A stretch of DNA of 47,220 bases, from assembly GCA_017540585.1 (NCBI GenBank), contig JAFYAT010000102.1:1-47220 (forward strand), read 5' to 3'. The stretch comes from Bacteroidaceae bacterium (GTDB lineage Bacteria; Bacteroidota; Bacteroidia; Bacteroidales; Bacteroidaceae). Positions within the stretch are counted from its first letter, which is position 1. Each line of letters begins with the position of its first letter. The notes beneath the pieces were generated by a model that was given only the letters and a program-made list of their open reading frames with translations, did no database searches and was not told the DNA's origin. The translations under genes and the position numbers were made by a program. Positions 1 through 47,220 of this stretch are shown here, piece after piece.

Positions 1-1852
1 CAGCAAGTGCCTTGGCAAGCTCTGTCTTACCAACTCCTGTCGTTCCGAGGAAGATGAAGCTACCGATAGGACGCTTAGGGTCCTGCAAGCCTGCACGGCT
101 ACGACGTACGGCGTCTGCTACTGCCTGTATTGCCTCATCCTGGCCTATGACACGCTTGTGGAGTTCATCCTCAAGGTTAAGCAACTTGGCACGCTCACTC
201 TGCTGCATCTTGCTGACAGGTATGCCTGTCCAACGACTTACAACATCAGCAATATCATCGCTTGTGACCTCTTCTTTTATCATAGCATCGCCACCCTGAG
301 TAGCGTTAAGCTCTGTCTGAATCTTCTGTATCTCTTCCTCGAGAGCCTTGAGCTTACCATAACGTATCTCAGCAACACGGGCATAGTTGCCCTCACGCTC
401 GGCACGGTCAGCCTCATACTTGAGCTGCTCTATCTGCTGCTTGTTCTGCTGAATCTTATTGACGAGGTTACGTTCTGCCTGCCACTTACTATTGTATGAC
501 TGCTCTTCCTCCTTGAGGTTGGCAATCTCCTTGTTAAGTTCAGACAACTTCTGCTCGTCACCCTCACGCTTGATAGCCTCACGCTCAATCTCAAGTTGCT
601 TGAGACGACGTGTTATCTCATCAAGCTCCTCTGGGAGAGAGTCACGTTCCATACGGAGTTTGGCAGCCGCTTCATCCATAAGGTCGATGGCCTTGTCTGG
701 AAGGAAACGCTCTGTGATGTAACGGTTTGAGAGTTCCACGGCAGCAATGATAGCCTCATCCTTGATACGTACTTTATGATGATTCTCATACCTCTCCTTC
801 AGTCCACGAAGGATAGAGATGGTAGAAAGCACATCAGGTTCGTTGACCATGACTGTCTGAAATCGACGTTCAAGTGCCTTATCCTTTTCAAAGTACTTCT
901 GGTACTCGTCAAGCGTTGTAGCACCAATGCTCCTCAACTCACCACGAGCAAGTGCTGGCTTGAGGATATTGGCAGCATCCATCGCACCCTCACTCTTTCC
1001 TGCACCCACAAGGGTATGAATCTCATCGATGAAGAGGATGATGTTGCCATCACTCTTGGTCACTTCGTTGATGACGCTCTTGAGTCGTTCCTCAAACTCA
1101 CCCTTATACTTAGCACCTGCCACGAGAGCTCCCATATCAAGTGAATAGAGTTGCTTGTCCTTCAGGTTGTCAGGCACGTCACCACGGAGGATACGGTGTG
1201 CAAGACCTTCCACTATGGCTGTCTTACCCGTACCAGGTTCACCTATAAGTATAGGGTTGTTCTTGGTACGACGAGAGAGAATCTGAAGAATCCTACGTAT
1301 CTCGTCGTCACGACCGATGACAGGGTCAAGCTTGCCTGAACGGGCCTGCTCGATAAGGTTGGTAGCATACTTCTCAAGTGCCTGATACGTATCCTCACTT
1401 GATTGGCTGTTCACCTTCTGACCATTACGCAGTTCCTGAATAGCCATACGGAGAGCCTTCTCCGTGAAGCCCATATCCTTCATCATCTTGCTTACGTTTG
1501 AATCGACAAGCAAGAGCGCAAGAATCATTGGTTCAAGACTGACGAACTCGTCGCCCATATCCTTGGAGAGGCTCACAGCCTTCTGCATCACCTCATTAGT
1601 TGCACGGTCGAGGTAAGGTTCACCGCCACTGACTTTTGGTCGTGACATAGCCTCACTCATCACCAGATTCTGGAATGTCTGAGCATTAACACCCATCTTC
1701 TGGAAGATAAAGTTGGTTACATTTTCACCAACTTTCATGATACCGCCCATAAGATGTACAGGCTCTATCATCTGTTGCCCATTCTGCTGTACGAGGTTCA
1801 CAGCCTCCTGCACAGCTTCTTGTGCCTTAATTGTAAAGTTGTTGAAGTTCAT
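1..1852 (-). CDS. clpB: ATP-dependent disaggregase ClpB, C-terminal part outside the window
   Basis: Hexameric AAA+ chaperone that threads aggregated proteins through its pore together with DnaK, in the cytoplasm. About 617 residues are visible and run off the left edge. The start at 1852 gives [13 protein letters not shown], the usual Bacteroidetes ClpB N-terminus, and is preceded by a clear AGGAG about 7 bases upstream, unusual here. In order: Clp N-terminal domain (about 1-145), first AAA+ domain with Walker A GEPGTGKT and Walker B IILFIDE, the charged coiled-coil middle domain that separates ClpB from ClpA/ClpC (about 400-520), and the beginning of the second AAA+ domain, whose Walker A GTTGVGKT lies at the very edge. 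No frameshift seen. The ATPase-2 arginine finger and C-terminal oligomerisation domain cannot be judged. Confidence 0.97.
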
Positions 1853-1892
1853 AAGTAATCTCCTTTCGTTTTTAATTTATTATCTAAAAACT

Positions 1893-1982
1893 CCAACATC
1901 AAAGCTAATGCCACAGATACAACATGTGTCAAAACGGCATAAACAGCGCCTTAAACGCTGATATTCACGCCATTTTGACACA
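1893..1982 (-). promoter_or_regulatory. clpB promoter with large palindrome (candidate heat-shock operator)
   Basis: A minus-strand -7 box TAGCTTTG lies at 1900-1907, placing the start of transcription about 40 bases before the clpB ATG. Upstream sits an inverted repeat, TGTGTCAAAACGGC (1925-1938) facing GCCATTTTGACACA (1969-1982), 13 of 14 positions matching, with a 30-base spacer that holds a second small dyad (CAGCG 1944-1948, CGCTG 1956-1960). The proximal arm contains the only TTTTG near the -33 position (22 bp from the -7 box), so a bound protein would cover the promoter. It is not CIRCE (TTAGCACTC-N9-GAGTGCTAA) nor the HAIR box. Confidence 0.6.
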
Positions 1983-2074
1983 AGCACCATGACAAGATTG
2001 CAGAAAACGATATGTTTGCATTCTTCATGGTAAAAAAGAAATCCCTCAATTCCATTTCTTTCACTTATTATTAA

Positions 2075-2113
2075 TACCTTTGCACAGAATCATCTTCAAT
2101 TATAGAATAATTG
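2075..2113 (+). promoter_or_regulatory. Promoter and leader hairpin of the small gene at 2237
   Basis: TACCTTTG at 2075-2082 fits the Bacteroidetes -7 box; no TTTG lies at the ideal distance (TTTC at 2055-2058, 16 bp). Just downstream, CAATTAT (2097-2103) and ATAATTG (2107-2113) form a perfect 7-bp hairpin at the expected 5' end of the transcript. A wider imperfect inverted repeat (2039-2051 and 2109-2120, differing by one inserted C) brackets the promoter. Confidence 0.5.
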
Positions 2114-2236
2114 AGGATTTGAAGAAAGAAAAATATGATTATACGGTCTGCAAATAATGTTACAACAATATTCTACCAGACTTGAACGCATTTTTATAAA
2201 AAAATCACAATTCAAAGGCGTTAATAACAAATCAAT

Positions 2237-2626
2237 ATGGAGAAAATAGAATTAAAGTTTTCTGCACAAGACAGTTGCAGTCTTCTTTGTATGGTTATAA
2301 CCATGACTTTACAAGAGACGAGAAAGAAATATACGATAAGATATAACAACCATTTTAGAAAGTCTATAAATGAATTCTCTGAAAATAAAAAAGAATTGAA
2401 ATCTTTACCAAAATGTATATTGGAGGCTTTCACAGAGAACGAAATTAACAAGATTTTATCAAAGGACGAAATTCCAAATGAATCAGGTATGATGGTGCTT
2501 GATGGATATCACTATGAGATAACAATAACCAAAGGAGACATAAGCAAAGTATATTATGCAAATGATGCAAACATCCAAACATATCCTCTTCTGAGACACC
2601 TTGCTGATTGGTGTAGAAGGCTGTAA
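2237..2626 (+). CDS. Hypothetical protein, 129 aa
   Basis: Not recognised. The reading frame begins at an ATG about 150 bases after a -7-type promoter and ends before the promoter of the next gene. The protein is Lys/Glu/Asn rich, has no signal peptide or membrane segment, and is predicted cytoplasmic. Residues 1-30 look like a beta strand pair (EKIELKFSAQDSCSLLCMVI), the middle is helical and charged, and the C-terminus carries an aromatic patch ending in LLRHLADWCRRL. It is not a shadow of another frame: the opposite-strand frames are shorter and broken. It stands alone between clpB (opposite strand) and the AAA-ATPase/nuclease, with no operon partner. No function is proposed. Confidence 0.6.
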   Translation: MEKIELKFSAQDSCSLLCMVITMTLQETRKKYTIRYNNHFRKSINEFSENKKELKSLPKCILEAFTENEINKILSKDEIPNESGMMVLDGYHYEITITKGDISKVYYANDANIQTYPLLRHLADWCRRL

Positions 2627-2742
2627 ACATATTCCATCCAAAGATAAGTTTAAATCTCAGATTCTACCACAATAAACATTTGCCTTTTTATTTGTTTTTA
2701 AAGGTTTTTTACTCGTCAGCACGTTTCATGCAAAAAAAAGTA

Positions 2743-2750
2743 TATCTTTG
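2743..2750 (+). promoter_or_regulatory. -7 box before first AAA-ATPase/nuclease gene
   Basis: TATCTTTG followed by GCAAAC. It decides the start of the next gene: ATG codons upstream of it (2680, 2728) would not be in the transcript, leaving 2779. No TTTG at the canonical 19-bp spacing. Confidence 0.6.
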
Positions 2751-2778
2751 CAAACGTAAAACAAAAGCACGTCAGATT

Positions 2779-4353
2779 ATGACACAACTGAAGACTTTGC
2801 CTATCGGCATACAGGAATTTGAAAAGATACGTAAAGGGAATTATCTATACATTGATAAGACTGAGTTTATCTACAACATGATTAAGGGAGGATCATACTA
2901 TTTCCTCTCCCGTCCTCGTCGTTTTGGAAAGTCGTTGTTGTTGTCCACTATCCATGCCATATTTGACGGTAAGCGTGAACTCTTCGATGGCCTTGCCATC
3001 GCCGACAAGACGGACATGGACTGGGCAAAGCACCCTGTGCTTCATCTTGACCTGAATACCGAGAAGTATGACAGCAAGGAAAAACTGGAGGATAAGATTG
3101 ACTTGTTCCTTTCGGAAGCAGAAAACTTGTATGGCAAAAACACTAAAGAGAAATCATTCGGTACACGTTTCGAAGGCATCATCCAGCGTGCATACGACAA
3201 GACTGGCAAAGGCGTAGTTATCCTCGTGGATGAATACGACAAACCGATGCTTCAGGCCATCACAAACGACGAGTTGCAAAATGAGTTCCGTGGGACATTG
3301 AAAGGATTCTATGGAGCACTCAAGAGCAAGGACGGTTGCATCAAATTTGCTCTCCTTACAGGTGTGACCAAGTTCGGCAAGGTGAGCGTGTTCAGCGACC
3401 TGAATAACCTCAAGGATATTTCGATGGATCACAGATACACATCCATCTGTGGTATCACAGAGGAAGAACTGAAAAGCATGATGTTCCCATACGTTGAGCG
3501 CATGGCTACAGCCAACAACATTACGACTGACGAATGTCTCGTCAAGTTGAAGAATCAGTATGACGGCTACCATTTCTGCGAGGAATCTACAGGAATGTAT
3601 AATCCTTTCAGCCTTCTTAATGCATTTGATGAAAACAGGTTCAAGAGCTACTGGTTCGAGACGGGTACACCTACCTATCTTGCGGAATTGCTTCTGAAAC
3701 ATAAATTCAACCTTCACAAAATGGCAACATGCCAGACAACCACCAAGATACTTGACAGCATCGACCCTAACAGCACGAGTCCGATACCTGTCATCTACCA
3801 GAGCGGTTATCTGACAATCAAGGATTATGACCCGTTATTCAAGCTATACACACTCGGATTCCCTAATCAGGAGGTGGAAGAAGGATTCATCGACTTCCTG
3901 CTCCCATACTACACTCCGATCGATGCCATTGATACAGCATTCAGCATCCACCAGTTCGTGCAGGACCTGAATGCAGGCAACGCCGAAAAATTCGTCAAGC
4001 GTCTCAAGTCACTCTTTGCAGACACTCCATACATGCTCATCAAGGACTTGGAGAACCACTACCAGAATGTCATCTGGCTTATATGCAAGTTGACAGGTTT
4101 CTATGTTCAGGCTGAGTACATGACAAGCGAGGGACGCATAGATCTTGTACTCCAGACACCTAAGTATTGTTACGTCATGGAGTTCAAGCTTGACGGTACA
4201 GCCGAGGAGGCACTTGCCCAGATAGAGGACAAGCACTACACCCTCCCATTCGAGCAAAATGGTCAACAGATTATCCACATCGGCATGAACTTCAGCAAAG
4301 AGACAAGGAATATAGAAAAAGTAATAATAAGCCCCACCCCAGCCCTCCCATAG
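2779..4353 (+). CDS. AAA-ATPase-like / PD-(D/E)XK nuclease family protein, copy 1
   Basis: About 524 aa. Fusion of an N-terminal AAA-ATPase-like domain (Pfam AAA-ATPase_like) with a C-terminal PD-(D/E)XK nuclease-superfamily domain, a family found in many copies in Bacteroidetes and of unproven function. Visible motifs: conserved opening LPIGIQEFEKIR; a Walker-A-like SRPRRFGKS (about 44-52); Walker B VVILVDEYDKPM (about 150); sensor-like LLTGVTKFGKVSVF; and in the C-terminus GRIDLVL with EFKLDGTAEEALAQI, giving the D...EFK nuclease pattern. Start set at 2779 by the -7 box at 2743 and by match to the paralogue at 38164. The last codons (ISPTPALP, stop) are supplied by a GC-rich intergenic repeat. 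Role in defence or mobility is only a possibility. Confidence 0.9.
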   Translation: MTQLKTLPIGIQEFEKIRKGNYLYIDKTEFIYNMIKGGSYYFLSRPRRFGKSLLLSTIHAIFDGKRELFDGLAIADKTDMDWAKHPVLHLDLNTEKYDSKEKLEDKIDLFLSEAENLYGKNTKEKSFGTRFEGIIQRAYDKTGKGVVILVDEYDKPMLQAITNDELQNEFRGTLKGFYGALKSKDGCIKFALLTGVTKFGKVSVFSDLNNLKDISMDHRYTSICGITEEELKSMMFPYVERMATANNITTDECLVKLKNQYDGYHFCEESTGMYNPFSLLNAFDENRFKSYWFETGTPTYLAELLLKHKFNLHKMATCQTTTKILDSIDPNSTSPIPVIYQSGYLTIKDYDPLFKLYTLGFPNQEVEEGFIDFLLPYYTPIDAIDTAFSIHQFVQDLNAGNAEKFVKRLKSLFADTPYMLIKDLENHYQNVIWLICKLTGFYVQAEYMTSEGRIDLVLQTPKYCYVMEFKLDGTAEEALAQIEDKHYTLPFEQNGQQIIHIGMNFSKETRNIEKVIISPTPALP

Positions 4354-4492
4354 GGAGGGAGCTTAGTTTCTCCGTTCGCAGAATGGCTTTAACTTTTATT
4401 TTTTAACTTTCAACTCCGAAGGAGGGGGAAAGAAGTTATTCAAAAAACGCCCCGGATGGCGTTCCTCCCTCAGGGGAGGTTAGGAGGGGGCC
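4331..4492. repeat. Two GC-rich palindromic modules with a 7-bp array between them
   Basis: Module 4331-4360 contains CCCTCCCATAGGGAGGG and overlaps the 3' end of the preceding gene, providing its stop TAG. Module 4449-4492 holds CCTCCCTCAGGGGAGG and a GGAGGGGGCC tail. Between them, TTTAAC/TTTTATT/TTTTAAC/TTTCAAC at 4388-4415 repeats with a 7-bp period. Same family as modules at 20848, 28505, 28601, 32969, 33127, 35752, 39714, 43079 and 46118. Confidence 0.75.
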
Positions 4493-5026
4493 GAACATAA
4501 CTGCCACATCATACACGTGTACGTACTCAGTTGCAACGATAGGAACAACACCTTGATGATGCAAATGCAATGCAAATATATCATTCTGCATACTCGAGAT
4601 ATGCAAAAATAATATTCCGATTTGCGGTTCTTTTGTTCTTAGCTTTTTCATCTCATGGTACCGGGTAATGAAATGAAGTTTTGCGTAAGATTTTCATTTG
4701 TTAGTTTTAGAATTGCACAAGGATAGTAAAAAATACTCTCTCTTTTGTTTTCCGACACAAAAATCGGGATTATCCATTAAACAAGCAAATATGTGCCACA
4801 TTTTTTTGCATATTTATATCAAATAATTAGTTGGGGCAATTTCGTACACCTCAAAAGTAATGTCATACACATATCATTAACATTTAACCAACATTATTCC
4901 TTAAATACTCACTCAAGTTTCGGATTTAGAATAGCAAGTTGAAATATGATTATTCGTGACAAAATAATGGTAATTCGCAAAAACAAAAGCTTTGTCTTAT
5001 TTTACCATGTCTTATTTTTTGTCTAA

Positions 5027-5115
5027 AGTACGTCACCGACGTACTCTTAGTTTGTCCGACACGTACTCACAGTACACTCGGCACGTACTAACAGTACGTA
5101 CGCCAACGTACTGAG
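5027..5115. repeat. 22-bp-period array of ACGTACT palindromes
   Basis: ACGTACT occurs at 5039, 5061, 5083 and 5106 (steps 22, 22, 23). Units 2 and 3 have a facing half, e.g. ACGTACTAACAGTACGT at 5083-5099, a perfect 7-bp dyad with a 3-base centre. Further GTAC cores are at 5028, 5072 and 5094. Confidence 0.8.
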
Positions 5116-5139
5116 AAGCATCCCGCTTGAGAAGGAAGT

Positions 5140-5183
5140 AAATGACGAAGAAATGACGAAGAAATCACTAAGAAATCCACGAG
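5140..5183. repeat. 11-bp tandem array, four units
   Basis: Units AAATGACGAAG (5140-5150), AAATGACGAAG (5151-5161), AAATCACTAAG (5162-5172) and AAATCCACGAG (5173-5183), exactly 11 bp each, lying 24 bp beyond the 22-bp array. Confidence 0.85.
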
Positions 5184-5659
5184 GCATCATGATATAAGTT
5201 GGTGGGATCCCCCACAAACGAGAAATGTTCATCAACTCATAAGAAGCTCTCACCATCTTTCTTGAATAACATATTACACGCTGCAGACATGAACGCAAAA
5301 CAACATAATTGCACCTTCGGTGATTGGAATACCAATAATTGTACCAATAAATTCTTTTTCTCCCATTACTATCTTCATGTTTAAGTAGATGTGCAAAATT
5401 ATTTTTATAATGATTGTATTGATTAATGATGTAGGTTCAGCACATAAAATAAATGAGTGTAGTGACTCCTACTCGATTGTTTTTAGGCGTTGAAGATGCG
5501 CAGTAGGCGGTGCAAGGATTGTAATAATAATTATGCACACCTACTTATAACTGGATTAAGATTATGTCCTTCCTGTCAGTGAGAAAAGTTGCAAAGATTA
5601 CCTTCGGTGAGAATAGTTGGTAATTATTACCCATCACATGCGTGCCGAGCATGCCCCAA

Positions 5660-6080
5660 AAAGAAGCCCACAAGTAGGACAAAACGAAGCTACACCAAGA
5701 GTAATAAATTCTCTGGAAACACCCTATAAATGACAAAGCGAAGCGTTCCCGAAGCATTCCCGAACAATCCCCGAACCATTCCCGAAGGAAAAACAGAATC
5801 AAAATCTACACAAAATTACGTATAGACAATATCAGAACTGCGTTTTTCCGTATGTGGCGATTAGTATCAGCAAGGACTAACAAAGCAGGGCAAAAGTAGG
5901 ACAAAACGAAACTACGCATAGAATCATAAAGACTCATGAACTGCCTATAAATATCAAAGTGATGGTAAAACTGATGGAAAAACGGCAGAAAGAGGGCCGA
6001 ATACTAAAGAAAGAACGATGGCAAAACACACACATAATTACATATCCATCATACTCAAACTACGTTTTTGGAAATTTACG
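5660..6080. repeat. Diverged 222-bp direct duplication with unlike internal arrays
   Basis: Landmarks recur at a constant offset: AAGTAGGACAAAACGAA at 5672 and 5894 (222), TATAAAT at 5725 and 5946 (221), AATTAC at 5814 and 6036 (222), CTGCGTTTTT/CTACGTTTTT at 5838 and 6060 (222). The middle differs completely: copy 1 holds the 11-bp CCCGAA array, copy 2 holds a 12-bp TGATGG(T/A)AAAAC pair and A/G-rich sequence of the same total length. Confidence 0.7.
5733..5787. repeat. 11-bp tandem array, four to five units
   Basis: CGTTCCCGAAG (5744-5754), CATTCCCGAAC (5755-5765), AATCCCCGAAC (5766-5776), CATTCCCGAAG (5777-5787), with ACAAAGCGAAG (5733-5743) as a likely degenerate first unit. Confidence 0.85.
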
Positions 6081-6110
6081 TCCATATTTTCACAAACGTT
6101 CTTTCCTCCC

Positions 6111-8153
6111 TTATTGTTTTTCATTGTTATGTCCTTTCTTCTTTTTCAGTTGCCTTGCGATAGCCCATTGTATTTCCGCTTCTTCCTCCTTGTCCATTGC
6201 CGAGAGTATGTCACCAAAGAGTTGATGGGCAGATATGTTGTCTGCCTTTAATGATGTGCAACGGTCAAGGTCGGCACATGCCAATTCATATTCCTGCATG
6301 GTAAAGAGAATCTTGCCACGGGTATATAGTGCCTTGAAATGTGTAGGCAAGATGTCAAGTGCGCCATTGATGGAAGTAAGCGCATCCCTCAGTTTGCCTA
6401 TGGAAAGAAGCATACGTGCCTTGTTGATATAGGCATCAATATAGCGTGGATTCATGCGAAGTGCCTTGTCGTAGTTTGCCAAGGCAGCTTGCGTGTCGCC
6501 CATGTTGACACACTCGTCTCCGAGGAAGAGGTATTCCTTGGCATAATCATTGAGCACAAGCTGTTTCTCATTCAGTTCAGTCTCCTTGTCCTTCAACTGC
6601 TGGCGAAGGGATTCTATCTCTGCCTTCAAGATGTTGATGACGCCCAGTTTCCTTCGGATATATCTCCATGCCCAAGGCTTCTCTATGTCGTAGCGAGCAT
6701 GGATAGCCTTGAAGAAATGTGTGAGACAAGCATCGAAGTCTCCCTTGTTGAATGCCTCTACGGCATCACTATATTCTATGTCTGCACCAGCACGTTTAAG
6801 CGCAAGGTCAACAGCTTTCTGGTTGTTGAATTGTTGTGCAAACTGTACCACATTAGGGCTGACAAATATGTCCGACTGCGAGATAGGTTTCTTCAGTTGC
6901 AGACCTTGAAGTGAACGGCAACGTGAGAGCGCAACGTAAGTCATGCTTCCTGCGAACACTCCACCCGTGAAGTCGATGGCTGTGCGTGAGAATGTGAGAC
7001 CTTGACTTTTGTGAATCGTTATTGCCCATGCCAATCGTACAGGGAACTGGGTGAATGTGCCAAGTTCTTCCTCTTCAATCTTCTTTTCCTGTTCGTTGTA
7101 TGTGTAACGCACGTTAGCCCACATGGCACGTTCCACATCCAGTTCCTTGCCTTCATCGGTAAGGATGTAGAGGTGGTCGCCAGTTTCGAGGTCAATACCC
7201 GTGATTGTACCTATGGTTCCATTAACCCAACGCTTGTCCTGGTCATTCTTGATGAAGATAATCTGTGCTCCCACCTTCAGTTCGAGGTCAAGCAATGTAG
7301 GAAGGGATGATTCAGGAAACTCGCCACGTATCTCTCCCTTGAAGTGAATAGGATCGCCCTCAAGATTATTGAGATTTGTCTGGTTGATGCTATCTACTAC
7401 GTCGCGACGCGTAGCGAGAGTGACGAACATACCATTCTCTCCACTCACATCCTGGTCAACACAAGTGTTGAGCAGTTCGAGATCGTGCGATGCAAGGTTA
7501 TTGGTACGTATATGGTCGAGTACGCTTATGAAGGCGTTATCAGATTGACGATACACCTTTGTCAATTCGATGGAAACGAGTTGCATCTCCTTGAACACCC
7601 TTGCTGAGAAGAAATGAGGCGTTTCCCAGAAACGACTTAGGATATCCTGCTCATCACGCGTGACCACTGGCTCAAGCTGGAACACGTCGCCAACGAAGAG
7701 CATCTGTTTTCCTCCAAACGGCTGTCGGAAGTTTCCCGAATAGGTGCGAAGCAGACGGTCAATGAAGTCAATCACGTCAACTCTAACCATTGAAATCTCG
7801 TCGATAATTATGAGTTCGAGCGACTTAATCAACTTGATATGTTCCTTGTTATACTTTAGAAATTGCTTCAGACGACCTGGTGTGCTGAAACGTGTGTCAT
7901 CAGGCACGAGAGGATGAAACGGAAGGTGAAAGAATGAGTGCATGGTACTGCCCCCAGCGTTAATGGCGGCAATACCAGTAGGTGCCAGAACGACGAACTT
8001 CTTCTTCGTGTTCTGACAGATATACTTCAAGAATGTTGATTTACCTGTACCAGCCTTACCTGTCAGAAAGACAGATTGGTTAGTGAACTGTATCAGGTTC
8101 TGGGCGTTCTTGAATTGAGGATTCTCTGTGTCTATCGTATTTTGCGTAGGCAT
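6111..8153 (-). CDS. Pif1-like superfamily 1 helicase with C-terminal TPR repeats
   Basis: 680 aa, cytoplasmic. Residues 1-440 are an SF1B helicase of the Pif1/RecD2 type: Walker A GKAGTGKST (32-40), motif Ib-like TGIAAINAGGSTMHSFF, Walker B LIIIDEISM (DE 118-119), motif III LFVGDVFQLEPV (153-164), and near residue 380 the C-terminal motif AITIHKSQGLTF followed by YVALSRCRSLQGL. A central Lys/Glu-rich coiled stretch (about 520-550) leads to tetratricopeptide repeats (about 555-670; NYDKALRMNPRYIDAYINKA, then ALDILPTHFKALYTRGKIL). The TPRs suggest a partner protein recruits it. The reading frame starts 74 bases inside the 3' end of phoH, so the two are probably translated from one message. Ends in a Lys-rich tail KKKKGHNNEKQ. 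Expected role: 5'-3' DNA unwinding in replication or repair (family inference). Confidence 0.92.
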   Translation of the reverse strand: MPTQNTIDTENPQFKNAQNLIQFTNQSVFLTGKAGTGKSTFLKYICQNTKKKFVVLAPTGIAAINAGGSTMHSFFHLPFHPLVPDDTRFSTPGRLKQFLKYNKEHIKLIKSLELIIIDEISMVRVDVIDFIDRLLRTYSGNFRQPFGGKQMLFVGDVFQLEPVVTRDEQDILSRFWETPHFFSARVFKEMQLVSIELTKVYRQSDNAFISVLDHIRTNNLASHDLELLNTCVDQDVSGENGMFVTLATRRDVVDSINQTNLNNLEGDPIHFKGEIRGEFPESSLPTLLDLELKVGAQIIFIKNDQDKRWVNGTIGTITGIDLETGDHLYILTDEGKELDVERAMWANVRYTYNEQEKKIEEEELGTFTQFPVRLAWAITIHKSQGLTFSRTAIDFTGGVFAGSMTYVALSRCRSLQGLQLKKPISQSDIFVSPNVVQFAQQFNNQKAVDLALKRAGADIEYSDAVEAFNKGDFDACLTHFFKAIHARYDIEKPWAWRYIRRKLGVINILKAEIESLRQQLKDKETELNEKQLVLNDYAKEYLFLGDECVNMGDTQAALANYDKALRMNPRYIDAYINKARMLLSIGKLRDALTSINGALDILPTHFKALYTRGKILFTMQEYELACADLDRCTSLKADNISAHQLFGDILSAMDKEEEAEIQWAIARQLKKKKGHNNEKQ

Positions 8154-9066
8154 TTACTATTCTTGTGACGAGTTTATGACGTACTATATCCTTCTCATTC
8201 ATCTGTATGATTGAAATACCCTTAACGTCCTTCAAGACCTCGGTAGCCTCTTTGAGACCTGACTTCACATTGCGAGGAAGGTCAATCTGAGTCATGTCGC
8301 CGGTGATAATCATCTTCGTTCCTTGTCCCATACGGGTAAGGAACATCTTTATCTGTTGAGTGGTAGTGTTCTGTGCCTCGTCAAGGATGACGACAGCATC
8401 GTTCAGTGTACGTCCACGCATGAAGGCGAGAGGTGCAATCTGAATGACATTCTGCTCCATGTATTCCGTGAGCTTCTGTGCAGGTATCATGTCTTGAAGT
8501 GCATCGTAGAGTGGCTGAAGATACGGGTCAATCTTATCCTTCATGTCTCCAGGGAGAAAACCGAGTTTCTCGCCAGCCTCAACGGCAGGTCGTGAGAGGA
8601 TAATCTTGCGAATCTCCTTGTTCTTCAACGCACGTACTGCAAGGGCGATGCTCATGTACGTCTTGCCCGAACCAGCAGGACCGATGGCAAAAATCATGTC
8701 GGTCTTATTGAAAGCCTCCACCAGTTTCTGCTGGTTGTCGCTACGAGGAATGATAGGCTTTCCTGTCACGCTATAGACGATAGCGGAATTGTCAGAACTT
8801 TCCTCCTTGGTACGTTCGCCCTTAATGATGTTGAGGATTGTGTCCTCGTTGAGCGAGTTGTACTTGATGCAATGCTGTTGCATCTTGTCAATGTTGTCCT
8901 CAAAGGCACACATTTCCTCCTCGTCGCCCATCACCTTGATGATGTTGCCCCGAGCAATAATGCGTAGTTTTGGATACAAAGCCTTAATCATCTGGATATG
9001 TACGTTCTTCACGCCATAGAAGGTGACGAGGTCGATGTTCTCAAGAACGATATGCTTTTCTATCAA
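8080..9066 (-). CDS. phoH: PhoH-family ATPase (PhoH-like protein)
   Basis: 328 aa. Contains the PhoH P-loop GPAGSGKT (129-136), the ILSRPAVEAGEKLGFLPGD signature (157-174), Walker B VVILDEAQN (DE 229-230) and the TGDMTQIDLP sensor motif (about 256-265). PhoH proteins are cytoplasmic RNA-associated ATPases/helicases; in Bacteroidetes they are usually encoded as here without PIN or KH domains. Its N-terminus (IEKHIVLENIDLVTFYGVKN) matches the family only if translation begins at the TTG at 9066-9064: no in-frame ATG lies between the end of queF and residue 27. The C-terminal 20-odd residues are charged and overlap the helicase start by 74 bases. Gap to queF is 38 bp, so a queF-phoH-helicase operon is likely. 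Confidence 0.92.
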   Translation of the reverse strand: MIEKHIVLENIDLVTFYGVKNVHIQMIKALYPKLRIIARGNIIKVMGDEEEMCAFEDNIDKMQQHCIKYNSLNEDTILNIIKGERTKEESSDNSAIVYSVTGKPIIPRSDNQQKLVEAFNKTDMIFAIGPAGSGKTYMSIALAVRALKNKEIRKIILSRPAVEAGEKLGFLPGDMKDKIDPYLQPLYDALQDMIPAQKLTEYMEQNVIQIAPLAFMRGRTLNDAVVILDEAQNTTTQQIKMFLTRMGQGTKMIITGDMTQIDLPRNVKSGLKEATEVLKDVKGISIIQMNEKDIVRHKLVTRIVNAYAKYDRHRESSIQERPEPDTVH

Positions 9067-9104
9067 GTTTGTGAGTTTATTTAGTTTGTATTTATGTCGT
9101 AAGA

Positions 9105-9569
9105 TTACATGTTATGATTCATCATCCTGTAATTCGCCATCTCCTCATACTTCGTACCTGGACGACCGTAGTTGGCGTATGGATAGATGCTGATACCTCC
9201 ACGAGGAGTGAAGATGCCTGTAACCTCGATATACTTAGGATCCATAAGACGTATGAGATCTTTCATAATCTTATTGACGCAATCCTCGTGGAAGTCGCCA
9301 TGATTACGAAAAGAGAAAAGATAGAGCTTAAGGCTCTTGCTCTCCACCATACGCTGGTCAGGGAGGTATGATATGCGAATCTCTGCAAAGTCTGGCTGTC
9401 CAGTGATAGGGCAGAGGCTTGTGAACTCTGGGCAGTTGAACTGTACCCAATAGTCATTCTCGGGGTGCTTGTTCTGAAATGTCTCCAGAACCTCAGGGGC
9501 ATAATCCTGACGATACTCCGTTTTCTTGCCAAGACTTTTAAGTCCCTCTGTTTCGCGTCCGTTGCTCAT
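9105..9569 (-). CDS. queF: NADPH-dependent 7-cyano-7-deazaguanine (preQ0) reductase QueF
   Basis: 154 aa, the short unimodular tunnelling-fold QueF. Reduces preQ0 to preQ1 in queuosine biosynthesis for tRNA wobble positions. Catalytic Cys53 in [12 protein letters not shown] and Asp60 are present; the substrate/NADPH signature ESKSLKLY starts at Glu76, followed by [10 protein letters not shown] with the expected His-Glu pair. Length and motif order match the Bacillus-type enzyme. First gene of the queF-phoH-helicase run; a well-formed minus-strand promoter lies upstream. No preQ1 riboswitch is visible in the short leader. Confidence 0.97.
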
Positions 9570-9623
9570 TAAATATGCTTTTGTTTTAGTGAAAATATAC
9601 TTTGAAACTACTTAATTTAGTTG

Positions 9624-9654
9624 CAAAGTTACGGCAAAGTAGAGTAAAAGCAAA
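9624..9654 (-). promoter_or_regulatory. Promoter of queF
   Basis: On the minus strand TTTG (9654-9651), 19 bp, then TAACTTTG (9631-9624): an exact match to the Bacteroidetes vegetative promoter layout. Transcription would begin near 9617, giving a leader of about 48 bases. Confidence 0.8.
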
Positions 9655-9672
9655 GAATGAATGGCATTATTT

Positions 9673-9703
9673 TTTGAAAATAATATTATATTGTATATCT
9701 TTG
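9673..9703 (+). promoter_or_regulatory. Promoter of the glycosyltransferase/HIT gene
   Basis: TTTG (9673-9676), 19 bp, TATCTTTG (9696-9703), again the ideal layout. Transcription would begin near 9711 and leave a leader of about 110 bases. Confidence 0.8.
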
Positions 9704-9718
9704 CACAAATGTTACATT

Positions 9719-9785
9719 TATCCTTTCGGATGGAAATCTGTAATAGCAAGAGAAAGTGAAGCAAAACGGAGACCATCCAAGGAGT
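9719..9785 (+). repeat. Structured leader or repeat-derived sequence
   Basis: The leader contains CCTTTCGGATGG (about 9722) that can pair with CCATCCAAGG (about 9773), ten pairs with a two-base bulge, closing a purine-rich loop of about 40 bases (AGCAAGAGAAAGTGAAGC). A local ATCC/GGAT hairpin competes with it. It does not match a riboswitch class I know, and the purine-rich loop resembles the interspersed AGCGAAGC-type repeats common in Bacteroidetes. Confidence 0.4.
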
Positions 9786-9821
9786 AATCTATAATGTTGA
9801 AAGACCCAAAATATTATTGTT

Positions 9822-12320
9822 ATGAAAAAAGGAATTGATTGCTTCCTTTCATGTGTCAATCTTTCATTGGTTGACAATCTGATAACAGAGCTTAAGGCGC
9901 AGAAGCATATCAACAATGTGTTTATCCTTTCTCCATCAACGGATACTAAGGAATATAAAGGTTGCAAAGTGCTGACGGTTACAAATGCACTCTCGTCACG
10001 CCTTGTCAAGACTATCGCAGATAATGCTGTGTCCGAATTCGCTCTTATCTTTGGACATTCTGAGACCATATCACTCGGATATGGTACAATCAATCGTATA
10101 TACAACGTTGCATTAGGGCTACATCCTTCCATTTTGTATTCAGACCGATACAAGGTAAAGAATGGCGAACGCTATGCTTCTCCTACCATCGACATACAGT
10201 ATGGAAGTGTGCGTGATGACTTCGACTTCGGTTCGATGTTCCTCATTTCCGTGAATATAATGAAAAATTATCTGGAAGAGAAGTCTGATGACGAACTCAT
10301 ATATTCTGGTTGCTATGACTATATGCTCTATCTTCTCCGTCACAAGTATGAGGCACCATTGTTCCATCTTCATGAGTATCTCTATACTGAGGAAGAACTT
10401 GACCTACGCAAGAGTGGCGAGAAACAGTTTGACTACGTTGACCCACGCAACCGTGAGGCGCAGATTGAAAAGGAGAAGGTGTTCACAGAGCACTTAAAGA
10501 AGATTGGTGCATACATCGCACCAGAGTCAGTTGACGAGATAGACCATACCAAGGGCGACTTTGACGTTGAGGCTTCAGTCATCATTCCTGTTCGCAATCG
10601 TGAGAAGACCATAGAAGATGCTGTACGTTCAGCGCTCTCACAGAAGGCATCGTTTGATTATAATGTGATTGTTGTAGATAACCATTCAACAGATGGTACA
10701 ACAGATATATTGAACAAATTAGCTAAGGAAGACAGCCGTGTAAAGCATATCATTCCATCTCGTACAGACCTCGGAATAGGCGGCTGTTGGAACCTTGCCT
10801 GCAATTCTGAATTCTGCGGTCGTTTTGCCGTTCAGCTTGACAGCGATGACCTATATAGTGGCGAAGATACTCTCCAGCGTATCGTCAACAAGTTCTACGA
10901 GGAGAAGTGTGCCATGGTTATCGGCTCTTACCGTATGTGTAACTTCCAACTTGAGACTCTCCCTCCAGGCCTTATCGACCATAAGGAATGGACGGATGAT
11001 AACGGACGAAACAATGCCCTTCGAATCAATGGTCTTGGTGCGCCACGAGCATTCTTCACACCATTGTTGCGCAAGATAGGCGTGCCTAATACAAGTTATG
11101 GTGAGGATTATGCACTTGGTCTTGCTTTCTCACGCAAGTATAAGATTGGACGTATCTTTGACGAGCTCTACCTTTGCCGTCGTTGGGAAGGTAACTCTGA
11201 TGCCGCACTCTCACCTGAGAAGGTAAACGCTAATAATGCGTACAAGGACGGACTTCGTACATTGGAGATACTTGACCGTCGCAACCTCAACAACTATTGG
11301 AATTGCGAGGCGACAATAGAAATTGCAAATGAGTTGTTTGACCTTCAGATGGAGAAGTGGAAGGAAGTAGCTGAACGCTATGAACAGTTGAAGAACGTAG
11401 CAGTAAACAATATCATTTGTGACCAAGTGAAGCTTGTCACTCAGTATAATCCTGCACGCATCGTAAGTACTGGCGCAAAGATAGATGCAAAAGCCATCAA
11501 GGAACGTCCTTGTTTCCTTTGTGAGCATAACCGACCAGAGGAACAGATTGACAACTCTATAGCTAAGAGATACCAGTTGTTGGTCAATCCATTTCCAATC
11601 CTTCCTCGTCATTTCACTATTCCATCACGTCATCATCAGCCACAAGCAATCCTAGAAAGCTATGAGGATATGATGAGTATCACGGATGGATTGGGCGACG
11701 AGATGCTGGTGTTCTACAACGGACCTCTCTGCGGAGCCTCCGCTCCTGATCACATGCACTTCCAAGCGGGAAGTCGTGGTGTTGTTCCATTAGAGCGTGA
11801 CTGGGATAACAACTACCGCAGAACACGTTCACGCATATATCCTATCAGCGAGGAGGAGTTGCTTGAGGCAAGTCGTCTTGAGCAGATAGCCGACAACACA
11901 GGTATCTTCAGCCTTCGTGGTTATGTATGTCCAGGTGTAATAATCATCACTCGTACGCCTTCGGCTAATGCTTATCTTTTCAAGAAGATTTATGATGTAC
12001 TTCCTATACCAGAGGGAGCAACAGAGCCAATGATGAACATCCTTGCATGGAAGGAGGCAAGTTCTACAGATGGTTCGCCACGTATCGTGAGCGTAATCCT
12101 ACCACGTGCAAAGCATCGTCCCGACTGCTACTATGCAGAAAGCAACGAAAAGATTCTTGTCAGCCCTGGTGCTCTCGACATGGGAGGCTTAATTATCACT
12201 CCACGTGAGGAAGACTTCCGTAAGATTACTCCAGACATGGCAGGAAGCATCATTCGTGAGTGCGGAATGTCTCTTGACGATGAATTGGAGATGATTATGA
12301 ACATGAAGAAAGTACGATGA
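9822..12320 (+). CDS. Family 2 glycosyltransferase fused to a GalT/HIT-like (DUF4922-type) domain
   Basis: 832 aa, no signal peptide or membrane span, so cytoplasmic. Three parts: an N-terminal 240 residues that resembles a degenerate nucleotidyl/glycosyl-transferase fold (LITELKAQKHINNVFILSPS); a GT-A glycosyltransferase (about 251-470) with ASVIIPVRNREKTIEDAVRS, VVDNHSTDGT and the acidic metal motif QLDSDD (about 337-342); and a C-terminal domain (about 555-832) with CFLCEHN (563-569), NPFPILPRHFTIPSRHHQPQ and the HxHxQ motif DHMHFQ (H644, H646, Q648), the pattern of GalT/Ap4A-phosphorylase-like nucleotidyl transferases. Such a fusion could both make or break a nucleotide sugar and transfer it; substrate unknown. 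Stop overlaps the next ATG (ATGA), so it is translationally coupled to the SpoIID-like gene. Confidence 0.85.
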   Translation: MKKGIDCFLSCVNLSLVDNLITELKAQKHINNVFILSPSTDTKEYKGCKVLTVTNALSSRLVKTIADNAVSEFALIFGHSETISLGYGTINRIYNVALGLHPSILYSDRYKVKNGERYASPTIDIQYGSVRDDFDFGSMFLISVNIMKNYLEEKSDDELIYSGCYDYMLYLLRHKYEAPLFHLHEYLYTEEELDLRKSGEKQFDYVDPRNREAQIEKEKVFTEHLKKIGAYIAPESVDEIDHTKGDFDVEASVIIPVRNREKTIEDAVRSALSQKASFDYNVIVVDNHSTDGTTDILNKLAKEDSRVKHIIPSRTDLGIGGCWNLACNSEFCGRFAVQLDSDDLYSGEDTLQRIVNKFYEEKCAMVIGSYRMCNFQLETLPPGLIDHKEWTDDNGRNNALRINGLGAPRAFFTPLLRKIGVPNTSYGEDYALGLAFSRKYKIGRIFDELYLCRRWEGNSDAALSPEKVNANNAYKDGLRTLEILDRRNLNNYWNCEATIEIANELFDLQMEKWKEVAERYEQLKNVAVNNIICDQVKLVTQYNPARIVSTGAKIDAKAIKERPCFLCEHNRPEEQIDNSIAKRYQLLVNPFPILPRHFTIPSRHHQPQAILESYEDMMSITDGLGDEMLVFYNGPLCGASAPDHMHFQAGSRGVVPLERDWDNNYRRTRSRIYPISEEELLEASRLEQIADNTGIFSLRGYVCPGVIIITRTPSANAYLFKKIYDVLPIPEGATEPMMNILAWKEASSTDGSPRIVSVILPRAKHRPDCYYAESNEKILVSPGALDMGGLIITPREEDFRKITPDMAGSIIRECGMSLDDELEMIMNMKKVR

Positions 12321-13549
12321 AAGAACCCAAGATAAGTGTTGGCATTTTGCACGCAGCCAATATACGATTTATCCTTAATTCAACCTATAAAGTAGGTAAT
12401 GAGGGAGTGAAGGGTGACGACGAGGTCTCCTTAACTGATGGGCGTATCTGTTGGCGTGGCAAGGCTTATGACGAACTGATATTCGAACCAAAGGAGGCAG
12501 ATGCTTCCTTTGGTTTGTATGATGTAATAATAGGTATCAACTTCCATTGGGAACGAAAGGAGAACCAGACGTTCAAGGGAATCCTCAAGTTCATCATAGA
12601 TAAGGGTACGCTCTGTGCCGTCAACATTCTTGGTGTGGAAGATTACCTCAAGTGCGTCATCTCAAGCGAGATGAGCGCAACGGCAAGTCTTGAGTTCCTA
12701 AAGGCACACGCCGTTATTAGTCGCTCGTGGGTGCTGGCGCAGATAAGTTGTAAGCATCATGCCGAGGCTTTGGGAGATCGTGCTTCTTCCTCAGAGGGTG
12801 TCGATACGATTATCAGATGGTATGACCATGACGCTCACAAGAACTTTGATGTGTGTGCCGATGACCATTGCCAGAGGTATCAGGGTATTACACGTATCAA
12901 GAGTCAAACAGCCCTTGATGCTGTTGAAGCTACGAGGGGCAAAGTACTTATGTTTGCCGACGAGATATGTGATGCCCGTTTCTCCAAATGCTGTGGTGGT
13001 ATGATGGAGGAGTTCCAGAACTGCTGGGAAGACTCTCCTAAACCTTATCTCGTTGCAAAGCCCGATGCCATAGGCGATAGTGGAGACTTCTGCAACACGA
13101 ACGATAAGAGCATCCTTTCGCAGGTACTTAATGGCTATGACCAAGAGACGGCAGACTTCTATCGTTGGACGGTCAAATATACAACAGAAGAGATTAGTGA
13201 GCTTGTAGCACGTAAGTCGGGTATCGACTTCGGAACCATCAGGGAACTTGTTCCTGTCAAGCGTGGTCCTTCGGGACGTCTTATCCTTCTCAAGATAGTA
13301 GGTGATAAGAATACAGTAACCGTGGGCAAGGAACTTGAAATAAGAAAATGGCTCAGCGAGTCACACCTCTATTCTTCTGCTTTCGATGTGGAGAAAACTA
13401 CTGATGGTTTCATTCTTCATGGTAAAGGTTGGGGACACGGTGTAGGCCTCTGCCAGATTGGTGCTGCCGTTATGGGTAGCAAGGGATTTAAGTATGACGG
13501 CATACTTATGCATTACTATCCTAATTCTGAGATAAAGAAGATATATTGA
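12317..13549 (+). CDS. SpoIID/LytB-domain protein without signal peptide
   Basis: 410 aa. SpoIID proteins are lytic transglycosylases that cut glycan strands lacking stem peptides. The core is present: GVEDYLKCVISSEMSATASLEFLKAHAVISRSW, with the catalytic Glu at 118 in SSEM, and the typical ending KGWGHGVGLCQIGAAVMG (about 372-390) and HYYPNSEI. Cys pairs around 228-240 (SKCCGGMMEE) may bind metal. The N-terminus (MKEPKISVGIL) goes straight into the first domain strand with no signal sequence or membrane anchor, so the protein should stay in the cytoplasm, unlike sporulation SpoIID. It overlaps the upstream gene by 4 bases and precedes two AmpG-like transporters, which supports work on imported wall fragments (inference). 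Confidence 0.88.
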   Translation: MKEPKISVGILHAANIRFILNSTYKVGNEGVKGDDEVSLTDGRICWRGKAYDELIFEPKEADASFGLYDVIIGINFHWERKENQTFKGILKFIIDKGTLCAVNILGVEDYLKCVISSEMSATASLEFLKAHAVISRSWVLAQISCKHHAEALGDRASSSEGVDTIIRWYDHDAHKNFDVCADDHCQRYQGITRIKSQTALDAVEATRGKVLMFADEICDARFSKCCGGMMEEFQNCWEDSPKPYLVAKPDAIGDSGDFCNTNDKSILSQVLNGYDQETADFYRWTVKYTTEEISELVARKSGIDFGTIRELVPVKRGPSGRLILLKIVGDKNTVTVGKELEIRKWLSESHLYSSAFDVEKTTDGFILHGKGWGHGVGLCQIGAAVMGSKGFKYDGILMHYYPNSEIKKIY

Positions 13550-13551
13550 TG

Positions 13552-13610
13552 ATGTCAAATCCATGATTTATGCCTTCGGGTGAAGTGTTCGAGACGCATG
13601 GATTTGACAT
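13552..13610. terminator. 14-bp perfect inverted repeat after the SpoIID-like gene
   Basis: ATGTCAAATCCATG (13552-13565) faces CATGGATTTGACAT (13597-13610), 14 of 14, enclosing 31 bases with an inner CTTC-GGGT-GAAG hairpin. It begins three bases after the upstream stop codon. There is no T-run, so it may be an attenuator, RNA-stability element or operator for the next gene rather than a strong terminator. Confidence 0.55.
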
Positions 13611-13639
13611 GTATAGATTTGAGATTTTAAACATCAAGC

Positions 13640-14917
13640 ATGTCAGAAAAGAGAAGACATAGTCCTTGGTTCTGGATTCCGAGCCTGTGTGCAGCAGAAG
13701 AGATACCATCAGCGATGGTGACTTATGTTGCTCTGCTGATGTTTATTCAGTTTGGACAGAGCAATGCCATGTCTTCGCTCCTTGGCGGGCTGCTCTTCCT
13801 TCCTTGGGTTATGAAGTCGTATCTACGTAGTAAGGTGCGCAATGCAGGATGTTTTAAGAAACACATACATATTGTTGAGGCTTGCATCTTCGTGTGTCTA
13901 TATGGCACGACGTTGTATCTCGACAAATTCTCCCCCAACACGCTTGTGCTCTTTGCCATTATGTTTGTTGTGTGCTTCTTCTGTGCATGGCATGAGTTAT
14001 TGGCAAAGATGTACTACAATCGTATGCTCTTTCCACGCCAGCAGTTGCTCTATAACAAGACCAAGATATTTGCATCACAAAGTACGGTTGTACTTACATA
14101 CGGAGTGCTTATTATCGTAGTTGGCTTTGCCGAGGTGTTCTTCCGCAGCTATCGTAAGGCATGGGCAATGGAAAGCTACCTTGTGGCAGGAGTGTTCTTG
14201 TTCTTCCTAATACTGAACTTCCTTGTGCTTCAGAATCCGCGTATTCATAATCCGTATAGACACGAGTCGTTAATTCATGCCGTGAAGAATGAGATACATA
14301 TTGTGGAGCGCATACGCCAGAAACAGTATTCGTTTCGTGTCATTGCCTCCTTGTTCTTCCTGTTGCTACCACAGGCATTGATGTTTCAGACACGTGTATT
14401 CTTCCTTATGTCTTCTGTCAAGACTGGAGGACTTGGTTGTAGCATACAAGATGTGGGATTTGCTCAGGGAACAATAGGTGTGATAGCCTTCTCCATCGGT
14501 GTGACTCTTGGCAGGATGTTCATTGACCGTTACGATTATGGCAGGATGTTCTGGTACATGGCAATTCCTTTGACATTGTCGCCAATGTGCTATGTGTTCA
14601 TGTCACAATATCCTGTGTATGATGATATGCAAGCCTTGTGTTGCATGACATTCCTTGCACAGTTGTGCTTTGGATTTGGACTGAATATATGTATGTATTT
14701 CGTACATTATATATCTAATGAGAGATACCGTAACACTATAAACTATCTCTACGTGCCACTTGTGGCAGGAGCGATGCTTGTTCCTATGTGTGTGTCAGGA
14801 TTCCTTACCGACATCCTTGGTTTCAAGACGTTCTTCCTCATTGACCTTGCCTGTGCTCCTGTTGCATGGCTCGTGATATGCGTGGCGAAGGTGAAAGAGA
14901 AGTTGCATACTTCATAG
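13640..14917 (+). CDS. MFS transporter, AmpG/PAT-like, first of a pair
   Basis: 425 aa inner-membrane protein with about 12 hydrophobic segments. Opens with HSPWFWIPSLCAAEEIPSAM, parallel to the opening of the second transporter (PYAWVPSLYLGEALPYTAVM), so both belong to the acetyl-CoA/AmpG-type MFS branch. AmpG carries anhydro-muropeptides into the cytoplasm. This copy is more diverged: it lacks a clear GxLxDR-type loop and has Cys-rich helices (ALCCMTFLAQLCFGFGLNICM). It follows the SpoIID-like gene by 90 bp on the same strand. Substrate is not shown by the sequence; muropeptides or related sugars are an inference from the neighbours. Confidence 0.85.
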   Translation: MSEKRRHSPWFWIPSLCAAEEIPSAMVTYVALLMFIQFGQSNAMSSLLGGLLFLPWVMKSYLRSKVRNAGCFKKHIHIVEACIFVCLYGTTLYLDKFSPNTLVLFAIMFVVCFFCAWHELLAKMYYNRMLFPRQQLLYNKTKIFASQSTVVLTYGVLIIVVGFAEVFFRSYRKAWAMESYLVAGVFLFFLILNFLVLQNPRIHNPYRHESLIHAVKNEIHIVERIRQKQYSFRVIASLFFLLLPQALMFQTRVFFLMSSVKTGGLGCSIQDVGFAQGTIGVIAFSIGVTLGRMFIDRYDYGRMFWYMAIPLTLSPMCYVFMSQYPVYDDMQALCCMTFLAQLCFGFGLNICMYFVHYISNERYRNTINYLYVPLVAGAMLVPMCVSGFLTDILGFKTFFLIDLACAPVAWLVICVAKVKEKLHTS

Positions 14918-14924
14918 TATGGTA

Positions 14925-14960
14925 GTTAACTTCCGTTAACTTCGGTTAACTCCCATTAAA
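14925..14960. repeat. 10-bp array of GTTAAC units
   Basis: GTTAAC at 14925, 14935 and 14945, then ATTAAA at 14955: units GTTAACTTCC, GTTAACTTCG, GTTAACTCCC. The same unit family returns at 35811-35850. Confidence 0.8.
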
Positions 14961-14974
14961 AATGCAGGTCAACA

Positions 14975-15068
14975 TCAATCCTCGATCGATATGGTAATCC
15001 TTTCCTCGATTGAATTACTATATCAATCCTCGATCGATATAGTATATCGATCCTCATACGAAATAATA
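14975..15068. repeat. 24-bp-period array, four units
   Basis: TCCTCGAT starts at 14979, 15003 and 15027 and TCCTCATA at 15051, steps of exactly 24. Units 1 and 3 share TCAATCCTCGATCGATAT (14975-14992, 15023-15040). ATCGAT palindromes sit in the units. The array ends 64 bp before the ATG of the second transporter, where its promoter would be expected; no convincing -7 box is visible. Confidence 0.85.
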
Positions 15069-15132
15069 TCGCGGTTACCGTATGATTTAAGTCCTTAATC
15101 AAGACGACAAAAAGTAATATATAAATAAGAAT

Positions 15133-16395
15133 ATGAAGACAACAAAACCATACGCATGGGTTCCATCGCTGTATCTTGGCGAGGCGCTTCCCTACACGGC
15201 AGTCATGCTGCTCTCCGTGATTATGTTCAAGGAGTTTGGTCTTACTGATGGCGAGATAACAGTCTATACTGGCTGGCTCGGCTTGCCGTGGGTAATCAAG
15301 CCGATATGGAGTCCTATCATCGACAATATGAAGACAAAGCGATGGTGGATTCTCTCCATGCAGTTTGTCATGGGAGTAGCGCTCGGTCTTGTAGCATTCA
15401 CCCTTCCTACATCCTTCTGGTTGCAAGGTTCATTGGCTTTGTTCATGGTCATAGCCTTTGCAAGTTCCACTCACGACATATCCGCTGATGGCTTCTATAT
15501 CATCGGCCTTGAGGATAGAGAACAGGAGCTGTATGTTGGCGTGCGCAACACCTTCTACCGTATAGGCATGGTGATAGGTCAGGGCGGACTCGTGATGCTT
15601 GTGGGTGCTATGCAGAACGGCTTCTTCGGCTCGGCTCTTGCTGGTTCGGCTACTCCATGGATGACGGCATTCCTTATCCTTGGCGGTCTTATGGTGCTAT
15701 TGTCACTCTACCATTCACGTATGTTGCCAGACGTGGAACATGGAGTGGTGAACGACACGTTTGATGTCAAAGTACAGGCACAGGAGTTTGTCAATACCCT
15801 CAAGGTGTTCCTCACCAAGCCTCACCTTATCTCTGCTGTTGCTTTCATCCTTCTTTTCCGTTTGCCAGAAGGATTGCTCACTAAGATTGTGCCGCTGTTC
15901 CTCACACGTAGCAAGGCAGAGGGAGGACTTGAACTCAGTAACGTGGATTTCGGATTCATTAGTGGAACGCTTGGCGTTATAGGTCTCCTTGCTGGTGGTA
16001 TCATAGGCGGTTGGGCTGTGTCAAAGTGGGGACTGAAGCGTTGTCTTTGGCCTCTCGTGCTTAGCATTACTGTGCCAGATGTGGTGTATGTCTATCTCAG
16101 TTCCGTTCCTACGGACAACCTGTGGATTATCGGCAGTTGCCTTTGCTTTGAGCAGATAGGCTATGGTCTTGGTTTTGCCGCATACACTCTTTTCCTTGTT
16201 ACTTTCTCACGTGGCGAACGTAGCACATCTGTCTTTTCTATCTGTACGGCAGGACAGTACCTTGGTGGTGTGATGCTTCCGGGAATGGTGTCAGGACTTA
16301 TTTCTGAAAATATTGGCTATCAGTCATTCTTCATACTTATCATGGCTCTCTGTTTGGTTACATTTGCCGTGACTGCATGGGCAAAGATAGAGTAG
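15133..16395 (+). CDS. MFS transporter, AmpG-like, second of a pair
   Basis: 420 aa, about 12 membrane segments. N-terminal PYAWVPSLYLGEALPYTAVM and GWLGLPWVIKPIWSPIIDNM followed by RWWIL are typical of AmpG/acetyl-CoA-transporter MFS proteins, as is the ASSTHDISADGFYI helix with its Asp-Gly in the region corresponding to the AmpG ALQDI.AD motif. This closer match makes muropeptide uptake plausible. Convergent with the lipoprotein gene downstream; the two share a bidirectional terminator. Confidence 0.88.
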   Translation: MKTTKPYAWVPSLYLGEALPYTAVMLLSVIMFKEFGLTDGEITVYTGWLGLPWVIKPIWSPIIDNMKTKRWWILSMQFVMGVALGLVAFTLPTSFWLQGSLALFMVIAFASSTHDISADGFYIIGLEDREQELYVGVRNTFYRIGMVIGQGGLVMLVGAMQNGFFGSALAGSATPWMTAFLILGGLMVLLSLYHSRMLPDVEHGVVNDTFDVKVQAQEFVNTLKVFLTKPHLISAVAFILLFRLPEGLLTKIVPLFLTRSKAEGGLELSNVDFGFISGTLGVIGLLAGGIIGGWAVSKWGLKRCLWPLVLSITVPDVVYVYLSSVPTDNLWIIGSCLCFEQIGYGLGFAAYTLFLVTFSRGERSTSVFSICTAGQYLGGVMLPGMVSGLISENIGYQSFFILIMALCLVTFAVTAWAKIE

Positions 16396-16445
16396 AACAT
16401 TTGCGTTATTCTGTATGGAATAAGTAATGAGACACTTTATAAAAG

Positions 16446-16484
16446 AAAAAACTCCAGGGGAATGTGAGTCCTCTGGAGTTTTTT
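16446..16484. terminator. Bidirectional intrinsic terminator
   Basis: AAAAAACTCCAGGGG (16446-16460) faces CCTCTGGAGTTTTTT (16470-16484), 14 of 15 positions complementary, loop of 9. It has T-runs in both directions and sits between two convergent genes. Confidence 0.9.
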
Positions 16485-16487
16485 ATT

Positions 16488-17060
16488 TTATTTATTCAAC
16501 TTTTTCTTGAGTGCTTCTGCTGCGCTATTGATAGCTTTTGTTGCTTCCTCGTTAGCTTTCTGTGTTGCAGCTTCGGCTGCTTCATTAGCCTTAGCCTTGG
16601 CATCTTCCTTAATCTTTGCCTTGGTCTCTTCTGCAGCTGCCTTTACCTGTTTGTTTACGGTGTTGGCATCTGATGTTGCAGCATCCTTAGCCTCGTTTCC
16701 GAGTGCGCTTGCTGTAGCAGGAGCTGACTGGATTCCGTTGATGATGTCGGCTACTGTGAACTCTCCAGTTGCAAGCTTGTCGAGATCTTCCTTATGGTTA
16801 GCTGCAAACTCCTGAAGCTTGTATGCAAACTTCTTTACCTCAGTAGAGTCAAGGTTGGCAGCAAGTTCATGAAGCTTAGAAAGCTCTTCCTTTACAGCAT
16901 CTTCATCGCCTGATGCTACTGCTTCCTCAAGTGCAGCAAGCTCGTCTGTCTGTTCTTCAACTTCAGTAGTGTCCTGATCTGTTGCCTCGTTAGTGGAGTT
17001 GCCACAAGACGAGAATGTGATTGCTGCAACGGCAGCAATAGCAACGAAAATCTTCCTCAT
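16488..17060 (-). CDS. Ala-rich helical lipoprotein
   Basis: 190 aa. N-terminal MRKIFVAIAAVAAITFSSCGN is a lipoprotein signal with lipobox FSSC, so the mature chain starts at Cys19 and is anchored in the envelope. The mature part is acidic at first (EATDQDTTEVEEQTDELAAL) and then an Ala/Lys/Glu-rich low-complexity helix from about residue 120 (AAAEETKAKIKEDAKAKANE...) like LEA-type or periplasmic spacer proteins; coiled coil is likely. No enzyme motif. Divergent from the S41-like gene, with which it shares a promoter region. Function unknown. Confidence 0.85.
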   Translation of the reverse strand: MRKIFVAIAAVAAITFSSCGNSTNEATDQDTTEVEEQTDELAALEEAVASGDEDAVKEELSKLHELAANLDSTEVKKFAYKLQEFAANHKEDLDKLATGEFTVADIINGIQSAPATASALGNEAKDAATSDANTVNKQVKAAAEETKAKIKEDAKAKANEAAEAATQKANEEATKAINSAAEALKKKLNK

Positions 17061-17106
17061 AATTTGTGTTTTTAATTGTTGATAATTTAATATATGTGTT
17101 ATGGTG

Positions 17107-17135
17107 CAAATATACTAAGTTTTTTATTATCTTTG
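17107..17135. promoter_or_regulatory. Divergent promoter pair
   Basis: Minus strand: TATATTTG (17114-17107) for the Ala-rich lipoprotein gene. Plus strand: TATCTTTG (17128-17135) for the S41-like gene, 40 bp before its ATG. The two -7 boxes lie 13 bp apart, so the promoters overlap and probably exclude each other. Confidence 0.65.
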
Positions 17136-17174
17136 CAAGAAATTTGGATTTTATCCGAAATATAACGCAAATAT

Positions 17175-18458
17175 ATGAAGATTATAGATAAAATTAAGAT
17201 ATTGAGTGCAACCGTTCTTCTTCTTTGTGCTTGTAGCGGAGAGGATAGGACGCATGAGTATTTGGCTCTCACTCAGCACAACAACTGGGTATTTGACATA
17301 ATGAAGGAAAACTACCTTTGGGCAGACACCCTTCAGACACCAGACGAACGCAAGTTCTTCGGTGACCCTTCAACATTCCTCAAGAATATAACATCGAAGG
17401 TTAAGGAAGATAAGTGGTCGTATCTCACGGTTGATACCATCGTGTCCGACCCTTTTGAGCGTGGCTACTTCAATCATAACGAATCATACGGCGTGGACTA
17501 TATGCTTGTTACAGACCCTACGGGACAGACAACCAAGCAGTATGTACGTATTCTTACGGTATATAAAGGCTCTGCTGCCGAGAGAGCAGGCTTACAGCGT
17601 GGCGACTTTATCATGTCCTTCAATGGCTATAAGTTCTCATCTTCTAATATAACCAAGCTCAAGAAGGGCATTGGACTTAATTTGAAGGTGTGCCATCTTG
17701 ATGCCGACACCGAAGGTAATACATATTATTGGAAGGATACGGTTGATTATGTACTGCCTGCTTCAAGCACGGTTGTGTATGATGCGGTGCCTAACAGTCT
17801 TACATATTATAACGGTGGTGATGCTGTTGTTGGCTACTATTGTCTCACAAATATGTTGGATACCCCTCTTCCTTTCTCAGATGTATTCCCTCTATCTCAG
17901 TTTGCTAAACAGATGAAGGAGGCAGGGGTAAAGGAACTTGTACTTGACCTTCGCCTCTGTAATCAGGGCACTATGGAGAATGCACAGGTAGTGGCATCAT
18001 CCATCGTGAAGAGTGAACTACGTAATGGCGTGTTTGCAAAGACCATTTGGAATAAGAACAAGGCAGCGCAGAATCAGGAGTACCGTTTCTTGTCTGACGT
18101 GACGAGTCTTGAACTTAGTCGCGTGTTTATCCTTACATCAGGCTATACAAGAGGTGCGGCAGAATGGCTCATTCATTCACTTCAGGCTGTAATGGGATTT
18201 GATCACGTTATACTTATTGGCGAGAAGACTGCAGGTCAGAATGTGCTTAATGGTGTTATTCGTTCTGACGAATACATGATATCCATTTATCCTTCTGTTG
18301 CATACGTTTCAGATGCCAACGACAACTACGACTATGCTTCGGGCATCACTCCTACATACGAGATTCGTGAACGTGAATATCTCCATCTTTATCCTTATGG
18401 CGATTCACGTGAAGTGCTTTTCAATAAAGCATTGGAGATTATGTCTAATTCGTTCTAA
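17175..18458 (+). CDS. S41 (tail-specific protease) family lipoprotein lacking the catalytic pair
   Basis: 427 aa. Signal with lipobox (VLLLCACSG), so an envelope lipoprotein. Domain order matches Bacteroidetes S41 peptidases: N-terminal helical part (about 30-100), PDZ domain (about 115-190; YKGSAAERAGLQRGDFIMSF), then the peptidase core (about 220-420). In active members the core has T-A-S-A-S-E (nucleophile = first Ser of SASE) and a Lys in T-x-G-K. Here these read TRGAAE, with Gly at residue 327, and TAGQNV, with Gln at residue 355. Both members of the Ser-Lys dyad are therefore missing while the surrounding fold motifs (VFILTSGY, VILIGEKT) are kept. Best read as a pseudoprotease that may bind peptide tails. 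Confidence 0.88.
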   Translation: MKIIDKIKILSATVLLLCACSGEDRTHEYLALTQHNNWVFDIMKENYLWADTLQTPDERKFFGDPSTFLKNITSKVKEDKWSYLTVDTIVSDPFERGYFNHNESYGVDYMLVTDPTGQTTKQYVRILTVYKGSAAERAGLQRGDFIMSFNGYKFSSSNITKLKKGIGLNLKVCHLDADTEGNTYYWKDTVDYVLPASSTVVYDAVPNSLTYYNGGDAVVGYYCLTNMLDTPLPFSDVFPLSQFAKQMKEAGVKELVLDLRLCNQGTMENAQVVASSIVKSELRNGVFAKTIWNKNKAAQNQEYRFLSDVTSLELSRVFILTSGYTRGAAEWLIHSLQAVMGFDHVILIGEKTAGQNVLNGVIRSDEYMISIYPSVAYVSDANDNYDYASGITPTYEIREREYLHLYPYGDSREVLFNKALEIMSNSF

Positions 18459-18539
18459 GGACATAATCTTTTAGCAAATATAATCTCAAATATTCGTTAA
18501 CTCTGTACTTACATTATGATACATCGGGAATACATCAGT

Positions 18540-18572
18540 TTTTGTTCGGGAATCCTTCGCTTTTCCTTCGGT
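18540..18572. repeat. 11-bp array, three units
   Basis: TTTTGTTCGGG, AATCCTTCGCT, TTTCCTTCGGT; the TTCG core starts at 18545, 18556 and 18567. Confidence 0.7.
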
Positions 18573-18693
18573 TCATGTTTTTGGGCGAAATGACACTTAC
18601 GTATTCTCTTATTTGTGACATAATGTTACTTATTGTGGCATTTTACTTTCTTTGCAGCAACAGCACTTTGTTATCGTAGAAAGATGGCTGTTT

Positions 18694-18759
18694 TTTTGTA
18701 CGCGTAGAAAAAAAATTTTGTACGCGTACAAAATAATTTTTCTACGTGATGTAGATATT
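18694..18759. repeat. 22-bp array with TACGCGTA palindromes, three units
   Basis: TTTTGTACGCGTA at 18694 and 18716, TTTTCTACGTGA at 18738: exact 22-bp steps. The TACGCGTA core is palindromic and A/T tracts fill the gaps. Confidence 0.8.
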
Positions 18760-18841
18760 TCTGCTTCGCACATTAGTTTTGTCAAAATGCTATTAGCTAA
18801 TGACTATCCCTGTCTTTTTGTCACCTGCAATTTCACGAAAA

Positions 18842-18874
18842 AATTACGAAGGGCTACCGAACCCTTATCGAAGG
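18842..18874. repeat. 11-bp array, three units
   Basis: AATTACGAAGG, GCTACCGAACC, CTTATCGAAGG; CGAA starts at 18847, 18858 and 18869. Confidence 0.75.
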
Positions 18875-19325
18875 ATTAATGGAGGGACATGAACTGACAT
18901 TTTGTTATTTCACAGCTATTAATGTGAAGTCACGACTTATCTAAAACACAGAGGACACTTAGAACTCAGAGAAAACAATTTGGGATTTGTGAAAGTTATT
19001 TTTTCAACTTTATATTCTGATATCTTTGTTTGAATGGAAAGATGTACATGTAAAGTTTTTTTTGATTTGGTGGTTGGGAGCAGATATTAGACTTTACCCC
19101 GATTGTCCACATCAAGGGAGGCATCAACCTTATGAGAGCAAGTTCTATAAGTCGCTTTAGAATATAAAACCATAACTCAGAGTGTCGGTGTCATGAAGGA
19201 AACAAATGATTTAGCGTTGCGTGATATGCGGAACGTTCCAATTATCATATTGATGGCACGCAGAAAATGGATACGATTAACACAACATTCTCAACAATTT
19301 GTACCGATAATTCACAAATTATATA

Positions 19326-19333
19326 TATCTTTG
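19326..19333 (+). promoter_or_regulatory. -7 box of the histidine phosphatase gene
   Basis: TATCTTTG, 43 bp before the ATG at 19377. The nearest upstream TTTG (19298-19301) is 24 bp away, longer than the 19 bp seen elsewhere. Confidence 0.6.
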
Positions 19334-19376
19334 TCGCTGTAATAAAAACATTAGAACCAAACAACCTGTAAAGATT

Positions 19377-20672
19377 ATGCAAAAAATCAGACCAATGCTC
19401 AAGAGCGCACTCATCATTACGCTCTCAGCACTACCACTCCTTACATCTGCACAGACAGCACGAGAGGAGATACACGAGAACATACTACGCTCAGGAAGTA
19501 ACCACATGGCATACATCGCACCCGACAAACCGCTCACGGCTGCACCTAAAGGCTATGAACCATTCTATATCAGCCACTATGGCAGACATGGTTCGCGCTG
19601 GTTACTTAATGACAACGACTACATGGGACTCATAAAGACACTCCGCAAGGCTGACAAGTATGGCAAGCTCACAGACCTCGGAAAGAAGACACTCAAAGAC
19701 CTTGAGAAATTCTACCCATGCACCGTCAAGCGACTCGGAGACCTCACGTCCGTGGGCGAACGACAGCACCATGGCATAGGCAAGCGAATGACCGAGCACT
19801 TCCCCGAAGTGTTCAGAGGCAATGCACAGGTAGATGCACGAAGCACGGTAGTCATCCGATGCATCCTCTCCATGACAGCAGAATGTGAGGAGATAACAGC
19901 CTTTAATCCTAAGGTAAAGATGCACAACGATGTGAGCGAAGCATTCCAGTACTACCTAAATCACGAAAGAGACAGCAAGATAAGAGAAGCATCTAAAGGA
20001 CGCAACGGAGTGCTCAACAAATATCGCCAGGCTTACACACATCCTGAGCGTCTGATGTCAACACTCTTCAACGACAAGGCATACATCAAGGACAGCCTCA
20101 ATGCACATGCCTTCATGAGCTCGCTCTTCTGGGTAACTACCAATATGCAGAGCCATGACACAGACGTTGACCTCTACCCTCTCTTTACAGAGGAAGAGTG
20201 TTATGACTTGTGGAAGATACAGAACATCGACTGGTACCTCGGTTACGGACCAGCACCACAGACCAAAGGTATCATGCCTTACAATCAGAGCAACCTCCTG
20301 CGCAACATGATAGAATCGGCAGACACTGTTGTGGGTAATCGCAACTTCAATGGAGCAGCACTCCGCTTTGGTCATGAAGTGTGCGTAATGCCACTCGCAT
20401 GCCTCCTTGAACTCGACTCATGTGGACGTCAGGTGGAAGACCTTGGACATCTCGAAGACTACTGGGTCAACTACCGCATCTATCCAATGGCATGCAACAT
20501 ACAACTCGTGTTCTACCGTCCTAAGAAAGGCAACGGCGACATCCTCGTAAAGGCACTCCTCAACGAGAAAGAAGCCACAATGCCAGTCAAGACAGACACC
20601 TACCCTTACTACAAGTGGCAGGACATCCGTAAATACTACATAAAGAAGCTTGACGACTTCGACAAGCAATAA
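19377..20672 (+). CDS. Secreted histidine phosphatase, MINPP/phytase-like
   Basis: 431 aa. Branch-2 histidine acid phosphatase. A signal peptide (ALIITLSALPLLTSAQ, cleavage near residue 26) sends it to the periplasm. The catalytic signature is YGRHGSRW (Arg70, His71, Gly72, Arg74), and the proton-donor region is RFGHEVCVMPL (His333-Glu334), an HE rather than HD motif as in multiple inositol polyphosphate phosphatases. The likely reaction is phosphate release from inositol phosphates or other phosphomonoesters. Monocistronic: its own -7 box upstream and a strong hairpin downstream. Confidence 0.9.
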   Translation: MQKIRPMLKSALIITLSALPLLTSAQTAREEIHENILRSGSNHMAYIAPDKPLTAAPKGYEPFYISHYGRHGSRWLLNDNDYMGLIKTLRKADKYGKLTDLGKKTLKDLEKFYPCTVKRLGDLTSVGERQHHGIGKRMTEHFPEVFRGNAQVDARSTVVIRCILSMTAECEEITAFNPKVKMHNDVSEAFQYYLNHERDSKIREASKGRNGVLNKYRQAYTHPERLMSTLFNDKAYIKDSLNAHAFMSSLFWVTTNMQSHDTDVDLYPLFTEEECYDLWKIQNIDWYLGYGPAPQTKGIMPYNQSNLLRNMIESADTVVGNRNFNGAALRFGHEVCVMPLACLLELDSCGRQVEDLGHLEDYWVNYRIYPMACNIQLVFYRPKKGNGDILVKALLNEKEATMPVKTDTYPYYKWQDIRKYYIKKLDDFDKQ

Positions 20673-20705
20673 GCATCTTAGACGAGGTCAGAAATGACAA
20701 TTACA

Positions 20706-20744
20706 AAAGGCTAAAGACGATTGTATCAATCATCTTTAGCCTTT
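20706..20744 (+). terminator. Terminator hairpin after the histidine phosphatase
   Basis: AAAGGCTAAAGACGATTG (20706-20723) faces CAATCATCTTTAGCCTTT (20727-20744), 17 of 18 pairs, three-base loop, ending in TTTCATTATT. It stands 33 bp after the stop codon. Confidence 0.85.
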
Positions 20745-20847
20745 CATTATTAGCATGATTAAGAAGTCCATCATCAAGAGCTCTAAGAGATTACGCAGTC
20801 AAGGACATACTAACAGCATACATCATCTCATATAACATAATCCGAAT

Positions 20848-20873
20848 GGCCGCCCCCTTCGGGGGGCGGGGGA
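20848..20873. repeat. GC-rich palindromic module
   Basis: GCCGCCCCCTTCGGGGGGCGGGG: five C, TTC, then G-run. Preceded by AATCCGAATGGCC; the reverse complement of the whole matches the composite at 33020-33040. It lies about 10 bp beyond the stop of the alpha/beta hydrolase gene. Confidence 0.8.
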
Positions 20874-20884
20874 TGTCGTTGAGG

Positions 20885-21889
20885 CTATTCTATAAACCTC
20901 CTCACCTCCTCCGTGTATTCCTCTGGATAGTCGTGATACATCCTTGCATGGATGACACCAGGCTTGGTCCATATCTCCTTGTCACGTGGCATGGCAAGGT
21001 AAAGCTCATGCACCATCTCAGACGGAACATAAGTGTCACTCATACCATGAATAAAGAGCATAGGCTTAGTGGAGCGTTTGACCTGCTCAACGGCAGATGC
21101 CTCCTTGAAGTCCCACCCATAACGAAGTTTGCACATCACGTTGGCAATATGCAGAAACGGGAACGGTTGAAGGTGATAGTCATGACGAATGACAAACGAG
21201 AACTCATCCCACACACTCGTGTAGCCGCAATCCTCGATATAGCAATGAAGGAAATCTGGCTGATCTGATTCTCCTGATAGCATCATGGTTGTTGCAGCCC
21301 CCATGGATATGCCATGCACAACCATACGTGTATCGCCTCCAAAAGCATCGTTGGCAACATCAAGCCACACGCGAGCATCCTTCCTGTCGAGCCATCCCAT
21401 CTGAATGTGCGTTCCTTCACTCTGACCGTGAGCACGAAGCTCTGGCAAAAGCACATTGTAATGCAGGTCGTGGTTATACATATACGCAATATGGAACATA
21501 TCGACAGCACAGCACTTGTGACCATGAATGACCACCGCCGTATTCCTTGTCTTCACTGGCGCAGATATAATGTAACCATGAAGACGAGCGCCATCACTTG
21601 CCACAATAATAGTGTCACGCAAAGCCTTGTTGCGGTTAAGACTATCAACCCAATGACGCAGGAAAGGATAGTCGCTATACATATATCCGTACGTACGTTC
21701 AAGGTCACACTCGACAGGGCTGAGAGCAACGAACATAAGGTAGTAGCTTGCACCAAACAAGACAAGGACAGCAACGGCAAAGACCGCTGCAACCGACTTC
21801 CAGAAGACACCCCATACGCTGAATCCACCACGCTTAATAGCGTGAGACGACGTTCGTCTGCTTTTCTTACGTTTGTTAACCATATACAT
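20885..21889 (-). CDS. Membrane-anchored alpha/beta hydrolase
   Basis: 334 aa. A basic N-terminus (MVNKRKKSRRTSS) and one membrane span (about 30-55, VFAVAVLVLFGASYYLMF) anchor it in the inner membrane with the catalytic domain outside. Catalytic triad candidates: Ser195 in VHGISMGAA (GxSxG), Asp in HGMSDTYVP (about 288) and His in PGVIHARM (about 311). VVIHGHKCCAVDM supplies the oxyanion-loop HG. Resembles BAAT/YqkD-like serine hydrolases that act on small acyl or peptide substrates. It starts 37 bp after aroE on the same strand, so it may be the last gene of the menG-aroE run. ATG at 21883 is an equally good start. Confidence 0.85.
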   Translation of the reverse strand: MYMVNKRKKSRRTSSHAIKRGGFSVWGVFWKSVAAVFAVAVLVLFGASYYLMFVALSPVECDLERTYGYMYSDYPFLRHWVDSLNRNKALRDTIIVASDGARLHGYIISAPVKTRNTAVVIHGHKCCAVDMFHIAYMYNHDLHYNVLLPELRAHGQSEGTHIQMGWLDRKDARVWLDVANDAFGGDTRMVVHGISMGAATTMMLSGESDQPDFLHCYIEDCGYTSVWDEFSFVIRHDYHLQPFPFLHIANVMCKLRYGWDFKEASAVEQVKRSTKPMLFIHGMSDTYVPSEMVHELYLAMPRDKEIWTKPGVIHARMYHDYPEEYTEEVRRFIE

Positions 21890-21925
21890 AAAATGGGCAG
21901 CGTGAAGAACACGTTGCCCCTATTA

Positions 21926-22675
21926 TTAAACATTCTCATGCCAAAACTCCCAGCTTGCAATAGCCTGCAAATGCAGCATCTCAAGACCATTCTTCACTAC
22001 AGCGCCATTCTCTGCACCCTTCTTCATGAAGAGCGTCTCAAGAGGGTTATACACAAGGTCAAAGAGGATATTGTCACTCGTCAACGTCTCATAAGGAATG
22101 GCAGGACACTCGTCAACATGTGGGTACATACCGCACGGACTACAATTTACGATGACCTGATACTTGCGAAGAACATCAGCCGTAACGTCGTCATAAGTAA
22201 TCATGCCAGGCTTAGGAGTACGAGTCACGTAGAGAGTCTCCATACCGAGCTTCTTCTCCAGTCCGTACTTCACAGCCTTTGACGCACCGCCAGTACCGAG
22301 GATAAGAGCCGACGTATGTATAGGAGTAAGGAGCGGACGCAAGGAATCAACAAATCCGATGACATCGCTATTGTAACCCTTGAGATAACGCTTACCATTC
22401 TTCTCGCCTACACGCACCACATTGACAGCACCGATAGCTTTAGCCTCGGCAGACATCTCATCGAGGAACGGAATGACCTGCTGCTTGTATGGTATCGTCA
22501 CGTTATGACCTCGAAGTTCAGGATTAGCATCCAAAGTGGCAAGATAGTCATCAATGCTCGGTATCTCGAAGTTAAGATACTCAGCATCGATATGCTCCTT
22601 TGCGAACTTATCCGTAAAGAATCCTCTTGAGAATGAATGGCCAAGAGGATAGCCAAAAAGACCGTATTTATCCAT
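21926..22675 (-). CDS. aroE: Shikimate dehydrogenase
   Basis: 249 aa. Catalyses NADPH reduction of 3-dehydroshikimate to shikimate for aromatic amino acids, folate and menaquinone. The start at 22675 gives [16 protein letters not shown], the canonical beginning; the reading frame is open further upstream but only inside menG. Catalytic Lys64 in [10 protein letters not shown], Asp104 in YNSDVIGF, and the Rossmann loop [10 protein letters not shown] (126-134) are present. The ATG lies 8 bases before the end of menG, so the two are translationally coupled. Slightly short compared with the E. coli enzyme (272 aa), normal for Bacteroidetes. Confidence 0.96.
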
Positions 22676-23423
22676 TGTATTTCTCTCCTGTATATAGTAT
22701 GCACATTCCAAACAGCAGACGCTTGAACTGCGCATTACGGAAACCTGCCTTGGTGATGATGTCACACATGCGTTCAGCCTGTGGTACAGCTTCCATCGTC
22801 TCAGGAAGATAAGTGTAGGCACTTGCATCCTTTGAGAAGAGGCGACCGAGAGCTGGCATAACCACGTGTGAATAGATATGGAACAACTGTTTCATTGGGA
22901 AACTGACCGGAGTACAAAGGTCAACGACAGACAGATGACCGCCATCGTTAAGCACACGGTGCATCTCACGCAGACACACGTCAAGGTTCTCGAAGTTGCG
23001 GAGGGCAAAAGCGCTGATGACGGCATCGAAGCTATTGTCCGCAAATGACATGTTTGCACAGTCTTCTTGACGGAACTCAATCTTGTCCTCCAGCCCGAGC
23101 TGACGTACCTTATCACGTCCCACGTTCATCATGCCTTCAGAGATATCCACTCCCACAACCTTCTTCGGATGCAACTTGCGATAAGCGAGGATAGCAAAGT
23201 CGCCAGTACCTGTGGCAATGTCGAGTACACTATCCGTACGCTTCCTGTTGCGAAGAAGATAACTGATGGCATTGTTACGCCATATCTTGTCTATACCGAA
23301 CGAGAGCGTGTGGTTAAGCATATCATACGAGTGAGCAATGTTATCAAACATCGTCTCTACCTGTTCACGCTTGCTCCCGTTATCTCCGTATGGCTTTATC
23401 TGTTCCTGCTGATAATTTCCCAT
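22668..23423 (-). CDS. menG: Demethylmenaquinone methyltransferase (UbiE/MenG)
   Basis: 251 aa. SAM-dependent C-methylation of demethylmenaquinone, the last step of menaquinone synthesis. Start at 23423 ([13 protein letters not shown]) rather than the earlier codon at 23450, which lies in the inverted-repeat region. Motif [13 protein letters not shown] (66-77), [21 protein letters not shown] (UbiE signature 1) and [20 protein letters not shown] (signature 2) are all present. Ends overlapping aroE by 8 bases; purC lies 125 bp upstream on the same strand. Confidence 0.95.
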
Positions 23424-23434
23424 ATACACACACC

Positions 23435-23544
23435 AAGCCCCCCACTCCACAAAGCAGGCATCCTCAAGAATAGTATGATAAAAAAATCATGCCACTATTC
23501 TGTTCTTGTCCCAAAGGATGCCACCTTCATGGAATGGGGGACTT
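23435..23544. repeat. 110-bp imperfect palindrome between purC and menG
   Basis: The left arm (23435-23474) and right arm (23494-23544) read alike on opposite strands: AAG(C/T)CCCCCA(C/T)TCCA, AAG, GGCATCCT, CAAGAA, TAGT recur in order with small insertions on the right. ATGAT/ATCAT closes a central A-run. It may be an attenuator in the purC-menG message or a decayed small inverted-repeat element. Confidence 0.65.
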
Positions 23545-23548
23545 CAAT

Positions 23549-24496
23549 TTATCTTGTCTTCAGATATTCGAGCACGTTACGTTCGATACGTGCAGCAATA
23601 TCCTCGTCTGACTGCTCCTTAACAAACTTCTCGCCGATGATATGCTCGTAGAGCTCAATGTAACGTTCGGACACGCTCTCAGCATACTCATCTGTAATCT
23701 CAGGCATAACCTGTCCTGGCTGGTTCATGAAGTTATGCTCGATAAGCCACTGACGAACGAACTCCTTAGAGAGCTGCTTCTGTGGCTCACCCTTCTCAAA
23801 CTTCTCCTGATAACCCTCAGCATAGAAGTAACGTGAAGAGTCTGGTGTGTGAACCTCGTCAATGAGGTAAACCTTACCGTCACGCTTACCGAACTCATAC
23901 TTTGTATCAACGAGGATAAGTCCCTGCTCTGCTGCGATGCGAGTACCGAGGTCGAAGAGAGTGCGAGTATATTTCTCCATCACTTCATAATCCTCCTTGC
24001 TAACGATACCCTGAGCAATGATTTCCTCCTTAGAGATGTTCTCATCATGACCCTCATCAGCCTTAGTAGTAGGAGTAATGATAGGCTCTGGAAACTTCTC
24101 GTTCTCACGCATACCTTCAGGGAGTGTAATGCCGCAGATCGTACGGTTTCCAGCCTTGTAGTCACGCCAAGCAGAACCAGTAAGATAACCACGTATAATC
24201 ATCTCTACACGGAAGCCCTCGCACTTGAGACCTACAGTTACCATTGGGTCTGGAGTAGCAAGCTTCCAGTTAGGAACAACGCTTGAAGAAGCATCAAGGA
24301 ACTTAGCAGCAATCTGGTTAAGTACCTGTCCCTTGAAAGGAATACCCTTTGGAAGAACAACGTCAAATGCAGAGATGCGGTCAGTAGCAACCATTACCAT
24401 AAGGTCATCGTTGATGTTGTACACGTCACGAACCTTACCGTGATACACTTCCTTCTGTCCTGGGAAGTTAAAGTCTGTTCTTGTTAAAGCTTTCAT
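23549..24496 (-). CDS. purC: Phosphoribosylaminoimidazole-succinocarboxamide synthase (SAICAR synthetase)
   Basis: 315 aa, the long yeast-like form. ATP-dependent joining of CAIR and aspartate in purine synthesis. Motifs: [30 protein letters not shown] (21-50) is the ATP-binding glycine-rich region, [17 protein letters not shown] (about 103-119) and [11 protein letters not shown] (about 194-204) are the two PROSITE SAICAR signatures. No fusion. Starts with [24 protein letters not shown]. On the same strand as menG downstream. purM lies about 7 kb away on the other strand. Confidence 0.97.
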
Positions 24497-24577
24497 TTAT
24501 TTAGATGTTATTAGAATACCTTTCTTATATAAAAGCAACCTCATTATTTCAGCCGCATAAATATAGGATTGGTAACA

Positions 24578-27028
24578 TTATTGTTCATCGTCATGCTTCC
24601 TTATGACAAGCTCGCCTCCTGCCATCACAACAGTCTTGCCATCCTCACTTACGGATGAACTATCCTTGCGGATAGAGTCAAGTGGACAATAGAATGATGG
24701 ACAGATATAGCTGTCACGTGGAATCTTTGCCTCTGGGTCTGGCTCTGGATACTTGCCTCCATAGTGCTTGAAGCGTGGATCCTGAAGGAGTTTGCAGATG
24801 AAGTGACCGAATATAGGAAGAGCCGTTCGGCTACCCTGTCCAAGTTCACCCGTACGGAAGTGGATACAACGGTATTCGCCTCCTACCCAAGCACCGCCCA
24901 CAAGCTTTGGCGTAGCTCCAACGAACCAAGCATCCGAGTGGTTGTTTGACGTACCTGTCTTTCCTCCGAAGTCATTCTCGTTACATATAGGATGGATATA
25001 TTGCCACAAGGCAGCCGTAGTACCGAGACGGTCATGAAGACCTTCCCAGAAGAGACGTTGCATGAAGAATGCAGTCTTGTACTTGATTGCCCTCTTAGCC
25101 TTTGCCACTTCCTCATCGTAATCATATATGACCTTACCGTTACGGTCAACAATCTTAGTCACAAGAACAGGGTCGCGCTGCATACCGTCATTCATAACGG
25201 TAGAGTAAGCATCAACGAGTTCAAGCAGATTAACATCGGATGAACCGAGAGCAAGTGAAGGCGTAGGCTTGAGTGGGCTATGAATACCCATACGATGTGC
25301 TATATCCACAACATTATCTATACCTGTCTCCTGTCCGAGCTTGACGGCAATAGTATTGACCGACTGCGCAAAAGCGGACTTGAGCGGCATATTGCCGTTG
25401 GTACAATAGCCATTGGCATTATGCGGAGTCCATGAGACAAGCTTTGTAGTGTCTTTTTCATCTGGCACACGAAGAGTGATGTAGCTGTCAAGACGACGTG
25501 AAGATGGTACAATCGAGTCATTATTCTCGAATGCGGAAGAATAGACAAAGAGCTTGAACGTAGAACCTGGCTGACGCATAGCAGTCACCTTGTCATATTT
25601 CCATGAACCGAAATTGATGTCACCTACCCAACACTTGACAAAACTTGTCTGTGGTTCCATGACCACGAAACCACAATGGAGGAAACGTACCATATAACGG
25701 ATACTGTCCATCGTACTCATCATCTCCTCCTTCAAACCATTCACACCGTCCTTACCGTAAGCAAAGAGTTTGACAGGATGTGGTTGATTAAGATGGTAGA
25801 AGATGGAATCCTCATTACCATTATATTTGGCATCAAGATACTTGTACGCTCCCGTTGTCCTGGCTATATTCTCGATGAAGTTAGGAATCTCCTGATGCGA
25901 GCGGTCGCGCCAAGGATTCATGCCTCTCCAATGGTCGTCGAAACGTTTCTGGAGAATCTTCATCTGCTTGTTCACCGCCCACTCTGCGTATGCCTGCATA
26001 CGAGTGTCGATAGTAGTGTATATCTTCAATCCGTCACCATACAGGTCAACATCATTTGCCTTACACCAATCACGAAGATACTCCCTTACAGCAAGACGGA
26101 AATACTGTGCCTTTCCATCGTAGGCATTCTCCACCTTATAGTGGGAGATATTGATTGGTATCTGTACGAGTGAGTCATGCATCGCCTTGGTCATCTTGCC
26201 CTCCGTGAACATATTGTCATGTGAAAGCATATTACCAAGTACGACGTTACGACGTGCGAAACTGTTCTTTGGGTTGATACGTGGATTATAGGTAGTCGTT
26301 GCCTTGAGAAGACCGACAAGTGTAGCAGCTTGTTCAGCCGTAAGGTTCTTAGGCTCCGTATTGAAGTAAGTCCTTGCAGCCGTACGTATTCCGTACGAGT
26401 TGCTACCGAAATCCACGGTGTTAAGATACAGGGTTATGATATCCTTCTTGTTGTATCTCTGTTCAATCTTGATAGCGGTAATCCACTCCTTTGACTTCAT
26501 GATGAGAATCTTGAGTCCTGGAATCTTACCGAGCACACCAGTTGAGTACTGACTCCTTATCTTGAAAAGGTTCTTGACCAACTGCTGAGTTATCGTACTT
26601 GCACCACGCGCGTTACCCTGACTCATATCCTTGACAGCAGCAAAGAGACCCTGATAGTCGATACCATGGTGCTGATAGAATCGTTCATCCTCCGTAGAGA
26701 TGAGTGCATTTATAACGTATGGTGAGATTTCTTCAAACTTAACAGGCGAACGGTTCTCGCTAAAGAACTTTCCAAGAAGAACGCTATCTGCGGAGTACAC
26801 CATTGATGCCTCCGAGCTTACCGGATTCTCGATACACTCCATTGTTGGAGACAATCCGAACAATCCGAGGAAGTTGCAATCTACAGCTCCAAGATAGAGA
26901 AAGAATGCAACAAAGAATGTGGCTATCGGAGCAACAATCCTCTGATACCATACACCCTTGAACTGAGAAGCATACCATATCCATGCATATCTGATATACT
27001 TCTTGACATTAATCATAAATGCTTTCAT
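24578..27028 (-). CDS. Bifunctional penicillin-binding protein 1A
   Basis: 816 aa class A PBP that polymerises and crosslinks peptidoglycan. One N-terminal membrane span (about 31-50, IVAPIATFFVAFFLYLGAV). The GT51 transglycosylase domain (about 75-265) has the catalytic Glu113 in ISTEDERFYQHHGID and GASTITQQLVKNLF. The transpeptidase domain (about 440-760) has the SxxK motif GSTFK (about 486-490), an SxN motif in AQSVNTIAV and KTGTSNN. C-terminal tail EDGKTVVMAGGELVIRKHDDEQ. Follows miaA by 13 bp, so likely in the same transcript. A second ATG four codons later (MINVKK) is an alternative start. Confidence 0.95.
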   Translation of the reverse strand: MKAFMINVKKYIRYAWIWYASQFKGVWYQRIVAPIATFFVAFFLYLGAVDCNFLGLFGLSPTMECIENPVSSEASMVYSADSVLLGKFFSENRSPVKFEEISPYVINALISTEDERFYQHHGIDYQGLFAAVKDMSQGNARGASTITQQLVKNLFKIRSQYSTGVLGKIPGLKILIMKSKEWITAIKIEQRYNKKDIITLYLNTVDFGSNSYGIRTAARTYFNTEPKNLTAEQAATLVGLLKATTTYNPRINPKNSFARRNVVLGNMLSHDNMFTEGKMTKAMHDSLVQIPINISHYKVENAYDGKAQYFRLAVREYLRDWCKANDVDLYGDGLKIYTTIDTRMQAYAEWAVNKQMKILQKRFDDHWRGMNPWRDRSHQEIPNFIENIARTTGAYKYLDAKYNGNEDSIFYHLNQPHPVKLFAYGKDGVNGLKEEMMSTMDSIRYMVRFLHCGFVVMEPQTSFVKCWVGDINFGSWKYDKVTAMRQPGSTFKLFVYSSAFENNDSIVPSSRRLDSYITLRVPDEKDTTKLVSWTPHNANGYCTNGNMPLKSAFAQSVNTIAVKLGQETGIDNVVDIAHRMGIHSPLKPTPSLALGSSDVNLLELVDAYSTVMNDGMQRDPVLVTKIVDRNGKVIYDYDEEVAKAKRAIKYKTAFFMQRLFWEGLHDRLGTTAALWQYIHPICNENDFGGKTGTSNNHSDAWFVGATPKLVGGAWVGGEYRCIHFRTGELGQGSRTALPIFGHFICKLLQDPRFKHYGGKYPEPDPEAKIPRDSYICPSFYCPLDSIRKDSSSVSEDGKTVVMAGGELVIRKHDDEQ

Positions 27029-27041
27029 AACACTTAAGCCA

Positions 27042-27965
27042 TCATAATTCCTTTAGAATAGCATCAAGCATCACGCATGTATCCATCTTGTCGGCATCGA
27101 GCCAATGAATGTCTGCATCATGGTTGAACCACGTCATCTGTTTTTTTGCATACACGCGAGTGTTCTTTTTCATACGCTCAACTGCCATAGGGAGTTCCCA
27201 TTCACCGCTTATCACGTTGAACATCTCCTTGTACCCTACGGTATTGAGTGAGTTGAGCTGTCTGAGTGGAAATACCCTTCTGGCTTCGTCCATAAGTCCT
27301 TGTGCCATCATGTCATCCACTCGTCTGTTTATCCGGTCAAAGAGTTCAGCACGGTCACGACGGAGTCCGAACTTGACAATTCTAAACGGTCTTTTCTTTT
27401 TGGTATTCGTGCGAAATGATGTATATGTCTTTCCTGTCATATAACATATCTCCAACGCATGAACCACCCTCTTGTGATTCTTCTTATCAACAATCCCGTA
27501 ATGTTCGGGGTCAAGAACTCTTAGTTCTTCAAGCAAAGGCTCCAGTCCTTCCTTTTCGAGACGTTCCTTTAGCACCCGTCTGGTTTCGTCATCCACGGTA
27601 GGGATATCGTCGATACCCTTCGTTACCGCATCTATGTACATCATGCTTCCACCAGAAAGAACAACGGTATCGTTCGTCTTGAACAGTTCGTCAAGCAAAG
27701 CCATCACATCTGCCTCATACTCCGCAGCACTATAATACTGGTGGAGGTCAAGGGTATGCACGAAGTAATGCTTCACCCTGCTCATCTGTTCTTCGGTAGG
27801 AGCTGCCGTACCTATCTCTATGTCCTTGTATATCTGCCTTGAATCTGCGTTGATGATTGGCGAGCCAAGTCTCTCTGCAAGCTCAAGACTCAATTCTGTC
27901 TTGCCAACACCAGTAGGCCCAAGCAGAACCACCAATGTCTTCTGCCCGTTAGAATGGTTCGCCAT
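27042..27965 (-). CDS. miaA: tRNA dimethylallyltransferase
   Basis: 307 aa. Transfers dimethylallyl to A37 of tRNAs reading UNN codons. P-loop [10 protein letters not shown] (14-23), [18 protein letters not shown] (catalytic Asp and DMAPP-site residues) and [16 protein letters not shown] are typical; the C-terminus has [13 protein letters not shown], a family hallmark. Start placed at 27965 (MANHSN); 27977 (MISP) is possible. Either way the start lies within the 3' end of the pRiA4b ORF-3-like gene (17 or 29 bases of overlap), so the two are coupled. Confidence 0.96.
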
Positions 27966-28497
27966 CGGTGATATCAAGTCCTTCGATATCTATGTCTTCG
28001 TCAGAGATTCCCTCTTCGCCGAAGATGTCGTCATCGTCAATACCTGCAGATGTTGTCTCGATAGGATTGTTGTTAAACATCTCATCGAAGTCAAGTGTCT
28101 GCTGTGGTGCATTTCCGATAGAGCGTGTCACCTTACCATGTGCAAGGTTCTTGCCTGTCTCTATTGCCGAAAGCTCGATGTAGAATCGGCGGTCGGCAAG
28201 AGGGTCGAAAGTGTAGATAAGGTGCTGCTTCTCATCCTCAAGGAATTCGCTGAGTTCTGTCTCAGACATGATGTATGAATCCTCCTCAGAATCCGTACCC
28301 ATATCCTCAAGAGTGATGTCCTGACCTTTCTCCCATCCATCACCACAAATCGTGAATGATGTGAGCTGGTCATCGTTATAGCCACATGAATCGATGATGA
28401 GCTTGTGAAGTTCCACAAACTTGGCATCAGCATCGATTGTTATCTCACGCATGAAGTCCTCAACTTCATCGGAGATTATCGTGAATTTGTAAACCAT
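27949..28497 (-). CDS. Plasmid pRiA4b ORF-3-like protein
   Basis: 182 aa. Opens with [19 protein letters not shown], with [22 protein letters not shown], matching the pRiA4b ORF-3-like domain (PF07929), a family of unknown function often beside housekeeping genes. The second half is very acidic ([22 protein letters not shown]-terminal [20 protein letters not shown]), no membrane span, cytoplasmic. Start at 28497: the frame extends upstream, but that part (PSTPKPDGRPLGG) is only translated GC-repeat. Precedes miaA with overlap. Confidence 0.85.
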
Positions 28498-28504
28498 ATA
28501 ATAA

Positions 28505-28624
28505 TCCCCCATGCCCCCGAGGGGGCGTCCATCCGGCTTGGGGGTGGATGGTAAAACAATTACCCCGATAAACAACCTTGACGGACTTATACCGTAAGGC
28601 TGCCCCCTTCGGGGGTTAGGGGGC
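28505..28624. repeat. Two GC-rich palindromic modules
   Basis: 28505-28551 contains GCCCCCGAGGGGGC and then TCCATCCGGC...GGATGG. 28601-28624 is identical over all 24 positions to 33146-33169 (core CCCCCTTCGGGGG, tail TTAGGGGGC). The second module starts directly at the lpxA stop codon. Confidence 0.85.
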
Positions 28625-28625
28625 A

Positions 28626-29393
28626 TTATCTAATGATTCCTCGCTTGCTGTTGCTTACGAAATCGATGATATACTCTATCTCCTTGCTCATTGGCACCTC
28701 TGCCTTAATCTGCTCTACAGCCTCAGCAACCGTGAGGTTGGCATTGTAGATAAGACGGTAGGCATGGTGGATGTTGTCGATAAGCTCGTTGCTGAATCCA
28801 CGGCGACGGAGACCTACAACATTGAGTCCAAAGTATGAGATTGGCTCCTTACCTGCCATGATGAATGGAGGGATGTCCTTTGGTGTACGGCTTCCGCCCT
28901 GTACCATTGTATAACCTCCGATACGGCAGAACTGGTGAACGAGGACGACTGCACTGATGATGGCGTTATCATCTACAACCACCTCACCTGCGAGCTTTGT
29001 TGAGTTACCCATGATGATGCCGCTACCAAACTCACAGTCGTGAGCGATGTGGGCATTCTCCATGATGAGGTTGTTGCTACCTACTGTTGTCTTGCCCTTG
29101 CTGGCAGTACCACGGTGGATAGTCACGTTCTCACGTATCTTGTTGTTGTCGCCTATTTCTACTGTTGTTTCCTCGCCACGGAACTTGAGGTCCTGTGGAA
29201 CGGCTCCGATTACAGCACCCGGGAAGAGTGTGTTGCCGTTACCCATACGAGTACCGTTGAGGAGTGTGACGCTGTTCATGAGAACATTATTGTCACCTAT
29301 GATTACATTCTTGTCGATGAAGCAGAATGGACCGATTTCACAGTTTTCCCCAATCTTTGCTTCTGGGTCGATGTATGCTAATGGACTTATCAT
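28626..29393 (-). CDS. lpxA: UDP-N-acetylglucosamine O-acyltransferase
   Basis: 255 aa. First step of lipid A synthesis; transfers a 3-hydroxyacyl chain from ACP to UDP-GlcNAc. Left-handed beta-helix of hexapeptide repeats (IGENCEIGPFCFIDKNVIIG...) through about residue 185, then the helical C-terminus. Catalytic His118 in NAHIAHDC, GAVPQDLKFRGE and the MVQGGSRTPKDIPPF segment are in place. ATG at 29393; the in-frame codon at 29417 belongs to the 7-bp repeat array. Third gene of lpxD-lpxC-lpxA. Confidence 0.97.
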   Translation of the reverse strand: MISPLAYIDPEAKIGENCEIGPFCFIDKNVIIGDNNVLMNSVTLLNGTRMGNGNTLFPGAVIGAVPQDLKFRGEETTVEIGDNNKIRENVTIHRGTASKGKTTVGSNNLIMENAHIAHDCEFGSGIIMGNSTKLAGEVVVDDNAIISAVVLVHQFCRIGGYTMVQGGSRTPKDIPPFIMAGKEPISYFGLNVVGLRRRGFSNELIDNIHHAYRLIYNANLTVAEAVEQIKAEVPMSKEIEYIIDFVSNSKRGIIR

Positions 29394-29396
29394 AAA

Positions 29397-29504
29397 AATT
29401 AAGAATTCATAATTCATAATTCAAAATTCATAGTTGTAATCCTTTTGTACATATTGCATAATGGAACAATTCTGAATTTTGAATTTATAATTTTTAATTT
29501 ATTT
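29397..29504. repeat. Inverted pair of 7-bp arrays between lpxC and lpxA
   Basis: Left arm: AATTAAG, AATTCAT, AATTCAT, AATTCAA, AATTCAT (29397-29431). Right arm reads the same way on the other strand: TTCTGAA, TTTTGAA, TTTATAA, TTTTTAA (29470-29497). About 38 unique bases between. It occupies the place where the FabZ half of the usual LpxC-FabZ fusion would be. Confidence 0.8.
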
Positions 29505-30395
29505 AAGTATCGCGCGTGCGAACTTATTATTTATTGTGTGACCTGGCTTGAAGGCAGTCACCTTTCCCTTGATAGGCTTTCCTACAAGAGCGAGGTCACC
29601 GATGATGTCAAGAAGCTTGTGACGTGCACACTCGTTTGGCCATGTGAGTGGCTTATGGTTGAGGTAGCCGAGATGATGTGCATCCATGTGAGGAATGCCG
29701 AGAGCATCTGCAAGCTTGTCATAACGCTCCTGTGTCATCTCACGCTCGTAGATTACGATTGCGTTGTCGAGGTCACCTCCCTTGATGAGTCCCATATTGA
29801 GGAGCGGCTCAAGGTCACGTACGAATACGAATGTTCTTGCTGAAGCAAAGTCCTCTGCAAAGTCGTCAAGACTTGCAAGTGAGGCATGCTGATTGCTGAG
29901 GTTTGGTGAGTCGAATGCGATAGTCGCCTCGATGCTGAATCCGTCAGCTGGTTCAATAACGAGATGTTCGCCATTGTTGCCTGTCACCTCTATTTTCTTA
30001 TCAATTACGAGATATTCTCTTTCTGCATCCTGCTCCACGAGTCCTGTCTTCTGAATGAACTGTGTGAAGTAGAACGAACTGCCGTCGAGTATAGGCATTT
30101 CAGGTCCGTCGAGCTGAATGAGGCAATTGTCAACGCCTGCAGCAAGTAGTGCTGCCATAGCGTGCTCAATAGTGCTTATCTTAATATCGCCCTTTACGAG
30201 TACTGTACCACGCTGGGTGTCGCCTACGATACGGGCGTCGCAATCAATTATTGGCTGGCCTTCGAGATCCATTCGCTGAATCTTGTAGCCGTAGTTCACT
30301 TCTGCAGGACAGAATGTAGCCGTGATGAAAAGACCCGTGTGAAGTCCCTTACTCTTAACGACAAAACTGTCCTTTAGAGTTTGCTGTTTAGTCAT
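29499..30395 (-). CDS. lpxC: UDP-3-O-acyl-N-acetylglucosamine deacetylase, without FabZ domain
   Basis: 298 aa. Zn-dependent deacetylase, committed step of lipid A. Zinc ligand His78 in STIEHAMAAL, the pair in HKLLDIIGDLALVG, and MDAHHLGYLNHKPLTWPNECARHK near the C-terminus are present. In most Bacteroidetes LpxC is fused to FabZ (about 460 aa). Here the protein ends at GHTINNKFARAILK, exactly where the LpxC half normally ends, and is followed by the AT-rich 7-bp repeat pair and lpxA; no FabZ sequence is in any frame of the 105-bp gap. ATG at 30395, 5 bp after lpxD. Confidence 0.95.
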   Translation of the reverse strand: MTKQQTLKDSFVVKSKGLHTGLFITATFCPAEVNYGYKIQRMDLEGQPIIDCDARIVGDTQRGTVLVKGDIKISTIEHAMAALLAAGVDNCLIQLDGPEMPILDGSSFYFTQFIQKTGLVEQDAEREYLVIDKKIEVTGNNGEHLVIEPADGFSIEATIAFDSPNLSNQHASLASLDDFAEDFASARTFVFVRDLEPLLNMGLIKGGDLDNAIVIYEREMTQERYDKLADALGIPHMDAHHLGYLNHKPLTWPNECARHKLLDIIGDLALVGKPIKGKVTAFKPGHTINNKFARAILK

Positions 30396-30400
30396 ATTTA

Positions 30401-31444
30401 TTACTTGTTGTTCTTTAATTCTTCTATCTCACGCTTGAGCACCTGTATCTCCTTGAGGAGGTCTGGCAACTGCTTGAGGGCAGCCGACTGCTTTGCAAAT
30501 TCACGTGGCTCCACTCCTGGATAACCCATGAATGACACGTTACCCTTCTTTGCAATCTTGTCGCCTGTTATACCAGTCTTGCCGCCGCAATACACTTTGT
30601 CTCCGATGTGGAGGTGTCCGACGATACCTACCTGACCACCGAACATACACCACTGTCCGACCTTGGTGCTTCCAGCGATTCCGCTCTGTGCACTCATGAC
30701 CGTGTGTGCTCCAACTTCAACGTTGTGGGCAATCTGTACGAGGTTGTCGAGCTTGACGCCCTTGCGTACGTATGTTGAACCCATTGTTGAGCGGTCAATA
30801 CATGTATTTGCACCAATCTCAACGTTATCTTCAATTGTTACGATACCAATCTGTGGAATCTTCTCATAACCCTCTGGTGTAGGTGCGAATCCGAAACCAT
30901 CTGCTCCGATGACGCATCCTGCATGGAGGATACAGTTGTTGCCGATGATACAGTCATGGTAAACGACAGAGTTGCTGTACATGATAGTATTCTCACCCAC
31001 CTTGGCATTCTCGCCTACGGTTGCATGAGGATGAAGTTGACATCCGTCGCCAATCACGGCATTGTCGCCAACGACTGCAAAAGGAGCGATGTAAACGTCC
31101 TTGCCAATCTTTGCTGTAGGTGCGATGTAAGCAAGAGAGTCGATGCCTGTACGCTTCTGTTCCATGCTCTGGTAGAGCTGGAGAAGCTTAGCCACAGACT
31201 CGTAAGCGTTATCAACCCTTACGAGAGTTGCCTTTACAGGGCGTGAAGGTTTGAAATCCTTGTTGACCAAAACGACACTTGATTCCGTGTCGTAAATATA
31301 ATGTTCATACTGAAGATTGGCAAGAAAAGAAAGGGCACCCTTCGTTCCTTCTTCAATCTTCGCAAAGGTACTTACGGTAACATTCTCGTCACCCTCTACA
31401 GTACCCTCCGTATATGCTGCTATTTGTTGTGCGGTAAAAACCAT
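30401..31444 (-). CDS. lpxD: UDP-3-O-(3-hydroxyacyl)glucosamine N-acyltransferase
   Basis: 347 aa. Third acylation step of lipid A. N-terminal uridine-binding domain ([14 protein letters not shown]... to about 100), then hexapeptide beta-helix repeats (about 105-310: [31 protein letters not shown]) and a C-terminal helix ([14 protein letters not shown]). The catalytic His is in [12 protein letters not shown]. Start at the ATG 31444; the frame also has TTG two codons upstream. First gene of the lpx run; a possible minus -7 box TAATTTTG lies at 31476-31469. Confidence 0.96.
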
Positions 31445-31559
31445 TGCCAATTAAATTTAATTTGGCTACAAAATTACTACATATTTTTCAAATATGCTGT
31501 ATCTGCATCTTGTTTTTTTATCAAATCGTACCTTTAAACCAAGTTTTGGACTTTTACGC

Positions 31560-31590
31560 TTTGAAAAGTTAAGTAAAACATCTAACTTTG
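31560..31590 (+). promoter_or_regulatory. Promoter of purM
   Basis: TTTG (31560-31563), 19 bp, TAACTTTG (31583-31590). Ideal layout; leaves a leader of nearly 200 bases before the purM ATG, which contains the 11-bp array. Confidence 0.75.
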
Positions 31591-31699
31591 CGCCAAAATA
31601 AAATCAATCAGAATTTCAGAAACAGAAAAAAGACGGGTCGCAAGATATTTGCTATTTCTCTTTATTCCGCAAAACTTTGCCTCAGAATGTTTTGAGACA

Positions 31700-31743
31700 A
31701 AGTACTGACTAAGTAGTGACCAAGTAGTGACTAAGTACTGACT
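31700..31743. repeat. 11-bp array in the purM leader, four units
   Basis: AAGTACTGACT, AAGTAGTGACC, AAGTAGTGACT, AAGTACTGACT; AGTA starts at 31701, 31712, 31723 and 31734. Ends 50 bp before the ATG. Confidence 0.85.
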
Positions 31744-31792
31744 CTGAAAAGTGTTTTTTGAACGATTTATAAAACAATATAAACTCACAATT

Positions 31793-32968
31793 ATGGCTAT
31801 TGACAATAAGCAGAGATACATGATGCGTGGCGTAAGTGCTGCCAAGGAAGATGTTCACAATGCAATCAAGAACATCGACAAGGGAATCTTTCCACAGGCA
31901 TTCTGTAAGATTATTCCAGACATACTCGGAGGCGACCCAGAGTACTGTAACATTATGCACGCAGATGGTGCAGGAACAAAGTCAAGTCTTGCGTACATGT
32001 ACTGGAAAGAGACAGGCGACATTTCCGTATGGAAGGGTATCGCTCAGGACGCTCTCATCATGAATACCGATGACCTCCTCTGTGTAGGTGCTGTTGACAA
32101 TATCCTCGTAAGTTCAACCATCGGACGCAACAAGATGCTCATCCCTGGTGAGGTTATCTCAGCCATCATCAACGGTACGGACGAGCTCCTTGCCGAGATG
32201 CGCAAGATGGGTATCGGAATCTACGCTACAGGTGGTGAGACAGCCGACGTTGGCGACCTCGTGCGTACCATCATCGTCGATTCAACCGTAACATGCCGTA
32301 TGAAGCGTTCAGATGTCATCAACAACGCCAACATCCGTCCAGGCGACGTTATCGTAGGTCTCAGCTCTTGCGGTCAAGCCACATACGAGAAGGAATATAA
32401 CGGCGGTATGGGTTCAAACGGACTCACATCTGCTCGTCACGATGTCTTTGCAAAGTACCTTGCAGAGAAATACCCAGAGTCTTTCGACAAGGCTGTTCCA
32501 GACGAACTCGTTTACTCTGGTTCATACAAGCTTACTGATCCAGTAGAGGGCGCACCTGTAAACGCAGGGAAGCTCGTTCTCTCCCCTACTCGTACATACG
32601 CTCCAGTCGTTAAGAAACTCCTCGACGAGATGCGTGCCGACATTCACGGTATGGTACATTGTACAGGTGGCGCACAGACAAAGGTGCTCCACTTCGTTGG
32701 CGACAACTGCCGCGTTATCAAGGACAATATGTTCCCAGTTCCACCACTCTTCAAGGCTATCGCCAAGGAGTCAGGCACAGACTGGGCAGAGATGTACAAG
32801 GTCTTCAACATGGGTCACCGTCTTGAGGTTTACCTCTCACCAGAGAAGGCAGAGAAGGTAATCGAGATTTCAAAGTCATTCAATATCGATGCCCAGATTG
32901 TAGGACGTGTAGAGGAAGGAAAGAAGTCACTCACAATCAAGAGCGAATTCGGAGAATTCAACTATTAG
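31793..32968 (+). CDS. purM: Phosphoribosylformylglycinamidine cyclo-ligase (AIR synthetase)
   Basis: 391 aa. Closes the imidazole ring of AIR in purine synthesis. Family motifs: MRGVSAAKEDVHNAIK, DPEYCNIMHADGAGTKSSLAY (FGAM/ATP-site DGxGTK), ALIMNTDDLLCVGA, GGETADVGD, and VIVGLSSCG. Start at 31793 (MAIDNKQRYMMRG); the upstream ATG at 31751 gives an unrelated leader. No fusion. Stop codon TAG is directly followed by a GC-rich module. Confidence 0.95.
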   Translation: MAIDNKQRYMMRGVSAAKEDVHNAIKNIDKGIFPQAFCKIIPDILGGDPEYCNIMHADGAGTKSSLAYMYWKETGDISVWKGIAQDALIMNTDDLLCVGAVDNILVSSTIGRNKMLIPGEVISAIINGTDELLAEMRKMGIGIYATGGETADVGDLVRTIIVDSTVTCRMKRSDVINNANIRPGDVIVGLSSCGQATYEKEYNGGMGSNGLTSARHDVFAKYLAEKYPESFDKAVPDELVYSGSYKLTDPVEGAPVNAGKLVLSPTRTYAPVVKKLLDEMRADIHGMVHCTGGAQTKVLHFVGDNCRVIKDNMFPVPPLFKAIAKESGTDWAEMYKVFNMGHRLEVYLSPEKAEKVIEISKSFNIDAQIVGRVEEGKKSLTIKSEFGEFNY

Positions 32969-33170
32969 CCCCCCGAACCCCAACTTAGCGAAGCGATCTC
33001 ACTGACCGAAGGGAAGTAACGGGGCGGCCATCCGGATTCTGTTTTTCCCAACTATGTTGAGGAGCTTTGAGGACTCATTAAGGACAACAATAATAAAAAT
33101 TACATAGAAATAAAATAACAAGAACGCTCCCCCCGACCCGGAGGATGCCCCCTTCGGGGGTTAGGGGGCT
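32969..33170. repeat. GC-rich modules between purM and prfA
   Basis: 32969-33036: CCCCCGAACCCC ... GGGGCGGCCATCCGGATT, the last part matching in reverse the block at 20841-20858. 33127-33170: CCCCCCGACCCGG, then the 24-bp copy of 28601-28624. No gene in this 214-bp gap; T-run follows at 33175. Confidence 0.8.
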
Positions 33171-33182
33171 GTCTGTTTTTAT

Positions 33183-34283
33183 ATGGAAATACTTGACAAA
33201 CTTGAGGGACTTGTTCCTCGTTTCGAGGAAGTGTCAACCCTCATTACAGACCCGAACGTCATAGCTGACCAGAAACGTTATGTGCAGCTGACCAAGGAAT
33301 ACAAGAACCTTGAGGACATCATGCGTGCCCGCAAGGAATACATCAACGCAACAAAGGGACTTGAGGAAGCAAAGGAACTCCTTGCACTCGAGGATGACCC
33401 GGACATGAAGGAGATGGCTCGCGAGGAGATTGCTGCAAACGAAAAGCTCATCCCAGAACTTGAAGAGCAGATTAAGCTTCTCCTCATTCCTGCCGACCCA
33501 GAGGACAGCAAGAACATCACACTCGAAATCCGTGGAGGTACAGGTGGCGACGAGGCAGCACTCTTTGCAGGCGACCTCTTCCGTATGTACTCCAAGTATT
33601 GCGAGATTAAGGGCTGGCATCTTACTGTCAGCTCATTCTCAGAAGGTTCAAGCGGTGGTTACAAGGAAATCGTATGTACCGTAACAGGCGAAAACGTCTA
33701 TGGTACAATGAAATATGAGTCAGGCGTACATCGTGTACAGCGAGTACCAGCCACAGAGACACAGGGACGTGTCCACACGAGTGCCGCAACCGTTGCCGTA
33801 CTCCCAGAGGCAGAAGCTTTTGACGTACAGATTAACGAGGGTGAAATCAAGTGGGACACATTCCGCTCATCAGGCGCTGGTGGACAGAACGTCAACAAGG
33901 TTGAATCTGGTGTACGTGCCCGTTACATGTGGAAGAATCCAAACACGGGCGAGACAGAGGAAATCCTCGTGGAGTGTACCGAGACACGTGACCAGCCAAA
34001 GAACAAGGAACGCGCTCTCGCACGTCTCCGCACATACATCTACGACAAGGAGCATCAGAAGTATATCGACGACATTGCTTCACGTCGTAAGACCATGGTA
34101 AGTACAGGTGACCGCTCTGCCAAGATTCGTACCTACAACTATCCACAGGGACGCATCACCGACCACCGTATCAACTACACAATCTACAACCTTGCGGCCT
34201 TCATGGATGGCGACATTCAGGATTGCATCGACCACCTCATCGTAGCCGAGAACGCTGAAAGACTCAAGGAAGCTGAATTGTAG
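33183..34283 (+). CDS. prfA: Peptide chain release factor 1
   Basis: 366 aa. Recognises UAA and UAG. The catalytic GGQ is in SSGAGGQNVNKVES (about 233-237) and the codon-reading PxT loop in HRVQRVPATETQGRVHTS (PAT, as in RF1; RF2 has SPF). N-terminal helical domain intact; no frameshift, so not RF2. Preceded by the GC module and a short T-run; its own promoter is not visible. Confidence 0.97.
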   Translation: MEILDKLEGLVPRFEEVSTLITDPNVIADQKRYVQLTKEYKNLEDIMRARKEYINATKGLEEAKELLALEDDPDMKEMAREEIAANEKLIPELEEQIKLLLIPADPEDSKNITLEIRGGTGGDEAALFAGDLFRMYSKYCEIKGWHLTVSSFSEGSSGGYKEIVCTVTGENVYGTMKYESGVHRVQRVPATETQGRVHTSAATVAVLPEAEAFDVQINEGEIKWDTFRSSGAGGQNVNKVESGVRARYMWKNPNTGETEEILVECTETRDQPKNKERALARLRTYIYDKEHQKYIDDIASRRKTMVSTGDRSAKIRTYNYPQGRITDHRINYTIYNLAAFMDGDIQDCIDHLIVAENAERLKEAEL

Positions 34284-34305
34284 CTTGCATTATTCATAAT
34301 GCAAG
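34284..34305 (+). terminator. Hairpin directly after prfA
   Basis: CTTGCATTAT-TC-ATAATGCAAG, perfect 10-bp dyad starting one base after the stop codon. AT-rich and without a clear T-run, so terminator function is tentative. Confidence 0.55.
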
Positions 34306-34414
34306 AGTTAAAAGTTAAAAATTAAAAGTTAAGAGTTAGAGATTACCCGTAGTTTACGATAACTCCAAACTTCTTAACTCAACTTTTAACTTTTGACTTT
34401 TAATTTTTAACTCC
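34306..34414. repeat. Inverted pair of 7-bp arrays between prfA and comEC
   Basis: Left: AGTTAAA, AGTTAAA, AATTAAA, AGTTAAG, AGTTAGA (34306-34340). Right: CTTAACT, CAACTTT, TAACTTT, TGACTTT, TAATTTT, TAACTCC (34373-34414), the same unit on the other strand. About 32 unique bases between; the RNA could fold into a long AU hairpin just upstream of the comEC start. Confidence 0.8.
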
Positions 34415-34433
34415 TGAAAGGAAGTCATGAAAT

Positions 34434-35768
34434 ATGGAATGGCAAAAATATCCAATACTACGCCTCGTCATGCCAATAATTATTGGTATGACAGTGGCGT
34501 TTTTTCTTTATGAAAGCCTTGGATACCAGCCATTCATCATCCTGCCGCTCCTGATTGGTCTTGCCTCAGGTACGGTTTACGCCCATATCAGGAACCACAG
34601 ACGTGCCTTCGTCATTCTCAGTTCTCTCACATTCCTCGCCTTTGGCTACGAGCTCACAAGTCGAAGCATCTACAACGCTCATGAGGAGTATGGCGAGGGA
34701 TGGACATACGAGCTGTATAATCACAATCCATTCGCAATCGACAAGGCACACGAAGTGCAGAAAAGACTTCATGACACATACATAGAGCACAATGTCACGG
34801 GCGAAGCTGGAAGCGTGGTCGAAGCCATGACAATAGGATGGAAAAAAGGATTGACAAAGGAGACGAAGGACGTATTCTCCAAGGCAGGATTAAGTCACAC
34901 CCTCGCACTCTCAGGATTCCACATCACCATCGTGTTCCTGCTCCTTCATTACGTCTTCCTCGGAAAGATTGTAACCCATCGTTGGCGTATAATATGCAAC
35001 ATCCTTACGGTAGGAAGCCTTTGGGCATACGCCTTCATGGCAGGAATGCAGCCATCACTCGTCAGGGCAACAATCATGTGTTCGATATTCGTCTTCACGC
35101 GCTCATTCGGACGGATGGTCACAGCACTCAACTCATGCCTGCTCACAGGATTGATAATGGTCATCATCGAGCCACTCATCCTCTTTCACGTAGGCTTCCA
35201 GTTGTCATTCTCTGCCGTAATAGGAATATGCACCTTAGGTGACACGCTTTGCAAACGTACAAGCATAAGATTGCCAAGGGAGAGGACACAGGTTCCACTC
35301 ATCAGGCGACTTGGAGTAAAGATATTCAACGGGACAAAGGACATAGTCATCATCTCACTCGTATGCAACATCTTCACCATACCGATTGTTGCCTACACCT
35401 TCCATCAGATTCCGTTGCTCTCCATCATCTCCAACCTTGCTGCCACTCTCCTCGTGTCATTCCTTATCGTCACATCAGCAGTATGGTGGTTGACAATATG
35501 GAGCGCAACATTATCGGCAATCGTACAATCCATCCTTATGTGGACAGCCTCAACCGTTTGCGGTATTGCCCACACCATAGCCTCCATACCGTACTCCGTT
35601 TACTACTGTGAGCCGTCCCTCACAGAATGTTTCCTGATGTACGGAGTCGTCATCACGATGACACTTGCTATACGGAAGCATACACCACATCGTGTGATGG
35701 CATTCCTCACAGCGGTCATCGTCTTTTGTGTGGTGGCGATAATAAGGAAGGTGGCGGCCCCCCTCTGA
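34434..35768 (+). CDS. ComEC/Rec2-type DNA-uptake channel protein, short form
   Basis: 444 aa inner-membrane protein. The competence domain (about 130-400) is present, with the signature FSKAGLSHTLALSGFHITIV, the helix SLVRATIMCSIFVFTRSFGR and about ten membrane spans. Full-length ComEC (about 700 aa) also has an N-terminal OB-fold domain and a C-terminal metallo-beta-lactamase domain. Here only a remnant of the first can fit (about 60-130) and the last is absent. The reading frame ends as it enters a GC-rich repeat: the codons for AAPL and the stop TGA are repeat sequence. Either a functional core or a gene cut by the repeat. Confidence 0.85.
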   Translation: MEWQKYPILRLVMPIIIGMTVAFFLYESLGYQPFIILPLLIGLASGTVYAHIRNHRRAFVILSSLTFLAFGYELTSRSIYNAHEEYGEGWTYELYNHNPFAIDKAHEVQKRLHDTYIEHNVTGEAGSVVEAMTIGWKKGLTKETKDVFSKAGLSHTLALSGFHITIVFLLLHYVFLGKIVTHRWRIICNILTVGSLWAYAFMAGMQPSLVRATIMCSIFVFTRSFGRMVTALNSCLLTGLIMVIIEPLILFHVGFQLSFSAVIGICTLGDTLCKRTSIRLPRERTQVPLIRRLGVKIFNGTKDIVIISLVCNIFTIPIVAYTFHQIPLLSIISNLAATLLVSFLIVTSAVWWLTIWSATLSAIVQSILMWTASTVCGIAHTIASIPYSVYYCEPSLTECFLMYGVVITMTLAIRKHTPHRVMAFLTAVIVFCVVAIIRKVAAPL

Positions 35769-35784
35769 CTCCCCCGTGGGGGGA
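35752..35784. repeat. GC-rich palindromic module ending comEC
   Basis: GGCGGCCCCCCTCTGACTCC then CCCGTGGGGGGAG. The TGA within it is the comEC stop. Confidence 0.8.
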
Positions 35785-35810
35785 GAAAAGGAACATACTA
35801 ACATTCGTCC

Positions 35811-35850
35811 GCTAACTCCCATTAACTCCAGTTAAATTCGGTTAACTCCA
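35811..35850. repeat. 10-bp array upstream of pyrF
   Basis: GCTAACTCCC, ATTAACTCCA, GTTAAATTCG, GTTAACTCCA: four exact 10-bp units ending 26 bp before the pyrF ATG. Nearly the same units as at 14925-14960. Confidence 0.8.
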
Positions 35851-35875
35851 AAGAATAAATTAAAACAATAAATAT

Positions 35876-36691
35876 ATGACTCGTCAAGAACTTATCAATC
35901 AGATTAAAGAGAAGAAGACCTTCCTTTGTGTAGGTCTCGACACAGACATCAAGAAGATTCCTGAGCATCTCCTCAAGGAGGAAGTTCCAATCTTCGCATT
36001 CAACAAAGCAATCATCGATGCTACAGCTCCTTACTGTGTGGCTTACAAGCCAAACCTCGCTTTCTACGAGAGCATGGGAGTGAAGGGATGGATTTCCTTT
36101 GAGGCAACAATCGCTTACCTCAAGAAGAACTATCCAAACCATTTCATCATAGCAGATGCTAAGCGTGGTGACATCGGCAACACAAGCACAATGTATGCTC
36201 GCACATTCTTTGAGGAGTGCAACCTCGACTCAGTTACCGTTGCTCCTTACATGGGTGAGGACAGCGTAAGTCCATTCCTTCAGTATGAGGGTAAGTGGGT
36301 CATCCTCCTTGCACTCACTTCAAACAAGGGTAGCCACGACTTCCAGCTTACTGAGGACAAGGATGGCGAACGTCTCTTTGAGAAGGTTCTCCGCAAGAGT
36401 CAGGAATGGGGCAACAAGGACAACATGATGTACGTTGTTGGTGCTACTCAGGGTCGTATGTTTGAGGACATCCGTAAGATTGTTCCTGAGCATTTCCTTC
36501 TCGTTCCAGGAATTGGCGCACAGGGCGGTAGCCTCGAAGAGGTTTGCAAGTACGGAATGACAAAGGACTGCGGTCTTCTCGTCAACTCAAGCCGTGCCAT
36601 CATCTATGCCGACAAGACAGAGAATTTTGCCAAGGTTGCTGGTGAAGAAGCAAAGAAGGTGGCAGAACAGATGGCTGCTCTTTTGAAATAA
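35876..36691 (+). CDS. pyrF: Orotidine 5'-phosphate decarboxylase, type 2
   Basis: 271 aa. Makes UMP from OMP. The length and the catalytic segment [19 protein letters not shown] (Asp-x-Lys-x-x-Asp) mark the longer class-2 PyrF typical of Bacteroidetes and Actinobacteria. Other motifs: [18 protein letters not shown] at the start and [14 protein letters not shown] near the phosphate site. Single gene; a strong hairpin follows 22 bases after the stop. Confidence 0.97.
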
Positions 36692-36712
36692 GACTTATCT
36701 GCGAAAAACAAT

Positions 36713-36753
36713 AGGATTAAGATTTGACTTTGCATTAGTCAAATCTTAATCCT
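36713..36753 (+). terminator. 16-bp perfect hairpin after pyrF
   Basis: AGGATTAAGATTTGAC (36713-36728), loop TTTGCATTA, GTCAAATCTTAATCCT (36738-36753). No T-run follows, so it is probably a terminator or 3'-end stabiliser. Confidence 0.75.
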
Positions 36754-36773
36754 CACATCAATTACCAAACAAT

Positions 36774-37352
36774 ATGAAAAGCAAAATACTTTTAACTACA
36801 ATAATCATTCTCGCCTCATGCACAGGAAGCAAGAACAAGGTAAATGTTGACGTGGATGTTAATGTCAACACAGAAGAGGTTGCCAATGCAGAAGCCACAG
36901 ACAACGACGAGCAAGCAGACGAGAAGTACAAGGATGTGCTTACACGTGTAAAACATATCTACTCTGTATGGTTCAAAGACAGCGAATATGACGACAGCTT
37001 CTTCTCCAAGGAGCATAAAGCCATAAGCGAAAAAGGCTGTAAGCTTGCCGAAGGATGCTGGGGGGCAGAATGTGTGTTCTGGACCTTAACACAGGATTAT
37101 GGTGACAACATCAAGCTAAAGTCTGCAACAATTCATGAAGTCAAGAACGATACTGCCGTTGTAGTCAAATGCGTCATAGACCTCGACCTTGGAGAAGAAA
37201 ACAAGAACCACACCGTCTATCTTACGATGATTAAGGAAGATGGAAAATGGGTAGCCGACGACTGTCACAACGAAGAATTCTCCTACAAGGAATGTGACCT
37301 CGAAGCCATCGAACAAATGGAAGAATGGGCAAAAGAGGAAAAACAAGAATAG
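36774..37352 (+). CDS. Lipoprotein with DUF3828-like fold (tentative)
   Basis: 192 aa. Signal MKSKILLTTIIILASCTG with lipobox LASC; acidic, low-complexity linker with KVNVDVDVNVNTEE (about 25-50), then a globular part (55-185) with VKHIYSVWFKDSEYDDSFFSKEH, TAVVVKCVIDLDLG and VYLTMIKEDGKWVADDC. This layout resembles DUF3828/NTF2-like lipoproteins but I am not sure. Cys residues at about 88-101 (KGCKLAEGCWGAEC) could form disulfides. Placed 64 bp before a secreted TonB-domain protein; the two may be co-transcribed. Confidence 0.8.
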   Translation: MKSKILLTTIIILASCTGSKNKVNVDVDVNVNTEEVANAEATDNDEQADEKYKDVLTRVKHIYSVWFKDSEYDDSFFSKEHKAISEKGCKLAEGCWGAECVFWTLTQDYGDNIKLKSATIHEVKNDTAVVVKCVIDLDLGEENKNHTVYLTMIKEDGKWVADDCHNEEFSYKECDLEAIEQMEEWAKEEKQE

Positions 37353-37416
37353 TCAAGACTTGCCTTGCAAGTATCTTAATCATATAAAACAAATATTTAA
37401 CCAAAAACAAATCGTT

Positions 37417-37956
37417 ATGAAAGCATTCTTTTCATTATGTCTTTGTGCCATGATGGCAGGAAACGCCACAGCACAGACAACAAGCAACGACGAAAAGGCT
37501 AACCCAGCAGAGAGTTCCTACGTCATCTGCAACAACCCTGACACTCCTGCACACTTTGAGGGAGGCGAAAGAGCCGTGAACAACTTTATCAAGGTAAACA
37601 TGAAGTACCCTTATCAGGCACAACGTGAGGCGGTAGAAGGAACAGTCATCGTGTCCTATATCATCAACGAGGACGGACTTGCCGACGAGGTGGAAGCCGT
37701 TGAATACAACGGCATCAAGCCAACAAAGGACAAGGGCATCGCCCAGCTTGCTCTCGAGAACCTCCTCAAGAAATATCCTAAGTTGAAGACAAAGGCACAG
37801 CGTCAGTACACGGAAGCCGTACAGTCCCTTCTTGTCGAAGCCGTACGACTCGTATTCAACCTTCCGAAGGCAACTCCAGCCATGAAGGATGGCAAACCAG
37901 TAAGCGTCAAGTGTACCATCCCAGTTGAGTTTGAACACAAAGAAAAGCACGTCTGA
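37417..37956 (+). CDS. Secreted TonB C-terminal-domain protein
   Basis: 179 aa. Start at 37417 gives a signal peptide (MKAFFSLCLCAMMAGNATAQ). The rest holds a TonB C-terminal domain: HFEGGERAVNNFIKVNMKYPYQAQREAVEGTVIVSYIINEDG, the YP..A...G.V.V.F.I...G pattern. There is no proline-rich spacer or N-terminal membrane anchor, so it is not a classical energy transducer; such stand-alone periplasmic domains are common in Bacteroidetes and of unclear role. The frame is open upstream of 37417 only through the end of the previous gene. Confidence 0.85.
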   Translation: MKAFFSLCLCAMMAGNATAQTTSNDEKANPAESSYVICNNPDTPAHFEGGERAVNNFIKVNMKYPYQAQREAVEGTVIVSYIINEDGLADEVEAVEYNGIKPTKDKGIAQLALENLLKKYPKLKTKAQRQYTEAVQSLLVEAVRLVFNLPKATPAMKDGKPVSVKCTIPVEFEHKEKHV

Positions 37957-37994
37957 TTTTCAAGCCTTTCCAAGTTAACGACAAACTAAATATG

Positions 37995-38082
37995 AGTTAG
38001 TGGGAAACTCCATCATAGTTAGTGGGTAACTATATTAGAGTTAGTGGGTAACTCTGATACAGTTACCCACTAACTCAAAACA
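37995..38082. repeat. 22-bp array, four units, last core inverted
   Basis: AGTTAGTGGG starts at 37995, 38017 and 38039, exact 22-bp steps. The fourth unit, at 38061, starts AGTTACCCACTAACT, the reverse complement of the AGTTAGTGGGTAACT core. Each core is an imperfect dyad AGTTA-N5-TAACT. Located 24 bp before the -33 box of the next gene. Confidence 0.9.
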
Positions 38083-38105
38083 CCATTATTTTACCACATA
38101 TTTAT

Positions 38106-38136
38106 TTTGTCTTTAATCCGTTAAATTGTATCTTTG
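38106..38136 (+). promoter_or_regulatory. Promoter of second AAA-ATPase/nuclease gene
   Basis: TTTG (38106-38109), 19 bp, TATCTTTG (38129-38136), 27 bp before the ATG. Confidence 0.8.
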
Positions 38137-38163
38137 CAACCATAAACAAATACTCGTTGGACT

Positions 38164-39750
38164 ATGGCACAGTTAAAGAATTTACCAATCGGCATACAGA
38201 ACTTTGAAAGCCTTCGCAAAAACAACTTTCTGTATATAGATAAAACAGAACTTATCTACAACTTGATTAAGGGAGGAAGATACTATTTTCTCTCACGTCC
38301 TCGCCGTTTCGGTAAGTCCCTGCTTATGTCAACCATCCATACAATCTTTGACGGCAAACGTGAGTTATTTGATGGTCTTGCCATAGCAGACAAGGAAGAT
38401 ATGAATTGGGCAAAGCACCCTGTATTGCACATAGACCTTAACACAAACAAATATGATGCCAAGGAAGTTCTTGAGAAAAAAATTGACGAGTCTCTTTCTA
38501 TATGGGAAAAGGAATACGATTGTGAAAGGAAAGACCTCCCGTTAGGAATGAGATTTGAGAATGTCATTCAGCGTGCCTACGACAAGACAGGTCAGGGTGT
38601 CGTAATCCTTGTCGATGAATACGACAAGCCTATGCTTCAAGCTATCGGTAATGAGGAGCTTCAGAATGAGTTTCGTGGCACATTGAAAGGTTTCTATGGT
38701 GCACTCAAGAGTATGGACGGATGTATTCAGTTTGCTCTCCTCACAGGTGTAACCAAGTTCGGAAAGGTTAGCGTATTCAGCGACCTTAATAATCTGAAGG
38801 ACATTTCAATGGATCACAGATACACCACCATCTGTGGTATTACCGAAGAGGAATTGAAAGGTACAATGCTCCCATACGTGGAGCGAATGGCAGAGGCAAA
38901 CAACATGACTACGAACGAGTGTTTTGAGAAGCTGAAACAACAATATGACGGCTATCATTTCTGCGAGGATTCTGTTGGAATGTATAATCCTTTCAGCCTT
39001 CTTAATGCGTTTGACGAAAACAGGTTCAAGAGTTACTGGTTTGAGACTGGTACACCGACATATCTTGTAGAACTACTCCAGCGTGACGAGTACAATCTCA
39101 ATGATATGGAACATGCAAAGGTTGATGCCGACACGCTCAACAGTATAGATTCGACTTCACAAGACCCAATTCCTGTTATATATCAGAGCGGTTATCTTAC
39201 CATCAAGGATTATGACCAGGAGTTTGGAGAATACACACTTGGTTTCCCAAATGATGAAGTGGAAATAGGCTTTACTAAGTTCCTTCTTCCTTGGTATATC
39301 TCAAAAGAAAGGAGCAGGTCTGCGTTTGACTTAAAGAACTTTGTACTGGATATACGTTCTGGCAATGCCGAGCAATTTGTCAAGCGACTCAAGTCACTCT
39401 TTGCAGATACTCCATATATGCTCATCAAGGACCTGGAAAACCATTACCAGAACGTCATCTGGCTTATAAGTAAGCTTGCAGGTTTCTATGTTCAGGCAGA
39501 GTACATGACAAGCGAAGGTCGCATAGACCTTGTACTCCAGACTCCTAAATTCTGTTACGTCATGGAGTTCAAGCTTGATGGTACAGCGGAGGAAGCACTT
39601 GCTCAGATAGAGGACAAGCACTACACCCTCCCATTTGAGCAGAACGGCCAGCAGATTATCCGCATCGGCATGAACTTCAGCAAGGAGACAAGAAATATAG
39701 ACGGGGTAAAGATAAGCCCCCTCCCATCCTCCCCCAAAGGGGTGGAGTAA
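38164..39750 (+). CDS. AAA-ATPase-like / PD-(D/E)XK nuclease family protein, copy 2
   Basis: 528 aa, closely similar over its whole length to the product at 2779, most strongly at both ends. Same motifs: LPIGIQNFESLRKNN, SRPRRFGKS (44-52), VVILVDEYDKPM, LLTGVTKFGKVSVF, and GRIDLVLQTP with EFKLDGTAEEALAQI. Differences cluster at residues about 110-130 and 310-400. The 3' end runs into a GC-rich module that encodes PLPSSPKGVE before the stop TAA. The homology of the two loci continues past the stop (CTCCGTTCGC at 4370 and 39759; GCTTTAACTTT at 4386 and 39776), so the duplication included the flank. Function unproven; nuclease/ATPase by fold. Confidence 0.92.
   Translation: MAQLKNLPIGIQNFESLRKNNFLYIDKTELIYNLIKGGRYYFLSRPRRFGKSLLMSTIHTIFDGKRELFDGLAIADKEDMNWAKHPVLHIDLNTNKYDAKEVLEKKIDESLSIWEKEYDCERKDLPLGMRFENVIQRAYDKTGQGVVILVDEYDKPMLQAIGNEELQNEFRGTLKGFYGALKSMDGCIQFALLTGVTKFGKVSVFSDLNNLKDISMDHRYTTICGITEEELKGTMLPYVERMAEANNMTTNECFEKLKQQYDGYHFCEDSVGMYNPFSLLNAFDENRFKSYWFETGTPTYLVELLQRDEYNLNDMEHAKVDADTLNSIDSTSQDPIPVIYQSGYLTIKDYDQEFGEYTLGFPNDEVEIGFTKFLLPWYISKERSRSAFDLKNFVLDIRSGNAEQFVKRLKSLFADTPYMLIKDLENHYQNVIWLISKLAGFYVQAEYMTSEGRIDLVLQTPKFCYVMEFKLDGTAEEALAQIEDKHYTLPFEQNGQQIIRIGMNFSKETRNIDGVKISPLPSSPKGVE
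39714..39747. repeat. GC-rich module overlapping the 3' end of AAA copy 2
   Basis: AGCCCCCTCCCATCC followed by TCCCCCAAAGGGGTGGAG. In coding frame up to the stop at 39748-39750. Confidence 0.75.
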
Positions 39751-39898
39751 GAATGTTACTCCGTTCGCCAAGTAGCTTTAACTTTCACCTTTTGATTCAG
39801 ATGGTAAGAGCAGATGATTTATTTAGGTCATTCTCTTGGCTGTATCAAAAGAAATGTTTTTCTTTGCAACAAGAATTTGTCAATTAACAACATAAAAT

Positions 39899-40111
39899 AT
39901 GTTTACAGATAAAGTACAATATATAGTAGCACTAATATCAGAGTTTGCCAACAAATACGGCATTGCTGATGTACAGGCGGCTAAATACCTTAGCCGTTAT
40001 GGAGCTATCGACTTATGTGACAAACACTATGACTATCTTCATACACAATCATTTGCATCATCTGTAAGCGAAATTGCAGCTTTCTGCAAAAGAAATGGAG
40101 GTGAGCTATGA
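39899..40111 (+). CDS. DUF3791-family protein
   Basis: 70 aa. FTDKVQYIVALISEFANKYGIADVQAAKYLSRYGAIDLCDKHYDYLHTQS matches the small helical DUF3791 family that usually precedes a DUF3990 gene. No signal or membrane segment. The last codon and stop overlap the next start (ATGA at 40108-40111), so it is translationally coupled. By its position and size it could be the protective partner in a toxin-antitoxin-like pair (inference). Confidence 0.8.
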   Translation: MFTDKVQYIVALISEFANKYGIADVQAAKYLSRYGAIDLCDKHYDYLHTQSFASSVSEIAAFCKRNGGEL

Positions 40112-40383
40112 TATTATATCACGGTTCAAATACCACAATTAACGATATTGACCTGAACAAATGTCATTTATATAAAGACTTTGGACAGGCATTCTACCTG
40201 ACAGAAGACAAAGCACAAGCATCCGTTATAGCAAACGATAGAGTTGGCATGCAAATACGCAATTTCAGAATGGGTTTTATTGACATGAAAGAATTCATGC
40301 GAAGACTCCATTATATGAAAGGCATTACTTACCAATGGGCTTTTTGTACTGAAAAAGCCATAAAATATTTAGAGAGAATATGA
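40108..40383 (+). CDS. DUF3990-family protein with probable internal deletion
   Basis: 91 aa. N-terminus MILYHGSNTTI...YKDFGQAFYLTEDKAQA has the YHGS and FG.AFYLT motifs of DUF3990, which recall the H and Y strands of ADP-ribosyltransferases. The C-terminal YQWAFCTEKAIKYL contains a conserved Glu that could be the third catalytic position. Family members are commonly about 150-190 aa. Here ANDRVGMQIRNF jumps from the N-terminal part to the C-terminal part, suggesting loss of a middle segment of perhaps 60-90 residues without frame loss. Activity is therefore doubtful. ATGA overlaps on both sides. Confidence 0.7.
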   Translation: MILYHGSNTTINDIDLNKCHLYKDFGQAFYLTEDKAQASVIANDRVGMQIRNFRMGFIDMKEFMRRLHYMKGITYQWAFCTEKAIKYLERI

Positions 40384-40658
40384 ACATGGGAGTTTCATAC
40401 GAAGAGTTTCAATTTCTTGTAGAGGGCTTGACTGCGGACATGATAGAACGCTTAGTCGAGAAAGAGAACTATGACTTGAAGACAGCCATAGACACCGTTT
40501 ACGGCTCTCGCACATTTTCTGCCATTAAAAATCCGGAAACAGGTCTGTATTACCAAAGTCCAGGATATGTGATGCAGTATTTAGAGCAAGAAATCAGAAC
40601 AAGAATGACATCAAGCGCAACGGCAAGAAATTTGCAACACTCAGTGACTGTAACCTGA
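40380..40658 (+). CDS. Third gene of the DUF3791-DUF3990 trio, hypothetical
   Basis: 92 aa. EEFQFLVEGLTADMIERLVEKENYDLKTAIDTVYGSRTFSAIKNPETGLYYQSPGYVMQYLEQEI is a helical protein of the kind often found beside DUF3990 genes. After LEQEI the frame changes character (RTRMTSSATARNLQHSVTVT), Ser/Thr-rich and unlike the rest. A different frame over the same DNA is open from 40529 to 40850 and reads NKNDIKRNGKKFATLSDCNL. A small frameshift or a junction with other DNA near 40585 is likely. Coupled to the DUF3990 gene by ATGA. Confidence 0.65.
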   Translation: MNMGVSYEEFQFLVEGLTADMIERLVEKENYDLKTAIDTVYGSRTFSAIKNPETGLYYQSPGYVMQYLEQEIRTRMTSSATARNLQHSVTVT

Positions 40659-40952
40659 CGGGAGGTTTCTTTGGTCGCGCAACCAAAGTTTGTTCTGCAA
40701 TCAATTACTTTTCCGGGGCCGAACATATAGATATAAATAGTTACTGCAAGATGCGGAACAAAGCCGTAATGTATTTCTGCATGGAGACGTTATGCTGTTT
40801 TTCGATTCCTATCCTTTTATTAGCAATCGTTGTCCTTTTAAGCAAATAGTAACAGCAAAACATTTTCCGCATATTACAATTCCCCCAAATTAGGTCACCT
40901 TGGGTGGTGCGGGGTAAATCATCTGCTATCCGTAGGTTGTGACATCGCTATG

Positions 40953-41040
40953 AATCCGAAGTGAGTCCGAAGTGACTTCGCTATGCCTCCGCTATAGGAG
41001 CGGAGAAATAGTAGAAAAATAGCGGAGCCATAGCGAAATA
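40953..41040. repeat. 11-bp array, eight units
   Basis: Units: AATCCGAAGTG, AGTCCGAAGTG, ACTTCGCTATG, CCTCCGCTATA, GGAGCGGAGAA, ATAGTAGAAAA, ATAGCGGAGCC, ATAGCGAAATA. The first half carries TCCG/TTCG at 40955, 40966, 40977 and 40988 (exact 11-bp steps); the second half carries the complementary sense (AGCGGAG, ATAGCGA), so the array turns over near its centre. Confidence 0.8.
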
Positions 41041-41058
41041 TCAACGTGGCAAAAACAG

Positions 41059-41106
41059 ATTAACAGCGTTTAATTGGTGACTAATCGCCAATTAAACGCT
41101 GTTAAT
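41059..41106 (-). terminator. Strong terminator of the lipoprotein gene
   Basis: 19-bp perfect inverted repeat (41059-41077 and 41088-41106; inner bases GTTTAATTGG / CCAATTAAAC), loop TGACTAATCG. On the minus strand it is followed by CTGTTTTTGCC. About 45 bp beyond the stop of the minus-strand gene. Confidence 0.88.
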
Positions 41107-41151
41107 TCGTTTGCTTGATAGCTCTATTTGACTACAAAAGGGAGACAAGTA

Positions 41152-42081
41152 TCATTTCTTACTTTTCCAATTATAGAGCCATTCGAGCTTTTTTGTAAGT
41201 CTCGTTCTTGCCTCTTCATCAGGAACACGTTGGATGTCTGCCTCTATGCGTTTCTTTGGAATTGTGACGCTTCCCTTCATAAGCAATAGTTCAAGCAATT
41301 CATTAACATCACCATAACCCATCCAAGACAAGAAGCCCATAGGATGACGCAAGTACAATCTGACAAACTCTTCTGAGAAACGCTTGTAGCTTTCTCCTTC
41401 TTCTATCCAACCAATGAGGGCATTCCATTCATCAAATATGTCATCCCTGTATGGTTCCTTACAGAGACGATTTATAATACCAAGATACTTCGCCTGTTTA
41501 TCCGGGTCATCAAAGAAATCAACATTGACACGCTTACCACCGATACTGATTGTTCCGAAGGGGAGATAAGGAATCATAACGTTATTGGCTCCCATGCAAA
41601 GCGTATCACCACAGAACCATACTTCTTCCTCTGATTCCATAGCTTCTGAAGGATCACAGCCATCCATACAACTGACGAAACTAATCTGAACTGTATTAGG
41701 ACCTGTCATGGAAATCTTATAGGTAAATTCAGGCTGTGCTTCCTGCATCAAAAGATTATCTCCATTTATTGCCAGATAACAGAAATGAGGATTACCAACA
41801 GGAGACCAACCACCATTCAGTTGCTTCAATGTAACAGGTTTCTTATTGTCGAACTTACGATTACAACATTCGACAGTCCTGTAACGCTTGACGAAGACAT
41901 CATTCGGGTCGGCTTCAATATTGAAGTCAAAATCGTCCGTTGTAGCTTCTGTTACAACTGATTGTTCACAAGAATCTGCGCAGCTATTATTTTCGCATGA
42001 CACTTTCTGTCTCTTGCTGCTACCGCCACATGACATAAGGATGGCAGCAGCAAGCATAAGGTAAGGAATCTTATTCTTCAT
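41152..42081 (-). CDS. Hypothetical lipoprotein
   Basis: 309 aa. Signal MKNKIPYLMLAAAILMSCGG with lipobox LMSC. Cys-rich start of the mature chain (VSCENNSCADSCEQ). Middle part is beta-rich and seems to be a lipocalin-like or copper-resistance-like domain (KQLNGGWSPVGNPHFCYLAINGDNLLM; FTYKISMTGPNTVQISFVSC), followed by a helical C-terminus with Lys/Arg (ADIQRVPDEEARTRLTKKLEWLYNWKSKK). I do not recognise the family. It begins 18 bp after the aldo/keto reductase stop and ends at the strong terminator, so it is the second gene of a two-gene unit. Confidence 0.82.
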   Translation of the reverse strand: MKNKIPYLMLAAAILMSCGGSSKRQKVSCENNSCADSCEQSVVTEATTDDFDFNIEADPNDVFVKRYRTVECCNRKFDNKKPVTLKQLNGGWSPVGNPHFCYLAINGDNLLMQEAQPEFTYKISMTGPNTVQISFVSCMDGCDPSEAMESEEEVWFCGDTLCMGANNVMIPYLPFGTISIGGKRVNVDFFDDPDKQAKYLGIINRLCKEPYRDDIFDEWNALIGWIEEGESYKRFSEEFVRLYLRHPMGFLSWMGYGDVNELLELLLMKGSVTIPKKRIEADIQRVPDEEARTRLTKKLEWLYNWKSKK

Positions 42082-42099
42082 AGATAGTTTATTATAATC

Positions 42100-43071
42100 T
42101 TAGAACCACAGTTCAGGATTGTCAATGATATTCTTTATTGCGGTAACCTCATCATCGGAGAATGTGAGGTTATTGAGAGTGGCGAGGTTATTGTCAAGCT
42201 GGGTAACGGATGAAGTACCGATGATACATGATGTGACACGTTCGTCATTGAGTACCCATGCGAGTGCCATCTGTGCAAGCGACTGTCCACGTTGCTTGGC
42301 TATCACTCCTAACTGACGGGCAGCCTCTACACGCTCCGGTGTCACCTGTGACTGCTGGAGGAAACCTGTGCTCTTGGCGGCACGACTGTCCGCAGGGATG
42401 CCGTTGTCGTACTTGCCTGTGAGAAGTCCCTGTGCCAACGGTGAGAAACAGATGATGCCGCTACCATTGTCGGCAGCAATCTGGAAGTTCTCACGCTGTG
42501 CCTTTGGGTCAAACATGGAACAACGATACTGAGACAGCAGACATGGCACATGAGCCTCACGGAGTATGTCGTAGCACTGTTGCTGAAGGTGTGGCGGATA
42601 TTTGGAGATACCAACATATAGAGCCTTACCCTGACGCACAAGGTCGATGAGTGCCTGCATGGTCTCCTCTATCGGTGTCACACCGTCATAGCGATGGCTG
42701 TAGAAGATATCGACGTAGTCAAGTCCCATGCGACGGAGACTTTGGTCGCATGAAGCGATGATGTTCTTGCGCGATGAGCCGTCGCCATACACGCCAGGCC
42801 ACATCTCATGACCAGCCTTTGATGAAATGAACATCTCGTCACGATGACTGGCAAGATTGTCCTTGAGTATGCGTCCGAAGTTGGTCTCTGCACTTCCAGG
42901 TACAGGACCGTAGTTGTTGGCAAGGTCAAAGTGGCAGATGCCTGCATCAAAAGCCTTAACAACCATTTGTGTGGCTGTGCTGAAATCATCTACCGAACCG
43001 AAGTTATGCCATAGGCCAAGAGAAAGGACTGGGAGCTGCACTCCGCTGTGTCCACAATATTTGTATTGCAT
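42100..43071 (-). CDS. Aldo/keto reductase (YghZ/Gpr-like)
   Basis: 323 aa TIM-barrel NADPH-dependent oxidoreductase. Catalytic tetrad: Asp in ICHFDLANNYG, Tyr of the same segment (NNYGP), Lys in MFISSKAGHEMWPG, His in IFYSHRYDGVTP. GVYGDGSSRKNIIASCDQSLRRMGLDYVDIFYSHR is typical of the AKR14 group (E. coli YghZ, L-glyceraldehyde 3-phosphate reductase). The substrate cannot be fixed from sequence; methylglyoxal or glyceraldehyde phosphate detoxification is likely. A GC-rich module lies just upstream of its ATG. Confidence 0.92.
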   Translation of the reverse strand: MQYKYCGHSGVQLPVLSLGLWHNFGSVDDFSTATQMVVKAFDAGICHFDLANNYGPVPGSAETNFGRILKDNLASHRDEMFISSKAGHEMWPGVYGDGSSRKNIIASCDQSLRRMGLDYVDIFYSHRYDGVTPIEETMQALIDLVRQGKALYVGISKYPPHLQQQCYDILREAHVPCLLSQYRCSMFDPKAQRENFQIAADNGSGIICFSPLAQGLLTGKYDNGIPADSRAAKSTGFLQQSQVTPERVEAARQLGVIAKQRGQSLAQMALAWVLNDERVTSCIIGTSSVTQLDNNLATLNNLTFSDDEVTAIKNIIDNPELWF

Positions 43072-43078
43072 AGGTCGG

Positions 43079-43115
43079 ACCCCCTCCCCAGCCCTTCCTC
43101 CTATAGGGGGAGGGT
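43079..43115. repeat. GC-rich palindromic module
   Basis: ACCCCCTCCCCAGCCC then TTCCTCCTATAGGGGGAGGG. It sits 8 bp upstream of the aldo/keto reductase ATG, an exception to the 3' placement of the other copies. Confidence 0.8.
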
Positions 43116-43149
43116 GAAGTTACCATAGGGGGATATGGTTTTAGTATAA

Positions 43150-43184
43150 TTAGTAATTAGTAATTAGAAATTAGTAATTAGTAA
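43150..43184. repeat. 7-bp array, five units
   Basis: TTAGTAA, TTAGTAA, TTAGAAA, TTAGTAA, TTAGTAA. Single arm; no facing partner within 100 bp. Confidence 0.85.
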
Positions 43185-43257
43185 TATTGCCCTGAGTAGG
43201 TCAGCGCAAAATTACTATTTATTTCTGGTTATTCATTAACATTTGGGGAAGAAAACT

Positions 43258-43265
43258 TATCTTTG
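43258..43265 (+). promoter_or_regulatory. -7 box of uvrA
   Basis: TATCTTTG, 23 bp before the ATG at 43288. It excludes the upstream in-frame ATG at 43243 as a start. No LexA-type box recognised. Confidence 0.65.
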
Positions 43266-43287
43266 CACCATAATTGGAAAGAATAAG

Positions 43288-46113
43288 ATGAAAAAGTACA
43301 ACGATACAGACTGTATAAGGATTAAGGGGGCACGTGTCAATAACCTAAAGAACGTGGATGTGGATATTCCACGCAACAAGTTCGTGGTTATTACGGGTGT
43401 ATCCGGTTCGGGTAAGTCGTCACTCGCCTTCGACACTCTATATGCCGAGGGACAGCGCAGATATGTGGAGAGCCTCTCCACGTATGCCCGTCAGTTCATG
43501 GGACGCATGGGTAAGCCTGAATGTGACTTTATCGAGGGCATTCCGCCTGCAATAGCCATCGAGCAGAAGGTGACGAGCCGCAACCCACGTTCGACGGTAG
43601 GCACAACGACGGAGATATATGACTATATGCGCATGCTCTTTGCACGTGCCGGTCACACATTCTCCCCGGTATCTGGATGCGAGGTGAAGAAGCACACACA
43701 GGATGACATCACAGAGTGTATGCTCTCCTACCCCGAGGGAACACGTTTCATGGTACTCACTCCACTCATTCCACGTAGCGGTCGCACGGTGGAGGAGCAG
43801 TTGGAGATGGACATGAAGCAAGGCTATGCCCGTATCACCGTTGACGGCAATGTAATGACCATCGACGAGTTCCTCAGCACCAAGCCTGAGTACAAGGAGA
43901 TAATGCTTGTCATCGACCGTTTGACGGTAAACAATGACAAGAGCACCATATCACGTCTTGCCGATTCGTGCCAGACTGCACTATATGAAGGTGACGGAAA
44001 GTGTACGTTACAGTTCCTGCCAGAAGGGAAACACGACTTCGGACTGAAGTTTGAGGCGGACGGCATCACGTTTGAAGAGCCTACCGACCAGATGTTCTCG
44101 TTCAACTCGCCTGCTGGAGCATGTCCCAATTGTGAGGGCTTCGGCAAGGTGATGGGTATAGACGAAGATCTCGTGGTGCCTAACACAGAGCTGAGCATTT
44201 ATGATGGTGCCGTGGTGTGCTGGCGCGGTGAGAAGATGGGCGAATGGAAGAAGGAGTTCTGCCGAAGGGCTGAGCGTTACAACTTCCCAATCTTCACGCC
44301 TTACTACCAATTGACGCAGGAACAGAAGGACCTGCTGTGGCACGGAGTGAAGGGCGAGGACAAGTACGAGTCGTTGTGCATTGACCGTTTCTTCGACATG
44401 CTTCAGGAGAACCAATACAAGATACAGTACCGCGTGATGCTCGCTCGCTACAGGGGCAGGACTACGTGTCCGGTATGCCACGGCAAGCGTCTGAAGCCAG
44501 AGGCAGAATATGTACGCTTTGCAGGCAAGACCATAAGCGAGTTGTGCGACATGTCTGTGACCGACCTTAGCGAGTTCTTCCGCACGATAAAGGTGACGGA
44601 CAATGCCAAGGACATAAGCAAGGACAGCCATTGCATAACGAAGCACGACAGCGAGGTTGCCAAGCGTCTGCTCACGGAGATTAAGAGCCGCCTCAAGTTC
44701 CTCGTTGACGTGGGACTGGGCTACCTTACGATGTCACGTCTCAGCAACTCGCTTTCGGGTGGTGAGAGCCAGCGTATCAACCTTGCCACAAGTCTCGGTT
44801 CAAGTCTTGTGGGCAGTCTGTACATACTCGACGAACCAAGTATCGGTCTTCACCCTCGCGACACACAGCGACTCATCCATGTGTTGCGTGAGTTGCAGAA
44901 GCTCGGCAACACGGTGGTGGTAGTGGAGCATGACGAGGAGATAATGCGTGCTGCCGACTATATCATCGACATAGGTCCTGATGCAGGACGACTGGGTGGC
45001 GAGATTGTTTTCTCTGGTTCGGTAAAGGATGACATCTATTCATTCCCTGTGGGCAAGTCACACACCATCGACTATCTCACAGGTGCAGAGAAGATAGAAG
45101 TGCCTACAAGCCGACGTCCTTGGAACAACTACATAGAGGTGAAGTGTGCACGTGAGAACAACCTCAAGGGCATAGACGTACGATTCCCGCTCAACGTGAT
45201 GACATGCGTGACTGGAGTGTCAGGTTCAGGTAAGTCAACGCTTGTGCGCGACATACTCTACCGTGCCATGAAGCGTCACCTTGACGAGGTGTGCGACCGA
45301 CCAGGACAGTTCACTGCACTCGAAGGAGACGTGGATATGATCAAGCGCATCGAGTTCGTTGACCAGAATCCTATCGGTACATCTTCACGCAGCAACCCTG
45401 TGACGTACATTGGTGCTTACGACGAGATACGCAAGCTCTTCGCCGGTCAGCAACTGTCAAAGCAGATGGGATACACGCCTGCATACTTCTCTTTCAATAC
45501 CGACGGCGGACGTTGTGAGGAGTGTAAGGGTGACGGAACGGTGACAGTGGAGATGCAGTTCATGAACGACCTCGTACTGGAGTGTGAGTCATGCCACGGC
45601 AAGCGATTCAAGAGCGAGATACTCGACGTGCTCTACGAAGGACAGAGCATCTACGACATACTGAACATGACCATCAATCAGGCCATAGAGTTCTTCACGG
45701 AACACAAGCAGAAGAAGATAGTACAGAAGATGAAGCCTCTTCAGGACGTAGGACTCGGCTACATCAAGCTTGGACAGACATCATCATCACTCTCAGGTGG
45801 TGAGAGCCAGCGCATCAAGCTTGCGTTCTACCTCAGTCAGGAGAAGGCAGTACCTACCATGTTCATCTTCGACGAGCCAACGACGGGTCTTCACTTCCAC
45901 GACATCAAGAAGCTGCTCAAGGCATTCGATGCACTCATCACACGAGGTCATACCATCATCATCATTGAGCACAACGTGGATGTCATCAAGTGTGCCGACC
46001 ATATCATCGACCTTGGTCCTGAAGGTGGTGCTGGAGGCGGTAACCTCGTCATCACTGGCACTCCAGAGGAAGTCAGCAAATGCGCATGGAGCTATACGGG
46101 AGAGTTTATTTAA
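43288..46113 (+). CDS. uvrA: Excinuclease ABC subunit A
   Basis: 941 aa. Damage-sensing ATPase of nucleotide excision repair; dimerises and loads UvrB. Two ABC modules: first Walker [10 protein letters not shown] (about 37-45), signature [13 protein letters not shown] and Walker [15 protein letters not shown]; second Walker [23 protein letters not shown] and [14 protein letters not shown]. Zinc-binding Cys pairs: [16 protein letters not shown] and CEECKGDG...CESCHGKR. Full length, no break. Followed at 46118 by a GC module and at 46176 by a bidirectional terminator. Confidence 0.98.
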
Positions 46114-46117
46114 CGAC

Positions 46118-46149
46118 GGCCCCCTCCCGACCTCCCCGTGGGGGAGGAG
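46118..46149. repeat. GC-rich palindromic module after uvrA
   Basis: GGCCCCCTCCCGACC then TCCCCGTGGGGGAGGAG; begins 5 bases past the stop codon. Confidence 0.8.
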
Positions 46150-46175
46150 ACGGAGACAACATCAGCATATAAAAG

Positions 46176-46235
46176 ATGGTTCTACAAGATTATGTGTGGA
46201 TGACTTTTTGACCACACTCTTTCTTGTAGAACCAT
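46176..46235. terminator. Bidirectional terminator between uvrA and the partial gene
   Basis: ATGGTTCTACAAGA (46176-46189) faces TCTTGTAGAACCAT (46222-46235), perfect; then a 4-by-4 internal loop and GTGTGG/CCACAC, with a central GACTTTTTG loop. Followed by TTTTG on the plus strand and CTTTT on the minus strand. Confidence 0.88.
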
Positions 46236-46239
46236 TTTG

Positions 46240-47220
46240 TTAATGTTTCATATCCTCTTCTTTTGTGAATTTCACATCCAACCACTTTGTTGTATCGTTG
46301 AGGACATACGGAAATTTGAAGCCAAGATGTCCGTCATCATAATACTTCTTGTCATGATTATAGATACATATTCTTCCGTCCTGTAAACATCTATAGTTGT
46401 ATGCCTCATGCTTTTTACGTACTTCTGTACTTATCACTTCTTCTCTGACAACTTCTTTTCCAGCCTCTTCCAAGATACTAAATGTACTATCACTATCTAA
46501 TTGCTGTTTCATTATAAGTTCTTCTTCATCGTCTTCATCCTCGAAAACAGAAATATGATAACACATAACATAAGCAATATCTTTATTAATAATTAAAAAA
46601 AACAATTTGCCATCATCTCGTATAGACCCACTACTATTTTTTGGAAAAAAAACTTGGTTATCAATTTTTATTTTCTTGTACCTGTCTGCATATACTCTTT
46701 TGTTTTCTGTTATTATGTCGTTGTTATTAAGAATACAAGTATTGTTTCTAAATTTCAATTCAAATTGGCACTTTGCTTCGCATATCGTATCATATCTTTC
46801 TTTTATACAATCTGTTTCCCAAAATTCGACATTATTTTCTTTTATATATTCGTAAAATGAGAGTGCAGATTCATCTGAATTAGGCTTATATATACTCTCA
46901 CCATCTAACACCATGGAACAAGAATCGATACCTGTCCATATTGAATGACATACACTATCGTTAGAAGTGTTTAGATTTTCCTTTACTGTAAAATCAATAA
47001 GTATTGTATCATTTGAGTATGTACACACTTCAGCATTGCCGAAGACATCGACATTAATCGTATTACCTTTCTCATCTTTAAATAAAAAAGAATCTTTTCC
47101 TTTATTAACCTCCTTTATTTCACCGATACTATCACATATTAGCTTCGCATTGTTGACAGCATCAACAACGAATGAAGGTATAGTATCATTTGTATAGCCC
47201 TCATTTCGTGGAATAATTAT
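46240..47220 (-). CDS. Hypothetical protein, N-terminal part outside the window
   Basis: At least 326 residues, open to the right edge, so the start lies beyond 47220 (a GTG at 47028 is internal, as the frame continues upstream with SFLFKDEKGNTINVDVFGNAEV). The sequence is rich in Asn, Asp, Lys and Ile, and A/T-rich compared with uvrA. The visible part has beta-strand-rich segments, such as GKLFFLIINKDIAYVMCYH, an acidic loop VFEDEDDEEELIMKQQ and the C-terminal YVLNDTTKWLDVKFTKEED. No motif recognised. The low GC and lack of relatives I know suggest recent acquisition. Shares the bidirectional terminator with uvrA. Confidence 0.7.
   Translation of the reverse strand: MIIPRNEGYTNDTIPSFVVDAVNNAKLICDSIGEIKEVNKGKDSFLFKDEKGNTINVDVFGNAEVCTYSNDTILIDFTVKENLNTSNDSVCHSIWTGIDSCSMVLDGESIYKPNSDESALSFYEYIKENNVEFWETDCIKERYDTICEAKCQFELKFRNNTCILNNNDIITENKRVYADRYKKIKIDNQVFFPKNSSGSIRDDGKLFFLIINKDIAYVMCYHISVFEDEDDEEELIMKQQLDSDSTFSILEEAGKEVVREEVISTEVRKKHEAYNYRCLQDGRICIYNHDKKYYDDGHLGFKFPYVLNDTTKWLDVKFTKEEDMKH

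Follow-up and report, generated by a model that had tools for sequence, protein, structure and literature searches.

The closest described relative of the arrays considered here is BrickBuilt of Porphyromonas gingivalis, a spacerless tandem array of a 23-nt unit with 19 dispersed copies, always intergenic, and species-restricted apart from partial matches elsewhere (PMC4596501). Other systems resemble the arrays in geometry. ArcA, of the OmpR/PhoB type, provides a precedent for one protein reading two to five direct repeats, set 11 or 22 bp apart centre to centre and degenerate in their letters (PMC3798270); in parC/ParR, a DNA-binding protein stacks on arrays of direct repeats of 10, 11 or 20 bp, the letters varying by system (PMC9426499); and, among long simple sequence repeats, tandem repeats of 6–11 bp are over-represented in the intergenic DNA of some prokaryote genomes (PMC4060949).

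We analysed a stretch of 47,220 nucleotides (the window) from a Bacteroidaceae bacterium (assembly GCA_017540585.1, contig JAFYAT010000102.1), for which a preliminary description had reported helically phased intergenic arrays with unrelated units and had held that no described family carries this signature. That was too strong in view of BrickBuilt, a dispersed, species-restricted intergenic array from the same bacterial order, whose unit size is close to that of the 21–24 bp families found here, which are likewise present as dispersed, lineage-restricted intergenic copies. BrickBuilt, however, is one family with a leader, a tail and terminal inverted repeats, whereas tens of families occur here in one genome, mostly with no recognisable ends and in arrays of only 2–6 units, and their periods have a second mode at 11 bp, a class outside the ~23-nt unit size. 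ArcA sites make up one conserved regulon, in contrast to the many families and the turnover between sister species described below, and parC is one plasmid site beside parM/parR, whereas the present arrays occupy dozens of chromosomal sites. The survey of simple sequence repeats scores near-perfect repeats (e.g. 11n2), whereas ours are degenerate families ranging up to 22-bp dyads (PMC4060949). Besides BrickBuilt, searches of open-access literature turned up no account of comparable arrays from Bacteroidales.

Arrays in the window

The following arrays were recognised by TRF or by direct reading.

5025..5118, no strand assigned: ACGTACT/AGTACGT dyad array, spacing about 22 bp (direct reading)
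5135..5182, + strand: 11-bp direct array GAAGAAATGAC (AAATGACGAAG) (TRF)
5739..5787, + strand: 11-bp direct array CGAAGCATTCC (TRF)
5882-5906 (11 bp) and 5956-5983 (12 bp), + strand: weak arrays sharing one duplicated slot (TRF scores 36 and 42)
14925..14959, no strand assigned: 10-bp array GTTAACTTCC (TRF)
14974..15069, no strand assigned: 24-bp dyad array ATCAATCCTCGATCGA... (TRF)
18524..18571, no strand assigned: 22-bp array TCGGGAATACATCA, CCCGAA-type units (TRF)
18694..18746, no strand assigned: 22-bp dyad array TTTTGTACGCGTA(C/G)AAAA (TRF)
18845..18882, + strand: 11-bp array of the ACGAAGGGTTA family (direct reading)
31696..31743, + strand: 11-bp array GACTAAGTACT, type T2 of the AAGTACTGAC family (TRF)
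35813..35850, no strand assigned: 10-bp array TAACTCCAGT (GTTAACTCC type) (TRF)
37983..38076, no strand assigned: 22-bp dyad array AGTTAGTGGGTAACT (TRF and direct reading)
40951..41037, no strand assigned: 11-bp array TGAATCCGAAG/CGCTATG, a foldback (TRF and direct reading)

All the arrays named earlier were found again, that at 5025..5118 by direct reading and the rest by TRF, three of them also with narrower bounds than those listed above (5135-5176, 37983-38065 and 40951-40975); the array at 18845..18882 had been missing from the earlier list. Several have relatives elsewhere: the array at 5739..5787 belongs to the CCCGAANNATT family, which is dispersed across the genome; that at 14974..15069 has matches elsewhere in its own genome (C88, C11, C16, C60); and relatives were located for those at 18694..18746 (L018:501, L105:14862, L127:14299), 37983..38076 (L013:11994, L015:8318, L117:12039, L176:5462) and 5025..5118 (L007:387-472, L106:6824-6914 and, in the sister species, L186:4532 and L176:10769). 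TRF missed the last of these in the window and reported both L007:387 and L106:6824, at period 22. The sister's intergenic region matching 14925-15069 is 135 bp shorter and has neither the 10-bp nor the 24-bp array. The T2 array is oriented towards the gene called at 31751. The array at 37983..38076, which ends in an inverted unit, GTTACCCACTAACTC (38062-38076), lies upstream of an AAA-ATPase_like/PDDEXK_9 gene at 38164 and of what we take to be a Bacteroidetes-type promoter motif; an inverted copy is also present within 40951..41037 (TTCGCTATGCCTCCGC ... ATAGCGGAGCCATAGCGAA).

The arrays are genuine. In the masked intergenic DNA of the window (6,335 bp), TRF with a score cut-off of 40 or more found four arrays of period 10–11 and four of period 20–24, whereas 40 dinucleotide shuffles averaged 0.075 and 0, and the count of eight is a floor because the mask conceals arrays overlapping spurious ORFs. 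Autocorrelation of intergenic 8-mers, computed over 365 kb of this genome, reached 125 for period 11 and 171 for period 22, compared with 3.0 and 2.8 after shuffling and 5.6 and 5.8 in coding DNA scaled to equal length. The same intergenic DNA gave 64, 77 and 106 at the non-helical periods 7, 8 and 14; the preliminary description had listed helical periods only and omitted arrays of 7, 8, 9 and 14 bp, which are equally common and act as a distinct, foldback class. Array density in the samples was about 13 to 28 per 10 kb of intergenic DNA, some sampled stretches having been picked for carrying AAGTACTGAC, which inflates array counts and, to a lesser degree, family counts. Two genomes (G003 and G017) were excluded from the period and density samples because masked runs of N make their coding control meaningless.

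Periods across unit families

Single-linkage clustering lumped most arrays into one family, and family counts are from a replacement clustering. In 1.15 Mb of the same genome, with each family counted once, periods of 9, 10, 11, 12 and 13 bp were represented by 5, 12, 30, 5 and 2 families, and periods of 20, 21, 22, 23 and 24 bp by 3, 12, 14, 5 and 6. At the level of families, then, the distribution is not flat and peaks near one and two helical turns, whereas the coding control was flat (8 arrays at 10, 9 at 11 and 7 at 12) and 100 kb of E. coli contained no such arrays. A flat distribution had been named in the preliminary description as an outcome that would refute it, and the claim withstood this check. 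Since unrelated families share helical periods, the earlier proposition that period is conserved while sequence is not holds between families (peaks at 11 and 21–22). Between families the units are indeed unrelated; they are not isolated cases, since they recur within dispersed families at many loci.

The 21–24 bp families were present in every Bacteroidaceae group sampled, and 56 sampled loci, mostly from Bacteroides and Phocaeicola, showed a peak at 22 bp (20 families). Arrays of 11 bp were scarce in other members of the genus (5 among 63 arrays, none among 31). The 11-bp peak is a mark of the organism's own lineage, and the 21–23 bp period is family-wide.

Spacing within the arrays is near-rigid. 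Of the 278 steps counted across six 11-bp families, 277 were exactly 11 and the other was 10, alongside 249 substitutions from consensus. At the ratio seen in intergenic DNA of the sister pair, 8 indels to 213 substitutions over the 10 usable pairs among 31, about nine spacing changes would be predicted, although this indel deficit is overstated because the test starts at 11-spaced pairs and counts shifts of at most 2 bp.

Dispersal and turnover

AAGTACTGAC gave 104 matches in its own genome, 29 in the sister species and 0–2 in each of 43 other genomes of the genus. Its arrays are almost all outside genes (7 of 75 fell inside an ORF of a simple gene caller), and in 62 chains 115 of 138 steps were of 11 and 19 of 22. 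A four-unit order (AAGTACTGACT twice, then CACATGAGACT, then AAGTACTGACT) is repeated at several loci with unrelated flanks, and copies of subtype T1 have common fixed ends (...GGTACNGTTG array TATGAACTTTAGGACAA).

Array turnover is fast. Two of nine AAGTACTGAC loci compared with the sister were common to both species and seven had the array in one only, 'absent' meaning no BLAST match to the array within roughly 2.3–3.2 kb around the own-genome match; on the sister side 16 loci were listed and eight fragments searched, of which all eight matched and seven were usable upstream. Units also differ at orthologous places: upstream of one gene the sister has a AAGTACTGAC-type array and the present genome a TATCGAAGG-type one. 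In B. fragilis records, a three-unit 63-bp array with six further matches in that genome was present or absent between aligned flanks.

These observations would be accounted for if, as in BrickBuilt, the arrays were the bodies of tiny non-autonomous transposons (MITEs) mobilised by a transposase in trans, the spacing being that of transposase-binding sites. Dispersed copies that are lineage-restricted over 45 genomes of the genus, presence or absence at orthologous sites and the fixed ends of T1 are all consistent with this, as are two dyad-23 arrays (L122 and L174) that start TCTCTCA and finish TGAGAGA, and the precedent from the same order of 23-nt units within a MITE (PMC4596501). Fixed inverted ends, however, were found at just 2 of 10 dyad-23 loci, the end that is fixed in T1 is the right one, neither terminal inverted repeats nor target-site duplications were seen consistently in T2 (the latter sought by eye only), the AAGTACTGAC pair was absent from viral contigs and the B. 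fragilis array from plasmids. A common element would, moreover, leave 30 unit families with one period unexplained, and we regard this explanation as conceivable but doubtful.

Unit number changes even in DNA that is otherwise 98% identical: one 11-bp CCTTCGTTAAC unit is present or absent in one pair of sequences (pair 21), and three 21–22-bp units correspond to one in another (pair 15). Such changes would be expected if a mutational process that copies in 11-nt steps, by slippage or by templated synthesis (for instance with an RNA-templated repeat-adding polymerase), expanded any sequence at hand, as the preliminary description had envisaged. Against this, identical multi-unit orders occur at unrelated loci, and so the arrays are not simple expansions of the local sequence; slippage would not be expected to yield unit dyads or co-varying arms (see below), and the scarcity of 11-bp arrays in the rest of the genus also counts against it. 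Copying of this kind thus seems an unlikely source of the arrays.

Orientation and neighbouring genes

In tandem intergenic regions, T2 arrays were directed towards the downstream gene in 24 cases and away from it in two, with one further array in a convergent region; this recount with held-out loci set aside 10 divergent, four stretch-end and four loci inside called ORFs. The first set had 14 arrays in the same direction and none opposite or convergent; the bias was weaker in the held-out loci, with 5 same, 2 opposite and 1 convergent. A first, hand-made list of T2 arrays had the right-hand gene codirectional in 26 of 26 cases (17 informative tandem, 9 divergent). Orientation bias is absent or mild in the other families (same:opposite, AGTTTTTA 9:24, AGTTAAA 18:9, GTTAACTCC 11:4 and GAACGGAGAAA 11:4). 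The 20 T2 arrays whose surroundings were examined lie among ordinary genes, and their 20 downstream genes are of mixed function (including those for MeaB, DprA, DnaX, UvrA, a V-type ATPase subunit and a sulfatase; 3 of the 20 have no Pfam match), which weakens the case for a coherent T2 regulon. As whole classes, the arrays are placed as intergenic length predicts, which is not how operators should behave: divergent, tandem and convergent regions held 27, 74 and 13 arrays of period 10–11 (24.3, 73.1 and 16.5 expected) and 16, 62 and 11 of period 20–24 (19.0, 57.1 and 12.9 expected).

It is improbable that the arrays serve one conserved regulator, or a few, of the OmpR/PhoB or LytTR type as ordinary operators, like those of the ArcA regulon, even though ArcA sites have the same geometry (PMC3798270) and T2 arrays are oriented and upstream of genes. 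Orthologous genes do not keep their arrays (2 of 9 common to the sister), the genes downstream are functionally mixed and the rest of the genus lacks the arrays. The genome has, furthermore, just two OmpR/PhoB-type (Trans_reg_C) domains against 30 period-11 unit families, so that this class cannot read the families one by one.

Structural classes

The arrays had been presented as a single class in which many units are dyads. They are not one class, since 7–10 bp foldbacks, 11-bp direct arrays and 21–24 bp dyads differ structurally, and dyads are frequent at 20–24 bp and not among 11-bp units: folding was better than in unit-permuted copies (p<=0.05) for 30% of 77 arrays of period 20–23 and 36% of 14 arrays of period 24, as against 5% of 84 with 11-bp units. 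Arrays of 7–9 bp and many of 10 bp form a separate foldback class, often with an inverted partner nearby; in the inverted-partner test the reversed control gave 0–2, and the complement control was nonzero in AT-rich classes (16/104 for periods 7/14, 8/35 for 8/16 and 7/91 for 20–24). Paired dyad positions co-vary between units, 5 of 400 re-selected nulls reaching the observed value (p about 0.012); these nulls were used instead of a test with the dyad chosen on the same data, which gave a biased z of 4.2. The covariation between dyad arms is modest.

Across 68 arrays, G-U pairs are not in excess over A-C on the sense strand of the dyads (27 vs 41), and the suggestion of curvature elements receives no backing from this test for its RNA-structure part. 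It is very improbable that the arrays act as RNA hairpins, terminators or mRNA-stability elements, despite the third or so of 20–24 bp arrays that fold well and the inverted partners of the 7–10 bp class, given that the G-U counts contradict hairpins as the form under selection in the dyads, that many dyads are loopless, that neither period 10–11 nor period 20–24 arrays are enriched between convergent genes, which counts against terminators, and that the window has no Rfam match at the gathering score.

A proposed explanation

We tentatively propose that the arrays are dispersed, lineage-specific minisatellite families, nearest to BrickBuilt, whose units are putative helix-phased protein-binding sites. 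Within each family a single DNA word would recur every helical turn (11 bp, direct and non-palindromic) or every second turn (21–23 bp, usually a palindrome). Since the spacing is constant, the likeliest reader would be a DNA-binding protein that acts cooperatively, perhaps one per family or a few related proteins, aligned on one face of the helix, with 11-bp units each taking one monomer, head to tail, and 22-bp dyads each taking one dimer. New loci may gain arrays through the copying of several units at once, and established arrays may then gain, lose and exchange units in register; reading by protein, its cooperativity and this mode of copying are what we infer from the geometry and distribution of the units. 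Among the three explanations offered in the preliminary description (a copying step, docking sites read by spacing, and curvature), docking sites are favoured; of its wider interpretation, non-flat periods, many dyads and differing orthologous units stand, and isolated units, a single class and 11-bp dyads do not.

Neither a reader protein nor a copying enzyme was found, and this, the placement of the whole classes according to length, the weaker held-out T2 loci and the modest covariation count against the proposal. It had been suggested that the presence of some gene might track the arrays, and LytTR counts (6 in the own genome, 6 in the sister and 0–6 elsewhere) do not follow them. The AAA-ATPase_like/PDDEXK_9 family, with two genes in the window, one of them beside a 22-bp array, was rejected as a partner: it has no match in G016, G017 or G024, of which G016 and G024 carry 22–23 bp arrays and G017 single 22- and 23-bp arrays.

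More speculatively, and with considerable doubt on our part, a single machinery in Bacteroidaceae that senses or imposes helical phase (a filament-like DNA-binding family or a one-turn repeat-adding polymerase) might continually found, spread and rewrite arrays, keeping their geometry and leaving the letters free between species.

If it is spacing and not spelling that is kept, ordinary motif searches would miss a large layer of protein–DNA contacts in a main group of gut bacteria. The arrays would then offer a direct handle on the origin of species-specific chromosome architecture or regulation, and fast-evolving natural material for studying how cooperative binding sites arise and disappear. 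Even under the plainer mobile-element reading, BrickBuilt would be one case of a widespread, many-family phenomenon and not a curiosity of Porphyromonas.

Arrays at one and two helical turns

All twelve intergenic arrays named in the preliminary description are present in the window sequence. After masking, the window's intergenic DNA amounts to 6,335 bp, in which Tandem Repeats Finder (score 40) found four arrays of period 10–11 and four of period 20–24; 40 dinucleotide shuffles of that DNA averaged 0.075 and 0, respectively. Intergenic 8-mer autocorrelation over 365 kb of this genome (the window and the first stretch of 20 contigs) peaked at 7, 8, 10, 11, 14, 16, 20–22, 24, 33 and 44, and coding DNA of the same stretches was flat near 11 (8, 9 and 7 arrays at 10, 11 and 12). 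The helical periods emphasized at the outset are indeed prominent, but 7-, 8- and 14-bp arrays, which had been omitted, are equally common. A 33-bp (three-turn) array of palindromic units (dyads), AAAGTTTACTTTGTAAAGTAAG..., with 4.6 copies, lies in another sampled stretch (L021:10690–10841).

Because one large family would otherwise dominate array totals, each family was counted once, families being defined by at least 75% cyclic identity of unit consensus, with 22-bp arrays whose halves agree reassigned to 11. The 61 stretches sampled from this genome total 1.15 Mb and contain 416 intergenic arrays at score 40. Among these, periods of 7, 8, 9, 10, 11, 12 and 13 bp were represented by 9, 3, 5, 12, 30, 5 and 2 families, and periods of 20, 21, 22, 23, 24 and 25 bp by 3, 12, 14, 5, 6 and 2. 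The distribution is not flat, and since the humps at one and two turns remain with each family counted once, they are not the product of one sequence. At 56 loci mostly from Bacteroides and Phocaeicola (L244–L299), periods of 11, 12, 21, 22 and 23 bp were represented by 8, 2, 9, 20 and 2 families; in other genus members (G016, G002, G024; L222–L236), periods of 11, 21, 22 and 23 bp had 5, 10, 6 and 6. No array at score 40 was present in two 50-kb stretches of E. coli K-12 (7,438 intergenic bp), where the Bacteroides density predicts about 10. The 11-bp class occurs chiefly in this species and its sister (84/416 and 31/143 arrays; elsewhere 5/63, 0/31 and 8/109). Sampling qualifies these figures: carriage of AAGTACTGAC was the reason for choosing many of the sister's stretches and some of the second batch from this genome.

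Spacing, position and orientation

The shortage of indels in 11-bp families suggests that the step is held constant: 277 of 278 steps in six families are exactly 11 bp (the other is 10), alongside 249 substitutions from consensus, in a count that started from pairs at 11 and is sensitive to small shifts only; ten usable orthologous intergenic pairs showed 8 indels versus 213 substitutions. The 23-bp dyads are less strict (8 steps of 22 and 16 of 23).

As classes, helical arrays showed no bias among divergent, tandem and convergent regions beyond length expectation. The exception is T2, one of two types (T1, T2) among aligned copies of the dispersed 11-bp AAGTACTGACNAAGTACTGAC family, which is oriented with the genes in tandem regions (same to opposite, 14:0 in the first stretches, 5:2 at held-out loci of this genome and 5:0 in the sister, whose set includes one orthologue of a locus here), with one further, convergent, case. 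Relative to T2 arrays, promoter-like TAnnTTTG motifs are sometimes downstream and sometimes upstream, and 17 of 20 downstream genes scanned had Pfam matches, of mixed function.

Foldbacks and dyads

For arrays of 7/14, 8/16, 9 and 10 bp, an inverted partner is often found no more than 250 bp away (34/104, 17/35, 8/16 and 13/34; reversed controls 2, 0, 0 and 1, complement controls 16, 8, 0 and 0), which makes them foldbacks. The 11-bp class differs: just 3/84 have such a partner, and 5% of the 84 are self-complementary at the 5% level, judged against copies with permuted unit columns. The 30/91 found for 20–24-bp arrays arise partly because their units are dyads: significant self-complementarity was seen in 30% of the 77 arrays with periods of 20–23 and in 36% of the 14 with a period of 24. 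This genome and G016 contain heptamer arrays paired in opposite orientation, for example AGTTAAA repeats separated by a gap from AACTTTT repeats:

Window 34306–34412, heptamer foldback
Window 29395–29502, heptamer foldback
Window 43147–43185, heptamer foldback
L010:5540–5719, heptamer foldback
L066:18502–18694, heptamer foldback

Exact-octamer foldbacks flank AT-rich palindromic centres in G016 (ACGCCGTC / GTGACGGC, L055:6575–6788) and G017 (TGTTAAAT / AATTTAAC, L081:2968–3153). Arrays of 9 bp are in excess between convergent genes (9/19 versus 2.8 expected).

If dyads acted as sense-strand RNA hairpins, G-U would be favoured among arm mismatches. In 68 dyad arrays of tandem regions no such excess was seen on the sense strand (G-U 27 versus A-C 41; other 108; paired 978), and in the 27 dyad arrays of L237–L299 the excess was reversed (6 to 22 in 13 tandem arrays), explained at most by repeated units being counted several times. 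Many dyads lack a loop. Within an array, paired arm positions vary together from unit to unit (92 complementary cells versus 80.1 expected; the excess of 11.9, against a null of 1.2, s.d. 4.8, was reached by 5/400 nulls).

Dispersal and turnover

With up to two mismatches, AAGTACTGACNAAGTACTGAC matches 104 times in this genome, 29 times in the sister (G050) and 0–2 times in each of 43 other genus genomes; its reversed control had no match. Identical unit orders in this family recur at several loci whose flanks are unrelated. In aligned T1 copies the right end is fixed (TATGAACTTTAGGACAA) and the left end partly so; T2 copies have CACATGAGACT units and unrelated flanks. Other recurrent families are CCCGAANNATT, ACGAAGGGTTA, AGTTAGTGGGTAACT (22), CCTCGATCGAT (24), TACGCGTA (20–22) and GGACTANNNNTAGTC (22–23). 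One 21-bp dyad array of B. fragilis Q1F2 (L258) has matches at six more places in its own genome. AAGTACTGACTAAGTACTGAC had no exact match among viral collection sequences.

Among 31 orthologous intergenic pairs aligned with the sister, pair 4 lacks there both arrays of window 14925–15069, pair 21 differs by one 11-bp unit amid 98% identical DNA, and pair 15 has three 21–22-bp units versus one. Of nine comparable AAGTACTGAC loci, two are shared (one being pair 21), one is found here only (pair 17) and six in the sister only; at one of these six this genome carries a TATCGAAGG array, and at two others a long CACAGAG-type foldback. These 9-mer foldbacks lie upstream of genes in L211 and L217 (contigs C82 and C124). 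Across 80 loci, 9 of the 19 intergenic families that cover at least five genomes contain arrays of period 10–11 or 20–24, in each case in just one or two genomes. Close pairs may keep unit number (L294/L297, L262/L272, L274/L292) or show gain or loss (L258/L263, L290/L295). This turnover rules out conserved operators, the alternative raised in the preliminary description. L003:5544–6927 is 96–100% identical to sister stretch L174, most compared flanks being about 80–93%; recent exchange is possible.

Candidate readers and other genes

The window holds two AAA-ATPase_like/PDDEXK_9 (PF09820) genes (2680–4353 and 38164–39750). This genome has four copies above the Pfam cut-off, and three relatives among those searched have no such copy; as array partners they are rejected, their presence not tracking arrays. 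Among other candidate readers, Trans_reg_C domains number 2 here and 1–3 in 11 other genomes; LytTR domains number 6 here, 6 in the sister and 0–6 elsewhere. Of two short ORFs at window 40108–40658, the first, matching DUF3990 in part (positions 1–39 of 152), may be a gene fragment.

Interpretation

Tens of unrelated words share a step of one or two turns, their spacing is nearly constant, and dyads are kept while their letters change; together these features point to putative reader proteins sitting in register on the helix, as described for ArcA on its direct repeats (PMC3798270) and ParR on parC (PMC9426499). That the arrays are dispersed, restricted to a lineage and present or absent at a given locus points to whole-array copying, as in BrickBuilt, an intergenic minisatellite of 23-nt units in Porphyromonas gingivalis (PMC4596501). 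We read the arrays as putative helix-phased protein-binding sites that would spread, by whole-array copying, as minisatellite families.
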